A stretch of 64,000 nucleotides of DNA, from assembly GCA_024220505.1 (NCBI GenBank), contig JAKZZE010000007.1:620001-684000 (forward strand), written 5' to 3'. Below are positions 1-64,000 of the stretch, piece after piece. The notes beneath the pieces are model-generated. The model did not search any database. It was given only the letters and a program-made list of their open reading frames with translations, and was not told the origin of the DNA. This stretch comes from Rhizopus arrhizus. Lineage: Eukaryota; Mucoromycota; Mucoromycetes; Mucorales; Rhizopodaceae. Every line of letters begins with the position of its first letter. Within the stretch, counting starts at the first letter, position 1. The position numbers and the translations under genes were made by a program.

Positions 1-480
1 TGTATCCATCATTCATAACTCGATATGAAAACAGTATTAATAAGCTACATGTAAAATATATCCAATAGATAGGCTACAGGTTAATTCGGATAATCTTCAT
101 TAAGGATAAGATGCTGCGTAATTGCACGGTTAAATTATATTAAATCCAGGAACTAAATCACAGTCAATCGCAGTCAATCATATACGAGTATTCTATGGAT
201 AAATGCTTATGATGACAAAGATAACAATGGAAGAACACGTAACCATTATCTATTTGTCATCAGTTATATCATACTCATTAATTATTAATCCATGACATGA
301 AATATTATCCGTGTATGAAAAGTATAAATAGAGTATCATTTTCTTATTAAATAAAGCAATCTCTTTATCGAGTCTCGTCCTCTCTTGTTCCTTTCTATTC
401 TTGGATAAATCACTTTTATACATAATTGAAAATAAACTAAATTTACAAATGATATCAAACATAACACAATTGAAGGAAAT
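1..480 (+). repeat. LTR-like fragment, truncated by window edge
   Basis: No gene is seen. A TATAAATA box near 323-330 is followed about 20 bases later by an AATAAAG-type signal. This is the arrangement found in every well-delimited LTR of this window (for example 2142-2720, 36105-36500 and 37498-37830). The phrase 'atccaggaac' near 146 also occurs in the 36105-36500 LTR on its minus strand. Neither a terminus nor a target duplication can be fixed, so this is only an LTR-like relic. Confidence 0.3.
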
Positions 481-599
481 GATGTAAATGGGAATGAGTG
501 AATATAAACTAAACTTTGTGGCATAAGGAGAGTTAGAACAGTATAAACTATTTTAGCGTCAAACATGTCAGGGAAATACTAGAATAAAAATGGTAAATG

Positions 600-860
600 A
601 AAGGGAAGAAATTTAAGCTTTGAGCAATGATCAATGCTGTTGAAGCTCCGCCGAGACAACACCGAAATCGAACCCAGATTTCTTACACCCGTCATCGACT
701 CGCTACCGACCCCCCAGGTCACCAACAGACATCTTTTATTTTCTCGAATTTCTTTCTCATTGACTTTACTCATTCCATTCGGCCATGACCAAGTTGAGCT
801 AGACCCAAAAAGAAGACAACCAAAAGCTTCACCTCTTTAAGGCGAGTATTACTGCACCAA
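600..860 (-). repeat. Diverged copy of the repeat found in the 10449-11359 spacer
   Basis: On the minus strand this segment shares blocks, in the same order, with the spacer repeat near 10985-11200: GGGTCT, CATGGCGAATG-like, CGGTAGC and GCGGAGCTTC. It includes a polymerase III B-box-like string (GGTTCGATTTC, minus strand, about 664-674), but no complete tRNA fold can be drawn. Short ORFs here are not supported as genes. It could be a fragment of the leader of the non-LTR element family seen at 59260. Confidence 0.35.
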
Positions 861-1439
861 AAAGGAACTAGTTTAGTAATCCAGAACCTCTTTAAAAAGA
901 ACTAAAAATTTCGCCACACAAATTGAATTTATTATCTCATATTTCCGGGTACTGTCAAAAGTGAAATTGCACGGTAGAACTAATAACCAAAAATGAAGGA
1001 GCTTGCGGGAGTCTTTGATTTACTAGTAGAAACGATATACAGTAGGTGGAAAAATGGTCCGGATGTTTTTAAATTATTCACAAATATCGTTATAGCTTTA
1101 CCAAATCTCAGTCAAATTGAACAAAGCAAACATTATTTTGAAGAGAAAGCATTACTTTATGTTTAGTAAAATTTTGATATGTCACACAAAAGTTCAAAGG
1201 GAGCTACAAAAGATCAAATATTTCAGCAACATCCGGACCATTTTTCAGGGTGCCCTATAGAATTTTAATTATCCAGATTGTTCAATGCTGCTGACTCAGA
1301 AGCCGTCACTTTTGTCTCAGATGATTAATAATACACTAAATTCGTATTAATAATCAAAAAAAAATATAAATATCTACTTTTTTTTGCTGATTTAGCACGT
1401 CTTCTTCTTCTTTCGTTATTATTGCTGTTTTATACAAAT

Positions 1440-1830
1440 ATGGTTCACTCTTTGCCTTTGGATGCACAAGATAACACCCAGTCTTTACTCAAATCTGGTC
1501 ATTCTTACCCATCCATCATAAAACGAGTGCCTGGAGTCAAGAAAAGCACCATCAGCGACTATAAGCGAAGGTGGTTTCCTAACATGGAGCCCCTTAAATC
1601 AGGCCGTAAGTCCGAAATTACTGCTACAACCAAGTCCTACATCAGACGGTCAGTCATAACTGGTAAATTAAAGACGGGGAAGGGTGTACAACGATATTTA
1701 TGTGATGTTGGATGCGCAATTGGCTACTCTGCTTGCTTAAAACTTTTAAAATCGATGGGATTCCTGGCCCGTGTTTAGGAAAGGGGAGTTTTAGGCAAAT
1801 ATAATATAGCAATCAAAGATAAAGAAATAC
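1440..1830 (+). pseudogene. Tc1-like transposase, N-terminal fragment
   Basis: Reading from the ATG at 1440 gives a helix-turn-helix DNA-binding region followed by the 'GRKSEIT' and 'SMGFLARV' motifs that mark the linker before the catalytic domain in Tc1 transposases. A TAG stop follows at about 1776-1778. The same frame continues with recognisable similarity (LGKYNIAIK) until the LTR begins at 1831. No catalytic DDE region is present on this side. It matches the N-terminus of the alpha/beta family (9216) in layout but is a separate, diverged family. Confidence 0.75.
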
Positions 1831-2141
1831 TGTTAGAACTTGGTATCTCTTTATTAAGTTAAGATAACTATGATTAGATAAAAAAAAATTCTACATGTAA
1901 AAAATGAGAGTATTTATAGACATGATACGGATAAAGAATTAGGACAGATTTATAATCAACTTGACAGAATAGATGATTACGATTTCTAATTATTAGTTTA
2001 GCCTGTTCCTAGCTTGTATTGTCAATTATGCTATTGGGATGGTTTCAGATATAACTATTTAAGGAGACGGTACGGATGAATATAAAGACTTTTAGTTCCG
2101 TGATTGGATATCATTGTTAACAATAATATCTCAGTCAGGAT
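1831..2141 (-). repeat. Solo LTR zeta, distal part (split by Gypsy-1)
   Basis: With 8139-8422 this forms one LTR of about 590 bp that ends TGTTA...TAACA. On the minus strand it has TATAAATA (about 1908-1915) followed by an AATAAAG signal, giving a minus orientation. The candidate target duplication is imperfect (AATAC at 1826-1830, AGTGC at 8423-8427). The 5' end of the same LTR family recurs at 46106. Confidence 0.6.
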
Positions 2142-2720
2142 TGTTATGTTCTGGTAAAGTAATTAAGGTAGCGATAAAAACCAAAGAATACTTTTTGAGA
2201 CTGAACTTTATTTAAGACAATCTTAATTGTTAAAAAGAAATCATTACAAAGTCTACTATTTATATTCTTCTATCAGTCGGCGGGTAAATGAGTAGTCATG
2301 AGCGTAGATCCAATAAATGACATGTTTGATTGAAGAATGATCACTGAATCGATTATGAAAATTTTTAATTCGTTGTTTTTATAGATCTTATTGTTCTTTA
2401 ACTGATCTGGGATAATTGTCCCGTCTTCATTGAGAGGAAAGATATATTTATATGAAATGCCTCCAGTCAGATCAAAGTTGACTAGGTACCTGATCCATTA
2501 TTATTCATTTACAGAAATGATGAATAGTAAAGGTCATGACTTATTTATTGTTCATGTTTACTTTATAGAATAAATCTATTTGTGATAGTTTTATATAAAA
2601 AAGAAGAAGAATATATTTTATTTGATAAAGATTTAAATTATTATCTTTTATCAATTTTAATATACTTCTTTTAGTTGTGATTATTCAATGTCCGTTATGA
2701 TCAGACGCTGTTCTACAACA
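2142..2720 (-). repeat. Gypsy-1 3' LTR
   Basis: The 579-bp LTR looks identical to 7560-8138. On the minus strand it carries TATAAATAG followed about 45-50 bases later by AATAAAG, which marks the likely core promoter and polyadenylation region. Confidence 0.95.
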
Positions 2721-2735
2721 TAATCCCCTCCCAGG
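2721..2735 (-). other. Gypsy-1 polypurine tract
   Basis: On the minus strand the sequence CCTGGGAGGGGATTA abuts the 3' LTR. This is the expected position and composition for the plus-strand primer of an LTR retrotransposon. Confidence 0.7.
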
Positions 2736-2740
2736 TATAA

Positions 2741-5700
2741 CTAATACCGTCTAGATCTTTTAGAATTTATATTGCCACTTAATTTATTACTACTTGTTGT
2801 AGAAGAGTGGCTATTTTCATTAAGATCTGTTCTGGTCTTTCGTTTGCCTGTATGAGAAGTATTTATTAACTTCACGTTATTAGATCTTCCTTTATTATTT
2901 TGAAGGTCATATTTATATTTAATATCTTCAGGAACTATACCAACTCTTTGCCAATATTCTGTAATGAATTTAGGATCGGTAAAGTTAGAGGCAGGCTCCC
3001 AGGTATCATCGCTCTTATCATAGCCTTTCCATCTGCACTTATAAAGATATTTCCCTTTAAGCTTTTTATGTGCTAAAATGGCTTCTACCTGATAGAATTT
3101 ATTTGTTGATATAACTTCATCTTGTGAGATGAGTTTTAACGCAGAAGGTGGGTAGTTTTTAGATAACAATTCACCCATTTCATCTTCTAGTACATACGAT
3201 CCTCCTTGAGTAATTCTTTTTACTTTATAAGGTCCTTCATAGTTAGGATCTAACTTGTTGGTTTTAATATTTACTTTTACCATTACATAGCTATTTTCAG
3301 GGATCGTAATTAGTTTATGTGACGCATCAAACTTTTCCTTCTGATTGTTTGTTATTATTTTTGTACGTTCATATATGGCAGGGAACACAATCTCCGTCAT
3401 TCTTTTTATATTGAGAAGGAGTTGTTTATTTATTTCTTCTTTAGTTGCCTTATTTTTTTCTTTGCTAAAATCTTCAAAGTCATTCATGTTACGACCGTAC
3501 ATTAAAGTGAAGGGTGGCGTCTTAGTACGTTCATTGTGTTTACCATTCAAGTAGAGTTGTGTAGAAGGAACATATAAATCCCAGTCTGCTTTAGCACCCT
3601 CGATTTGTTTCTTTATTGCATTTACAGCTGTTTGTACCCAACGTTCACTTACTCCATTAGCTCTGGGATGATAACTAGATATGAGTCTATGGTCATAACC
3701 AGCATTTTCAGCAAGTAATTGCATAAGCTCATTTACAAATTCACCACCATTATCAGATTGGATTACACGTGGAAAACCATAATGCGAGAAGACATCGATT
3801 AAAGCTTTTACAATCGTCATAGATTGCTTATCAGGCAAGGGTTTCAATACACAGTAACGTGTAGCAATGTCAACCATAATCAATAAGTAATTGTTGCCAT
3901 TCAAGGAAGTTTTCATGGGACCAGCTAAGTCAATGCCCCAACTATCTCCAGGTAATGTGGCTGTAATGGGTCTTAAAGGATTATAACCCTTTTTGATTAT
4001 GTTAAATTGTTGACATGGAATACAACTCTTAACAAGTTCTACGGCTTCATTTTTCAGATTGGACCAGTAGATACCTTTACGTTTTAAAGCATGGTAAATT
4101 GCATCAGAACCAAAGTGTCCTTTAATGTGCTCACGTAGAAGAAGTAGTTTACGTTCTTCTGGATCCGGAGGCGTCATGTATTCACCTTTGTCTTCACTGG
4201 GTAGTTTTACTGCTGCTCTATTCAATAGATGAAGCTTATCCCCTCCCAGTTCATTGACAGGATCTTCAATTTCATATAGACGAGAAAGTGTGTCAGGGAG
4301 AATATTATCTACACCTGGTAAATGAACGACTTTAAAATCATATTGGAGCAGTGTATCGAACCAATTTATGAGCATAGCGTTAGCAATCTTTTGCGTGTGA
4401 AGATAAGTGAGTGCCTTATGATCTGTATACAGGGTAAATTTGTTTCCCCATAAATACTTATGGAACCTCTTCAGAGCATATACAACTGCTAATAATTCTC
4501 GCTTAGTAGCTGAATAGTTACGTTCACTTTTAGATAAAGTTTTAGCTATCATAGAAATGTAGTGTACTTTCCCATTTATCTTTTGATACAGAATTACACC
4601 TATACCAACGTTAGAGGCATCGGTAGCGACATAGAAAGTTTGATTCAAATCAGGGTATGAAAGAATTACATTTTCTAACAATACTTTCTTTAAGTTGTCA
4701 AAACATTGTTGGTGTTTATCATTCCATAATTTAATTAATGATTTTTCATTTCTTAAGGCATCCAATGGAGCTAACAGTGAAGATGCTTTAGGAATATGAG
4801 GACGGAAATAATTTATGAGTCCACAGTATCTCATTATATCCTTTCCAGTCTTGGGGACAGGAAATTCTTGCACATTAGCAACTTTACGAAGGTCAAGAGA
4901 AACACCTTTAGGAGATATTCTGAAACCAAGTAAATTAATTTTGCTTTGAAAAAATGTACATTTATCAGGATTTAACTTGAGATTTACTTTAGTAAGTTTA
5001 TCAATTACTTGTTTTAAGTGTTGCTTATGCTCTTCAATGGAAGTAGATGCTACAACTATGTCATCAACAAAACATTTAGCAAAGGACATGTTTTCTAATG
5101 CGATGCTCATAGTTCTCTGCATTACACTGGATACATGCTTTAGACCAAAAGGTGTACCAACAGGTATATACTGTACAGAGTTCCAAGAGAAAGCTAATTT
5201 ATGTGCATGCTCTTCATTCATTTTTAAAGAGTTAAAAGCAGATTTAAGATCCAAAGTGGAATATACAGTTGCTCCTTTCAATTCTTCAAATAGCTCAGAA
5301 ATTTTAGGCAAGGGCATTCTGTCAATTGACTTTAGAAGAGCATTAACATGTCTGGGATCATGGCACACACGGTAACCAGTTACTTCACCCTTAGCATTGG
5401 TCTTCTTTACTACAGTCAAAGCTGAGTTCCACTCGGTATTAGCAGGAGCTCTCTTGATTACACCATTCTCCAGCCATTCATCTATCTGATCTTGTACTAT
5501 CTTATGATATGCTAAAGGCACAGGATAGGGACGTCGATAAGATGTGACACCTTCAGGAGTTTCAATCGAGACAACAGATTCCGGTATAGTACAAAAGGAA
5601 CCTTTAGGTATTGCTTGATTTGATTGAATTAATGGTTTAATATAGTTTAATGCTTGTTGATATTCATTAGATGAACCAGCGGGGCAGTTCTCTAATTCAG

Positions 5701-7525
5701 TCATCTCATCATCAACTTTATTCAAGAGTTCACTAAAGTCATTGAATTTATGTTCAGGTACTTTGGAATTGTCTAAAGATACTTTACTATCATCCCATTT
5801 GTAAGGAAGACCAGTAAGACCAATACCAAGTTTACTCATAAAATCAGTACCAATACTCATATCATGATCATTTGTTAAATTCATTACTTCAAAGGTATGA
5901 TTAAAGGATTTTCCATTACACTTAATGTTTACTTCAGTTAAACCAATTCTCTTAATAGTAGAGTTACAGTCAGCTAACTTTATGACATTATTATTTTTAG
6001 GAGGAATAATTAAAAAATTATTTTGGAAACAAAATTTTTTATTTACAGAAGAAAAATTTGCTCCAGTATCCAAGATCGTGATGGCTTTTCTATTGTTTGC
6101 AAGTATAGGAAAAGTTATAGAATTATCATTAGTACTTTTAAAGTCTCGAGTAACTATTAATTCTTTTTCTTTTTTAGACTTACAGTCAAGTGCCATACGG
6201 TTGAGAGGGCTGTTTATTTCACAATCATCCTCTTCATCGGATACATTTTGGTTTACAGTTCTTACGGCCATTCGGTTTATCTGTGCATTATCTTTATTGT
6301 TGCTATTACTATTTTTAGCAACTAGATATTCATTGCACTTATGACCTTGGAACCATTCTTTGCGGCAGTAAGTGCATGGCTTGGTTTTAGATTTTCCCTT
6401 ATTTGCCATGGGTGTCTTATACTTGTTGGTCAATACTTTACTAGTTCCAAAAGGAGCTTTACTAGTATTGCCAGCATGACGAGGTATACGTTCATCATCG
6501 TTCATAGGACGAGCACGTTTATGGGGAGTCTTGGCAGCAAAAGCAGAATCTTCACCAGAGGCAAGTACCAAGTCGATAATTTGGGTAATCGAACTAGGTA
6601 AACGAGAACCAAAGTGAGAGGATATCGCTAATTGCGCGACAGACTTGACGGATGCTTTTAACGAAGCAAAGTAAGTGACAGCAAGAAGAGTACTGTCTTC
6701 CATACCAGCTTCACGACGCATCTTCTGAAAGCGGTTTGAATATTCCCGGTTGCTTTCGTAAGTGCCTTGACACATGGAACCAACTTCAACCATCAATAAG
6801 AACTTGCGGTAAGGGGTGTCGAAGTGATCCAAGATCATAGGGCGGACTTGCTTCCAAGAAAAACTTTTTTCTAGCAGCGCTTCCCTACACCAAGAGACTT
6901 GTTCGGGATTCATACACAAAGGTAACAACCGTTCCCAATTGGAGTTCAAGGCTTGACCATGAGCACGCAAGACAGTTTCAAAAGTGTTACAAAAATCGTA
7001 AGCACTGTCATAGCACTCAGCCTTTTTCCTCCAAATAGCATCACCTTTTAATTGCAACGTAGGCAGGTCATTTGGTACAACCAAACGAAGAGAATGATTA
7101 CTTGGACCATCACTTGGGGTCTTCACCTCTTCAAACATAGCAGTGAAGGACTTGAGAGCCTCCTTTGCTCTGTTCACCTTTTCTTCGCAATCCTTAAATT
7201 TCTGATGGGCAGTAAGAGCAGCAGCAGGATCAGAATCATCTTCATTTAAGACCATATACTCCATAAAGTGGATCTTGGCTTGATTCTTCCAATTTTCAAT
7301 GATACGCAGCTTGCGACTTACAATGTCACCAGTGGAGTCCATTACTTTAGGAGCAGGTGCAGCAGTATCCGTATCCATAGGAGTGGGTTCAGAAGCATAC
7401 TTGCTTGCCATACTTCCTTGAGGTTCAGACATGGAAGAAGAAAGGTCAGAGATCATAGAAATTTGACTTTCAGGGGTGCTTGTTACAATGGGATCAACCA
7501 TAGGAGTTTCTTGAGTAGTAGACAT
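2741..7525 (-). CDS. gag-pol: Gypsy-1 Gag-Pol polyprotein with chromodomain
   Basis: A 1594-residue single-frame polyprotein. In order: a Gag capsid-like region (about 120-340); a Cys/His knuckle CTYC...HKC near 385; an aspartic protease with DTGA near 483; reverse transcriptase with FVDD near 822; RNase H with YVATDAS near 967; an integrase HHCC zinc region near 1120-1160; the catalytic core with Asp in WGIDLAG (~1198), Asp in SDNGG (~1257) and Glu in SERW (~1295); and a C-terminal chromodomain (YKCRWKGY...DTWEP, about 1478-1522). Chromodomains in such integrases are known to direct insertion to particular chromatin. There is no frameshift between gag and pol. The start lies only 34 bases from the 5' LTR. 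All key residues I looked for are present, so the element may be active. Confidence 0.95.
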   Translation of the reverse strand: MSTTQETPMVDPIVTSTPESQISMISDLSSSMSEPQGSMASKYASEPTPMDTDTAAPAPKVMDSTGDIVSRKLRIIENWKNQAKIHFMEYMVLNEDDSDPAAALTAHQKFKDCEEKVNRAKEALKSFTAMFEEVKTPSDGPSNHSLRLVVPNDLPTLQLKGDAIWRKKAECYDSAYDFCNTFETVLRAHGQALNSNWERLLPLCMNPEQVSWCREALLEKSFSWKQVRPMILDHFDTPYRKFLLMVEVGSMCQGTYESNREYSNRFQKMRREAGMEDSTLLAVTYFASLKASVKSVAQLAISSHFGSRLPSSITQIIDLVLASGEDSAFAAKTPHKRARPMNDDERIPRHAGNTSKAPFGTSKVLTNKYKTPMANKGKSKTKPCTYCRKEWFQGHKCNEYLVAKNSNSNNKDNAQINRMAVRTVNQNVSDEEDDCEINSPLNRMALDCKSKKEKELIVTRDFKSTNDNSITFPILANNRKAITILDTGANFSSVNKKFCFQNNFLIIPPKNNNVIKLADCNSTIKRIGLTEVNIKCNGKSFNHTFEVMNLTNDHDMSIGTDFMSKLGIGLTGLPYKWDDSKVSLDNSKVPEHKFNDFSELLNKVDDEMTELENCPAGSSNEYQQALNYIKPLIQSNQAIPKGSFCTIPESVVSIETPEGVTSYRRPYPVPLAYHKIVQDQIDEWLENGVIKRAPANTEWNSALTVVKKTNAKGEVTGYRVCHDPRHVNALLKSIDRMPLPKISELFEELKGATVYSTLDLKSAFNSLKMNEEHAHKLAFSWNSVQYIPVGTPFGLKHVSSVMQRTMSIALENMSFAKCFVDDIVVASTSIEEHKQHLKQVIDKLTKVNLKLNPDKCTFFQSKINLLGFRISPKGVSLDLRKVANVQEFPVPKTGKDIMRYCGLINYFRPHIPKASSLLAPLDALRNEKSLIKLWNDKHQQCFDNLKKVLLENVILSYPDLNQTFYVATDASNVGIGVILYQKINGKVHYISMIAKTLSKSERNYSATKRELLAVVYALKRFHKYLWGNKFTLYTDHKALTYLHTQKIANAMLINWFDTLLQYDFKVVHLPGVDNILPDTLSRLYEIEDPVNELGGDKLHLLNRAAVKLPSEDKGEYMTPPDPEERKLLLLREHIKGHFGSDAIYHALKRKGIYWSNLKNEAVELVKSCIPCQQFNIIKKGYNPLRPITATLPGDSWGIDLAGPMKTSLNGNNYLLIMVDIATRYCVLKPLPDKQSMTIVKALIDVFSHYGFPRVIQSDNGGEFVNELMQLLAENAGYDHRLISSYHPRANGVSERWVQTAVNAIKKQIEGAKADWDLYVPSTQLYLNGKHNERTKTPPFTLMYGRNMNDFEDFSKEKNKATKEEINKQLLLNIKRMTEIVFPAIYERTKIITNNQKEKFDASHKLITIPENSYVMVKVNIKTNKLDPNYEGPYKVKRITQGGSYVLEDEMGELLSKNYPPSALKLISQDEVISTNKFYQVEAILAHKKLKGKYLYKCRWKGYDKSDDTWEPASNFTDPKFITEYWQRVGIVPEDIKYKYDLQNNKGRSNNVKLINTSHTGKRKTRTDLNENSHSSTTSSNKLSGNINSKRSRRY

Positions 7526-7559
7526 ATTGCGATAAAGTTTTGGAATTCAAAAAGTAAAA

Positions 7560-8138
7560 TGTTATGTTCTGGTAAAGTAATTAAGGTAGCGATAAAAACC
7601 AAAGAATACTTTTTGAGACTGAACTTTATTTAAGACAATCTTAATTGTTAAAAAGAAATCATTACAAAGTCTACTATTTATATTCTTCTATCAGTCGGCG
7701 GGTAAATGAGTAGTCATGAGCGTAGATCCAATAAATGACATGTTTGATTGAAGAATGATCACTGAATCGATTATGAAAATTTTTAATTCGTTGTTTTTAT
7801 AGATCTTATTGTTCTTTAACTGATCTGGGATAATTGTCCCGTCTTCATTGAGAGGAAAGATATATTTATATGAAATGCCTCCAGTCAGATCAAAGTTGAC
7901 TAGGTACCTGATCCATTATTATTCATTTACAGAAATGATGAATAGTAAAGGTCATGACTTATTTATTGTTCATGTTTACTTTATAGAATAAATCTATTTG
8001 TGATAGTTTTATATAAAAAAGAAGAAGAATATATTTTATTTGATAAAGATTTAAATTATTATCTTTTATCAATTTTAATATACTTCTTTTAGTTGTGATT
8101 ATTCAATGTCCGTTATGATCAGACGCTGTTCTACAACA
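7560..8138 (-). repeat. Gypsy-1 5' LTR
   Basis: The 579-bp copy of 2142-2720 is followed on the right by the target duplication AGGAT. The 34-bp leader between this LTR and the gag ATG (7526-7559) has no TGG-type tRNA primer-binding site. It contains a GAATTC flanked by T and A runs. Confidence 0.95.
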
Positions 8139-8422
8139 AGGATAAATGTTTTCATGACTAATGATGATCCGGTAAGTAATCGTCATTCCTTATTCAACAT
8201 GCTCATATTATCAATAAACTATATTACAACCATGTCATCTTATTTGACTATGTGAAGCTAATATGAATAAAGCTTAATATAAAAATCTAATCAAAGTATT
8301 TTATTGATCTGTGTTGGGAATAATGTTATAAATGATTCCAAGTTATGTCAATATATTATTCAGGATCATATCTGATTCCTTTTACTAAAATAAAGTGACT
8401 ATAATCTTATGTATCCTTAACA
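8139..8422 (-). repeat. Solo LTR zeta, proximal part
   Basis: This holds the 5' part (minus strand) of the LTR whose other part is 1831-2141. The minus-strand terminus TGTTAAGGATACATAAG at 8406-8422 recurs at 46106. It abuts the C-terminal Tc1 transposase fragment at 8423. Confidence 0.6.
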
Positions 8423-8584
8423 AGTGCGTATGAAACCAGAGCTAAAGGCGTACATGAACTATGGGATCGAATCGAAGAACAATGGGCGAGATTTACAAAA
8501 GATGATTGTAGAAATTATATAGACAGTATGCCAGATAGAACCAAAGCTATTATTCAAGCAAAAGGGGGATATACGGACTACTAA
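8423..8584 (+). pseudogene. Tc1-like transposase, C-terminal fragment of element 1
   Basis: An open stretch of about 53 codons ending TAA at 8582-8584 contains HELWDRIEEQW, YIDSMPDRTKAII and a final GGYTDY. This is the standard tail of Tc1 transposases after the catalytic Glu. It completes the N-terminal piece at 1440. About 180 residues, including all catalytic positions, are missing between the two pieces, so a deletion as well as insertions occurred. Confidence 0.75.
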
Positions 8585-8813
8585 CTGATATTATGGAGCA
8601 CCCTGAAAAATGGTCCGGATGTTGCTGAAATATTTGATCTTTTGTAGCTCCCTTTGAACTTTTGTGTGACATATCAAATTTCTACTAAACATAAAGTAAT
8701 GTTTTCTCTTCAAAACAATGTTTGTTTTGTTCAATTTGACTGAGATTTGGTAAAGCTATAGCGATATTTGTGAATAATTTAAAAACATCCGGACCATTTT
8801 TCCACCTACTGTA

Positions 8814-10448
8814 CAGTGGGTCAAAAAACTGCACCAACCTAACCTAATTTTTCGGAAATAAGAGCACAGGTCTGTCAGTTTTACAGCAAACATTCTGAAA
8901 CTTGAACCAAACAAATTTAATACTATTATGATTTATTGACAAAACTTTCAAAGTCAGACGCTGAGTATACACTTAAAGCGCGTCCAGAAAAAAGCGGAGG
9001 TCGGTTGGTGCAGTTTTTTGACTTTTAAAATAAAAGTGGGTTTGATATGATATGCCCGGACTGAGGCCTTTCCGGGAGATTTAAATTAGTCTGTGGAGTA
9101 TCTAGTCACACTGAGGACCTTAAAATAAGTTTTTTTTACAATTATTTCCCTTTTTTTTTCTTTCCTACTTTACCCAAACGCATCATACATCGCCAGTGTC
9201 CATCCATCATTAGAAATGCCCAAAACGCTTCCATCCGATGTTCAAAACAGTATCAAAGCACTATTAGAAGGTAACGTTGACCCTACAGTCATTGGGAAAC
9301 GAGTTGGAGTGCATAGAAATACCGTTAATAGGTATGCAAATAAGTGGATGCATAATAGAATACGTAAAAGTGGAGGTAGACCGAGCATTGTGACAGAATC
9401 AACGCGTCGATACATGAAGAGACAAGTACTCACGGGTTATTTGAAGACTGCCAAGGATGTGCAAATGAAGTTGGAGGAGCTTGGACACCTTATGTCGTAT
9501 CAATCGGCCATCAATGTTTTACATTCAGTTGAAATTTATGCTGAGATCAAAAAGAAGAAGCCATTATTGACTGAAAAGCACAAAAAGGCTCGATTGGCAT
9601 GGGCCAAAAAGCATCAATACTGGACAGTACATGATTGGCGACGTGTGATATTTTCTGATGAGACCAAAATTAACATTTGGGGCTCTGATGGTTGCAAATA
9701 TTATTGGAAAAAAATGCGATCGTTTACAGCCCCATCATATCGACGTTACTGTGAAGCATGGAGGCGGCGGTCTCATGTTATGGGGTTGTATAACCAGCGC
9801 AGGACCTGGATACGCATGTCAGGTCTATGATGGTACCATGAATTCAGAGCTATACCAAGAAATTCTTGCTACAAGTCTGAAGGACACCATGAAGTACTAT
9901 GGTCTGAATTGGAAACCATCGGTATTTCAGCACGACAATGATCGTAAACATCGATCAAAGTTCACAACGCAATGAATGAAAGATAGGGGCATAGTTTACA
10001 TTGACGATTGACCATCACAAAGTCCAGATCTTAATCCTATTGAACATGTATGGCATCATTTGAAGTTAAAGCTGAGCATGTATGATAATAGGGCGACCAG
10101 CATCCATGAACTGTAGGAAAGAGTCGAAAATGAATGGAATTCGTTTACTAAGAAACAATGCATCAAATATATGGACAATTTGCCCGACAGAATACAAGCA
10201 GTATTAGCAGAAAAGGGTGGATCCACTCGATTTTAAGAAAGTCAAAAAGCTGCACCAACCGACCTCCGCTTTTTCTGGACGCGCTTTAAGTGTATACTCA
10301 GCGTCTGACTTTGAAATTTTTGTCAATAAATTATAATAGTATTGACTTTGTTTGGTTCAAGTTTCATAATGTTTGCTATAAAACTGACAGACCTGTGCTC
10401 TTATTTCCGAAAAATTAGGTTAGGTTGGTGCAGTTTTTTGACCCACTG
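8814..10448 (+). mobile_element. Tc1-like alpha element (array copy 1)
   Basis: 1635 bp, TA-flanked (8812-8813 and 10449-10450). The TIRs are about 209 bp (8814-9022 and 10241-10448). Each starts CAGTGGGTCAAAAAACTGCA and ends internally with the same motif inverted. It is inserted at the very TA that ends Tc1-like element 1, so the two elements share one TA. Confidence 0.9.
9216..10236 (+). pseudogene. Tc1-like transposase, array copy 1 (frameshifted, three nonsense codons)
   Basis: The frame opens at ATG 9216 with a helix-turn-helix region (VIGKRVGVHRNTVNRY), then GRPS, the first catalytic Asp (FSDETKIN) and later QHDND and SPDLNPIEH (second Asp and Glu). Two bases are missing in an A-run near 9710 relative to array copy 5, shifting the frame. 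Three in-frame stops (near 9973, 10009 and 10114) fall where homologues have tryptophan (before MKDRG, in DD-W-PSQ, and in HEL-W-ERV). The product is not made as such, so the copy is non-autonomous. Confidence 0.85.
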
Positions 10449-11359
10449 TATCTGTAAGGAGACTTGCTATTAATTTACTTCAATTACTACGGAACCAAGG
10501 CGACTGAAAAACCTACTCGTATAATTGGTACCAGAAATCAACAACACAGGAGATATATTCGCGTAAGAGAAAGATAGGTGCAAGCTGTCAATAATTCGAG
10601 AGAAAAGATCGACAGAAGTTGAAAATAGAGGGGATAAAATCAAAATATACAATGGAAAGTATAGAATGATTGCTTTTCCTTTTTTTATGAATAATCAAAA
10701 ATGTTCTCTTTATTGAATTAAGAATTAATTTCTTTTATACTTTTTACAACGCGTAAAACTGACATTCACAATGTCGACATGTCAACTAAAAATAAAATAA
10801 ATAAAATAAAATAAAAAAAAAATTAACTAAAATAAACTAAACTGGCTGCTGGACTACGATGATAATTGATAAACTGATTCTTGGCAACAAAAAAAGAACC
10901 GAAATGATACAAGCCTAGACATTAGACTGTCTGACTTGAAGAAAATAAATGAAATAAAGAGAAGAGGAAGAAGGATCGTCGACTTGTCCAAGGAAGCTCC
11001 GCTGGGACAACAATTCATTCACCGAGAATGTTCAAACACCGTCCCAACTTGCTACCGGCACACCAAGGCCAACCTTCGGACTTGAATTTCTTCATTTCTA
11101 CATTTCTTTTAATTTCTTCAATGTCTTCAATGTCTTCATTCGCCATGTACAACTTGCAACCTCTTGTTAAACCAAGGCTTCAGACCCAAAGGAGAAGTGT
11201 CCAAGAATATTTTAAAATAATAAAAGTAGAACTTTTATTATGTAGTAGCCACAGAAATAAGAAAAATATTCTTTTCAAATCGAGTTTACCAATATTCACC
11301 ATAGTATCAAGTGATACGCTGCGGTGTAATGTAGTTATGAACTTTTCTATTATTTTATA
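10449..11359. repeat. Spacer of the array, unit 1 (LINE-leader-like repeat on minus strand)
   Basis: 911 bp, repeated at 12995, 15541 and 18087. No gene. On the minus strand, about 10470-10545 matches 59850-59935 of the non-LTR element leader (GGTACCAATT, GTAGGTTTTT, CAGTCG, TTGAAGT.AATTAATAG in order). About 10985-11200 matches 600-860. Distances between such blocks (near 480 bp) are similar in the spacer and the leader. The small ORFs here are shadows. Confidence 0.6.
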
Positions 11360-12994
11360 CAGTGGGTCAAAAAACTGCACCAACCTAACCTAATTTTTCG
11401 GAAATAAGAGCATAGGTCTGTCAGTTTTATAGCAAACATTATGAAACTTGAACCAAACAAATTTAATACTATTATGATTTATTGACAAAACTTTCAAAGT
11501 CAGTAGCTGAGTATACACTTAAAGCGCGCCCAGAAAAAAGCGGAGGTCGGTTGGTGCAGTTTTTTGACTTTTAAAATAAAAGTGGGTTTGACACTATATG
11601 CCCGGACTGAGGCCATTCCGGCAGATATAAATTAGTCTGTGGAGTATCTAGTCACACTGAGGACCTTAAAATAAGTTTTTTTTACAATTATTTCCCTTTT
11701 TTTTTCTTTCCTACTTTACCCAAACGCATCATACATCGCCAGTGTCCATCCATCATTAGAAATGCCCAAAACGCTTCCATCCGATGTTCAAAACAGTATC
11801 AAAGCACTATTAGAAGGTAACGTTGACCCTACAGTCATTGGGAAACGAGTTGGAGTGCATAGAAATACCGTTAATAGGTATGCAAATAAGTGGATGCATA
11901 ATAGAATACGTAAAAGTGGAGGTAGACCGAGCATTGTGACAGAATCAACGCGTCGATACATGAAGAGACAAGTACTCACGGGTTATTTGAAGACTGCCAA
12001 GGATGTGCAAATGAAGTTGGAGGAGCTTGGACACCTTATGTCGTATCAATCGGCCATCAATGTTTTACATTCAGTTGAAATTTATGCTGAGATCAAAAAG
12101 AAGAAGCCATTATTGACTGAAAAGCACAAAAAGGCTCGATTGGCATGGGCCAAAAAGCATCAATACTGGACAGTACATGATTGGCGACGTGTGATATTTT
12201 CTGATGAGACCAAAATTAACATTTGGGGCTCTGATGGTTGCAAATATTATTGGAAAAAAATGCGATCGTTTACAGCCCCATCATATCGACGTTACTGTGA
12301 AGCATGGAGGCGGCGGTCTCATGTTATGGGGTTGTATAACCAGCGCAGGACCTGGATACGCATGTCAGGTCTATGATGGTACCATGAATTCAGAGCTATA
12401 CCAAGAAATTCTTGCTACAAGTCTGAAGGACACCATGAAGTACTATGGTCTGAATTGGAAACCATCGGTATTTCAGCACGACAATGATCGTAAACATCGA
12501 TCAAAGTTCACAACGCAATGAATGAAAGATAGGGGCATAGTTTACATTGACGATTGACCATCACAAAGTCCAGATCTTAATCCTATTGAACATGTATGGC
12601 ATCATTTGAAGTTAAAGCTGAGCATGTATGATAATAGGGCGACCAGCATCCATGAACTGTAGGAAAGAGTCGAAAATGAATGGAATTCGTTTACTAAGAA
12701 ACAATGCATCAAATATATGGACAATTTGCCCGACAGAATACAAGCAGTATTAGCAGAAAAGGGTGGATCCACTCGATTTTAAGAAAGTCAAAAAGCTGCA
12801 CCAACCGACCTCCGCTTTTTCTGGACGCGCTTTAAGTGTATACTCAGCGTCTGACTTTGAAATTTTTGTCAATAAATTATAATAGTATTGACTTTGTTTG
12901 GTTCAAGTTTCATAATGTTTGCTATAAAACTGACAGACCTGTGCTCTTATTTCCGAAAAATTAGGTTAGGTTGGTGCAGTTTTTTGACCCACTG
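11360..12994 (+). mobile_element. Tc1-like hybrid (array copy 2): beta left half, alpha right half
   Basis: 1635 bp, TA-flanked. The left TIR has beta markers (GTCAGTAGCTGAG, GCGCGCCC). The right TIR has alpha markers (CAGCGTCTGAC, GGACGCGC). The transposase pseudogene (11762-12782) has the same 2-base deletion and three Trp-position stops as copy 1. Confidence 0.9.
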
Positions 12995-13905
12995 TATCTG
13001 TAAGGAGACTTGCTATTAATTTACTTCAATTACTACGGAACCAAGGCGACTGAAAAACCTACTCGTATAATTGGTACCAGAAATCAACAACACAGGAGAT
13101 ATATTCGCGTAAGAGAAAGATAGGTGCAAGCTGTCAATAATTCGAGAGAAAAGATCGACAGAAGTTGAAAATAGAGGGGATAAAATCAAAATATACAATG
13201 GAAAGTATAGAATGATTGCTTTTCCTTTTTTTATGAATAATCAAAAATGTTCTCTTTATTGAATTAAGAATTAATTTCTTTTATACTTTTTACAACGCGT
13301 AAAACTGACATTCACAATGTCGACATGTCAACTAAAAATAAAATAAATAAAATAAAATAAAAAAAAAATTAACTAAAATAAACTAAACTGGCTGCTGGAC
13401 TACGATGATAATTGATAAACTGATTCTTGGCAACAAAAAAAGAACCGAAATGATACAAGCCTAGACATTAGACTGTCTGACTTGAAGAAAATAAATGAAA
13501 TAAAGAGAAGAGGAAGAAGGATCGTCGACTTGTCCAAGGAAGCTCCGCTGGGACAACAATTCATTCACCGAGAATGTTCAAACACCGTCCCAACTTGCTA
13601 CCGGCACACCAAGGCCAACCTTCGGACTTGAATTTCTTCATTTCTACATTTCTTTTAATTTCTTCAATGTCTTCAATGTCTTCATTCGCCATGTACAACT
13701 TGCAACCTCTTGTTAAACCAAGGCTTCAGACCCAAAGGAGAAGTGTCCAAGAATATTTTAAAATAATAAAAGTAGAACTTTTATTATGTAGTAGCCACAG
13801 AAATAAGAAAAATATTCTTTTCAAATCGAGTTTACCAATATTCACCATAGTATCAAGTGATACGCTGCGGTGTAATGTAGTTATGAACTTTTCTATTATT
13901 TTATA

Positions 13906-15540
13906 CAGTGGGTCAAAAAACTGCACCAACCTAACCTAATTTTTCGGAAATAAGAGCATAGGTCTGTCAGTTTTATAGCAAACATTATGAAACTTGAACC
14001 AAACAAATTTAATACTATTATGATTTATTGACAAAACTTTCAAAGTCAGTAGCTGAGTATACACTTAAAGCGCGCCCAGAAAAAAGCGGAGGTCGGTTGG
14101 TGCAGTTTTTTGACTTTTAAAATAAAAGTGGGTTTGACACTATATGCCCGGACTGAGGCCATTCCGGCAGATATAAATTAGTCTGTGGAGTATCTAGTCA
14201 CACTGAGGACCTTAAAATAAGTTTTTTTTACAATTATTTCCCTTTTTTTTTCTTTCCTACTTTACCCAAACGCATCATACATCGCCAGTGTCCATCCATC
14301 ATTAGAAATGCCCAAAACGCTTCCATCCGATGTTCAAAACAGTATCAAAGCACTATTAGAAGGTAACGTTGACCCTACAGTCATTGGGAAACGAGTTGGA
14401 GTGCATAGAAATACCGTTAATAGGTATGCAAATAAGTGGATGCATAATAGAATACGTAAAAGTGGAGGTAGACCGAGCATTGTGACAGAATCAACGCGTC
14501 GATACATGAAGAGACAAGTACTCACGGGTTATTTGAAGACTGCCAAGGATGTGCAAATGAAGTTGGAGGAGCTTGGACACCTTATGTCGTATCAATCGGC
14601 CATCAATGTTTTACATTCAGTTGAAATTTATGCTGAGATCAAAAAGAAGAAGCCATTATTGACTGAAAAGCACAAAAAGGCTCGATTGGCATGGGCCAAA
14701 AAGCATCAATACTGGACAGTACATGATTGGCGACGTGTGATATTTTCTGATGAGACCAAAATTAACATTTGGGGCTCTGATGGTTGCAAATATTATTGGA
14801 AAAAAATGCGATCGTTTACAGCCCCATCATATCGACGTTACTGTGAAGCATGGAGGCGGCGGTCTCATGTTATGGGGTTGTATAACCAGCGCAGGACCTG
14901 GATACGCATGTCAGGTCTATGATGGTACCATGAATTCAGAGCTATACCAAGAAATTCTTGCTACAAGTCTGAAGGACACCATGAAGTACTATGGTCTGAA
15001 TTGGAAACCATCGGTATTTCAGCACGACAATGATCGTAAACATCGATCAAAGTTCACAACGCAATGAATGAAAGATAGGGGCATAGTTTACATTGACGAT
15101 TGACCATCACAAAGTCCAGATCTTAATCCTATTGAACATGTATGGCATCATTTGAAGTTAAAGCTGAGCATGTATGATAATAGGGCGACCAGCATCCATG
15201 AACTGTAGGAAAGAGTCGAAAATGAATGGAATTCGTTTACTAAGAAACAATGCATCAAATATATGGACAATTTGCCCGACAGAATACAAGCAGTATTAGC
15301 AGAAAAGGGTGGATCCACTCGATTTTAAGAAAGTCAAAAAGCTGCACCAACCGACCTCCGCTTTTTCTGGACGCGCTTTAAGTGTATACTCAGCGTCTGA
15401 CTTTGAAATTTTTGTCAATAAATTATAATAGTATTGACTTTGTTTGGTTCAAGTTTCATAATGTTTGCTATAAAACTGACAGACCTGTGCTCTTATTTCC
15501 GAAAAATTAGGTTAGGTTGGTGCAGTTTTTTGACCCACTG
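13906..15540 (+). mobile_element. Tc1-like hybrid (array copy 3)
   Basis: It looks identical to copy 2 by eye, with pseudogene 14308-15328. Same beta-left/alpha-right haplotype. Confidence 0.9.
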
Positions 15541-16451
15541 TATCTGTAAGGAGACTTGCTATTAATTTACTTCAATTACTACGGAACCAAGGCGACTGAA
15601 AAACCTACTCGTATAATTGGTACCAGAAATCAACAACACAGGAGATATATTCGCGTAAGAGAAAGATAGGTGCAAGCTGTCAATAATTCGAGAGAAAAGA
15701 TCGACAGAAGTTGAAAATAGAGGGGATAAAATCAAAATATACAATGGAAAGTATAGAATGATTGCTTTTCCTTTTTTTATGAATAATCAAAAATGTTCTC
15801 TTTATTGAATTAAGAATTAATTTCTTTTATACTTTTTACAACGCGTAAAACTGACATTCACAATGTCGACATGTCAACTAAAAATAAAATAAATAAAATA
15901 AAATAAAAAAAAAATTAACTAAAATAAACTAAACTGGCTGCTGGACTACGATGATAATTGATAAACTGATTCTTGGCAACAAAAAAAGAACCGAAATGAT
16001 ACAAGCCTAGACATTAGACTGTCTGACTTGAAGAAAATAAATGAAATAAAGAGAAGAGGAAGAAGGATCGTCGACTTGTCCAAGGAAGCTCCGCTGGGAC
16101 AACAATTCATTCACCGAGAATGTTCAAACACCGTCCCAACTTGCTACCGGCACACCAAGGCCAACCTTCGGACTTGAATTTCTTCATTTCTACATTTCTT
16201 TTAATTTCTTCAATGTCTTCAATGTCTTCATTCGCCATGTACAACTTGCAACCTCTTGTTAAACCAAGGCTTCAGACCCAAAGGAGAAGTGTCCAAGAAT
16301 ATTTTAAAATAATAAAAGTAGAACTTTTATTATGTAGTAGCCACAGAAATAAGAAAAATATTCTTTTCAAATCGAGTTTACCAATATTCACCATAGTATC
16401 AAGTGATACGCTGCGGTGTAATGTAGTTATGAACTTTTCTATTATTTTATA

Positions 16452-18086
16452 CAGTGGGTCAAAAAACTGCACCAACCTAACCTAATTTTTCGGAAATAAG
16501 AGCATAGGTCTGTCAGTTTTATAGCAAACATTATGAAACTTGAACCAAACAAATTTAATACTATTATGATTTATTGACAAAACTTTCAAAGTCAGTAGCT
16601 GAGTATACACTTAAAGCGCGCCCAGAAAAAAGCGGAGGTCGGTTGGTGCAGTTTTTTGACTTTTAAAATAAAAGTGGGTTTGACACTATATGCCCGGACT
16701 GAGGCCATTCCGGCAGATATAAATTAGTCTGTGGAGTATCTAGTCACACTGAGGACCTTAAAATAAGTTTTTTTTACAATTATTTCCCTTTTTTTTTCTT
16801 TCCTACTTTACCCAAACGCATCATACATCGCCAGTGTCCATCCATCATTAGAAATGCCCAAAACGCTTCCATCCGATGTTCAAAACAGTATCAAAGCACT
16901 ATTAGAAGGTAACGTTGACCCTACAGTCATTGGGAAACGAGTTGGAGTGCATAGAAATACCGTTAATAGGTATGCAAATAAGTGGATGCATAATAGAATA
17001 CGTAAAAGTGGAGGTAGACCGAGCATTGTGACAGAATCAACGCGTCGATACATGAAGAGACAAGTACTCACGGGTTATTTGAAGACTGCCAAGGATGTGC
17101 AAATGAAGTTGGAGGAGCTTGGACACCTTATGTCGTATCAATCGGCCATCAATGTTTTACATTCAGTTGAAATTTATGCTGAGATCAAAAAGAAGAAGCC
17201 ATTATTGACTGAAAAGCACAAAAAGGCTCGATTGGCATGGGCCAAAAAGCATCAATACTGGACAGTACATGATTGGCGACGTGTGATATTTTCTGATGAG
17301 ACCAAAATTAACATTTGGGGCTCTGATGGTTGCAAATATTATTGGAAAAAAATGCGATCGTTTACAGCCCCATCATATCGACGTTACTGTGAAGCATGGA
17401 GGCGGCGGTCTCATGTTATGGGGTTGTATAACCAGCGCAGGACCTGGATACGCATGTCAGGTCTATGATGGTACCATGAATTCAGAGCTATACCAAGAAA
17501 TTCTTGCTACAAGTCTGAAGGACACCATGAAGTACTATGGTCTGAATTGGAAACCATCGGTATTTCAGCACGACAATGATCGTAAACATCGATCAAAGTT
17601 CACAACGCAATGAATGAAAGATAGGGGCATAGTTTACATTGACGATTGACCATCACAAAGTCCAGATCTTAATCCTATTGAACATGTATGGCATCATTTG
17701 AAGTTAAAGCTGAGCATGTATGATAATAGGGCGACCAGCATCCATGAACTGTAGGAAAGAGTCGAAAATGAATGGAATTCGTTTACTAAGAAACAATGCA
17801 TCAAATATATGGACAATTTGCCCGACAGAATACAAGCAGTATTAGCAGAAAAGGGTGGATCCACTCGATTTTAAGAAAGTCAAAAAGCTGCACCAACCGA
17901 CCTCCGCTTTTTCTGGACGCGCTTTAAGTGTATACTCAGCGTCTGACTTTGAAATTTTTGTCAATAAATTATAATAGTATTGACTTTGTTTGGTTCAAGT
18001 TTCATAATGTTTGCTATAAAACTGACAGACCTGTGCTCTTATTTCCGAAAAATTAGGTTAGGTTGGTGCAGTTTTTTGACCCACTG
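16452..18086 (+). mobile_element. Tc1-like hybrid (array copy 4)
   Basis: It looks identical to copies 2 and 3 by eye, with pseudogene 16854-17874. Same haplotype switch. Confidence 0.9.
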
Positions 18087-18997
18087 TATCTGTAAGGAGA
18101 CTTGCTATTAATTTACTTCAATTACTACGGAACCAAGGCGACTGAAAAACCTACTCGTATAATTGGTACCAGAAATCAACAACACAGGAGATATATTCGC
18201 GTAAGAGAAAGATAGGTGCAAGCTGTCAATAATTCGAGAGAAAAGATCGACAGAAGTTGAAAATAGAGGGGATAAAATCAAAATATACAATGGAAAGTAT
18301 AGAATGATTGCTTTTCCTTTTTTTATGAATAATCAAAAATGTTCTCTTTATTGAATTAAGAATTAATTTCTTTTATACTTTTTACAACGCGTAAAACTGA
18401 CATTCACAATGTCGACATGTCAACTAAAAATAAAATAAATAAAATAAAATAAAAAAAAAATTAACTAAAATAAACTAAACTGGCTGCTGGACTACGATGA
18501 TAATTGATAAACTGATTCTTGGCAACAAAAAAAGAACCGAAATGATACAAGCCTAGACATTAGACTGTCTGACTTGAAGAAAATAAATGAAATAAAGAGA
18601 AGAGGAAGAAGGATCGTCGACTTGTCCAAGGAAGCTCCGCTGGGACAACAATTCATTCACCGAGAATGTTCAAACACCGTCCCAACTTGCTACCGGCACA
18701 CCAAGGCCAACCTTCGGACTTGAATTTCTTCATTTCTACATTTCTTTTAATTTCTTCAATGTCTTCAATGTCTTCATTCGCCATGTACAACTTGCAACCT
18801 CTTGTTAAACCAAGGCTTCAGACCCAAAGGAGAAGTGTCCAAGAATATTTTAAAATAATAAAAGTAGAACTTTTATTATGTAGTAGCCACAGAAATAAGA
18901 AAAATATTCTTTTCAAATCGAGTTTACCAATATTCACCATAGTATCAAGTGATACGCTGCGGTGTAATGTAGTTATGAACTTTTCTATTATTTTATA

Positions 18998-20635
18998 CAG
19001 TGGGTCAAAAAACTGCACCAACCTAACCTAATTTTTCGGAAATAAGAGCATAGGTCTGTCAGTTTTATAGCAAACATTATGAAACTTGAACCAAACAAAT
19101 TTAATACTATTATGATTTATTGACAAAACTTTCAAAGTCAGTAGCTGAGTATACACTTAAAGCGCGCCCAGAAAAAAGCGGAGGTCGGTTGGTGCAGTTT
19201 TTTGACTTTTAAAATAAAAGTGGGTTTGACACTATATGCCCGGACTGAGGCCATTCCGGCAGATATAAATTAGTCTGTGGAGTATCTAGTCACACTGAGG
19301 ACCTTAAAATAAGTTTTTTTTACAATTATTTCCCTTTTTTTTTCTTTCCTACTTTACCCAAACGCATCATACATCGCCAGTGTCCATCCATCATTAGAAA
19401 TGCCCAAAACGCTTCCATCCGATGTTCAAAACAGTATCAAAGCACTATTAGAAGGTAACGTTGACCCTACAGTCATTGGGAAACGAGTTGGAGTGCATAG
19501 AAATACCGTTAATAGGTATGCAAATAAGTGGATGCATAATAGAATACGTAAAAGTGGAGGTAGACCGAGCATTGTGACAGAATCAACGCGTCGATACATG
19601 AAGAGACAAGTACTCACGGGTTACTGGAAGACTGCCAAGGATGTTCAAATGAAGTTGGAGGAGCTTGGACACCCTATGTCGTATCAATCGGCCATTAATG
19701 CTTTACATTCAGTTGAAATTTATGCTGAGATCAAAAAGAAGAAGCCATTATTGACTGAAAAGCATAAGAAGGCTCGATTGACATGGGCAAAAAAGCATCA
19801 ATACTGGACAGTACATGATTGGCGACGTGTGATATTTTCTGGTGAGACCAAAATTAACATTTGGGGCTCAGATGGTTGCAAATATTATTGGAAGAAAAAA
19901 TGCGATCGTTTACAGCCCCACCATATCGACGTTACTGTGAAGCATGGAGGCGGCGGTCTCATGTTATGGGGTTGTATAACCAGCGCAGGACCTGGATACG
20001 CATGTCAGGTCTATGATGGTACCATGAATTCAGAGCTATACCAAGAAATTCTTGCTACAAGTCTGAAGGACACCATGAAGTACTATGGTCTGAATTGGAA
20101 ACCATCGGTATTTCAGCACGACAATGATCGTAAACATCGATCAAAGTTCACAACGCAATGAATGAAAGATAGGGGCATAGTTTACATTGACGATTGACCA
20201 TCACAAAGTCCAGATCTTAATCCTGTTGAACATGTATGGCATCATTTGAAGTTAAAGCTGAGCATGTATGATAATAGGGCGACCAGCATCCATGAACTGT
20301 AGGAAAGAGTCGAAAATGAATGGAATTCGTTTACTAAGAAACAATGCATCAAATATATGGACAATTTGCCCGACAGAATACAAGCAGTATTAGCAGAAAA
20401 GGGTGGATCCACTCGATTTTAAGAAAGTCAAAAAACTGCACCAACCGACCTCCGCTTTTTTCTGGGCGCGCTTTAAGTGTATACTCAGCTACTGACTTTG
20501 AAATTTTTGTCAATAAATTATAATAGTATTAACTTTGTTTGGTTCAAGTTTCATAATGTTTGCTATAAAACTGACAGACCTATGCTCTTATTTCCGAAAA
20601 ATTAGGTTAGGTTGGTGCAGTTTTTTGACCCACTG
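18998..20635 (+). mobile_element. Tc1-like beta element (array copy 5)
   Basis: 1638 bp, TA-flanked (18996-18997 and 20636-20637). Both TIRs carry the beta haplotype. It lacks the 2-base deletion of copies 1-4, so its transposase frame is longest. Confidence 0.9.
19400..20422 (+). pseudogene. Tc1-like transposase, array copy 5 (in frame, three nonsense codons, first Asp lost)
   Basis: A 341-codon frame from ATG 19400 to TAA 20420-20422, the usual Tc1 transposase length. Three internal stops (TGA 20159, TGA 20195, TAG 20300) each replace a position that is Trp in relatives such as the epsilon transposase at 44613 (WPAQSPDLNP). All are explained by one G-to-A change in TGG. In addition the first catalytic residue reads FSGETKIN (Gly) where copies 1-4 have FSDETKIN (Asp). 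QHDND and SPDLNP.EH are kept. Inactive by several independent changes. Confidence 0.85.
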
Positions 20636-20637
20636 TA

Positions 20638-21629
20638 AATGCTTGATCCGAGACAGTCAACAAACAAATATAAAATTCGAATAAACAATTGATTCTTTCT
20701 CTTGATAACTATTTCTACTGGTCTATTCCCTTTTTCAATGTCTTTTGATAAACAAGTAATCGCAAAAGTACGTTTAAAATTATTTATACGAAAGAAAAAA
20801 AGCTACTTTTTTTTTTTATTTAATGTCCAAATTGAACTCTTAATTCTAATCTGTCAAGGGTGTGTAACTGAATCAATACAATAGTTTAACTCCGGTTGTT
20901 GTCTTGATGACGTAAATTTCCTTTTTAGGAAGGAGAGTTTTACTATATATTTCATCTACGTACCACAAGTATGACAGTTGCTAATATGTTTGTTATGTCT
21001 AGTTTCGCTATACGGTGAAGTGATAACAGAAACCAATTAATAGAAGACTGTAGGAGACTATTAATGTACAATAACAACAAAGTTAACAATATAAACTAGT
21101 TCTTGACTTCAATTGCTTGGACGTGCAAAAAGAATTTACTCGGCACCCAAAATTAATTTTAGCGGGAAGAAAGCCTTTTTTTTATTACTTTACAACAATA
21201 GATACTTTGGAATAACATATTAATATAAAGGTAATTGGGGAAAATATACAATTGTAAAGAGGATTATGGTGATTTTTGATAAATAAATTATATGATGTAT
21301 CAATTGAGTATTCGTCTTCATGTTGATTTTAATGGTGTTCTTTTCTGTTTAGTGTGCTGGCACATTGGGTGAATAATGCGTCCAGAGATCGTCTTCTTGA
21401 TGTATCCTATGAGGGATAGAAAATAATAGGTAAGAAAAATAATGTCGGCCAATTGTGACGTGTGTCTTTTCAATTCCCGATGCGGTGAAGCTGATTATTT
21501 TCCTTTCCCCTTATTTTCTTTTACATTTTCTTCAATAACGTCTGTTAGAGTTATCCAACCACACCGAAAAGCATACCATTCGAATCGCCATGAAAAGGAG
21601 CATATTTTGAATACAAAATAAGCTTTAAA
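20638..21629. other. No gene seen
   Basis: About 990 bases between the Tc1 array and CACTA element A. No convincing ORF, RNA gene or element terminus was found. The 60-codon ORF at 20702 is T-rich and unsupported. Confidence 0.4.
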
Positions 21630-21885
21630 AATCACTGCACATAATTGTTATTTACAAAGTATGATAGCCCTCAGATATACCTCAGTTAATCGGGATTTAT
21701 CATATTTAATGCAGCGTTATTGCAGTATGCCAAGTTGAACCAGTTTACGTTGAATGTTAACTATTTCAGTGCGATAACCAAGTATCACTGTTTGGCAACG
21801 CGCCGCTTCATTATTCTTTTAACGATGAAACACAAGCATGATGCCTTTCTATTGGACCTTACATGCTTGCGTTTCTCTTTAATAC

Positions 21886-21975
21886 CACTTCTTTATTGGC
21901 TTGTTACCTTTTCCTAATGCTTCCTTATTCGTCTGTTGCTCTTTAACAATGCTTCCTTATTGGCTTATTATGGCT
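21886..21975 (+). repeat. Subterminal repeats of CACTA element A
   Basis: Three imperfect units of about 33-36 bp, each starting CTTC(T/C)TTATT followed by GGCTTGTTACC, CGTCTGTTGCT or GGCTTATTATG. The CTTCTTTATTG core also occurs in the minus-strand subterminal repeats of element C (58800-58925). Likely protein-binding sites, by analogy with TNPA sites in plant CACTA elements (inference). Confidence 0.5.
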
Positions 21976-22164
21976 ATATTTAGCTTTGGATGATTTATAT
22001 TGGGAAATAAAATAGGCTTAAAACACGGTATTATTGGTCAAAAATGTAGTTTTATTCATTTATTTTTGGGCTTTATTGCCATATTGATTATATATTATTG
22101 GTTCATTCCAGTATTACAAAAGGGTAGGGGAAGGAGGGAAAGCGAGCAGGGGATCCATGGAAAC

Positions 22165-22700
22165 GATTAAATATAAAAATTTAAACGGTAGATGCAAAAA
22201 AAAAGGAAAATACACTTACCTTGACCATAGAAGCAGCAAACAAAAGAGCGTAGTAAATAAAACCCATAAAGAAAAGCGCGCCAGTAGTAAAAAGGATCCA
22301 AAGCTATAGGAGGTTATAGACAACATGGAACAACAGAAGCCAAAGCATCTAAAATTGTATAAAATAAAATATTAATAAAAGTAAACCATGATATACTTGA
22401 TTTATTTACCTTAAAGCTCTTTTACTAACAAAACAGGATGCCAAGACATCCATAAAGCTTCAGCCACGAACTAAAGGAATCTAATTTTACTTTTAATAAA
22501 GATTACTGAAAGATATGAATGTATTTACCTTTTGAGCAGATATACAAACTAAAGGAACTACAGCAGCCATGGATACATGTATGAATGTCTACTACAGCAT
22601 GTTAGAACTAAAGTTTTCTTTTTTTCTTTTTCTTTTTCTTTTTTTTTTTTTACTTACCTTGCGATAACCGGAGCGATGTTGAAAAAGGAAATTGCTGAAC
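22165..22700 (-). other. Minus-strand splice-donor-like series of unknown meaning
   Basis: Four blocks on the minus strand end in donor-like AAGGTAAGT/AAGGTAAAT strings (plus-strand TTACCTT near 22215, 22407, 22527 and 22654), preceded by hydrophobic coding potential. They could be exons of a small membrane protein gene fragment carried in element A, or diverged subterminal repeats that imitate exons. I cannot assemble a clean frame, so no gene is called. Confidence 0.2.
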
Positions 22701-22865
22701 AGAAAGAAAAAAAAAGGAACAAAATTTCGAAAAGGAAATCTTTTTATATTTTTTTTTTTTGCTATACTAAGACTGAGTTTCATTGTAAACTCGATGATAT
22801 TTAAGAAAGATTCAATTTTGATGCCAAGCTCACTTATCTTTATTTCAAATTACCCTTATAACAAT

Positions 22866-24205
22866 ATGTCTGATCGTGGTATTCAATTCAACCCTGCTCC
22901 TGCCAATGCTCGTGGCTCTAACTTTGTTGGGCAACCAATCGCTGTTCCTTCTCGTGATGTTGCTCCTGAGCTTGCTTCAAGCGATGCCATTCCTGATAGC
23001 TTTGCCTATCCTAGGCCTGGCTTTCCTCCCATGACTCATGTTCAGAAGCGAATGCGTGAAGCCGAAGACATGGAGACTGATGAAGTATCTCTTTCTTTTT
23101 CCATTTATATGGAGCTAAGAAAAGAAAATGATGGTTTGAAAGAGATGCTTCGAAAAGAGCAAGAGGAAAAGCGGGCCTTGCAAGTAGCATACAGCAAGCT
23201 CAAAGAAGCATACGATGAGCTTGAAGCAGAATCAGGCAAAGGCGCAAAGCCGATTGCTACTGCTGTCAAAGTAAGAACATTAAAATTCAATTTTAAACAA
23301 ATATACTAATCGCTTTTCTCTGAAATATAGGATGCTGTGAGAAATCACTACAACAACCTACCCCAGACATCTCAATATGTTCTTGAAAAGCCTCTGAAGT
23401 CTGCTGAAAATCAAAGAGTATTTAAATTACTGCAGGATTATGTGAATAGCCATTATTCATTTAAAAATACCAACAACCGCGATTTGCGCAAGTACCTCGA
23501 GCGCCAATATTATACAAAGAAGGCGGGAATATCCACGGGTGAGGAGGAAGATCCAGTTGAAGAATTCATAAGAAAACGAAAAGCAGCAAAAGTCACCCGT
23601 AGAAGCGCTGTAAGTGCCACATAAAATATTGTAATCGCATAACTAACTTTGTTTTTTAGAAAACAAGAGCTCGTAAGGCTATATACGAGCAGTACAAGGA
23701 TCAAGGCGTTTACGAAAGTTATCCAAACTGTGAGTATTTGCTTCAACAGCAATACATGTCTGAAGAAGAAGACATGTACAACAATGATACAATCGACAAG
23801 GTGGAGGAAATTCTTCTGGAGCAAATTCCAGATAGAATAACTTCTTTTACTGAAAAGGAACGCATGTCTGTCTTGTGTAAGGAAACAGTTGATTATTTTG
23901 AAGTTCGCGTACCAAAGTACAGATCACCTGCAGTAAGTCTGATTAATATCTCTTTAAGCGTAATCAACTAATTATCCAATATTCAGTGTACCGAATTTTT
24001 TAAGCTGTTGGATGATCAGATAGCAAGTGACAAGGCAAAGAGGCAAAGAACTGGAAATAGCAGCATCCAATTTCTTCCTCGTATACAAAGAAAATGCTCG
24101 TTGCCTGTTCCTGACTTCATCAAAAAAGAAAATATAACTGAAGAGAGTATCGCTTGGGCTTTTGGTGGTGAAATAGAGTTGGATGAAATCAACTTGCTGC
24201 TTTAA
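22866..24205 (+). CDS. CACTA accessory protein of element A (four exons, TNPA-like role proposed)
   Basis: Exons 22866-23270, 23331-23609, 23660-23932 and 23987-24205 give 391 residues. All three introns are in phase 0, with GT-AG ends and branch points TACTAAT, ATAACTAAC and CAACTAAT. Residues 1-70 are low complexity with a KRMREAE basic patch. About 80-125 is a coiled coil (ELRKEND...AYDELEAES). Exon 2 is a helical, probably DNA-binding domain (ENQRVFKLLQDY...LRKYLERQYYTKKA). Exon 3 has an acidic SEEEDMYN stretch and FEVRVPKYRSPA. The tail ends WAFGGE... It aligns exon by exon with the 57557-56275 gene of element C, which has the same exon count and phases. The family is not one I can name. 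By analogy with plant CACTA elements, a second DNA-binding protein acting on subterminal repeats is plausible (inference). Confidence 0.8.
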
Positions 24206-24923
24206 AAAAAAAAAAAAAAACTTGTGAAATAAATAAAACAAAAAAAAAATGAAAGCGGTGTTTAGATCTTTAAATTTAATTTTTTTTTTTACCTTTGTTT
24301 CATTCTAGATTTGGTTACAGATAAAATCAGTTTGCCGTTTGTATTGTGGTCTTTGAATCTTATTTTAGATTTCTGTTTGATGCTTTCCACCTTCGTCATA
24401 TTTGGTCCACTTTTATTTTTTTTTAATGAAAAAATTTCTAAAGTACTTTTTTTTTAAAACCCAAATTTAAAACACTCCTTTTTTTTATTCAAGTTTAAAC
24501 AATACATTGAATGGAGATTCCTTTTGTAATGTCAATGCTGGGAGTGTAATTTTTTTTTTTTTACAATTTCAACATTGCAACTTTTTTTTTTTTTCAAAAG
24601 TACTCAGTAACAATATACTTTTTCTTTTGTTTTTTAACCTTTTCATAGAAATCTCAAGACGTGTAGCATAATAGACATTCATTCCGTTGCCACCTTTTTT
24701 TTCTTTACTCTCAAAAAATAAAAATGATTATCAAAATACTCTGTCTTTTTTATGCCGTGATCTTACTATTTAAAACATATCTTTTTCAGCTTTAAAACAA
24801 GTTTAACTTCTTTAGAGCCAAAAGAATCCTTCTTTTTTTTATATATTTTATTCAATCTTTTAAATTTTCTACTATATTCACATTCTTTTTTTTTGTTCTA
24901 ATTTATAAACACATACTTTTATA
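24206..24923. other. AT-rich interior of element A, no gene seen
   Basis: Dominated by T-runs of 9-16 bases. In element C the transposase gene lies on this side of the accessory gene; no trace of it is recognisable here. Confidence 0.4.
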
Positions 24924-26553
24924 CAGTAGCGGACAAAACTGGTGCACAAAACTTTTTTTCAGCTTTTAACTACCATTACCTGCTCATGGTAGTTGCAATA
25001 GTCATGAAACTGTACTAGAAGGAGGATATACTAGTCATTGTAATTTATGTATGTTCTAAGCATGACAGTGTTAAAACTGAGCGATGAGCGTGTTTTAAAT
25101 TTATAAAATTTTATATTTTCTAAAAACCGCAAAAGTGGCTAAGACCTTAGAATTTATATAATCATCTCATCTCTTGATATCATCGGATGTTCTTCTTTGC
25201 ATATGCTAATAATATGCGTGTATATCATTTTCAGTAAAAGAACCCGGCTCTTTAACTATTCTTTTCCAAAGATCATCGACCCTTTTTGATCTAGTGTCGT
25301 ATCATCATACCTTTGCCATCAATTGCCACCTGGCATGCTTAAGCGGACTTAGGCCGGGATTAGTGGCGGCTAAACTTGTAGCACAGAGGCGCTGTTATCA
25401 AATATTGAGTTTGTGGTATGCGTTGACTTGTGCCTTGTGTCATTGTCATACTGAAACGAGAGATTACGACGTTTTAGACTACTATACGCTAGGCTTTTGT
25501 GGTATGAAGTAAGCGAAATATATGTGTATATTTATGAGTTCATTATACCATCGTATACCTGACACACATATTCTGGTCCTCAATATCTAATACAGCCTTA
25601 AAACATAACAGAGCAGCCAGCATGCTTCATTGTTTGATCACCGTGAAAAAATCGCTCAGGTTGCTCGACTTGCTTTCAATATTAGTGTATACTATCTGCA
25701 TCCATAATGTTCATATTTGTTTCATTGCTAAAGATAGCAGACTTCCAGCCCTCTATAGTATACAATGGCTTGTTGTGATACCACATTCATCGCTTTTTCC
25801 GACTTATACAGCTGATGAAATTCTTCGATTCCTTACTTCCGGACTCAAAATCTAGCTTCCTACTGTGCCTTTAGACTGACAGTCTGCTAACACTGTATCT
25901 TAAGGTCCTCAAAATGTGCTGAGCATCAGGAACTGTGTGTAGCGGACCTTGTCCAAGCTCTAGGTTGATGACTGAACTAATAACTTTTCAGGCTAATAGC
26001 GGAATACCTTCATGATCACAAGACATTAAGTTTCTTTGTTCCCTCTTTCTCCTGTTGATTGTCCATTTAGAGATTCTTGTTACTCTAGGAATATCTGTTG
26101 TCGTACGAACTAAGTGTATTCGAGATCTCAGAGTTTCGTTTTTACAGTTGCTTATTTTCTTAAACATATAAGGCTAGTACTTTGTTATAGTGAATAGGGT
26201 AAAAACAAAAGGGGGGACTCAATGGGAAATACAAAATAAGTACAGTTTTATATATTTTTTAAGAGCTACTAAAATTTACTAATATGCTGTGAAATCTGAA
26301 AGCAAACGGGAGAGATATGGGGAAAATTGAAAGAAGGCTAGACAAGCACTACATTTTTGGCGAAAATTGAAATATGCAAAAAATCACTAAAAATGACCTT
26401 ATGCCTGGGGGATGTCCGGCACAGTTCCGGTTTACATAACATAATGTATATTTTGGACTGTCTTTCAGATGGTATATGCCACAAAAGTCGCAGACATATG
26501 GCGGAGATGCAATGTTGATTTTAATTTTTGTGCACCAGTTTTGTCCGCTACTG
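24924..26553 (-). mobile_element. Tc1-like gamma-1 (fossil transposase), inside CACTA element A
   Basis: 1630 bp, TA-flanked. Both ends are CAGTAGCGGACAAAACTGGT. It is an inverted copy of 31236-32865 and 46159-47788, which are also exactly 1630 bp. The minus strand holds a badly decayed Tc1 transposase (see 31236). The ORFs in it (for example 25294 and 25622) run antisense to the fossil and are shadows. Confidence 0.85.
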
Positions 26554-26555
26554 TA

Positions 26556-27123
26556 CTTATTATTATAGCGATATTATGCACTTATATAAGAGTTTCATCC
26601 CTCTTATTCATATGTACCTCTTTACTCTTTCTTTTTTTTTTTTTTTCTTTTGTTCATTAGTAACCAAAATAAATCTCCTTTTGTATTAAACAAAGTTTTT
26701 TTTTTTGTAAAATACGACATGAGAGCCGAAGAATGCTTGAAAAGAAAACGCCACGACTCAATCACTTGGATTTCCGAGTTTGTAGGCCAATAGAACTGTG
26801 TTTTCGATCTTTGTTGAAGTTAAAAAATATTGCACTGAAGTTGAAAAAACATAGTCTTCCCAATTTGTAATCTTGTATGGCATCATGTAGCACAGCAGAA
26901 AATTATTTATTTTTTTAAAAAATACAATGTCTTTTTATTCAACAAACATATTATATACTTTTGATTATTTTTATAGATTTACAATCTATTTTTTTCAAGC
27001 TTTTTTCTGATATAAAAATCAGCTTTCTAACATTTAAATCCGAGTTCTCACTCATTTAATAGAATTACCACTATCAAAAAAGATCAACTTTATCAACTTG
27101 GATAACGGTGATTGGGTGCAGTG
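26556..27123. other. Right subterminal region of element A, no gene seen
   Basis: AT-rich non-coding sequence from the gamma-1 insertion to the terminus GGTGCAGTG at 27115-27123. Confidence 0.4.
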
Positions 27124-27454
27124 AATCACTGCAAATAATAGTGTAAATTGGGTAACAAATCGTTTACCAATCTTGCGAAATAATTTACAATCGTGTACAA
27201 TCAGGTAAGAGATTTATCCACGCACAGCCTCCTGTCTCTGCCACAAATCGTGTAAGTTATTGTTCGCCCTTTGGTTATGTGATGGTGCAAGATTTGTGGC
27301 CAACACAGGAGACTGTTGGGAGACTTTTTCGTTAACTGATCTTGCAAGGTGGACCTTTCATCAGTTACGTTGTGGCTCTTGTTTATTATCAATTTGACAT
27401 CTAATGGTGCTTGGCAACCAATCACGCTTTGTAAAACACTACTTTAGTTGTCTT

Positions 27455-27560
27455 TTTGCTCTTTTATAAACCACTCATATTGCTTTATATACTTCTTTAT
27501 GAACCACTTATATTGCTTTATATACTTCTTTATCGACCATTCATACTGCAATAAATATTG
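27455..27560 (-). repeat. Subterminal repeats of element B
   Basis: Imperfect units of about 36 bp containing CTTTATATACTTCTTTAT and CCACT-CATATTG, the counterpart of 58800-58925 in element C. Confidence 0.6.
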
Positions 27561-27889
27561 CTTTATATACACAAAAAAATAGGGATTTTGTTTATAAAAA
27601 ATAGCTTTATTTTTATTTGAATAAAATAATAATAACAAAATATGATATTTCTTTGCTCGTAGCGTTTTAACTGTGTACTTGACTTACCTAATGTCACCAG
27701 AATAGCAGCATCTAATCTAAAAATACATCAATTAATCTCGTGGAACTCAAAAAGTTCTCAAAAGAAAAAAGAAAAGCAAGCTCAAGGATTCTAGGATTCA
27801 AAGACACAAGGACCAGGGCACTTAAAGCAAAAGATGGAAGTACATCAGTACTTAAGAACCAAAGTAAAAACCAGGAAGGAAACAGAAAG

Positions 27890-28145
27890 AGGCCAAAGCA
27901 GAGCAGCATTTATCTATAATAATTATTAGCCATCGTATATATATCGTAAAAGCAATAGTACCTTTCTTTAGATAGACAAGGGGAAGAAAACTTGCTAAGC
28001 TTTTACCAATAAGTAAAAAAAAGGAAGCAGCAGGCATCTATAATAATTATTAGCTATTGAGTATATGTAGCAAAAGTAATAGTACCTTGCTTTGGATGGA
28101 CCATAAAAAAAAAAGAAAAAAAAAAGATACCAGTCAAGCTTATAC
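27890..28145 (-). repeat. ~125-bp tandem units near the end of element B
   Basis: Two units share TATAATAATTATTAGC, AGTAATAGTACCTT.CTTT and an AAGCAGCA block. They correspond to about four such units at 58040-58440 in element C. Confidence 0.55.
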
Positions 28146-29861
28146 CAACAAATAAAAGAAGAAGCAACTACAATTCTGGGAAAGAGACTTTATAAAGACT
28201 ATTTAAACCATAAAAAAAGCAATCGATACATCTTTACTAAAGTACAAGTACCATTAGAATAGGAATAGAATACATATGTAATATTAAGAACTTACCTTTT
28301 ATAAAAAAGAGAAGAAAAAAAAAAGAAAAAAAAAGAAAAAAAAAGAGAAGTGCTTTTTTGTAGCTTTATTTTACCAATGTTACACTTATTCACTGTCTAT
28401 CTATATTAGAAAACAAAAACAATTGCTTTTCATGTAGTTTACATTTAATGGTATCCCAAAAGATAACTTATACATTGCTTGAACAAGTTTTATTACTGGA
28501 ATGCAATATGTTTAGGAGGAAGGTTATTATTTTATTTTATTTTATTTTTTTTACTTGAAATAAAAAAAAAAGTCGGTATCTTAACAAATTATAGCAGAAA
28601 AACAACTTCTTTTTTTTTTCTCCCTAGTTTTGTTTCATGGAATACACTAGATGCCAAAGGCATAAAACAAAAAAAAAGGAAAGCTCAAGCACTGGTCAAA
28701 TGTAAGCTTATAAAAAAGTAATAACAACCAAGTCTAATGTCGGTTTCTTTTTTTTTTTTTTTTTTTTTTACATTAGGAATTCCTAATGGGACACATTCGG
28801 ATGACGAACATGAACCTCATGAGCAAAGTTTTTCGCTTTAACACGATAAAACTATAAGAATATCAAACTTATATTACTGCTTGTTGTTAAAAAGCCCTTT
28901 TTGATAAAGAAAGTTGACAATGTTAACATCTCTAATGGCTGATGGCTAATGGCTAATTGCAAATTACACCCATCTGCAAATACAAAGTAAGTAATGAACT
29001 AATATAAGCTTAAAAACATATATTCTTTTGTATTATTTGTCATAAAAAATAATAAAGTAATCTCTTTACTTGAAACCAAAAAAATTGTGCTTGTATTTGT
29101 TAATTATAACTGCCTTGCAACAAAATGTGAGCAGAGCTTCTTTACTTTTTATTCTTTTGAGAATATACACGTATTCTTTTGTTATAATGTAAAAGCATTT
29201 GTATTTTTATAAAACATATTTGTTCTTAGATTATTGTTTTCATTTGAATAAGGAATCTTTTATTGCTATGCTCTTTTTTTTTTTTCACTAGGTCTTTTTT
29301 TTAACTTTGTCTTTTTTTTTTTACTTTTAATCTTTCAGCTTCTTTTTTTTTTTTTTTACTAAACGCAACTATTTTGTTACACCCTGTTACACATTGCTAA
29401 TGAGCTACGCTAAAGATCACAGATTGCCTTCCTAATATGTATTCTTCTGTACAAAATAATCGCACGGTGCTTTTGATTTCCGCATTTTGCCCTCAAAAAT
29501 AAAAAAAAGAAAATATCGGTCTTTAAACAATGGAGAGAAATACGCTTTCCAAAAAAAGATCGTTTGTAAAAAAAAACATTTCTTTAAAAATGTGAATAAC
29601 TCCATGAATATTTACCCTACAAATAAAATAATAACATCGTTAAATTTCTTTATTTTTTTCGCATCTAAATCTTTTTTCAAAATTCGAAAATGATCAATGC
29701 AGCAAGATTTAATTTTTTTCACGAAAAAAAGTAGCAATTTGTTACCCAAACGAAGAGCAATCTTGCGCAATCCGGTACCTAATTGGAACGATTATTTGCA
29801 GTGAATCAAAAAGGAATCAAAGGCGATCATCAACCAAAATCCGACTTCGTCAAGTAAAAGT

Positions 29862-29935
29862 GGTTTCTTGGTGTAGTTGGTTATCACGCCTGTCTAACAC
29901 ACAGGCGGTCGCCAGTTCGAGTCTGGCAGAAATCA
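29862..29935 (+). tRNA. tRNA-Val (anticodon AAC)
   Basis: A full cloverleaf can be drawn: acceptor GGTTTCT paired with AGAAATC plus discriminator A; a D arm; anticodon stem CCTGT/ACAGG with a seven-base loop CTAACAC, so anticodon AAC; and a T arm around GTTCGAG. No intron and no encoded CCA. T-runs downstream at 29952 and 29961 can serve as polymerase III terminators. CACTA element B ends 58 bp upstream, and an LTR of the 30-38 kb family starts about 84 bp downstream. Confidence 0.95.
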
Positions 29936-30018
29936 CATGTATTTACATTTTGGGTATTTTTGTGTCGTATATTTTATTCTCATTTTGGATAGTGTTACAA
30001 ATATTCCTTTTTTGATAC

Positions 30019-30369
30019 TGTAACACGAACAATGATTTAGTCCCCGATACAAACATGTACAATTACAGTTTGGATGAAGAACATGAACTTTAATTTACAG
30101 TTCAGGACAAGAGACAATAGGCACCCCATATTTTTTATATAAATAAGATGAATATTTTGAACAAAATAACAGACATTCAATAAAACAAAATCTTCTTGCG
30201 CTTAAAAAGCAATCTCTTCTTATTGGGTCACAATTACCTTTTCTTTTCTTTTTATTTTACTTATTCTTTCTGATCTGATACCTAAGTTATCATTAATCAA
30301 GAAAGATCCCTTTTATTTTTATCTTTTATTAAACAATCTTACTCTTAACCTCATTGATCTATAAAGATC
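30019..30369 (+). repeat. Eta-family LTR a (351 bp)
   Basis: Starts TGTAACACGAACAATG (also at 37459) and ends just before the primer-binding-like TGGTGGTCACTAC. Contains TATAAATAAG and an AATAAAACA signal. The exact 3' end is uncertain because no CA terminus is seen. Confidence 0.6.
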
Positions 30370-30530
30370 TGGTGGTCACTACTTAAAACCAAATTACTTT
30401 ATCAAAAGAACTGTTAAACGTTCAGTCAAGTTAATCAAACTCAAGTCATTCAAGGCTTCTAACCTCTTATTAAACAAATCTACAACACTTTAATACAATC
30501 CAAATCCCAAGTACTAACAAGTTACAATAC
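30370..30530 (+). mobile_element. TRIM-like internal segment with TGGTGGTCACTAC
   Basis: About 160 bp between LTR a and LTR b, starting with the primer-binding-like site and having no ORF. LTR-short internal-LTR is the architecture of terminal-repeat retrotransposons in miniature. The same leader site recurs at 30882, 34927, 35620, 36089, 36963, 37334 and, inverted, at 51091-51103. Confidence 0.55.
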
Positions 30531-30881
30531 TGTGACCAAAGTAGGCAGTAAAGAGGTTACACGAAGCAAAAGTGAAAGAAGTCGAAAAGTGAAAAAAGTC
30601 AAAAAGTGAAAAAAGTCAAAAAGTGAAAAAAGTCAAAAAGTGAAAAAGGTCAAAAAAATGAAAAAAGTCAAAAAAAAAAAAAAAAATATTATTATTATAT
30701 ATATATATCCCCAACCATTCAGTCAAGGAAGGAAAAATTAGTCAAGTTCTTTTATATTTTTATATATACTTAACTCAATAAAGCAGGCTAACTTACTCAT
30801 AAAAGTTCCTGATCTCTTATTTTACTTTACTTTTTATATTATTTTATCAAGAAACATCGTATTGATCTTACATATAAGATC
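30531..30881 (+). repeat. Eta-family LTR b (different U3, shared U5)
   Basis: Starts TGTGACC and has a purine-rich U3 of repeated GTCAAAAAGTGAAAAAA units (30590-30680). Its 3' part (CATCGTATTGATCTTACATA-AGATC) is shared with 36050-36088. Confidence 0.5.
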
Positions 30882-31042
30882 TGGTGGTCACTACTTAACA
30901 AGCATCCGCTTAAATTCTATATAAAACAACAACTTACAAGGCAATCTTAACCTTACAATCAAGCTTTACAAGCAAACTTTACTCTATTATAACACAAACC
31001 TACAAGCCAACCATATAAAATAACAATACTTCTACCTACAGT
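30882..31042 (+). mobile_element. TRIM-like internal segment behind LTR b
   Basis: Starts TGGTGGTCACTACTTAACAAGC and continues with CTATATAAAACAACAACTTACA, matching 36501-36600 closely. No ORF. Confidence 0.5.
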
Positions 31043-31089
31043 TGTCATCCGCAGTATAATCGCAGCATAGTCGCAGCAAATGTAAAATA
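31043..31089 (+). repeat. Short LTR iota (Gypsy-3-like), left part, split by delta
   Basis: With 34363-34477 this gives an LTR of about 162 bp, beginning TGTCATCCGCAG and ending AAACACGACA. It resembles the Gypsy-3 LTR at 50819 (TATAAATA, CTTTGTTAATTA, TATAAAAAGACTATT and ACGACA in order). No convincing target duplication. Confidence 0.45.
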
Positions 31090-31235
31090 CAGTAGGTGAA
31101 AAAATACGAGCAACCTTTTGGCAAAATCGACTTTTTTCGCTATATCAAAAGGTGCACGCCAACTACCGACTCGGGGCTCCTATGGTATATTTTCGGGGTC
31201 ATGTGTCTTGAAACAGTAATGGTCTCATGTAGTTA

Positions 31236-32865
31236 CAGTAGCGGACAAAACTGGTGCACAAAAATTAAAATCAACATTGCATCTCCGCCATATGTCTGCG
31301 ACTTTTGTGGCATATACCATCTGAAAGACAGTCCAAAATATACATTATGTTATGTAAACCGGAACTGTGCCGGACATCCCCCAGGCATAAGGTCATTTTT
31401 AGTGATTTTTTGCATATTTCAATTTTCGCCAAAAATGTAGTGCTTGTCTAGCCTTCTTTCAATTTTCCCCATATCTCTCCCGTTTGCTTTCAGATTTCAC
31501 AGCATATTAGTAAATTTTAGTAGCTCTTAAAAAATATATAAAACTGTACTTATTTTGTATTTCCCATTGAGTCCCCCCTTTTGTTTTTACCCTATTCACT
31601 ATAACAAAGTACTAGCCTTATATGTTTAAGAAAATAAGCAACTGTAAAAACGAAACTCTGAGATCTCGAACACGCCTAGTTCGTACGACAGCAGATATTT
31701 CTAGAGTAACAAGGATCTCTAAATGGACAATCAACAGGAGAAAGAGGGAAGAAAGAAACTTAATGTCTTGTGATCATGAAGGTATTCCGCTATTAGCCTG
31801 AAAAGTTATTAGTTCAGTCATCAACCTAGAGCTTGGACAAGGTCCGCTACACACAGTTCCTGATGCTCAGCACATTTTGAGGACCTTAAGATACAGTGTT
31901 AGCAGACTGTCAGTCTAAAGGCACAGTAGGAAGCTAGATTTTGAGTCCGGAAGTAAGGAATCGAAGAATTTCATCAGCTGTATAAGTCGGAAAAAGCGAT
32001 GAATGTGGTATCACAACAAGCCATTGTATACTATAGAGGGCTGGAAGTCTGCTATCTTTAGCAATGAAACAAATATGAACATTATGGATGCAGATAGTAT
32101 ACACTAATATTGAAAGCAAGTCGAGCAACCTGAGCGATTTTTTCACGGTGATCAAACAATGAAGCATGCTGGCTGCTCTGTTATGTTTTAAGGCTGTATT
32201 AGATATTGAGGACCAGAATATGTGTGTCAGGTATACGATGGTATAATGAACTCATAAATATACACATATATTTCGCTTACTTCATACCACAAAAGCCTAG
32301 CGTATAGTAGTCTAAAACGTCGTAATCTCTCGTTTCAGTATGACAATGACACAAGGCACAAGTCAACGCATGTCATAAACTCAATATTTGATAACAGCGC
32401 TTCTGTGCTACAAGTTTAGCCGCCACTAATCCCGGCCTAAGTCCGCTTAAGCATGCCAGGTGGCAATTGATGGCAAAGGTATGATGATACGACACTAGAT
32501 CAAAAAGGGTCGATGATCTTTGGAAAAGAGTAGTTAAAGAGCCGGGTTCTTTTATTGAAAATGATATACACGCATATTATTAGCATATGCAAAGAAGAAT
32601 ATCCGATAATATCAAGAGATGAGATGATTATATAAAGTCTAAGATTTTAGCCACTTTTGCGGTTTTTAGAAAATATAAGATTTTATAAATTCAAAGCACG
32701 CTTATCGCTCAGTTTTAACAATGTCATGCTTAGAACATACATAGATTACAATGACTAGTATATCCTCCTTCTAGTACAGTTTCATGACTATTGCAATTAC
32801 CATGAGCAGGTAATGGTAGTTAAAAGCTAAAAAAAAGTTTTGTGCACCAGTTTTGTCCGCTACTG
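31236..32865 (+). mobile_element. Tc1-like gamma-2 (fossil transposase), inside delta
   Basis: 1630 bp, TA-flanked, with CAGTAGCGGACAAAACTGGT ends. Plus-strand translation with many stops and shifts still shows a Tc1 order: RISRVTRISKWTI (HTH), GWKSAIFSNETNMNIM (first Asp replaced by Asn), a VYDGTM-like YTMV stretch, and FSMTMTQGT in place of FQHDNDPKH. The three gamma copies share this decay, so it preceded their spread. Confidence 0.85.
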
Positions 32866-33109
32866 TATACTGGAAATTGTGAGAGAGATAAGAATACGAA
32901 TTTAAAAATTTGACTTCCGGCCAGCTTAAATTATGTACGGTAATCATATGTTTACATTTAAATCAACAAAGAACATATTAGAAGACTATATAGCGTACTT
33001 GTATGGAACTGTGAGTGTTCCTCATTGTATCCATATAAAAGCAAGTGCAACTTCAGGAGCCCTTGGTTTCTTTTTTTTTTGCTCAATTTCTCTCACTACT
33101 TCTCATCAT

Positions 33110-34134
33110 CATGCCTAAATCTATACCAATGGAAAAGCAATCCAGAAATAGAAGGTATATCACTGAATAGCATGAAGCTAGAGGATATCACAGATAAATA
33201 TTACGTTCATTCTCACACAGTTAAAAGGTATACTAGGAAGCTTTTTCCATGAAATTCACATCTGTCGGCTGGAAGACATGCTATTGTCTCTTCTGCCATG
33301 AAGCACTATATCGAGCTGTGTATTATTACTGGTCATCGAATAGTAGCGAAAGAGCTATTTAGGGAGTTGGGTAAGTTTGGTTACTTGTTGATGTACCGTT
33401 CAGGAGTAAACGCGCTGAGATCCATAAACTGTCGCCGAGAGCTAAAAAAAAAGAAGGCATTTTTAAAAAAGGATCATTGAAAAAAGCAGATGACCTGAGC
33501 AAAAAGGCATCGCAACTGGTCAAGTCAAGAGTGATGACCAGTGGCGTTCTCAGCTGAAGCAAAGACTAGCATCTAGTGATCAGATTGAGTAAAGTAGTAT
33601 AGAGTAGTATAAAATGACATTTTGCTCCCTCATCACATCGACATTACAGTAAAGCACAGCAGCCGTAGGATGAACATGTGTTGTCACATAGCTACTCAGG
33701 GACCAGTTTAGACATGTCAGCTTTATGGCCATAACATAAACTCAACGACTTGTCTGCATATACTTAGCATTATTTACATGAATACGTTAGAGTACCATTA
33801 TTTGAAGACATCTGATGTATACCTTCAGAGTGATAGCGGCGTAAAGTATAAGTTAAAATTCATAACTGTATAGGTACGCGGTATCAGTGTAAGGTATATA
33901 AATTATTGGTATGCTCAAAGTCTGAATCTAAATCATATAAAGCATGTTTGGCATCAGCTCAAATTTAATCTGACACCACATGAAGTCGGAGAAAGAGATG
34001 TCAGAAAGCTTTAGCAATTTGTGGATGTAGAGCGAAATAAACTCAATGCAAATGCTTGCAAGAGGTACATCAATAGTATGCCAGCCAAAGTGAAAGCAGT
34101 TATTAAAGCAAAGGGAAGATATAGAAAATATTAA
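33110..34134 (+). pseudogene. Delta Tc1-like transposase relic
   Basis: From MPKSIPM near 33112 the sequence follows a Tc1 transposase with several frameshifts. A helix-turn-helix (LEDITDKYYVHSHTVKRYTRK) is seen in one frame near 33175, and a clean tail (ERNKLNANACKRYINSMPAK, then VKAVIKAKGRYRKY and TAA at 34132-34134). The catalytic segment is too broken to read. Not functional. Confidence 0.7.
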
Positions 34135-34362
34135 ATAAAGATAGCGAATTTTGAAAAATCCTCATTGGCTTTTTTATGACTGTCTTTCCCTTTTTAAAAA
34201 GCTTCTACATCAAGTACAGTCAATCTCTTTAGTGTATTATATGTATCTTTGTTGCCTTAATTAGTTTGCGTGATATCAAAGCTCTGGCGAATATGCACAC
34301 AAAAATAAAAAGATATGAAGACAAATTGAACAGAGGTTGCTCGTATTTTTTCACCTACTGTA

Positions 34363-34477
34363 GTATAAATAGACATTATCTTTATTAAATAAAATCAATC
34401 AATCTTTTACTACTTAATAAGTTCTCGGTACCTTTGTTAATTACTATAAAAAGACTATTCGTGATCAAACACGACAT
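34363..34477 (+). repeat. LTR iota, right part
   Basis: Continues from 31089 across delta. Contains TATAAATAG at 34364, ATTAAATAAAAT, and ends ACACGACA at 34477. Confidence 0.45.
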
Positions 34478-34492
34478 TTGTTGTAATGTAGT

Positions 34493-34926
34493 GTAACAAA
34501 GATTACAACATTAACACCAGCAATGGCTGCGGTTTGTGATTTTTTAATTTTGAACCTTATTCCTTTTTGAACTTTATTTCAAAATCAAACTTTATATCAA
34601 AATCAAACCTTATATCGAAATCAAACCTTATATCGAAATCAAACCTTATATCGAAATGAAACTTTATTTTTCTTTGTCTATAAAATAGACAAGTTTTTAC
34701 TTTTTATTTTACTTCACTTATCTTGACTTATATATTTTAACTTTACTTATCTTAAATATATTTTATCCAATAAATCAAGTATCTTTATCCCTGAATCTTT
34801 TGGTATAACACTCTTAAAACACAAGCAAGACAAGTCCCTTGAAGTCAATTATCTTCATTGTAAACACTCTTAAAACTCTTATCAAGTTACTTTATTACAA
34901 ACAAGTTTGATCTACTTAACAAGATC
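34493..34926 (+). repeat. Eta-family LTR c
   Basis: Starts TGTAACAAAG and ends before TGGTGGTCACTT (34927). It carries a short internal tandem repeat (about 34570-34665) of ATATC(G/A)AAATCAAACCTT-type units. No gene. Confidence 0.5.
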
Positions 34927-35188
34927 TGGTGGTCACTTACAAGCGAACCTAATATTAATACTCTACCCAACTCTTATTTTTTTTTATCCATTTTCATCAA
35001 CTTTACTCTATTTCAAAACCGTTAACTCTTACAAGCCATTGAAGCAACAAAAAATTACAGTAGCACAAATGATGAAATTTTGGATCCTGAGAACAATGAT
35101 GATGTTGTAACACAAGAACCAACTTTTTGAACGAACAAAAGGAACGATCTTTTGGTACGATCTTTTCAAACGATCCAAAAGTTAATGT
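34927..35188 (+). mobile_element. TRIM-like internal segment behind LTR c
   Basis: Starts with TGGTGGTCACTT. Two possible LTR starts (TGTAAC at 35106 and 35189) lie at its end. Small ORFs on both strands are unsupported. Confidence 0.45.
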
Positions 35189-35619
35189 TGTAACAAACAG
35201 GAATGAAACGTCGGAATTTAAATCGTTGCAGTTTATAACGAACGCCTTGCAGTTTACAACAACCACCTTACACTATACAACAACCGCCTCTTATGTTATA
35301 ACAACCATTCAAAATACCAAAAACAGAACAAAATCATAAAACCCAAAAACATATAAATAACCTCACATAATAATCTCAAAAAAATATTACTTCTTAACTT
35401 CTAACTTCCTAACTTCTCTCTTATTTTATTTTTACTTTTTCTTTTTATCAAATAAATATTCTATTAAAGAGGCAAACTATCTCTTATTTTATTTAACATC
35501 AAGAACAAGAAGCCCCTTGAAGCTATTATACTTCATTGTAAATCCCCTTTTTTATTTTACTTTATCTTTTTATTTTTATTCTACCTTAACTAAAACAGTT
35601 TGATCTACTTTATAAGATC
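35189..35619 (+). repeat. Eta-family LTR d
   Basis: Starts TGTAACAAACAGG and ends before TGGTGGTCACTATAAC (35620). It is nearly the same as the inverted copy 51104-51541, including the GCAGTTTATAACGAACGCC region. Confidence 0.6.
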
Positions 35620-35754
35620 TGGTGGTCACTATAACAAGCGAATCGAGCCAATCCAACTCATATAAAAGCAATTATTATACCAATTACAACTTAAATCTGT
35701 TTATTTAAACCTCAACTCAACACACTCAAGCGAACTAGTAAAAATTTATTACAA
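35620..35754 (+). mobile_element. TRIM-like internal segment behind LTR d
   Basis: 135 bp from TGGTGGTCACTATAACAAGC to AAATTTATTACAA. It matches the inverted 50975-51103. Confidence 0.55.
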
Positions 35755-36088
35755 TGTAACGAAAATGGTAATAAGGATACACAGAGATTAGCCGAGTCAA
35801 GTCAGAAAGATAAAAAAATTAAAAATATAAAAAATGTTAAAAAGATAAAAAAAGTTGAAAATATAAAAAAAGTCAAAAAAATAAGAAAAGCTAAAAAGAA
35901 AACAAAAAAAATATTATTCATATATATATCCCATCTTTTTGGGAAGAAATTGTTAGTCAGTTTAAATAAATCATATATTTTTACTCAATAATTAACAAAC
36001 TTTAACAAGAAAGTCCCTGTTCACTTAAACTTTTTACTCTACTTTAACTTTTATCAAGAAACATCGTATTGATCTTACACATAAGATC
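35755..36088 (+). repeat. Eta-family LTR e
   Basis: Starts TGTAACGAAAATGG. The U3 is purine-rich (AAAAAAGTTGAAAATAT-type units, 35815-35910). The 3' part (CATCGTATTGATCTTACACA) is shared with LTR b. Confidence 0.5.
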
Positions 36089-36681
36089 TGGTGGTCACTA
36101 CTTATGTGATATTTAGGGTTTATAATATAAAAAAGTACTAAGTCAATCAACAAATATAAAAATAAGTGAGACTCAAAGTAGATTGTCCTTTATTCAAGTT
36201 AAAAATATGAGGGTATTTATACTTTTCTATCCACGGCTAAATAATAGTATTCACAGTATATGATTATTGATTATTAATCGATATTAGACGATGCGTTAAT
36301 TATATGATTGGTATTGTTTAACATCTTTTATCAAGAAGTAATTATTAATCCTGATCCAGGAACTTGTTAGAATATTCTGGAGTGGATCGGGATATAATTT
36401 TATTTGACGTGGCATAATACAATGTCCGATATTCCTAATTTGGATGATCATTGTTCGTAGTAATTTACAGTATTACTTTATTATATGTGTAAATACCACA
36501 ACTTATCAAGCATCTGCTTAAATTCTATATAAAACAACAACTTACAAGGCAATCTTAACCTTACAATCAAGCTTTATAAGCAAACTTTACTCAAATTAAC
36601 TCACTCACTACAAGCCAACCAAAATACAAATAACATTAATATTGCCAATCAAATCTGACCAAACAATAACTCACCAAACAG
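36089..36681 (+). mobile_element. TRIM-like internal segment behind LTR e, split by solo LTR theta
   Basis: Starts TGGTGGTCACTACTTA, is interrupted at 36105-36500, and resumes ACTTATCAAGCATCTGCTTA. Without the insertion it parallels 30882-31030. No ORF. Confidence 0.5.
36105..36500 (-). repeat. Solo LTR theta (396 bp) with exact target duplication
   Basis: Ends TGTGATATT...AATACCACA with 5-bp duplication ACTTA at 36100-36104 and 36501-36505. On the minus strand it has AAAGTATAAATACCC and then AATAAAGG, so the orientation is minus. No internal region, hence a solo LTR. Confidence 0.85.
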
Positions 36682-36962
36682 TGTAACAAAGAAGCTAAAA
36701 AATGAAAAAAGGCAAAAAAATGAGAAAGGTCAAAAAAATGAAAAAAGTCAAAAAAATGAAAAAAGTCAAAAGAAAAAAAAAAAATTACAGCATATAAATA
36801 TCCTAACCATTTAGTCAAAGAAAAAGGACAGTACAGTTCTACTCATATATTTTATTATATATTTTATTCAATAAACAGGCAACCTTCTCATGAAAGGTTC
36901 CTGATCCCTTTATTTTTATCTTTACATTTTATTTACTTATATTTGATCTTACATAAAAGATC
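36682..36962 (+). repeat. Eta-family LTR f
   Basis: Starts TGTAACAAAGAAGC and ends before TGGTGGTCACTACAG (36963). The U3 has GTCAAAAAAATGAAAAAA units at about 36715-36785. Confidence 0.5.
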
Positions 36963-37333
36963 TGGTGGTCACTACAGTACCTTACTTTGAAATTTCAAGA
37001 AAAACTTCTATATAAAGCACTCAATAAACCCACAAGGTTACAAAAATAACAACAGTATAAATATTGAGGATTTATTCCTCAGGATATAAAAACTTCACTT
37101 CGATCTTTGCACTTTAAAACTTTTACTTACAAAATCTACAACTTTATTTACTTTGTTTTTCTTTGAATAAATTTATCAATTATCCTTTTAAAAAGCTCTT
37201 TTGATATTCTATTATAATTACAAAGTCAAGTCCCTTGAAGCTAACTATCTTCATTGTATCCCTTTTTATTTTATTTTTACTTTAAACAAACCTTTTTACG
37301 AATCAAAACAAGATTGATCTACTTTACAAGATC
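36963..37333 (+). repeat. Internal segment behind LTR f plus a further truncated eta LTR
   Basis: Begins with TGGTGGTCACTACAGTACC. A second primer-binding-like site at 37334 implies another LTR 3' part before it (TATAAATATT near 37050, AGCTAACTATCTTCATTGTA near 37240). Its start cannot be fixed. Confidence 0.4.
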
Positions 37334-37458
37334 TGGTGGTCACTATATCAAGCGAATCAAGCCAAATCCAATTCACAAAAAGTCAACTCTTATATCAATT
37401 ATAACTCAAATCTCTGCTTATTTAAACCTTAACCCAATAAACCCAAACAAAATTACAA
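37334..37458 (+). mobile_element. TRIM-like internal segment
   Basis: 125 bp from TGGTGGTCACTATATCAAGC to AAAATTACAA, similar to 35620-35754. Confidence 0.5.
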
Positions 37459-37979
37459 TGTAACACGAACAATGATTTAGTCCCCGATACAAACATGTGT
37501 CGTATTTACCTCATTAAATACTATTATTCGTATGAGATTACTCAGATCTTATATAAGAAATAACAAGTACTGAATACATAATATTACTTATTACATATTC
37601 CTTAAAAGCTCATATACAATGTTTATATTGTTTAAGCTCAATACTAAAATTGACCTTGAACTCACTTCGGTCCCTGAATAATTTCATTTCCTATATAAAG
37701 GCGTAGTTTGATTAAATGGGTTCTCTCTCTCGTCTTGAAATCTAATAAAGAGGTTACATAGAGACTCATTCACTAGTTTTCAAGTACTATTTCCTTTCTA
37801 TTTCTCACTTTATTATCTGCAAATATCTCAACATGTACAATTACAGTTTGGATGAAGAACATGAACTTTAATTTACAGTTCAGGACAAGAGACAAAAGAC
37901 ACCCCATATTTTTTATATAAATAAGATGAATATTTTGAACAAAATGACAGACATCCAATTTGAATCCAATTCAATCCAA
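37459..37979 (+). repeat. Eta-family LTR h (sister of LTR a), truncated, with a solo LTR inside
   Basis: Starts TGTAACACGAACAATG as at 30019. It is interrupted at 37498-37830 and then resumes ACATGTACAATTACAG as in LTR a. It is cut at 37979 by another TGTAAC start. Confidence 0.55.
37498..37830 (+). repeat. Solo LTR (333 bp) with exact target duplication
   Basis: Starts TGTCGTATTTACC and ends AAATATCTCA. The 5-bp duplication ACATG lies at 37493-37497 and 37831-37835. TATATAAAGG near 37694 and AATAAAGAGG near 37742 give a plus orientation. It belongs to a family not otherwise seen in the window. Confidence 0.85.
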
Positions 37980-38351
37980 TGTAACACACACAATGGGAAA
38001 ATATTAAAAAATTGTACCACAAGAATTGAATGAATACAGACAACTGTATGAATACAGAAATCTGTATGAATACAGACAGTGTCTGAATTCAGATGGCTAT
38101 ACAGATTCATACAAAAATTTTCCACACTAAAAACCAAAAACAACAGATAATCAGAAAACTCAAAAACATATAAATACCTCGACATTTTAACAGCAATCAA
38201 GACTTACTTACTTCACTCTTAACTTTTGTTTTAGTTTACTTTATTTACTTTACTTTTTGATTATTTGAATAAATATCATACAAAGTAAATCTCTTTTGTT
38301 TTTCTTTTATTTTACTTAACATCAAGAACAAGAAGTCCCTTGAAGTATATA
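37980..38351 (+). repeat. Eta-family LTR i, cut by epsilon
   Basis: Starts TGTAACACACACAATG and has short CTGTATGAATACAGA repeats (38036-38110). It ends within the AAGTCCCTTGAAGT stretch that continues to ATTATACTTCATTG in LTR d; here it stops at the epsilon TA. Confidence 0.5.
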
Positions 38352-38420
38352 CAGTGACTCCCAAAAGTGTCCCAATGTTTTGTAATTTTGTCTTTCGCTG
38401 TCATTAGTGCTATTGCTGTT

Positions 38421-38761
38421 TGAAGTGTTTTAAGTATTCAAAAATAAGATAAAGAAGAATTAACGAGACCGAACAATAGTTCTAAAGTCGAATACTTTTA
38501 TTAAAGAAAGATTTCAAGGCTATTTATATTAGTTGAGCAAGACCTGAGATTAGATGACAAAAATAGTTACGACCGATATGATTTGACATGTATAAGAAAA
38601 ATTTTATAGACTGATGTTAATAATCAACTGTTGAGATGAAAGTGAAACTTGGCTGTTTAGGGCAGTGATAATTATCAGGTTCTATTCTTATTCAAACTCA
38701 TTTGTAAAGATTTAGCCCAGAACGATAAGACTGTATCTTATTGACATGTCAAAACATGACA
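38421..38761 (-). repeat. Gypsy-2 3' LTR
   Basis: 341 bp. TATAAATAGCC followed by an AATAAAAG signal on the minus strand. Confidence 0.95.
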
Positions 38762-39184
38762 TTGCCCCCTTCCAGGTTGTAACTATCTTTTCTGGAATTA
38801 ATGTGACAAGTGAAAATATGTTTGTTTAAGTGAATGTCGAAGATGAGGTTTGAGATGTCAAGATGAGCTCTATTTGTTGTAAGAAATAGGTGCTTGGTAG
38901 GGTTAAGTCATATAACGTATAGTGGCTCTTTATATAAACATATAAAGTATAGTGTTCAAGAATGGAACAAAGCATTTAGGCGATAATAAACCCTAAACAG
39001 GAATTTATTGCTAAAGTGATGTTTGTCTGTAAATGTGACTGCGTACAAATGTGCATATTGAAAAATATTAAGGCATGAGAAAAAAATTCATTTTTTACTA
39101 TCCTTGTAAATATTTTATAATTGCGTAATTTGCTGGTAACGTATATGTATAGTTAATGAAAGTTGGTGGAAGAAGGTCAATGTA

Positions 39185-42100
39185 TTAACGTCTGTTTCTT
39201 TTAGAGTTAGTTACACTGCGATGCACGTTTTTTCTTTTCTTGGTCGTAACTTTTTTAGGAACAAGTTGAACCTCGCGCGATGGTTCTTGTTCACTTAGAC
39301 GTGACCAATATTTTTGGATCGGTCTGTAATCATGGAAATGACTAGCCGGTTCCCAAGTGTCATCTTCTTCTCCATAACCTTTCCATCGAACTTTATATAA
39401 GTAATTACCCGGTGATCCTTTATGGTGTAGAACTGCCTCAACATCGTATGATTCAGATTGATCAGTATTGGATAAGGATACTTCCTGAGAAATAACCTTT
39501 ATTTGCGATGGAGGTACATCTCTTGGTAAGAGTGCTCCAGTTGCATCAACCAACACATATGAACCACCTTGAGTTTTTCTTTTGACAGTGTAATTACCAA
39601 CGTAGAGGGGATCACTTTTTGCAACACGGTTTACATTCTTGAGCGTGACTTGACTACCAGTGGGGATATCGGATAGAATTCTGTGAGTTTGGTTGAACTT
39701 GTCTCGAGAAGCAGCTTGTGAAGTTTTTATTTTTTCACGAATAGCAGGTAAGACAGTGTCATTAAACTCGTTAATTCTAGTTTCTAACTGTTTCATCGTT
39801 TCAGGCGATTTAGTTTTGTCCAGCACGTTATTATAATCCTTGTTTTCATTGGGACGTCTTGCAAACATCAATGAGAAAGGTCTAGTGCCGTGTAAAGCTG
39901 TATGCGTATTGTTGAGGGCTTCTTGGGTACTGTCAACATACAAGTCCCAATCCTCAGTTCTGCCTTGTAATCTTTTGTGCAAAATATTTTTTGCTTTGCC
40001 AACCCATCGTTCAACTATACCGTTAGCTCGGGGATGATAAGCTGATATGAGACGATGATCAATACCGGATGATTCAACATACAGTCTGACGAGTTCATTG
40101 ACATACTCAGTACCATTATCACTTTGGATAATTTTTGGTCGACCAAAGAGCGATAAGATACTCCTTAATGCAAGTGCAATAGTGAGAGAAGATTTATCGG
40201 GCAAGGCTTTGAGTACACAATATCGTGTAAAGACGTCTACTACCAGAAGGATGTATTGATTACCTTGTACTGAAGTAGGGAAAGGTCCGGCTGTGTCGAT
40301 ACAGATGTGATCCCAAGGTGCATCAGCATAGATTGAGGTCAAGGGATTGTATCCGTGCTTTGCGATATTGAATTTTTGGCAATCAGGACAACTACGTATT
40401 ATTTCAAGTGCATCTTCCTTGAGCTTTGTCCAGTGAATACCATCACTATGTAAAGCTGTTACGATTGCTTGAGATCCACGGTGTCCCTCTAAATGTGTAT
40501 CCATGAGTAGCTTTTGTCTGTCTTCTGGTGCTGGGGTCATCAAGTCAGCAGGCATCATCATTCTGGATGTAAGAATTGATCCGTTAGAATTGATAATTTG
40601 GGAAGTGACGATTGTTTTGATGGTTTTATTATCCCCCTCCAGCGTTTTTTCAGGTTCGAAAAGACGCGACAAAGCATCTGGTAGAATATTTTGAATACCA
40701 GGTCGATGGATGATTTTGAAGTTATAATCCAGTATAGTGTCCAGCCAATTGATCATCATAGCATTAGCTACAGGCTGGGTGTGGAGATAAGTCAAGGCCT
40801 TGTGATCAGTGTATAAGGTGAATGGATTACCCCACAAAAATGGATGAAACTTCTTTAGTGCAAATATCACTGCTAATAGCTCACGTTTAGTGGTAGAATA
40901 GTTCTTTTCAGATGTAGAAAGTGAGCGTGCCATGAAACCGATATATCGAGTCTCATTTTTGATAACTTGGTAAAGAACAGCACCAATTGAATAGTTACTA
41001 GCATCAGTAGCAACATAAAAAGGTTGTTCTAGATCTGGATGATGAAGAAGTGGCGCAGAAGACAATAATGCCTTGATCTTTTCAAAAGCTCTTTCTTGTT
41101 CAGATGTCCAAAGTTTATCAAGTTTACCTTCAAAACGTAATTTGTCCAAAGGTGCAGTGACTTCAGAAATATTTGGCAAGTATTTTCTAAAATAATTTAC
41201 CAGTCCTAAAAAGCGTTGAATCTCTTTTCCAGATGCAGGTCTAGGCCAAGTCAAAGCGTTTGTAACTTTACGAGGATCGAGTCGAGACCCTTTGGCATCA
41301 ACACAGAAACCAAGCAAGTAAACAGTAGACTGCGCAAAATGACACTTGTCTGGGTTAAGGATCAAATTCACTTTAGTTAATCTCTGAATTATGTTTTGCA
41401 CATGTGTGATGTGTTCCTCATAAGACTTGGAAAATATGATGACATCATCAACAAAAGCCTGTGCATAAGGTAAATCACGTAACACTATATTAATCACTCG
41501 TTGATAACGGGAAGCAATATGTTTCAAACCAAATGGACAACCTCTAAATTGGTATTGTTGACCTTCAAAAGTGAATGTGGTCTTAATACGATCAGGCTCA
41601 TAGATTTGGAATCGATGAAATGCTTGTCGAAGATCAAGAGTGGTAAAGATAGTTGATCCTTGTAATCGATCGAAAATTTCTTCAATCTTTGGAATAGGAT
41701 GTCTATCATTTGACACAAGAATAGAATTTAATAAGCGAGGATCAAGACAGGGTCGATGTCCTGTGAGATTACCAAGCAAGTCTTTCTTAGGTGCCAATGT
41801 TAAAGGAGAATTCCAATCTGAATTAGGTGATGCACGTTCAATAACTTCATCCTTTAACCAAGTGTCAATACATTCACGCATGATTGGTAGTAATTTAAAA
41901 GGAGTACGATATGGTGCACGGTAAGCAGTTTTTCCTTTAACAGTCTCTAAACGTATAACTGACTCGGGTACAGTACAAAAGGAATTCTTTGGTATTAAGG
42001 CATTTTGATCAACAAATGGTTTAACAGCATTATGAAAATGAGCTTGTTGCTCAGGTGTACCGAAAGGAGCTTTGTTAGGTTCAGGTGTATCATCCGTAAT

Positions 42101-43471
42101 CTCTTTGTCAATAACTGGTGCAAGATTAGGATGTCTGATAGCTAAATTGGTAACAAGAATGTTTAACTTGTGCATCAGATCTAATCCTATTACAACTTCA
42201 GTATCCAAGGAAAGAGGAAGGACTTCAAAAGAATGGGATGTATGAATAAGATTTTTATCATTATCACCGTAAATAACACTTAATGGAAATTTGGTTGTAC
42301 CGAAACGTTTACTAACATTATCACTTGTAGCAAGTATAACGGAACCAGATACATTTCTATCAACTGCAATATTATATTTATTAACAAAATTTGTGTCTAT
42401 CGAGCTAAAAGAGGAACCACTATCAACCAGGGCCATAGTGTTCACATTTTCTATAGTGATAGGTACAATTAAAGAATGGTTAGTACTTTTAAATACTTCA
42501 TTCTGTTTTGTTAATTTCTTACAATCATAGTTCACTGGATAGCCCTCGTCATCTACGTCCATCAAGTTGCTATCACCACTAGACACCTTAGAAGATGCCT
42601 GTTGTGGTCTAGCTTGAGGAGTGATGGTGAGGCTGGGCTTGTTACCATTGGATCTTGAGGTATCCAAGCGAACAGAACGGATGGCCTTAGTTGGACCTTG
42701 ATAAGGCTTGTCACGAGGACAGCGAGCAGCATGTTCTTTTGACCATGGAACGTTTTCAAAGCAACGAAAGCAATTTTTGGCAGCAGAAACAAAAGACAAG
42801 GAAGGACTAGTTGTACCAAGGGAAGAATTTACCAAAGAAGGATTTTTGTTCAGTAGATCCTTGTATTTGTTACATTTTTCAGTTGTATGGTTTGCAAGAC
42901 CATGAATTGCGCAACGGGATTTATTTTTCAGATTTCCAACTGAAGGATGTTTCTTCATAGTACCCAGTAAGTTACTTGATGAGTTGAAGTTCTTTGGGTT
43001 GTATTTTGATGCCTCTGTTCCACTTGCTAGGAGAGACGAAGATGAAGGCTTGGAGGGGGCAGATTCTTGACGACTTGGGTTACCCACCTCAGAACACAAG
43101 TTGGATGACAAGACCATTCTAGCTTTTGCTGCAACTTTTGTCACGGAATCTTGTTGATCTCTTCCAAGGTTTAACAAGGAGCGAGAGACCTCCTGACGTA
43201 AAAAGTTTGGCAAAGCACGCTTGTAAATGGATGCTGTCTTGATGTCATCATCCCACTTGGCAGCTCTGCGGATCCTTTGAAAACGATCTGTGAATGCTTC
43301 GATAGATTCCGTTGATCCCATTTTAAGCGATAAGAGCTGGTCCATGTGCTCCAATTCCTGGGCTACGTCTTGTACCGCATAGGTCTTGATTATTATTTTA
43401 CGGACCTCAGACCAAGTCAAGCTACGCCCTTTTAATACTTCGTTGAACCATGATCGTTGATCCCTATTCAT
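39185..43471 (-). CDS. gag-pol: Gypsy-2 Gag(C-terminal)-Pol polyprotein with chromodomain
   Basis: 1428 codons, in the same frame as the 43508-44044 gag segment and separated from it by one TAA plus 12 codons. In order: the rest of the capsid (1-120); two Cys/His motifs (CAIHGLANH..C near 190, CFRC...H...C near 238); protease VDSGSS (~346); reverse transcriptase FVDD (~677); RNase H YVATDAS (~820); integrase HHCC (about 995-1030), Asp CIDTAG (~1057), Asp SDNGTE (~1115), Glu VERW (~1152); and chromodomain YKVRWKGY..EDDTWEP (about 1345-1385). Close in order and motifs to Gypsy-1 but clearly a different family. The ATG at 43471 is just the first in-frame Met after the stop and need not be a real start. 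Confidence 0.9.
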   Translation of the reverse strand: MNRDQRSWFNEVLKGRSLTWSEVRKIIIKTYAVQDVAQELEHMDQLLSLKMGSTESIEAFTDRFQRIRRAAKWDDDIKTASIYKRALPNFLRQEVSRSLLNLGRDQQDSVTKVAAKARMVLSSNLCSEVGNPSRQESAPSKPSSSSLLASGTEASKYNPKNFNSSSNLLGTMKKHPSVGNLKNKSRCAIHGLANHTTEKCNKYKDLLNKNPSLVNSSLGTTSPSLSFVSAAKNCFRCFENVPWSKEHAARCPRDKPYQGPTKAIRSVRLDTSRSNGNKPSLTITPQARPQQASSKVSSGDSNLMDVDDEGYPVNYDCKKLTKQNEVFKSTNHSLIVPITIENVNTMALVDSGSSFSSIDTNFVNKYNIAVDRNVSGSVILATSDNVSKRFGTTKFPLSVIYGDNDKNLIHTSHSFEVLPLSLDTEVVIGLDLMHKLNILVTNLAIRHPNLAPVIDKEITDDTPEPNKAPFGTPEQQAHFHNAVKPFVDQNALIPKNSFCTVPESVIRLETVKGKTAYRAPYRTPFKLLPIMRECIDTWLKDEVIERASPNSDWNSPLTLAPKKDLLGNLTGHRPCLDPRLLNSILVSNDRHPIPKIEEIFDRLQGSTIFTTLDLRQAFHRFQIYEPDRIKTTFTFEGQQYQFRGCPFGLKHIASRYQRVINIVLRDLPYAQAFVDDVIIFSKSYEEHITHVQNIIQRLTKVNLILNPDKCHFAQSTVYLLGFCVDAKGSRLDPRKVTNALTWPRPASGKEIQRFLGLVNYFRKYLPNISEVTAPLDKLRFEGKLDKLWTSEQERAFEKIKALLSSAPLLHHPDLEQPFYVATDASNYSIGAVLYQVIKNETRYIGFMARSLSTSEKNYSTTKRELLAVIFALKKFHPFLWGNPFTLYTDHKALTYLHTQPVANAMMINWLDTILDYNFKIIHRPGIQNILPDALSRLFEPEKTLEGDNKTIKTIVTSQIINSNGSILTSRMMMPADLMTPAPEDRQKLLMDTHLEGHRGSQAIVTALHSDGIHWTKLKEDALEIIRSCPDCQKFNIAKHGYNPLTSIYADAPWDHICIDTAGPFPTSVQGNQYILLVVDVFTRYCVLKALPDKSSLTIALALRSILSLFGRPKIIQSDNGTEYVNELVRLYVESSGIDHRLISAYHPRANGIVERWVGKAKNILHKRLQGRTEDWDLYVDSTQEALNNTHTALHGTRPFSLMFARRPNENKDYNNVLDKTKSPETMKQLETRINEFNDTVLPAIREKIKTSQAASRDKFNQTHRILSDIPTGSQVTLKNVNRVAKSDPLYVGNYTVKRKTQGGSYVLVDATGALLPRDVPPSQIKVISQEVSLSNTDQSESYDVEAVLHHKGSPGNYLYKVRWKGYGEEDDTWEPASHFHDYRPIQKYWSRLSEQEPSREVQLVPKKVTTKKRKNVHRSVTNSKRNRR

Positions 43472-43507
43472 TTTGATGGGAACCAGGCGAGACCAACTAG
43501 CATCAAC

Positions 43508-44044
43508 TTACAAGCCATTAGATTCAATTATTAATGAGAAAGTATCAAGCAGGTCTTCCACTGAATCATGGATATCAGCATCTTTTCTCCAAACGTTACC
43601 ACGCCACTGCCATATTGGGAGATCTGATGGGATAAGGTGGTCCAAGCGAGGATTAGGATTTCTGCTTGAGAGATCAGCGCTAAAGGAAGTATCGCTAATA
43701 GGAGGAGGAGGAGGGACACAAAACGCTTGAGCTTCATCAAGAAATTTGATGCAGTTTTGGATATTCACTGCTCGCTCCTGTAACTTCAACAAATCTTCTT
43801 GTGTAGCACCAGCCACAACAGCACGAGCTATTTGCTGTCTAAGGTTTTCCAAAGTAACCCTTAAACCCATGACAGCGTCCACAGAAGGGTCTTCTATTTG
43901 GGAATTTTCTAGAGTAGTGGATGCCTTTCCTGCATTGGCCATTTCTATGTCTTCATATACTTCAACGTTTTCTTGTACGTTCTTGTTAGGTATAGCATTT
44001 TGATGAAGCACAGATAATTCATAGGTTTGTTCTTTTTCTGTCAT
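43508..44044 (-). CDS. gag: Gypsy-2 Gag N-terminal segment, ended by in-frame TAA
   Basis: 178 codons from ATG 44044, 41 bases inside the 5' LTR. It begins with an acidic low-complexity region and is followed by a heptad-like segment (VTLENLRQQIARAV). The TAA at 43510-43508 falls after ESNGL. The same frame then continues VDASWSRLVPIK into the main ORF, and the join aligns with Gypsy-1 Gag (AHGQALNSNWERLLPL). Hence this is a single nonsense codon, not a gene boundary. A recent mutation or stop read-through are the two readings. Confidence 0.8.
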   Translation of the reverse strand: MTEKEQTYELSVLHQNAIPNKNVQENVEVYEDIEMANAGKASTTLENSQIEDPSVDAVMGLRVTLENLRQQIARAVVAGATQEDLLKLQERAVNIQNCIKFLDEAQAFCVPPPPPISDTSFSADLSSRNPNPRLDHLIPSDLPIWQWRGNVWRKDADIHDSVEDLLDTFSLIIESNGL

Positions 44045-44085
44045 GTCTTGATTATAACCAGTAGTTCAGAATTCGTTAAAAAAAA

Positions 44086-44426
44086 TGAAGTGTTTTAAGT
44101 ATTCAAAAATAAGATAAAGAAGAATTAACGAGACCGAACAATAGTTCTAAAGTCGAATACTTTTATTAAAGAAAGATTTCAAGGCTATTTATATTAGTTG
44201 AGCAAGACCTGAGATTAGATGACAAAAATAGTTACGACCGATATGATTTGACATGTATAAGAAAAATTTTATAAACTGATGTTAATAATCAACTGTTGAG
44301 ATGAAAGTGAAACTTGGCTGTTTAGGGCAGTGATAATTATCAGGTTCTATTCTTATTCAAACTCATTTGTAAAGATTTAGTCCAGAACGATAAGACTGTA
44401 TCTTATTGACATGTCAAAACATGACA
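44086..44426 (-). repeat. Gypsy-2 5' LTR
   Basis: 341 bp, followed on the right by the duplicated CTGTT. The 41-bp leader to the gag ATG has no TGG directly next to the LTR. Confidence 0.95.
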
Positions 44427-44612
44427 CTGTTTGCATAAAATATGTCTTGTTGTACCTCATTTGAAAGCTACGGTAATGTAGATGTACGTGGTACAAGTTA
44501 CATTTCAATTGATGTAACACGGGCGGAGATAAAGCATATACAAAACGAGCGGTGCATTGGGACACTTTTGGGAGCATATTGAAAAAATCGGAATCTCTTT
44601 ATTTATTTATTA

Positions 44613-45644
44613 TTAATAGTCTGTCCAACGTCCTTTGTTCTGAATACACTTTTGTATAAGTTGTGGCATACTTTTTATAACTTTTTGACACTCTTCCGGC
44701 TTCATAAGGTCGTACCAAAGCTTAGTCACACGTTCATAAAGCTCGTTCATGCCTTTTGGTGCAGTTTCATAGTCATTAAGCCTCCTTTTCAACAATGACC
44801 ACATATTTTCGATAGGGTTTAAGTCTGGAGATTGCGCAGGCCATTGTAAAACAGTATAAGATTGTTTTTGGAGGTACTCCTTTACTACTTTTGATGTATG
44901 CTTAGGGTCGTTGTCATGCTGAAAAATCACCTGGTGACGTTCAAAGCCTAATTTACTGACACCATACTCAATTGTACGCTCCACTTCATCCTCCAAAATC
45001 TCTTTATACAATTCTTTGCCCATATTACCATTGATTTTGCACATCCAACCGACTTCAGCATAGGTAATGGCACTCCACAACATAATACTGCCTCCACCGT
45101 GTTTAACAGTCATCTTCACATGATGGGATTTTAGGCTTTCCCCTGATCGAATCCATGCCCAGGCGCGTCCATCCGAATTAAATCTATTGATTTTTGTCTC
45201 GTCTGACCAAATAGCACGTTTCCAGTCATCTACTGTCCAGTCCTTGTGAGTAATACACCAAGAAAGCCTGTTGCGGATATTCTTCGCACTGAGTAATTGC
45301 TTCTTTGGCTTCTCAATCGCACCTAAGCCTGCCTTCCGAAGGACTCTACGAACTGTTTCGACACCTACTTTCTTTCCGATATCGTTTTCAAGGCATTCGG
45401 TAACCTTCACAGCACTTGGAACACGATTTTTCGTGACCTGGCGTACACAGTAACGTTCATCGGCTGCAGACAACACCTTGGGTCGACCCATGTTTGGCTT
45501 CATAACACCAGTGCTATGAGTTTTTCGGAGTCTCCCAACCGTACTCTTGCTTAAACCCGTCAATTCTTCCACCTCCCGAACCGACTTACCTTGTTTAAGG
45601 AGAGAAATAACTTGAAATACCATATCTTGGGGGACGTGTTTCAT
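44613..45644 (-). CDS. Epsilon Tc1-like transposase (DD34E), uninterrupted
   Basis: 343 residues if started at the Met at 45644 (MKHVPQDMVFQ), the usual Tc1 length. The frame stays open up to 45761, which would add 39 residues with no family counterpart. N-terminal helix-turn-helix (SVREVEELTGLSKSTVGRL), then GRPK; a second paired-like helix set (VGVETVRRVLRKAGL); catalytic Asp in WSDETKIN, Asp in QHDNDPKH and Glu in PDLNPIEN with 34 residues between the last two; the VKHGGGSIMLW box; and a GRWTDY end. All catalytic residues are present. It would cut at the epsilon TIRs, but one TIR is now split by Gypsy-2. It could still act in trans. Confidence 0.9.
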   Translation of the reverse strand: MKHVPQDMVFQVISLLKQGKSVREVEELTGLSKSTVGRLRKTHSTGVMKPNMGRPKVLSAADERYCVRQVTKNRVPSAVKVTECLENDIGKKVGVETVRRVLRKAGLGAIEKPKKQLLSAKNIRNRLSWCITHKDWTVDDWKRAIWSDETKINRFNSDGRAWAWIRSGESLKSHHVKMTVKHGGGSIMLWSAITYAEVGWMCKINGNMGKELYKEILEDEVERTIEYGVSKLGFERHQVIFQHDNDPKHTSKVVKEYLQKQSYTVLQWPAQSPDLNPIENMWSLLKRRLNDYETAPKGMNELYERVTKLWYDLMKPEECQKVIKSMPQLIQKCIQNKGRWTDY

Positions 45645-46032
45645 ATTGAGATTTAATGAGCGAGTTATAGCAGAGTAGGAGCTTAAAGCTTTAGCAAATA
45701 ATAATTTGGGCATCAGATACGTTTGCGACGCTAATATATGCAGTTTGGTGATTGTATGCAAGTTGTGGGTGGATATTTTGTAGATATTCCGATTTTTTCA
45801 ATATGCTCCCAAAAGTGTCCCAATGCACCGCTCGTTTTGTATATGCTTTATCTCCGCCCGTGTTACATCAATTGAAATGTAACTTGTACCACGTACATCT
45901 ACATTACCGTAGCTTTCAAATGAGGTACAACAAGACATATTTTATGCAAACAGCAATAGCACTAATGACAGCGAAAGACAAAATTACAAAACATTGGGAC
46001 ACTTTTGGGAGTCACTGTATGTTATAAATGAC

Positions 46033-46105
46033 TTAATACTTCGTAGATCCACCATTGACATCGATTACTGCCTTAATACGCGCAGGCATAGTGTCAATAT
46101 ACCTT
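46033..46105 (-). pseudogene. Tail of a further Tc1-like transposase
   Basis: On the minus strand the sequence reads YIDTMPARIKAVIDVNGGST then KY and TAA (46035-46033), the normal Tc1 C-terminus. It is cut on one side by an LTR scrap starting at 46106. Epsilon lies just beyond its stop. No other part of this copy is seen. Confidence 0.7.
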
Positions 46106-46156
46106 CTGTTAAGGATACATAAGATTATAGTCACTTTATTTTAGTAAAAGGAATCA
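46106..46156 (+). repeat. 5' end of LTR zeta
   Basis: About 50 bp starting TGTTAAGGATACATAAG, matching the minus strand of 8372-8422. It ends where gamma-3 begins. Confidence 0.65.
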
Positions 46157-46158
46157 TA

Positions 46159-47788
46159 CAGTAGCGGACAAAACTGGTGCACAAAAATTAAAATCAACAT
46201 TGCATCTCCGCCATATGTCTGCGACTTTTGTGGCATATACCATCTGAAAGACAGTCCAAAATATACATTATGTTATGTAAACCGGAACTGTGCCGGACAT
46301 CCCCCAGGCATAAGGTCATTTTTAGTGATTTTTTGCATATTTCAATTTTCGCCAAAAATGTAGTGCTTGTCTAGCCTTCTTTCAATTTTCCCCATATCTC
46401 TCCCGTTTGCTTTCAGATTTCACAGCATATTAGTAAATTTTAGTAGCTCTTAAAAAATATATAAAACTGTACTTATTTTGTATTTCCCATTGAGTCCCCC
46501 CTTTTGTTTTTACCCTATTCACTATAACAAAGTACTAGCCTTATATGTTTAAGAAAATAAGCAACTGTAAAAACGAAACTCTGAGATCTCGAATACACTT
46601 AGTTCGTACGACAACAGATATTCCTAGAGTAACAAGAATCTCTAAATGGACAATCAACAGGAGAAAGAGGGAACAAAGAAACTTAATGTCTTGTGATCAT
46701 GAAGGTATTCCGCTATTAGCCTGAAAAGTTATTAGTTCAGTCATCAACCTAGAGCTTGGACAAGGTCCGCTACACACAGTTCCTGATGCTCAGCACATTT
46801 TGAGGACCTTAAGATACAGTGTTAGCAGACTGTCAGTCTAAAGGCACAGTAGGAAGCTAGATTTTGAGTCCGGAAGTAAGGAATCGAAGAATTTCATCAG
46901 CTGTATAAGTCGGAAAAAGCGATGAATGTGGTATCACAACAAGCCATTGTATACTATAGAGGGCTGGAAGTCTGCTATCTTTAGCAATGAAACAAATATG
47001 AACATTATGGATGCAGACAGTATACACTAATATTGAAAGCAAGTCGAGCAACCTTAGCGATTTTTTCACGGTGATCAAACAATGAAGCATGCTGGCTGCT
47101 CTGTTATGTTTTAAGGCTGTATTAGATATTGAGGACCAGAATATGTGTGTCAGGTATACGATGGTATAATGAACTCATAAATATGCACATATATTTCGCT
47201 TACTTCATACCACAAAAGCCTAGCGTATAGTGGTCTAAAACGTCGTAATCTCTCGTTTCAGTATGACAATGACACAAGGCACAAGTCAACGCATACCACA
47301 AACTCAATATTTGATAACAGCGCCTCTGTGCTACAAGTTTAGCCGCCACTAATCCCGGCCTAAGTCCGCTTAAGCATGCCAGGTGGCAATTGATGGCAAA
47401 GGTATGATGATACGACACTAGATCAAAAAGGGTCGATGATCTTTGGAAAAGAATAGTTAAAGAGCCGGGTTCTTTTACTGAAAATGATATACACGCATAT
47501 TATTAGCATATGCAAAGAAGAACATCCGATGATATCAAGAGATGAGATGATTATATAAATTCTAAGGTCTTAGCCACTTTTGCGGTTTTTAGAAAATATA
47601 AAATTTTATAAATTTAAAACACGCTCATCGCTCAGTTTTAACACTGTCATGCTTAGAACATACATAAATTACAATGACTAGTATATCCTCCTTCTAGTAC
47701 AGTTTCATGACTATTGCAACTACCATGAGCAGGTAATGGTAGTTAAAAGCTGAAAAAAAGTTTTGTGCACCAGTTTTGTCCGCTACTG
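46159..47788 (+). mobile_element. Tc1-like gamma-3 (fossil transposase)
   Basis: 1630 bp, TA on both sides (46157-46158 and 47789-47790). The same termini and fossil transposase as gamma-1 and gamma-2. The left flank is LTR zeta and the right flank is Gypsy-3 pol, so the two sides do not come from one uninterrupted target. Confidence 0.85.
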
Positions 47789-47790
47789 TA

Positions 47791-50762
47791 CCTTGAGAAT
47801 CTTCTTGTAATAAAACAGCACCCACAGCAAAATCACTTGCATCACATTCAATTCTAAATGGCTTGCTCATATCAGGATTCATTAATACTGGAGCTGAGGA
47901 TATTTTCTTCTTAATATAATCAAAGCTCTTCTGACATTGTTCATTCCATTGTATCGCACGACATTTAGCACCAACACCTTTCGTTAGATCAGTAAGCGGA
48001 GCAGCAATCCCTGCAAAATTTTTTATAAATCTTCGGTAATGTTGCGCTAAGCCCATAAACTGTCTGACTTGTTGAACATTTATAGGTACTGGCCATTCCA
48101 TTATTGCTTGAACCTTTTTTGCAGCAGGTAGTATCCCTTTGGCACTAATGTTGAAACCTAGGAAAGTTAATTCCTTGCGATTAAATAAGCACTTTTTTGT
48201 ATTTATGATAAGTTTAGCATCATTTAGTTTCCGGAGTACTAGTCCAACATGTTTCTTGTGTAATTCTTCATCACCATCAGTAAATATTAGAATGTCATCA
48301 AGATAGACCATTACAAACTTGTCAATGTATTCAGATAATATATTGTTCATCATTTTTTGAAATGCAGGACCACTATTAGATAAACCAAAAGGCACCACTT
48401 TCCAACAGAATTGGCCATACCTTGTACTTATAGCCGTTTTAAGTGAATCATCATCCGATAGTCTTTGCTGATGAAAACCATTTGTTAAATCGAGCGATGT
48501 AAAATGCTTAGCATTGTATAATCTTTCCAGACATTCATCAATACGAGGCAGCTGGATTTTTTGTTTCAAGGTGACTTTGTTTAGCATTCTGTAGTCGCAA
48601 CACATTCTTAAATCACCATTAGGCTTTCGTACAAACAATACTGGATTAGACCATTCAGATACACATGGTTCTATTAATCCTTTGCTTAGTAGTTCATCTA
48701 ATTGCTTTCGTAGTTCAGCTAATTCAAGTGGAGACATTTTATAAGGTGGCCTAGCTACAGGAACAACATCCGGTTTTGTAACAATTATATCTTGAGTATC
48801 ACGCATAGGAGGCAATCCTGTGATGTGGCCTTTGAAAACATCAGGAAATTCTTTCTTAAATTCTACTGCCCAGGGATCATTTGTGTCATTTATGTTGTTT
48901 ATACAGTTCACACTATTTCCTTTAAATTTAACATCAAGAAAATAACATTCGGTAACTTGATTCTTTTTGAATAAACGTTCCACTTGTTTAGCAGAGATAA
49001 CCATACTGTTGGCTTGTTGCATTGGTTTTTTATCTATGATATCATCCCGAGGCACCATGGTGATTTCATAACCATCCTGCGCAGTAATTGTCCATGAACT
49101 TTCGAACCAGTCCGGTTTGGGTTTGACCTTTTTTAACCATTCATTTCCAAGTATTATGTCGAATTTTGATTCAAATATAAATGTCCTGAAAGTGTTAACA
49201 AAGTTCTTACCCCTCCCCTTTATTTCCATAGTACAAAGTGCTTCACCAGATATGATTGTTTGTTCACCGTTAGCTGTTTCGACAGCTTGATTAGATACAG
49301 TTTTGTAAGAATCAACTAATGGAATTAACTTAGGATGGATATAATTCGCACTAGCACCAGTATCTATTAGGGCGCGAAAAGTTTGACCCCGTATTATAAT
49401 ATCATAAGTGGGTAACGAGGTATGAGTATTAGAGGCGTTCATCAAAAAATCACGATCAATAGATAAGTCAAAGGAGTAGGGAGAGAGGTCAAGTAAAGAA
49501 TCTTTATTAACACTATCAAAGGAATTCAAATTACTAGGATGTCTGTTTTCATGATTGTTATTACTCTGCTCAAAATTAACAAGGTCAGCTTGATAAATTC
49601 TGTTGTTGACTTGAGATCGATTATATTGCTGCCCTTTATGTGAACGGCCATGATTTCTATTTTGTCGTATTCTATTCTGTTCAAATTCACGAACATCTCG
49701 TAGTCTTGTTCTGCATTCAGCTATCATATGTCCCGATTTATTACACCAGTAGCAGATTATGTTACTTTTAGGTTTTTGCTGAAAGCGATCTTGTTGATGA
49801 TAATTGTTTCTGTTGGGCTTGACCATGGCATTTAGTTGTTGCATTAACATAGATAAATCCATAGGATCATTAAGAATATGTTCTTGACGCCCATTAGGAA
49901 CGGTTAATCCAGTTTGTCTAGCACTATCATATGCTATAGCAAAACGTGTAGCTTCTTCCAATGTTCTGGGTTCCTTTGTTATAACATGAATTCTAACATC
50001 ATTTTTCAAGCCACGGACGAATCGATCAAGTGCTTCATCATCTGATATTCTAGGAAGGTCCAGTAGTATGTCTTGGAAGTTGTCAACATAGTCTACCACC
50101 GAGGTTACTTGTTTCGAATTTGCTAAATTGTCTCTTGCGGCTTGTTCAGAATAAGCTGGTTTAAATGCAAAATCTAACAGTAATTTGAATCTTTCCCAAG
50201 TTGTAGGAGTCTCATCTCTCTGTACTAGCTGATTCCACCATTTTTGAGCTCGACCCCTTAATAGCGTAATTGCATATGGTAATCTTCTTTCTTGAGGTAC
50301 ATTATTGAATTCATGGTATCTCTCTACTTCTTCAGTCCATAATCTTATAACGGCAGCATTTCTTTCTCCATTATATGTAGATGGTATTGGAATACGAACA
50401 TTGCTTGTTTCATTAGACTTGTTATTTATTGCTGTAGATACAGCACTAGCTATTAACTGGGCTAAATCTTGCATATTTATATTATTTTGCGTCATTTTAC
50501 TATCTTCTATTATAGTGTCTTCTTCAATTAAAGGTTGCTTATTACTATTTAAAATAAAGCTTGTTGCTATTTTCGAGGCTATTGCGTCCAAATATTCTTC
50601 TGTTTTGATACTGTAATTTTGTTTTTGGTTTTCAGGTAAAGAGGGTACCTTGCGATATAAAATATACTTGCTTCTAAATTCTGGTGGGAGTAACTTGTAT
50701 ACTCTTTCTTCAATTTCAAATGTCTTTTGTTCTTGAGATAAGGGATTCTTTCCGCTTGACAT
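47791..50762 (-). pseudogene. gag-pol: Gypsy-3 Gag-Pol, truncated in RNase H by gamma-3
   Basis: About 990 codons from ATG 50762. Gag with a matrix/capsid-like region (RLWTEEVERYHEF, LLRGRAQKWWNQL, about 140-250), a CCHC knuckle CYWCNKSGHMIAEC (~335), protease LIDTGAS (~466), reverse transcriptase with VYLDDILIF (~817) and the start of RNase H (ECDASDFAVGAVLL, ~970). It stops at the gamma-3 TA; the open frame runs 31 codons into gamma-3 (to 47694), giving a chimeric end. The rest of RNase H, integrase and 3' LTR are absent. A different Ty3/Gypsy lineage from Gypsy-1 and -2, judged by its CCHC motif and tRNA-type primer site. Confidence 0.85.
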
Positions 50763-50801
50763 TAATTTTAATTCGTTGTTGCAAAGGCTTGCAGATATTT
50801 A

Positions 50802-50816
50802 CAACAGATGCTACCA
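50802..50816 (-). other. Gypsy-3 primer-binding site
   Basis: Minus-strand TGGTAGCATCTGTTG begins two bases inside the 5' LTR. It would pair with a tRNA ending GATGCTA-CCA. This contrasts with Gypsy-1 and -2, where no such site is visible. Confidence 0.65.
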
Positions 50817-50818
50817 AT

Positions 50819-50974
50819 TGTCGTAGTTGCTCACCAATAGTCTTTTTATATTAATTAACAAAAGTATAGATAACTTATTAAAATAGTGAATGAGTCTTTA
50901 TTTAATTAAAATAGAGGAATATTTATATTATTTCTATATGCTGCGGTTGTGTATCTATTATTTTAATATTGTAA
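50819..50974 (-). repeat. Gypsy-3 5' LTR (short)
   Basis: The plus strand starts TGTCGTAGTTGC, so the LTR 3' end reads CTACGACA on the minus strand. About 155 bp, with TATAAATATT and AATAAAGAC on the minus strand. The outer end merges with the eta internal segment near 50975 without a clear TG. It resembles LTR iota (31043-34477). Confidence 0.55.
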
Positions 50975-51541
50975 TAAATTTTTACTAGTTCGCTTGAGTG
51001 TGTTGAGTTGAGGTTTAAATAAACAGATTTAAGTTGTAATTGGTATAATAATTGCTTTTATATGAGTTGGATTGGCTTGATTCGCTTGTTATAGTGACCA
51101 CCAGATCTTATAAAGTAGATCAAACTGTTTTAGTTAAGGTAGAATAAAAATAAAAAGATAAAGTAAAATAAAAAAGGGGATTTACAATGAAGTATAATAG
51201 CTTCAAGGGACTTCTTGTTCTTGATGTTAAATAAAATAAGAGATAGTTTGCCTCTTTAAAAGAATATTTATTTGATAAAAAGAAAAAGTAAAAATAAAAT
51301 AAGAGAGAAGTTAGGAAGTTAGAAGTTAAGAAGTTAAGAAGTAATATTTTTTGAGATTATTATGTGAGGTTATTTATATGTTTTTGGGTTTTATGATTTT
51401 GTTCTGTTTTTGGTATTTTGAATGGTTGTTATAACATAAGAGGCGGTTGTTGTATAGTGTAAGGTGGTTGTTGTAAACTGCAAGGCGTTCGTTATAAACT
51501 GCAACGATTTAAATTCCGACGTTTCATTCTTGTTTGTTACA
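50975..51541 (-). repeat. Eta-family LTR plus internal segment, inverted
   Basis: LTR 51104-51541 (minus, starts TGTAACAAACAAG) and internal 50975-51103 with the primer-binding-like site at 51091-51103. Nearly the same as 35189-35754. Its start lies about 180 bp beyond the 3' end of tRNA-Asn. Confidence 0.6.
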
Positions 51542-51722
51542 ATATTGAATGTATGGTGCTGCGGTTTCTACTGCGGTTGATATATTGTTTTTGAATAGCC
51601 AAAAGAAGTACAATGTAGCATACCAAATTTAGAATGAAAAGTATGACAGCAGCCGAACAAAAGTACGACACACAAGAAAATACAAAAAAGGTGAGAGCCC
51701 CAGAAGAAAAGGGAAACTGCTA

Positions 51723-51796
51723 CGCTCCTAGGTGGGCTCGAACCACCAACCTCCTGATTAACAGTCAGACGCGCTAGCCAATTGCGCCATAAGAGC
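51723..51796 (-). tRNA. tRNA-Asn (anticodon GTT)
   Basis: Minus-strand cloverleaf: acceptor GCTCTTA with TAGGAGC plus discriminator G; D arm GGCGCAATTGGCTAGCGC; anticodon stem TCTGA/TCAGG with loop CTGTTAA, so anticodon GTT; and T arm GGTTCGAGCC. No intron. A TTTT polymerase III terminator is at 51706-51709. CACTA element C begins 56 bp upstream (at 51853). The 101-codon minus ORF across it is a shadow. Confidence 0.95.
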
Positions 51797-52695
51797 TTGT
51801 TAATATTGACAGGTAACTGGTAATTGTGGGCGATAAACTCAACTCGGTTCGGCACTGCAAATAATCGTTCCAATTAGGTACCGGATTGCGCAAGATTGCT
51901 CTTCGTTTGGGTAACAAATTGTTACTTTTTTTCGTGAAAAAAATTAAATCTTGCTGTATTGATCATTTTCGAATTTTGAAAAAAGATTTAGATGCGAAAA
52001 AAATAAAGAAATTTAACGATGTTGTTATTTTATTTGTAGGGTAAATATTCATGGAGTTATTCATGTTTTTAAAGAAATGTCTTTTTTTACAAACGATCTT
52101 TTTTTGGAAAGCGTATTTCTCTCCATTGTTTAAAGACCGATATTTTCTTTTTTTTATTTTTGAGGGCAAAATGCGGAAATCAAAAGCACCGTGCGATTAT
52201 TTTGTACAGAAGAATACATATTAGGAAGGCAATCTGTGATCTTTAGCTAAGCTCATTGGAAATGTGTAACAGAACGTAACAAAATAGTTGCGTTTAGTAA
52301 AAAAAAAAAAAGAAGCTGAAAGATTAAAAGTAAAAAAAAAAGACAAAGTTAAAAAAAAGACACAGTTAAAAAAAAAAGACAGCGAAAAAAAAAAAGAATA
52401 TAGCAATAAAAGGTTCCTTATTCAAATGAAAACAATAATCTAGAGCAAATATACTTTATAGAAATGCAAATGCTTTTATGTTATAACAAAAGAATACTTG
52501 TATATTCTAAAAAGAATAAAAAAATAAAGAAGCTTTGCTCACATTTTGTTATAATTAACACATACAAGTACAGCGTTTTTGTTTTTCAAGTAAATAGATG
52601 GCTTTATTATTTTTTATGACAAATAATACAAGAGAATATATGTTTTTAAGCTTACACTGGTTCATTACTTACCTCATGTTTACACATGGGTGTAA

Positions 52696-52757
52696 TTTGC
52701 CATTAGGCCATTAGGCCATTAGCCATTAGCCATTAGCCATCAGCCATTAGCCATTAG
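52696..52757 (+). repeat. Short tandem repeat CATTAGC/CATTAGGC in element C
   Basis: About eight imperfect 7-8 bp units (GCCATTA). A shorter version with about four units is present in element B near 28932-28960. Confidence 0.7.
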
Positions 52758-53185
52758 AGATGTTAACATTGCCAACTTCCGTTACCAAAGAGGAATTTTC
52801 AGCAGCAAGCAGTAATAAAAGTTTGATATTCTTATAGCTTTGTCATGTTGGAAAGAACAGCTTCTCTCATGAGGTTAATGTTCATCATCCGAATGTGTCC
52901 CATTAGGAATTCCTACTGTAAAAAAAAAAAAAAAAAAAAAAAGAAATCGACATTAGACTTGGTTGTTATTTTTTTTAATAAACTTACATTTGACCAGTGC
53001 TTGAGCTTTCTTTTTTTCTTATGCCTTTGGCATCTAGAGTATTCCATGAAACAAAACGAGGGAAAAAAAAAACGTTACTTTAAGCACCGACTTTGTTTTT
53101 TAAATTTAACATGTTTTTTTTTATCAGGCATATTTTCTCTTTCTACCAATTTTCTTTGCTATTTCCAAATTTAAAAAATATAAAC

Positions 53186-53361
53186 ATGAACAACTTCAAC
53201 ACCACCAAAATTATTTGTACCTGTTCTGAATGCAGCAACCATCCCAATGGATTCAGAATGCTTGCAAAGAGAACTGTAAGAGGTCATGAACTTATCGACA
53301 GAGTTAGAAATAGAGGTTTTTTTGTTTTATTTTTCAATAGAAATCCAAACGTGCTAATTTT

Positions 53362-53397
<36 letters not shown>

Positions 53398-56114
53398 AAA
53401 ATAGAATCGAGAAGAGTATCTGAAGCTAACGACAACGGGGAGGAAACTGTCGAATACTCATCAGCCATTCCTGAACCAGTAACTGAAGGTATATTTTTAA
53501 TCAGCAAAGTATTTAATATAAGAAAGGTTTTATTTATTGAAATGTATTTTGCAACTTGTTAGACGGAATGAATATTGACGAAGAGGAAGGAATGAGTAAT
53601 GAAGAACAGCTTCGTCACCTCTTGCTGTTGTTCATTGTGCTTTTTCAAGCAAAGCACCTCTCGGTGAAAGCCGGTGAAGACTTGTTGGCCTTTCTTTCCT
53701 TCTTTGTCCGTTCTCTTGGCCATGGTATGGAGATTCCTACAAAGATCTCTACTGCCCGTACTATGGTCAATTATTCCACTGCCAGCAATGGTTTGTCCCG
53801 TTTTCTTGTTTGCTCTGCTTGTCGAAGCGTTTACACTTCTGGAAGCTTGCATTCTCGCTCCTGTGGCTATGTACGCTTCCCTCACAACCCTTATCGACAA
53901 GCACAACCATGTGGAAATGCTCTTTTTGCAGGCAGCAGTTTAAAGCCAGTGCTTGAGTATCCCTACAACTCAATTACTGAGACTTTAAAAAAGTTCTTTA
54001 TGCGACCCAGTTTTGAACAACAAATTGAGCAATGGAGAAGAAGATCAGTTGATGAAGATGTTATGTTCGACATATACGATGGCAGAGTTTGGAATCAGCT
54101 TGTGGATTCAAACGGGCAAATTTTTACCAGTCAACCAAGATCATTGATGGTATCCTTGAATGTGGATTGGTTCCAGCCAAGTGACAACATGAAGCATTCT
54201 AGTGGTGCCATTTACCTTGCAATCAACAATCTGCCAAGAAATACACGTATGAAGTTTTCCAACATCGTTTTGGCAGGTGTTATTCCTGGACCACATGAGC
54301 CCAATGATGATCAAATCCAAAACTTCTTGAAGCCATTGGTAGATGAATTGCTTGTACTGTACAATGGTGTTATAATGCCCACTTACGAAAATCCTAACGG
54401 AGAACTAGTTCGTGTGGCATTGATGTCCATCAATTGTGATATGCCTGCAGCAAGAAAAGTAGCTGGATACATGGGCGCCATGGCTACTAAAGCATGTAAC
54501 AAGTGCTCAACTGCTTTTGGCCGTCTATCAACTGGTACCAGGTCTTCAAAACCAAACTTTTCTGATTTCAACGATGAAAACTGGGTGCAAAGAACGTGGG
54601 AACAGCAAAGATTTGATGCGTATGACTGGTTGACTGCTACGCACAAGGCACAACAAGAAGAAAAACAGGCAAGTTCTGGTACAAAGTGGAGTGAAGTACA
54701 TCGACTTCCTTACTTTGATGTGGTGAGATATGTAACTGTCGATCCAATGCATAACTTATTTCTTGGAACACCTAAGAAAATGATTGAAGTCTGGCAGGAT
54801 TTTGGCTTGCTTGTTTCTACTGATTTTCCAGCAATGGCAACAGAGTCGACTACTATCAGCATTCCTCAGCAATACGCTAAGCTATCTGAAGGTATGTAAT
54901 ACTGCTTGATCGTGTTTATATATACATGGAATAAAGCTTTATTTCATGGTGGAACAAAATACTTATTTTTTTTTCTTTTTTTTTTAAAAAAAATAGGAAA
55001 AATCTCTGGTGCTTTTGCTAATATGAAATCAGATGAGTGGAGAACCTGGGTTGTTGTGCTGTCACCTTTCCTGCTCAAACAAAAACTGGCAGGTGAACAT
55101 TTTACAAACTGGTTGCGGTATGTCGATGCTGTGAAGCTGGTCACTGGCCCTTCCATCACAGTAGAAGACATAGATACCGCACATCTATTGATGAAAAACT
55201 TTGGCAAGACCTGTGTCGAGCTGTATGGTGAATCTATGCCCACCCCAAATATGCATATGCATCTTCATTTAAAAGAAAGCTTCCTGGACTTTGGTCCCTC
55301 ATACTCTTTTTGGCTTTATGGCTTTGAACGTCTCAATGGCGATATGAAACATATCAACATCAATTTTAAGACTGGATTTGAAACCACTTATGCTACTATG
55401 TTTATTCAAAATGTTCACACACAAGATCTAGTATATTCTTTACATTCCTTTATAAATTCAACAAACGAAGACATACTCCTACTAATTAAATTTATAGAAG
55501 AGATAGGTGAGGTTACGAATGACGAGAGTGGTTTAACGCCATTTGATTACTCTCGTTTCATAGACGGACCTAGCTTATTCAATTCAACAATAACTGGTAG
55601 TGAGCCTCTGCCACCCACATCCTTTCCTTTAAATTTCGACAATCGAACTCAACTTATATGCCCAGAACACTATGAATCATTAATTAATTACTACACCTAT
55701 ACCTATGCACTCATCCCTGGCACGTTTATCAGCAATATTATTCATTCATTTAAAAATATAAACTTGCTTGGACAAAAATATACATCATCAAAAAATACTT
55801 CAACTTCTTCATCCTCCTGCATTATCCAAGCTATTATCAACAACGAAATACGCATTGGTCAAATTTCTTATCTCTTTACACATTCATTTAACAACTACAC
55901 TCATTACTTTGCATTTGTCAATTGGTACAGCCATGCGACCCATCACTTTCCCTCCTTTGATGATACTGGCATTCAAGTGTGGAAAAACCAGTTTGACCCA
56001 GTCTCACAACAAAATATACTTCCTGTTCACAAAATTCACAATCCAGTAGCAGTGAAGTCATATTTAGATAATCATATTCTTACACTTTCTCTCCCAAGAC
56101 GGATCTATATGTAA
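53186..56114 (+). CDS. CACTA transposase (TNP2/Transposase_21-like), four exons
   Basis: Exons 53186-53315, 53405-53488, 53563-54891 and 54997-56114 give 886 residues in one frame. An N-terminal CTCSEC...H zinc-finger-like motif (residues 11-35) is followed by an acidic linker and a hydrophobic segment (about 85-120). The catalytic core has Asp 273 (LNVDWFQP), Asp 465 in VDPMHNLFLGT and Glu 625 in YGFERLNGDMK. These are the three signature boxes of CMC-type transposases (plant TNP2: a D in the first box, D-x-M-H, and F-E-R-x-x-G). The C-terminus ends LSLPRRIYM. The transposase would cut and join at the CACTG termini. Introns 1 and 3 are long T/A runs with weak donors, so those two boundaries are least certain, though frame and acceptor sites agree. 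Confidence 0.88.
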
Positions 56115-56274
56115 AAACTATGTCGAAGCGTTCATTCATTCATTTATTATTATTATTATTATTATTGTTTTATTATATATTTACTAAAGAATCATTCAAT
56201 AGACTTTTTTTTAAAAATTTTTATTCAATTTGTGAAGAAACAACAAACCAAGAAAAAAAAAAGGGGAAGAATGC

Positions 56275-57381
56275 CTACTGCATTGAACTGGAAGTCGCAA
56301 AAGAGGAAGAAGCAGAAACAGAGGTTGGAAAACCAAGAGCAGAAGAAGAAAAAGCCCAGGAAGGAAAATCGGCATCATCAAGTTTGTCGGGGAACTCCAC
56401 CTCAACGTTTTCTATTATTCTTCTAATAGTTGGTGGAGCCCCCTTTTTCTTCATCGACTCCTTGTATCGTTTTTGCAACTCTTCGTGGAATTGCACCACC
56501 TATAGATTAATTAAGGTATATTAGAAGATGAAACTTGTCAACAACATTTTGCTTACTTCGTTGCTTCTAAATGATGGCCTTTTGACCACGAACGTACGGC
56601 CGTTCTCGTCCTCTGGCCCATCTTCTTCATCTGACGTCCAGTCAACAGTCAGAATTTTACCAGCGAACGGGAAACGGGCGTCGAACGCGGAAGGGTTAGC
56701 CATATAAACAGATCTCCTGTTAGAGAGTTTCTATTGTAAGGTATCAATGTAAGTATTTCCTATATTTTATAGTATAATCTTCAAAATATTAAATACTCAC
56801 CGTATTTATACGGCTACGACAGGTAGTTTTTGGTGAAACAACTGTCTTCCCCTTGGCCTTGCTCATCATGTAGGAATACTTGCTCCTAATTATAGCATTT
56901 ATTTGTGAGGTGGTGAGCAAATCAAAACGATGGTGCTTTCTGGCTTGCTCATACAACAATGCCTTGACTTTTCTGTTATTTTTATGGGCGAAGGTAACGT
57001 CCAAGTCAAATTCGCTTCTGCGACCAACAACGTAATCACGGTAGTATTCTGCTAAATAACTCTATATGACACAGAAAGGTATAAAATATAGTTATTAAAT
57101 TACAATTACTAATTTAATAAATATGTCCTAAACTTACACTGCATTCTTTTTTGGCCGCGTCGACCTCAGCTTCTGAAGCTCGGTGTTGCTGCTGCTGCTG
57201 TTGCTGCTGCTGTTGCTGTTGCTGCAGCAATTGTTGTAATTGCTGTATCTGAGCAGCTATTATCTCTGGTGCGAGACCAGAGGCTGCTCCGATGGCTTCA
57301 GTGCCAACAGGGCTCTCCAAGCGAGGAGCTGTAAAGCTACTGAAGCTTGCAACAGGAACAGGAACAGGAACAGGAACAGGA

Positions 57382-57445
<64 letters not shown>

Positions 57446-57557
57446 CAGCAGAAACAGGAACAACGGTGGATGATGATCCAGCAATGCTCATGGAAATTCT
57501 TGCTCTCTTGGGAGCATTGCTGGGAACGTTGATGGGGGTGGCAGCACGACGAGACAT
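56275..57557 (-). CDS. CACTA accessory protein of element C (four exons)
   Basis: Exons (minus) 57557-57138, 57061-56801, 56730-56557 and 56499-56275 give 359 residues, with all introns in phase 0. The N-terminus has a basic KRARISM patch, a long Ala-Pro/Pro-Val repeat (about residues 38-66) encoded by GGAGCA/GGAACA hexamers, a 15-20 residue Gln run and RASEAEVDAAKKE. Exon 2 carries NNRKVKALLYEQARKHHRF and INAIIRSKYSYM; exon 3 RRSVYMANP, DWTSDEEDGPED and FVVKRPSFRSNE; exon 4 EELQKRYKESMKKK and FPSWAF. The exon structure and the motifs parallel the element A gene at 22866. The convergent layout with the transposase recalls a TNPA partner. Function is not proven. Confidence 0.82.
57357..57445 (+). 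repeat. Hexanucleotide repeat inside accessory gene
   Basis: (GGAACA)n then (GGAGCA)n. Read on the minus strand it codes for the Pro-Val and Ala-Pro repeats of the accessory protein. Confidence 0.9.
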
Positions 57558-57559
57558 TT

Positions 57560-58039
57560 TTTAAAACAAATTATATATGGAAGAAAAAAAAAAAACATAA
57601 GTACAAAATAAATTGAAGATGAACACAAAACAAGATGATACTTTTGTTTGTTCTACAAAAAAAGCGAAGAAAAAAAAGCCTTTGGAGTTAAAGATATTAC
57701 ATTTAAATAAAAAAAAAAAAAAGAAGAGAAAGTTTAAACTGCTTATGAATAGCCTCTCTGAATGTTTCAATAGTTAAACAGTATTAAAGAAGACTTATTT
57801 TTAATCGATAGTGGGTAACTGTAACACTGGTAAAATGAGGCTATAAAAAAAGTACTTTTTTTTTTTCCTTTTTTTTTTTCTTTTTTTTTTTAAACAAAAC
57901 ATTCTTTCTAAAAGGTAAGTTCTTAACATTATATATATTCTATTTCTATTCTTATGGTATTTTTTTTTTAGTAAAGTTGTGTTTGTTCCTTTCTTGATGT
58001 TTTAAATGGTCTTTATAAAGTCTCTCCCATGATTATCAT
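57560..58039. other. AT-rich interior of element C, no gene seen
   Basis: Upstream region of the accessory gene, with A- and T-runs of 10 or more. It matches about 28200-28380 of element B in inverse orientation in part. Confidence 0.4.
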
Positions 58040-58440
58040 TGCTTCTTTTACTTGTTAGTATAAGCTTGGCTGATGCTTTTTTTTCTTTTTTTTTTTATCT
58101 CATGATCCATCTAAAGCAAGGTACTATTACTTTTACTATATACTCAATAACTAATAATTATTATAGATGCGTACTGCTTCCTTTTTTTTTTTTTTTTTAC
58201 TTGTTGGTAAAGCTTAGCAAGGTTTTTCTCTTAGCCCATCTAAAGCAAGGTGCTATTACTTTTATTACATATCCTTCATAGCTAATAAATATTATAGATG
58301 TCTGATGCTTTTTTAGTCGTTTGTATACGCTTAGCTAGTTTTCTTCCCATGGTCTATCTAAAGAAAGGTACTATTACTTTTATTATATATACACGATAGC
58401 TAATAACTATTATAGATGAATGCTGCTTTGCTTTGGCCTT
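58040..58440 (+). repeat. ~125-bp subterminal tandem units of element C
   Basis: About four imperfect units, each with a TAAGCTTRGC block, ATCTAAAGCAAGGTRCTATTAC, then TAGCTAATAA.TATTATAGATG and GCTGCTT/TGATGCTT. Subterminal repeat clusters are typical of CACTA elements. Confidence 0.65.
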
Positions 58441-58799
58441 TTCTATCTCTTTTCTGCCTTTGCTTTGGTTCTTAAGTACTGATGTCTTTTCTTTTGCTTT
58501 GAGTACCCAAGTCTTTGAATCCTTGTGTCTTTGAATCCTCGAGCTTGGCTTTTTTTTTTCTTTTTTTCTTTTTTTTTTTTTTTTTTTTCTTTTGAGAACT
58601 TTTTGAGTTCCACGAGGCTAATTGATGTATTTTTAGATTAGATGCTGCTATTCTGGTGACATTAGGTAAGTCAAGTACACTTTTAAAACGCTACAAGCAA
58701 AGAAATACCATGTATTATTATTATTTTATTCAAATAAAAAAAAAGCTATTTTTTATAAACAAAATCCCTATTTTTTTGTGTATATAAAGCAATATTTAT

Positions 58800-58925
58800 T
58801 GCAATATGAATGGTCAATAAAGAAGTATATAAAGCTATATAAGTGGTTCATAAAGAAGTATATAATGCAATATGAGTGGTCAATAAAGAAGTATATAAGG
58901 CAACATGAGTGGTTTATAAAAGAGC
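58800..58925 (+). repeat. ~36-bp subterminal repeats of element C
   Basis: About four units of GTGGTCAATAAAGAAGTATATAA-type with a CAATATGA block between. The minus-strand core CTTCTTTATTG is shared with element A (21886-21975). Confidence 0.65.
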
Positions 58926-59259
58926 GAAAAGACAAATAAAGTAATGATTTACAAAGCGTGATTGGTTACCAAGCACCATTAGATGTCAAATTGATAATAA
59001 ACAAGAGCCACAACGTAACTGATGAAAGATCCATCTTGCAAGATCAGTTAACGAAAACGTCTCCCAACAGTCTCCTGTGTTGGCCACAAATCTTGAACCA
59101 TCAATTAACCAAAGGGCAAACAATAACTTACACGATTTGTGGCAGAGACAGGAGGCTGTGCGTGGATAAATCTCTTACCTGATTGTACACGATTGTAAAT
59201 TATTTCACAAGATTGGTAAACGATTTGTTACCCAATTTACACTATTATTTGCAGTGCGG

Positions 59260-60085
59260 GGACATGTTTAAGCGAAGCTCTTTGGGAAATATGATTGGCT
59301 GAGAAGTTTATAGTGGGAAGCGGCTATGGTTGACACCAGCTGAAGGAGAACCCCGGAGTTGATCAGGTGACCCGCAACTTGCTGGCGGAGCTCAAGTGAA
59401 TTGATGGCCATATACAGTTGGGGTGCACTTTCCTTTTTGTCGGTTAGGTTCTAGGTTTAGCTGGGTGGTTCGATGTATTGTGTGCTTCTTCCGATGACAT
59501 TTGCTCAGATCATATTTTTGTTCCTTTACTTTCTTCCGTTGGATGTTTCTCTTGTCTGATGTTTTTTTTTATTTTCCTTTCTTATCCTCAGTTACCCTCG
59601 TCAATGTTCTGACATGTTTTTATTTTATTTTTTTACTCATCCTCTGTTAATACTTTATGCGCTTGCAAAAGTATATAAAGACTAATAATTTGTTATGAAA
59701 TAAAGATATCGAAAAATCGACCTATTTTTTTATTTTTTTTTTTTTATTTCTTTTGGAATAATCAAAGTTCTCTTTAAACCTTTGTTTATTCACTCACTCT
59801 CTTAACGTACACTTGCCTTTATCTATTTGGTGGTTCTCTTATTATTCTGGTACCAATTGCTCGAAGTAGGTTTTTTCAGTCGGCCTAGGTTCTCGTTCGA
59901 ATTGAAGTGAATTAATAGAAAATCAAATAGGCAACTTAGTTGATATATCTTTTACCGTCTTAATCAAGTCCTTCAAAAAAGTATATCTTCTCCCTTAGTA
60001 CATTATCAATATCTTCTTTCGCACTTTTGATTGTTACACCATTTTCTCACGGCTAAACAATCATCCGTTCACACTTCTTTAAAGA
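59260..60085 (+). other. 5' leader region of the non-LTR element (boundary unknown)
   Basis: No ORF of note. Blocks CTGGCGGAGCTCAAG (59382) and CTGGTACCAATT through TTGAAGTGAATTAATAG (59855-59935) are shared with the 911-bp spacers of the Tc1 array in the same order on their minus strand. It is therefore repeated leader DNA. T-runs of 9-10 lie near 59725-59745. Confidence 0.45.
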
Positions 60086-60346
60086 AAAACAAAGCAATCC
60101 ATCATTAGTTCAATCAATCCATCCAAGATAAACAACAAACAACAACCCTCACTTTCTAAGATTGAAATCCCATCGAGAAATCCAACAAATACTCCTTTAG
60201 ACAGTCAGAAGAACAGCAACAACAAAAGACAAACTTCCCCTGACCCTGAACCCTCTGCCACCACTAAACGCACCCTCGCAGATCGTTCTCCGCCCTTCCT
60301 ACCTCTTGATATTGAGCGTCACCCAACCGGCAAGCCAAAGCACAAC

Positions 60347-61417
60347 ATGGACATAGCCAATATCACCAACCCTACCAGCACCAACACCACACTGGCAAGC
60401 GAGCCTGATTTTCATTTTGGCCCTGCCACTGCCCCTACCGCATCGGCCCTCTCACTTAATGGGCCTCTTGACTTTGGTATCCTTCCCGGTATGCCTGATT
60501 GGTTCCAACCGATCATGGCCATGATTACCAGCCAAGGTCAACGCCTTGCACACCTGGAAGCTCTGACCAAAGAGAACCAGAACCTAAGAGCTGACCTTGA
60601 GGCGGCTCATCGCCGTATTAAAGAGCTAGAGGCTCTTAATGCCCCACTTACTGCTACACCTAAGACTGTAGCAGTTAACAAGCCTGCTGGATCTGAGGCC
60701 TCCAAGTGGAAGTCACCTCCCACTCCTACCTCCACTCCTGCACCTACAACTTCCTCGTTCGCCTCGGCTGCTCGTAAGGGTATGCGTACCACGCAGCCAC
60801 CCAAGCCCAAGGCTACCACCCGTACCCGTAAGGCACCTTCCAAACGCCAACTTCAGGTCGCTGCCCGTACCTTTGCTCCTCCTCCTGCAAATAACGGGTT
60901 CCAATACCTTTACCTTCCTTGTCGCTTCAGGGAGTCCATCACCAATGTTCGCAAGAAGGTAGGTATGCTTGGCCTGGAGAACTGGCGTATCCTCGACGTC
61001 TACCACCCCACCACCCGCGTGGTAGCACTCCTAGTCCACAACGAATACGCTTCGACTGCCACCAATAAGCTTGATACAGCTGGTATCAAGCTCATCAATG
61101 ACTTTGATCCTCGCAATCCCACCAACCTACGCGATGTCAAATACAAAGACCTCTCAGAAAATGAGAAACAACAAAAGATGGTGCAGATCCACACCTCTCA
61201 CCTCCTCACCGCCCTGGATCGTATGCGTCCTACTGTGCGCTCAGCTGTGGCTCGTGATTTCATTGCCAAGCAATGGATCACTACTCAAGCCTTTGCTGAC
61301 CATATCAAGACAGCCACCCTCACTCCTGTACAAGCTACTCCTGTTGATACCGACATGGACGAAGCACCTCAACCTGTTCCTGCTGGTAATGGCGAACCAG
61401 ACATTGAACAGTTATGA
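60347..61417 (+). CDS. Non-LTR retrotransposon ORF1 protein
   Basis: 356 residues from ATG 60347. A low-complexity N-terminus, a coiled coil at about 62-98 (LAHLEALTKENQNLRADLEA), a basic proline/threonine-rich linker (about 105-175, RTRKAPSKRQL) and a C-terminal globular region (about 185-310, FQYLYLPCRFRESITNVRKK). No CCHC knuckle. This layout suits an RNA-binding ORF1p. The same frame is open, without ATG, for a further ~87 codons upstream (from about 60086) and reads like coding sequence (RQTSPDPEPSATTKRTLADR), so the real start may be non-AUG or joined by splicing. The stop TGA overlaps the ORF2 start as ATGA. Confidence 0.75.
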   Translation: MDIANITNPTSTNTTLASEPDFHFGPATAPTASALSLNGPLDFGILPGMPDWFQPIMAMITSQGQRLAHLEALTKENQNLRADLEAAHRRIKELEALNAPLTATPKTVAVNKPAGSEASKWKSPPTPTSTPAPTTSSFASAARKGMRTTQPPKPKATTRTRKAPSKRQLQVAARTFAPPPANNGFQYLYLPCRFRESITNVRKKVGMLGLENWRILDVYHPTTRVVALLVHNEYASTATNKLDTAGIKLINDFDPRNPTNLRDVKYKDLSENEKQQKMVQIHTSHLLTALDRMRPTVRSAVARDFIAKQWITTQAFADHIKTATLTPVQATPVDTDMDEAPQPVPAGNGEPDIEQL

Positions 61418-63885
61418 GTCAGGTAAACAACAATAATAATAACATATACCCCCCTTCCACTCCTTCAAATACAACAACAAACAAGATTACTATGTCCTTA
61501 TGGAACTCCAATGGTTGTGGTCGCCACACCATTGAAGCTGTTACTAACGCCCTCCCTCCTACAGATCTACTCTTCCTTACTGAAACGTGGCTTCTGCCAC
61601 CGTTGAAGTTCTTTACAAATTGGAAGCAGTATCACACTTATGCAATACCAGTTGACAACGCTTTTCGTGGTGAAATGGGTATCAGCCTCTTAGTCCACCC
61701 GGATTGCCCTCATCAAGTCACTCATTTTCCCTCCTCCTCTCCTTATGTCCTCTCTGTTCAAGTCTCAAACCTGCTGATTCACTGTGTATACCTGCCTCCG
61801 GCACTATCAGTTGATGAAGCAATTGCAGTACTTGAGAGTTTACCCGCTCAATCTCACCCCTCACAACACAACACCATCATTTGCGGTGACTTTAATGCAA
61901 GACATCGTGACTGGTTAGGTGATCATCGAACATCAACAAGAGGAAATGCCTTACACAGCTGGGTAGTTGAAAATGGCCTCACTTGCTGGAACACTGAACT
62001 TGCTTACGGTATTCCCACTTATAATGCTCACACGCGGTTCAGTAGTCTTACAGGTAGCCATTATCGCAGTATCATTGACCTCTTTCTTAGCACTCAAGAG
62101 CTCCACAATGCACATCTGAGGGTCCATGACGACCTTTCTCTCGGGTCTGATCACAGTCCTCTGACTCTCTCTTGTCTTGTGCCTCCTCCACCTGCTCTAC
62201 CTAACCATCCTCGACTACTCTGGAACCTAAGTAGACTATCCGAACATGATTGTACCTATGTGCAATTATTCAAGGATAAGATACGACCGTTCCTTCAGTT
62301 GCTTCAAGAATATACCTCTGCAGATGGTGTCTACACCTCTGTACGTCCCGATCTTGATGCACTGACTCTTCAGTTCAATGCGATTATCCAGTCTAGTTTG
62401 GATCAGTCCGTTGGCCGCAAGAGCCCCAAAAGTCGTCACCATGCTTGGTTCTGGACAGCCGACCTGCAGGCCGCGTTTGACCATCGCGAGTCTTGTAGAC
62501 GTGCTTGGAAAAGAGCCTCTGGTCCCAGCAAAGCAGCAAGATGGACTGACTATACTTTGGCATGCTTGCGGTACAAGTCAGAGCTTCGTCGTCGACGTCG
62601 TTTTACTTGGAAACAGTTTTGTCACAAGTTGTCATCTGGTCCTCTTGCTGATACTAACTCTATTGTCAGTAGGATTCGGCGCAACCGAGTGATCCAACCA
62701 CAATTCTCTCATCCAGAAGGTCCTCGTGTTGCTGCCACAGTCATGGCGAGACATCTTCAACAGGTGTTCTCTGGTGCAAATCTGCCTGACACTCGATACC
62801 CTGCCCCTCCCATTCCTGACGGTCCTCATCCCATTGATGAAGCCAGCTGTCCATTTTCGACCAGTACCGTACACCATGCTTTGTTGAAACGTCTTTCGAG
62901 ACGCAAAGCCCCTGGTGTAGATCACATCCGTACTGAAATGCTGTTGCCGATCGTGGATGAGGTCGTCCCTGTCATCACCCTTCTCTTTCAACTCTGTTGG
63001 AAGTGGTCAGTTATTCCTTCTGACTGGCGTACTGCCCAGGTAGTTCCTATCTACAAAAAAGGAGATGCCTTAGACCCAGGTAACTATCGACCTATCTCTC
63101 TTACCTCGATCATGCGTAAGCTGCTTGAGCTCTGTCTACAAACCGAGCTTGAATCTACTGCTCCTCCTCTGGATCCTGTACAGGGCGGTTTCCGCCATCA
63201 TAGAAGTGCGCTCGATCAGGCTCTGTGTCTGCATGAGTTGTGTCGTCAACACACTATCGACCACTCTGGCGAGCCTCCTGTACTTGCATTCCTAGACATC
63301 AAGTCTGCATATGATACCGTTGACCGTGCTATCGTGTGGCGTGCCCTCGAGACGCATGTGTCTGAACCCATGCTTGGTATCTTACAATGCCTATTTGATC
63401 AGGTAAGTATTCAAGTACTACTCGGTGGTTACTCCTCTCCCTCCTTTTGGCCTCGTACCGGTGTATTACAAGGTTCAATCCTCTCTCCTTTCCTCTATTC
63501 CATATACATCAACACTCTGCCAGCGGCTCTTCGTGATGTCCGTCTGCCCGTCTCAGCTCGGTATTACAGCTCTATGCCCCAACGTGAGTTCGGCGGCCTC
63601 TGGATCAACTGCTTACTGTATGCTGATGATGTGGTTCTCATTGCAGCTCCTGAGGTTATGCCAAAGTTGCTCATGAGAGCAGAGGATCACTCGCGCTCCC
63701 TTGGATACAGGTGGAATCCTGCCAAGTGTGGAGTGCTCAATTGCCCTAGCGACCATGGAGGACGTCGAATGAAGCTCTACGGGTCTCCCATACCCAAGGA
63801 ACCTTCGTTCTCTTATCTTGGCGTGGCTAAAGCAAAAGATAGGTCCCGGAGATCGCTGGCCTCAATTAAGCTCCGATCTGCATGA
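61414..63885 (+). CDS. Non-LTR retrotransposon ORF2: AP endonuclease and reverse transcriptase (C-terminus lost)
   Basis: 823 residues. The endonuclease domain (about 25-255) shows SLWNSNG, LTETWL (Glu), GDFNARH (Asp/Asn), SIIDLFL and GSDHSPLTL (Asp-His), the full active-site set of APE-type endonucleases. The reverse transcriptase (about 480-790) shows PGNYRPISLT, FLDIKSAYDTVD, GVLQGSILSPFLY and LLYADDVVL. Similarity ends after SFSYLGV near 63830; the last ~18 codons look unrelated and then a stop follows. The thumb end, any RNase H and the Cys-rich tail are missing. It probably initiates by reinitiation at the ATGA overlap with ORF1. The 3' end may be truncated, frameshifted or interrupted by other DNA beyond 63833. 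Confidence 0.85.
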   Translation: MSQVNNNNNNIYPPSTPSNTTTNKITMSLWNSNGCGRHTIEAVTNALPPTDLLFLTETWLLPPLKFFTNWKQYHTYAIPVDNAFRGEMGISLLVHPDCPHQVTHFPSSSPYVLSVQVSNLLIHCVYLPPALSVDEAIAVLESLPAQSHPSQHNTIICGDFNARHRDWLGDHRTSTRGNALHSWVVENGLTCWNTELAYGIPTYNAHTRFSSLTGSHYRSIIDLFLSTQELHNAHLRVHDDLSLGSDHSPLTLSCLVPPPPALPNHPRLLWNLSRLSEHDCTYVQLFKDKIRPFLQLLQEYTSADGVYTSVRPDLDALTLQFNAIIQSSLDQSVGRKSPKSRHHAWFWTADLQAAFDHRESCRRAWKRASGPSKAARWTDYTLACLRYKSELRRRRRFTWKQFCHKLSSGPLADTNSIVSRIRRNRVIQPQFSHPEGPRVAATVMARHLQQVFSGANLPDTRYPAPPIPDGPHPIDEASCPFSTSTVHHALLKRLSRRKAPGVDHIRTEMLLPIVDEVVPVITLLFQLCWKWSVIPSDWRTAQVVPIYKKGDALDPGNYRPISLTSIMRKLLELCLQTELESTAPPLDPVQGGFRHHRSALDQALCLHELCRQHTIDHSGEPPVLAFLDIKSAYDTVDRAIVWRALETHVSEPMLGILQCLFDQVSIQVLLGGYSSPSFWPRTGVLQGSILSPFLYSIYINTLPAALRDVRLPVSARYYSSMPQREFGGLWINCLLYADDVVLIAAPEVMPKLLMRAEDHSRSLGYRWNPAKCGVLNCPSDHGGRRMKLYGSPIPKEPSFSYLGVAKAKDRSRRSLASIKLRSA

Positions 63886-64000
63886 AACTCCGAATATGCA
63901 TTTTTTTACCTCGTATCATCTTTGATGCCAAATTTGGTAAGATTTCAGTCAGCGCATCAGGTTCTATTGGCCATTGAATTTGCCTAGTCTACCACTTAGT
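63886..64000. other. Unassigned end of window
   Basis: 115 bases after ORF2 with no recognisable LINE coding sequence. Confidence 0.3.

Follow-up and report, generated by a model that had tools for sequence, protein, structure and literature searches.

The window, as we call the whole 64,000-nucleotide stretch of Rhizopus arrhizus DNA that was analysed, contains a tRNA-Val gene and a tRNA-Asn gene, each with a CACTA-type transposon a short distance upstream (Table 1). Exact CACTGCAAATAAT termini lie at 27127(+), 29803(-), 51853(+) and 59256(-), so that elements B and C both carry the CACTA-type inverted repeat at each end. The initial annotation placed B 58 bp from tRNA-Val and C 56 bp from tRNA-Asn, and ARAGORN calls combined with the exact termini give these same distances (29803 to 29862 and 51853 to 51796). 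It also held that the same end is turned to the tRNA in both cases and that the target triplets differ. Both statements are borne out, as CACTGCAAATAATCGTTCCAATTAGGTACC occurs without a mismatch at both places and the target duplications are AAT/AAT for B and CGG/CGG for C.

Table 1. Features of the window around the two tRNA genes.
Feature	Position	Strand	Basis or remark
Solo LTR, 5' part (TGACAG...)	20973..21632	+	sited 9 bp upstream of tRNA-Val
Element A, fourth family, 5491 bp	21633..27123	+	AAT on both flanks
AAT between A and B	27124..27126	.	duplication common to both insertions
Element B, family 1, non-autonomous, 2677 bp	27127..29803	-	tRNA-side end 29803
AAT duplication and 3' end of split LTR (..GACTTCGTCA)	29804..29852	+	
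tRNA-Val(aac), target of B	29862..29936	+	ARAGORN
tRNA-Asn(gtt), target of C	51723..51796	-	ARAGORN; also RF00005
Interval between C and tRNA-Asn, 56 bp	51797..51852	-	CGG duplication 51850-51852 and LTR remnant ending ..CCTGTCA
Element C, family 1 CACTA, transposase and accessory genes, 7404 bp	51853..59256	+	
tRNA-side (T) terminus of C	51853..51882	+	115 genomic copies at <=3 mismatches; reversed control 0
Transposase, 886 aa, Transposase_21/tnp2	53186..56114	+	splice model; exons 53186-53315, 53405-53488, 53563-54891, 54997-56114
Accessory protein, 359 aa	56275..57557	-	splice model; exons 57557-57138, 57061-56801, 56730-56557, 56499-56275
Far (D) terminus of C	59227..59256	-	then CGG 59257-59259

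At tRNA-Val, the sequence adjoining B on its left proves to be a further element, A, stacked with B, which adds to the initial annotation. The far end of A reads CACTGCACATAAT at 21633 and its tRNA-side end CACTGCACCCAATCACC at 27123. No transposase was found within it, and its inner end recurs in 14 genomic copies with a tRNA B box at equal spacing. A and B later split a solo LTR that starts with TGACAG and whose 3' part ends in GTCA at 29852, with the 4-bp duplication AGTA flanking both sides; the LTR label rests on TG..CA and this duplication. Unsplit LTR copies exist at loci L003, L032 and L063, where 57 of the 58 aligned bases of a 60-base joined-flank probe are matched, and the joined flanks of C agree with L063 at 54/54 aligned bases (57-base probe). 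The target duplication of B and C has the 3 bp of CACTA elements, and the triplet is single-copy in the empty-site paralogues. Across the genome, a perfect 3-bp duplication flanks 21 of 35 complete elements; of the remaining ones, several lie within stacks.

Element C encodes two proteins, neither of which matches reverse transcriptase. The larger is a Tnp2-type DDE transposase that matches PF02992 (E 4e-19), as do 32/32 of its relatives. Its residues D273, D364 and E625, which we take to be catalytic, align with invariant columns among the 32 relatives. The predicted structure of one relative, P0002, suggests a RAG1-like fold for the catalytic part, followed by a BAH-like C-terminal domain. 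This likeness to RAG1, ProtoRAG and Transib lies in the predicted fold, yet the transposase has no sequence relative in the PDB set; the ends and duplications of those systems differ from those of CACTA elements. The accessory protein has 13 homologues, every one named Rhizopus, with identity of up to 93%; three of the 13 carry a TFIIA label. Its N-terminal tail, approximately MSRR.A.P.N.PSNAPKRAR, is strongly conserved in most copies having that end. No TnpA-like Pfam model matched the protein, and its structure model is poor (mean pLDDT 52). An assignment to TFIIA was rejected, as PF03153 scores 33.6 bits against a cut-off of 36.2, over a poly-Q and acidic stretch that most likely reflects composition.

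The initial annotation predicted a narrow, oriented peak near -55 to -60 among genomic copies. This was examined in the 50.3-Mb assembly from which the window comes, one assembly in which all insertions are standing copies. A genome-wide search returned 545 exact CACTGCAAATAAT ends. A tRNA B box lies at a distance of 95-125 bp from 63 of them, against two at 126-156 bp, the next range outward. The 64-94 bp range holds ten B-box matches from one repeated context that, judged from its letters, is not tRNA, and the eight matches on the tRNA 3' side each lie within stacked elements. A tRNA could be called at 59 sites, and the predicted peak is there: the gap is 54-59 bp in 58/59 (mean 56.1, sd 1.55), the same end points inward in 56/59, and the insertion lies outside the tRNA gene, 49-59 bp away, in all 59. 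These sites cover 17 tRNA isotypes and 34 different flanking triplets. Among the 63 ends matched to a B box, T ends point inward at 60 and D ends at three. Chance would give approximately 0.017 sites per 6-bp window genome-wide, assuming 291 inward ends and a generous 500 tRNA genes, compared to the 59 measured. As an internal control, an intact tRNA lies at 40-70 bp from 17/80 T ends and from 0/58 D ends. In a sample of 63 tRNA genes ranked solely by Rfam score, at least 21 carry an end 50-59 bp upstream. Loci L050 and L051 are redundant with the window and were excluded from the counts. At L075 the inner of two tandem ends (33 bp) was dropped from the 59 distances and the outer one kept at 56, though the tRNA predicted at this locus (Tyr, anticodon ata, 97 nt) is doubtful.

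The surroundings of the T ends were classified for 77 inward ends, comprising 75 picked without regard to tRNAs together with elements B and C; 12 of the 38 uncalled ends were assigned by eye. Intact tRNAs are faced by 17, tRNA fragments or tRNA-like sequences by another 17, an LTR start in the expected tRNA place by 15 and another element by 23. The opposite of the predicted pattern, with most copies far from Pol III genes at random spacing, is thus absent, and the 5/77 ends that have neither a tRNA-like neighbour nor a stack are unaccounted for. Rfam at gathering scores yields just two tRNAs in 20 loci, mostly ones with uncalled ends, so no other family accounts for these ends. The habit extends to four families and, among the Pol III genes examined, is seen at tRNA genes and not at U6 or 5S genes: neither the 14 U6 genes over the cut-off nor the single 5S gene has a T end among those listed within 98 kb. 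U6 genes may use TFIIIB too, yet none is targeted, which suggests that TFIIIC or another tRNA-specific feature may also matter.

Three of the four families with the tRNA habit have their own transposase, and those of families 2 and 3 share approximately 70% identity with that of family 1. All four insert into diverse flanks, mostly at 54-59 bp before the start of the mature tRNA, and with few exceptions they point in the same direction. The elements stack head to tail, with 3/26 stack junctions arranged otherwise, and 14 older insertions within stacks reconstruct to 55-60 bp. A given tRNA gene can be hit repeatedly at one and the same position.

One rival reading is that the transposase recognizes a DNA sequence that happens to lie upstream of tRNA genes, such as LTR ends or a host promoter element. 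In its favour, 36/59 sites have one of 16 listed LTR-end motifs in the interval, several of the remaining 23 show near variants by eye, including the window's tRNA-Asn, and flank families are common to different tRNA genes. However, 95 flanks fall into 41 dissimilar context clusters, the target triplet has no motif beyond shuffles (one weak column stands at flank base 11), and the 23 sites without a listed motif keep a mean gap of 56.3. At the 36 motif sites the T-to-tRNA distance is unrelated to the LTR-to-tRNA distance (rho 0.07), while the T-to-LTR distance varies with it (rho -0.66). In L112, L114 and L115 the LTR arrived after the CACTA element, an order read by eye from 4-bp duplications, and the LTR-free spacing is 55-57; at L113 discounting the LTR leaves approximately 34 bp instead of 56. 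Targeting of LTR ends is largely refuted, since distance follows the tRNA and not the LTR end, and sequence reading in general is very unlikely. The spread against the B box is also wider (sd 5.3, against 1.55 for the gap to the tRNA), and insertion spacing tracks the tRNA 5' end rather than the B box or the intervening LTR remnant.

Gene-dense genomes favour elements in harmless places, such as upstream of tRNA genes, and random insertion followed by selection could enrich copies there. Selection would not be expected to hold the sd at 1.5 bp, to favour one orientation or to place repeat insertions within 1-2 bases of each other, and this explanation is rejected as wholly improbable. The spread of a few element-plus-tRNA units by segmental duplication has some local footing, as 150-bp comparisons of the 59 sites give seven pairs with a similarity of 85% or more, L099 and L119 being identical. 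As a general explanation it is refuted by the diversity of isotypes (17), flanking triplets (34), context clusters (41) and families (four), which leaves it a negligible probability. The complex might instead use the BAH-like domain of the transposase to read open chromatin or the edge of the first upstream nucleosome, rather than TFIIIB itself, a reading that appears unlikely but carries more weight than the preceding ones.

The preferred reading, to which we give a probability of roughly 0.75, is that the elements are CACTA (En/Spm) DNA transposons whose targeting of tRNA genes is guided by position: an oriented transposase complex would dock on the Pol III initiation complex. Assembly of the transposase on the two unlike ends, T and D, may be asymmetric, and the accessory protein may or may not take part. 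Once loaded, the complex would dock on the initiation complex at the tRNA promoter, where the upstream edge of TFIIIB is the likeliest place, and TFIIIB could serve as a ruler. Strand transfer would follow, staggered by 3 bp and leaving the T end toward the tRNA gene. Non-autonomous copies, B among them, are presumably mobilized in trans, because they land in the same way as autonomous ones. Such an insertion would spare the tRNA promoter, and the target site would re-form after every event, so that newer copies push older ones outward, giving stacks.

The narrow, oriented, fixed-distance window characteristic of tRNA-targeted retrotransposons is found in the Rhizopus elements as well. The closest likeness is TRE5-A, a Dictyostelium non-LTR retrotransposon described as inserting 40-54 bp upstream of mature tRNAs in one orientation, with an element protein that interacts with TFIIIB subunits (PMC5911963). 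TRE5-A uses target-primed reverse transcription, whereas the Rhizopus elements are of the DDE type, insert at 54-59 bp and make 3-bp duplications; contact with TFIIIB is known for TRE5-A and is inferred for them. Ty3 is described as inserting near tRNA genes via TFIIIB, and both Ty3 and DGLT-A lie nearer to the start site and rely on integrase, with DGLT-A accepting either orientation where the Rhizopus elements nearly always adopt one (PMC5911963). In the Rhizopus genome studied, LTRs that lie 4-12 bp upstream of a tRNA resemble Ty3 and DGLT-A in position. TRE5 and Ty3 have reverse transcriptase; element C codes for a Tnp2 transposase instead.

Among class II elements, Dada is described as targeting tRNA and other small RNA genes, inserting inside them at conserved sequences with 6-7 bp duplications (PMC8869645). 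The Rhizopus elements differ in lying outside the gene, in their 3-bp duplication and in having no common target sequence. CNIRT6 of Cryptococcus, with CACTG ends and a CACTA transposase, and CNEST both belong to the CMC supergroup and were trapped in a protein-coding reporter gene rather than at tRNA genes as here; the main text of that paper does not mention tRNA (PMC12810828). In Rhizopus oryzae 99-880, Ty3 LTR elements often co-localize with tRNA genes and En/Spm elements make up 0.68% of the assembly, with no tRNA statement for En/Spm in the portion of the text covered (PMC2699053). Searches of a library of open-licence papers found no report of a CACTA element targeting tRNA genes. As far as these searches show, this would be the first DDE cut-and-paste transposon that finds tRNA genes through a protein complex rather than through DNA sequence, a habit kept in at least four families.

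On balance, a class II lineage has probably evolved the TRE5/Ty3 lifestyle independently, with a RAG1-like transposase, a BAH-like chromatin-reading domain, help from an accessory protein and the Pol III complex as a ruler at approximately -56. Fixed-distance targeting of Pol III genes has so far been described mainly for retrotransposons of yeast and amoeba, and near base-pair precision in a cut-and-paste transposon implies that the habit can arise in unrelated integration machinery. The choice of a target by DDE enzymes through a protein landmark can now be tested with two proteins that the element itself encodes, and tools for site-directed gene insertion at safe positions upstream of tRNA genes could take the system as a guide. 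The tRNA loci of this genome, in turn, become ordered records of successive insertions.

The two CACTA elements nearest to tRNA genes in the window are the non-autonomous element B (2677 bp, AAT on each flank) and element C (7404 bp, CGG on each flank), which encodes a transposase and an accessory gene. Their four exact termini lie where the initial annotation had placed them, and its reading of two insertions 56–58 bp from a tRNA gene with the same end inward is borne out: the gaps are 58 bp to tRNA-Val for B and 56 bp to tRNA-Asn for C, and the tRNA-facing terminus (T end; the far terminus is the D end) is the same in both, with 30 identical bases. A solo LTR (20973–21632 with 29807–29852) with a 4-bp duplication, AGTA, lies 9 bp upstream of tRNA-Val; it was hit first by element A, a family 4 member, at AAT, and later by B in the same AAT. 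The joined flanks of A and B are alike in 57 of 58 aligned bases to uninterrupted LTR copies in the fetched loci L003, L032 and L063, and those of C are alike to L063 in 54 of 54. Among the other mobile elements of the window, the tandem units match each other at 97.9–99.6%, and the Ty3/gypsy element is recent, because its two LTRs are identical.

tRNA genes and further mobile elements in the window
Feature	Position	Strand	Source or description
Ty3/gypsy element	2142–8138		chromodomain; two identical 579-bp LTRs
Five tandem units of 2546 bp	8812–20637		Tc1/mariner-type ORF each (by eye); 222-bp inverted repeats
tRNA-Val	29862–29936	+	ARAGORN
tRNA-Asn	51723–51796	-	ARAGORN
GC-rich stretch with a LINE-like element	60083–63885		two long ORFs (endonuclease and reverse transcriptase by eye); GC-rich, 48–49%

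The assembly (G000; 50,257,186 bases, 41 contigs) contains 545 exact copies of CACTGCAAATAAT and none of the reversed control. Allowing up to three mismatches in 30 bases, three families have 115, 71 and 105 T ends, for which 100, 71 and 100 listed positions were used; all counts are of standing copies in this one assembly, partly classified by eye. The predicted peak appears genome-wide: a terminus is followed by a B box 95–125 bp on in 63 cases, against 2 in the adjacent interval of 126–156 bp, one of them counted twice. The interval of 64–94 bp holds 10 cases, which on reading the sequence are all one repeat context lacking a tRNA, and the 8 pattern matches toward the tRNA 3' side all fall within stacked elements. 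The sequence of all 63 cases was read (18 from the window and the large loci, 40 from L072–L111, 5 from L116–L120); 60 present a T end and 3 a D end. Of the 63, 57 carry an ARAGORN tRNA call, and the remaining 6 are tRNA-like by eye.

Measured at 59 sites with a called tRNA (B and C included, two extra sites added), the distance is 54–59 bp at 58 and 49 bp at one (mean 56.1, sd 1.55), with 56 T and 3 D ends inward (two-sided binomial 1e-13); 17 isotypes are represented. Distance to the B box has an sd of 5.3, since an intron or a long variable arm leaves the 5' spacing of a tRNA nearly unchanged (mean 55.7, n=16, vs 56.3, n=43 for the others; p 0.06). This places the origin of the ruler at the tRNA 5' end or the start site rather than the B box. 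One of 16 listed LTR-end motifs lies between element and tRNA at 36 of the 59 sites; there, T-to-tRNA distance is independent of LTR end position (rho 0.07, p 0.69), whereas T-to-LTR-end distance does vary with it (rho -0.66, p 1e-5). The 23 sites lacking a listed motif, several with near variants by eye, average 56.3. Flanking triplets are of 34 kinds among the 59 sites, no motif at the target triplet rises above shuffles in 26 contexts, and of 54 flank positions tested in these only base 11 just exceeds the 95% shuffle level (0.54 vs 0.50). In flank clusters 1, 11, 13 and 17 the interval resembles, by eye, antisense tRNA pieces, common to the fronts of different tRNA genes.

A set of 77 T ends was drawn from the window and the large loci: B and C, and 75 others sampled without regard to tRNAs. 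An intact tRNA lies at 55–58 bp from 17 of them, and 22 adjoin another element. By script, 7 of the remaining 38 have a tRNA 5' fragment and 14 a listed LTR start at 49–53 bp; inspection by eye adds 3 tRNA fragments, 7 tRNA-like sequences, one stack and one LTR start. One end is odd (C8:192555, contig:position), and for four these tests find nothing tRNA-like nearby (C3:1470884, C3:1786950, C5:839887, C4:1485637). As an internal control, an intact tRNA lies at 40–70 bp beside 0 of 58 D ends vs 17 of 80 T ends. Viewed from 63 tRNA genes, scored from 2878 candidates irrespective of transposons, 18 are preceded at 50–59 bp by a T end from families 1–3, 2 by a family 4 end at 55–56 bp and 1 by a D end (L077), hence at least 21 of 63, a lower bound as 20 T ends fall outside those listed. 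Among listed T ends, 36 of the 63 genes have one within 12 kb upstream, facing the tRNA in 33. No T end among the matches listed lies within 98 kb of U6 (14 genes over the cut-off) or one 5S gene.

Stacked elements are joined head to tail at 23 of 26 junctions, counting CACTGCACATAAT ends as D ends, with 2 D-D and 1 T-T. Earlier positions were reconstructed as new distance plus gap minus 3, because every insertion duplicates 3 bp; 14 older insertions fall at 55–60 bp and 17 inner ones at 55–58, and a single tRNA-Ser was hit by four families at 55, 55, 56 and 55. In L112, L114 and L115 an LTR came in later than the CACTA element (duplications read by eye), and subtracting it with one copy of its 4-bp duplication gives a spacing of 55–57; the same subtraction in L113, likewise by eye, gives about 34. 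Family 3 derivatives of about 4.5–5 kb (L004, L011, L020, L044, L068) match the transposase only in its last 49 residues and retain the accessory gene, as if it were kept on its own account.

The elements insert at a fixed distance with a strong orientation bias, into many target sequences, repeatedly and in several families, and non-autonomous copies land at the same place and orientation. Docking is probably guided by protein. TFIIIB occupies the DNA immediately before the start site, so its outer edge would form a natural stop for insertion. In Dictyostelium, TRE5-A inserts at 40–54 bp and its ORF1 protein interacts with TFIIIB subunits (PMC5911963). Among the open-licence papers searched, none was found to describe a CACTA element upstream of tRNA genes; the elements reported at tRNA genes, in the portions available, are retrotransposons and Dada. 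Mu and P are reported to insert near rRNA and tRNA genes at roughly random frequency (PMC7337890), the fungal CACTA element CNIRT6 and EnSpm-like CNEST were detected via insertions into a protein gene (PMC12810828), and R. oryzae is reported to have Ty3 elements at tRNA genes (PMC2699053).

At least one further repeat, whose start lies close to (G)TTAAAGATTTT, ACGAAGATTTTT or GAAAATTTATG, interrupts tRNA genes in the D-loop just past the A box (for example TAGCTCAG; junctions in L024, L025, L041, L055, L062, L063 and L069), close to where Dada inserts (nt 8–13). In L112–L115, as with the solo LTR of the window, many LTR-like families end 4–12 bp upstream of tRNA genes, with TG..CA ends and, where checked, 4-bp duplications; in position they resemble Ty3. 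In this genome, mobile elements of several kinds thus share the 5' flanks of tRNA genes as a landing pad.
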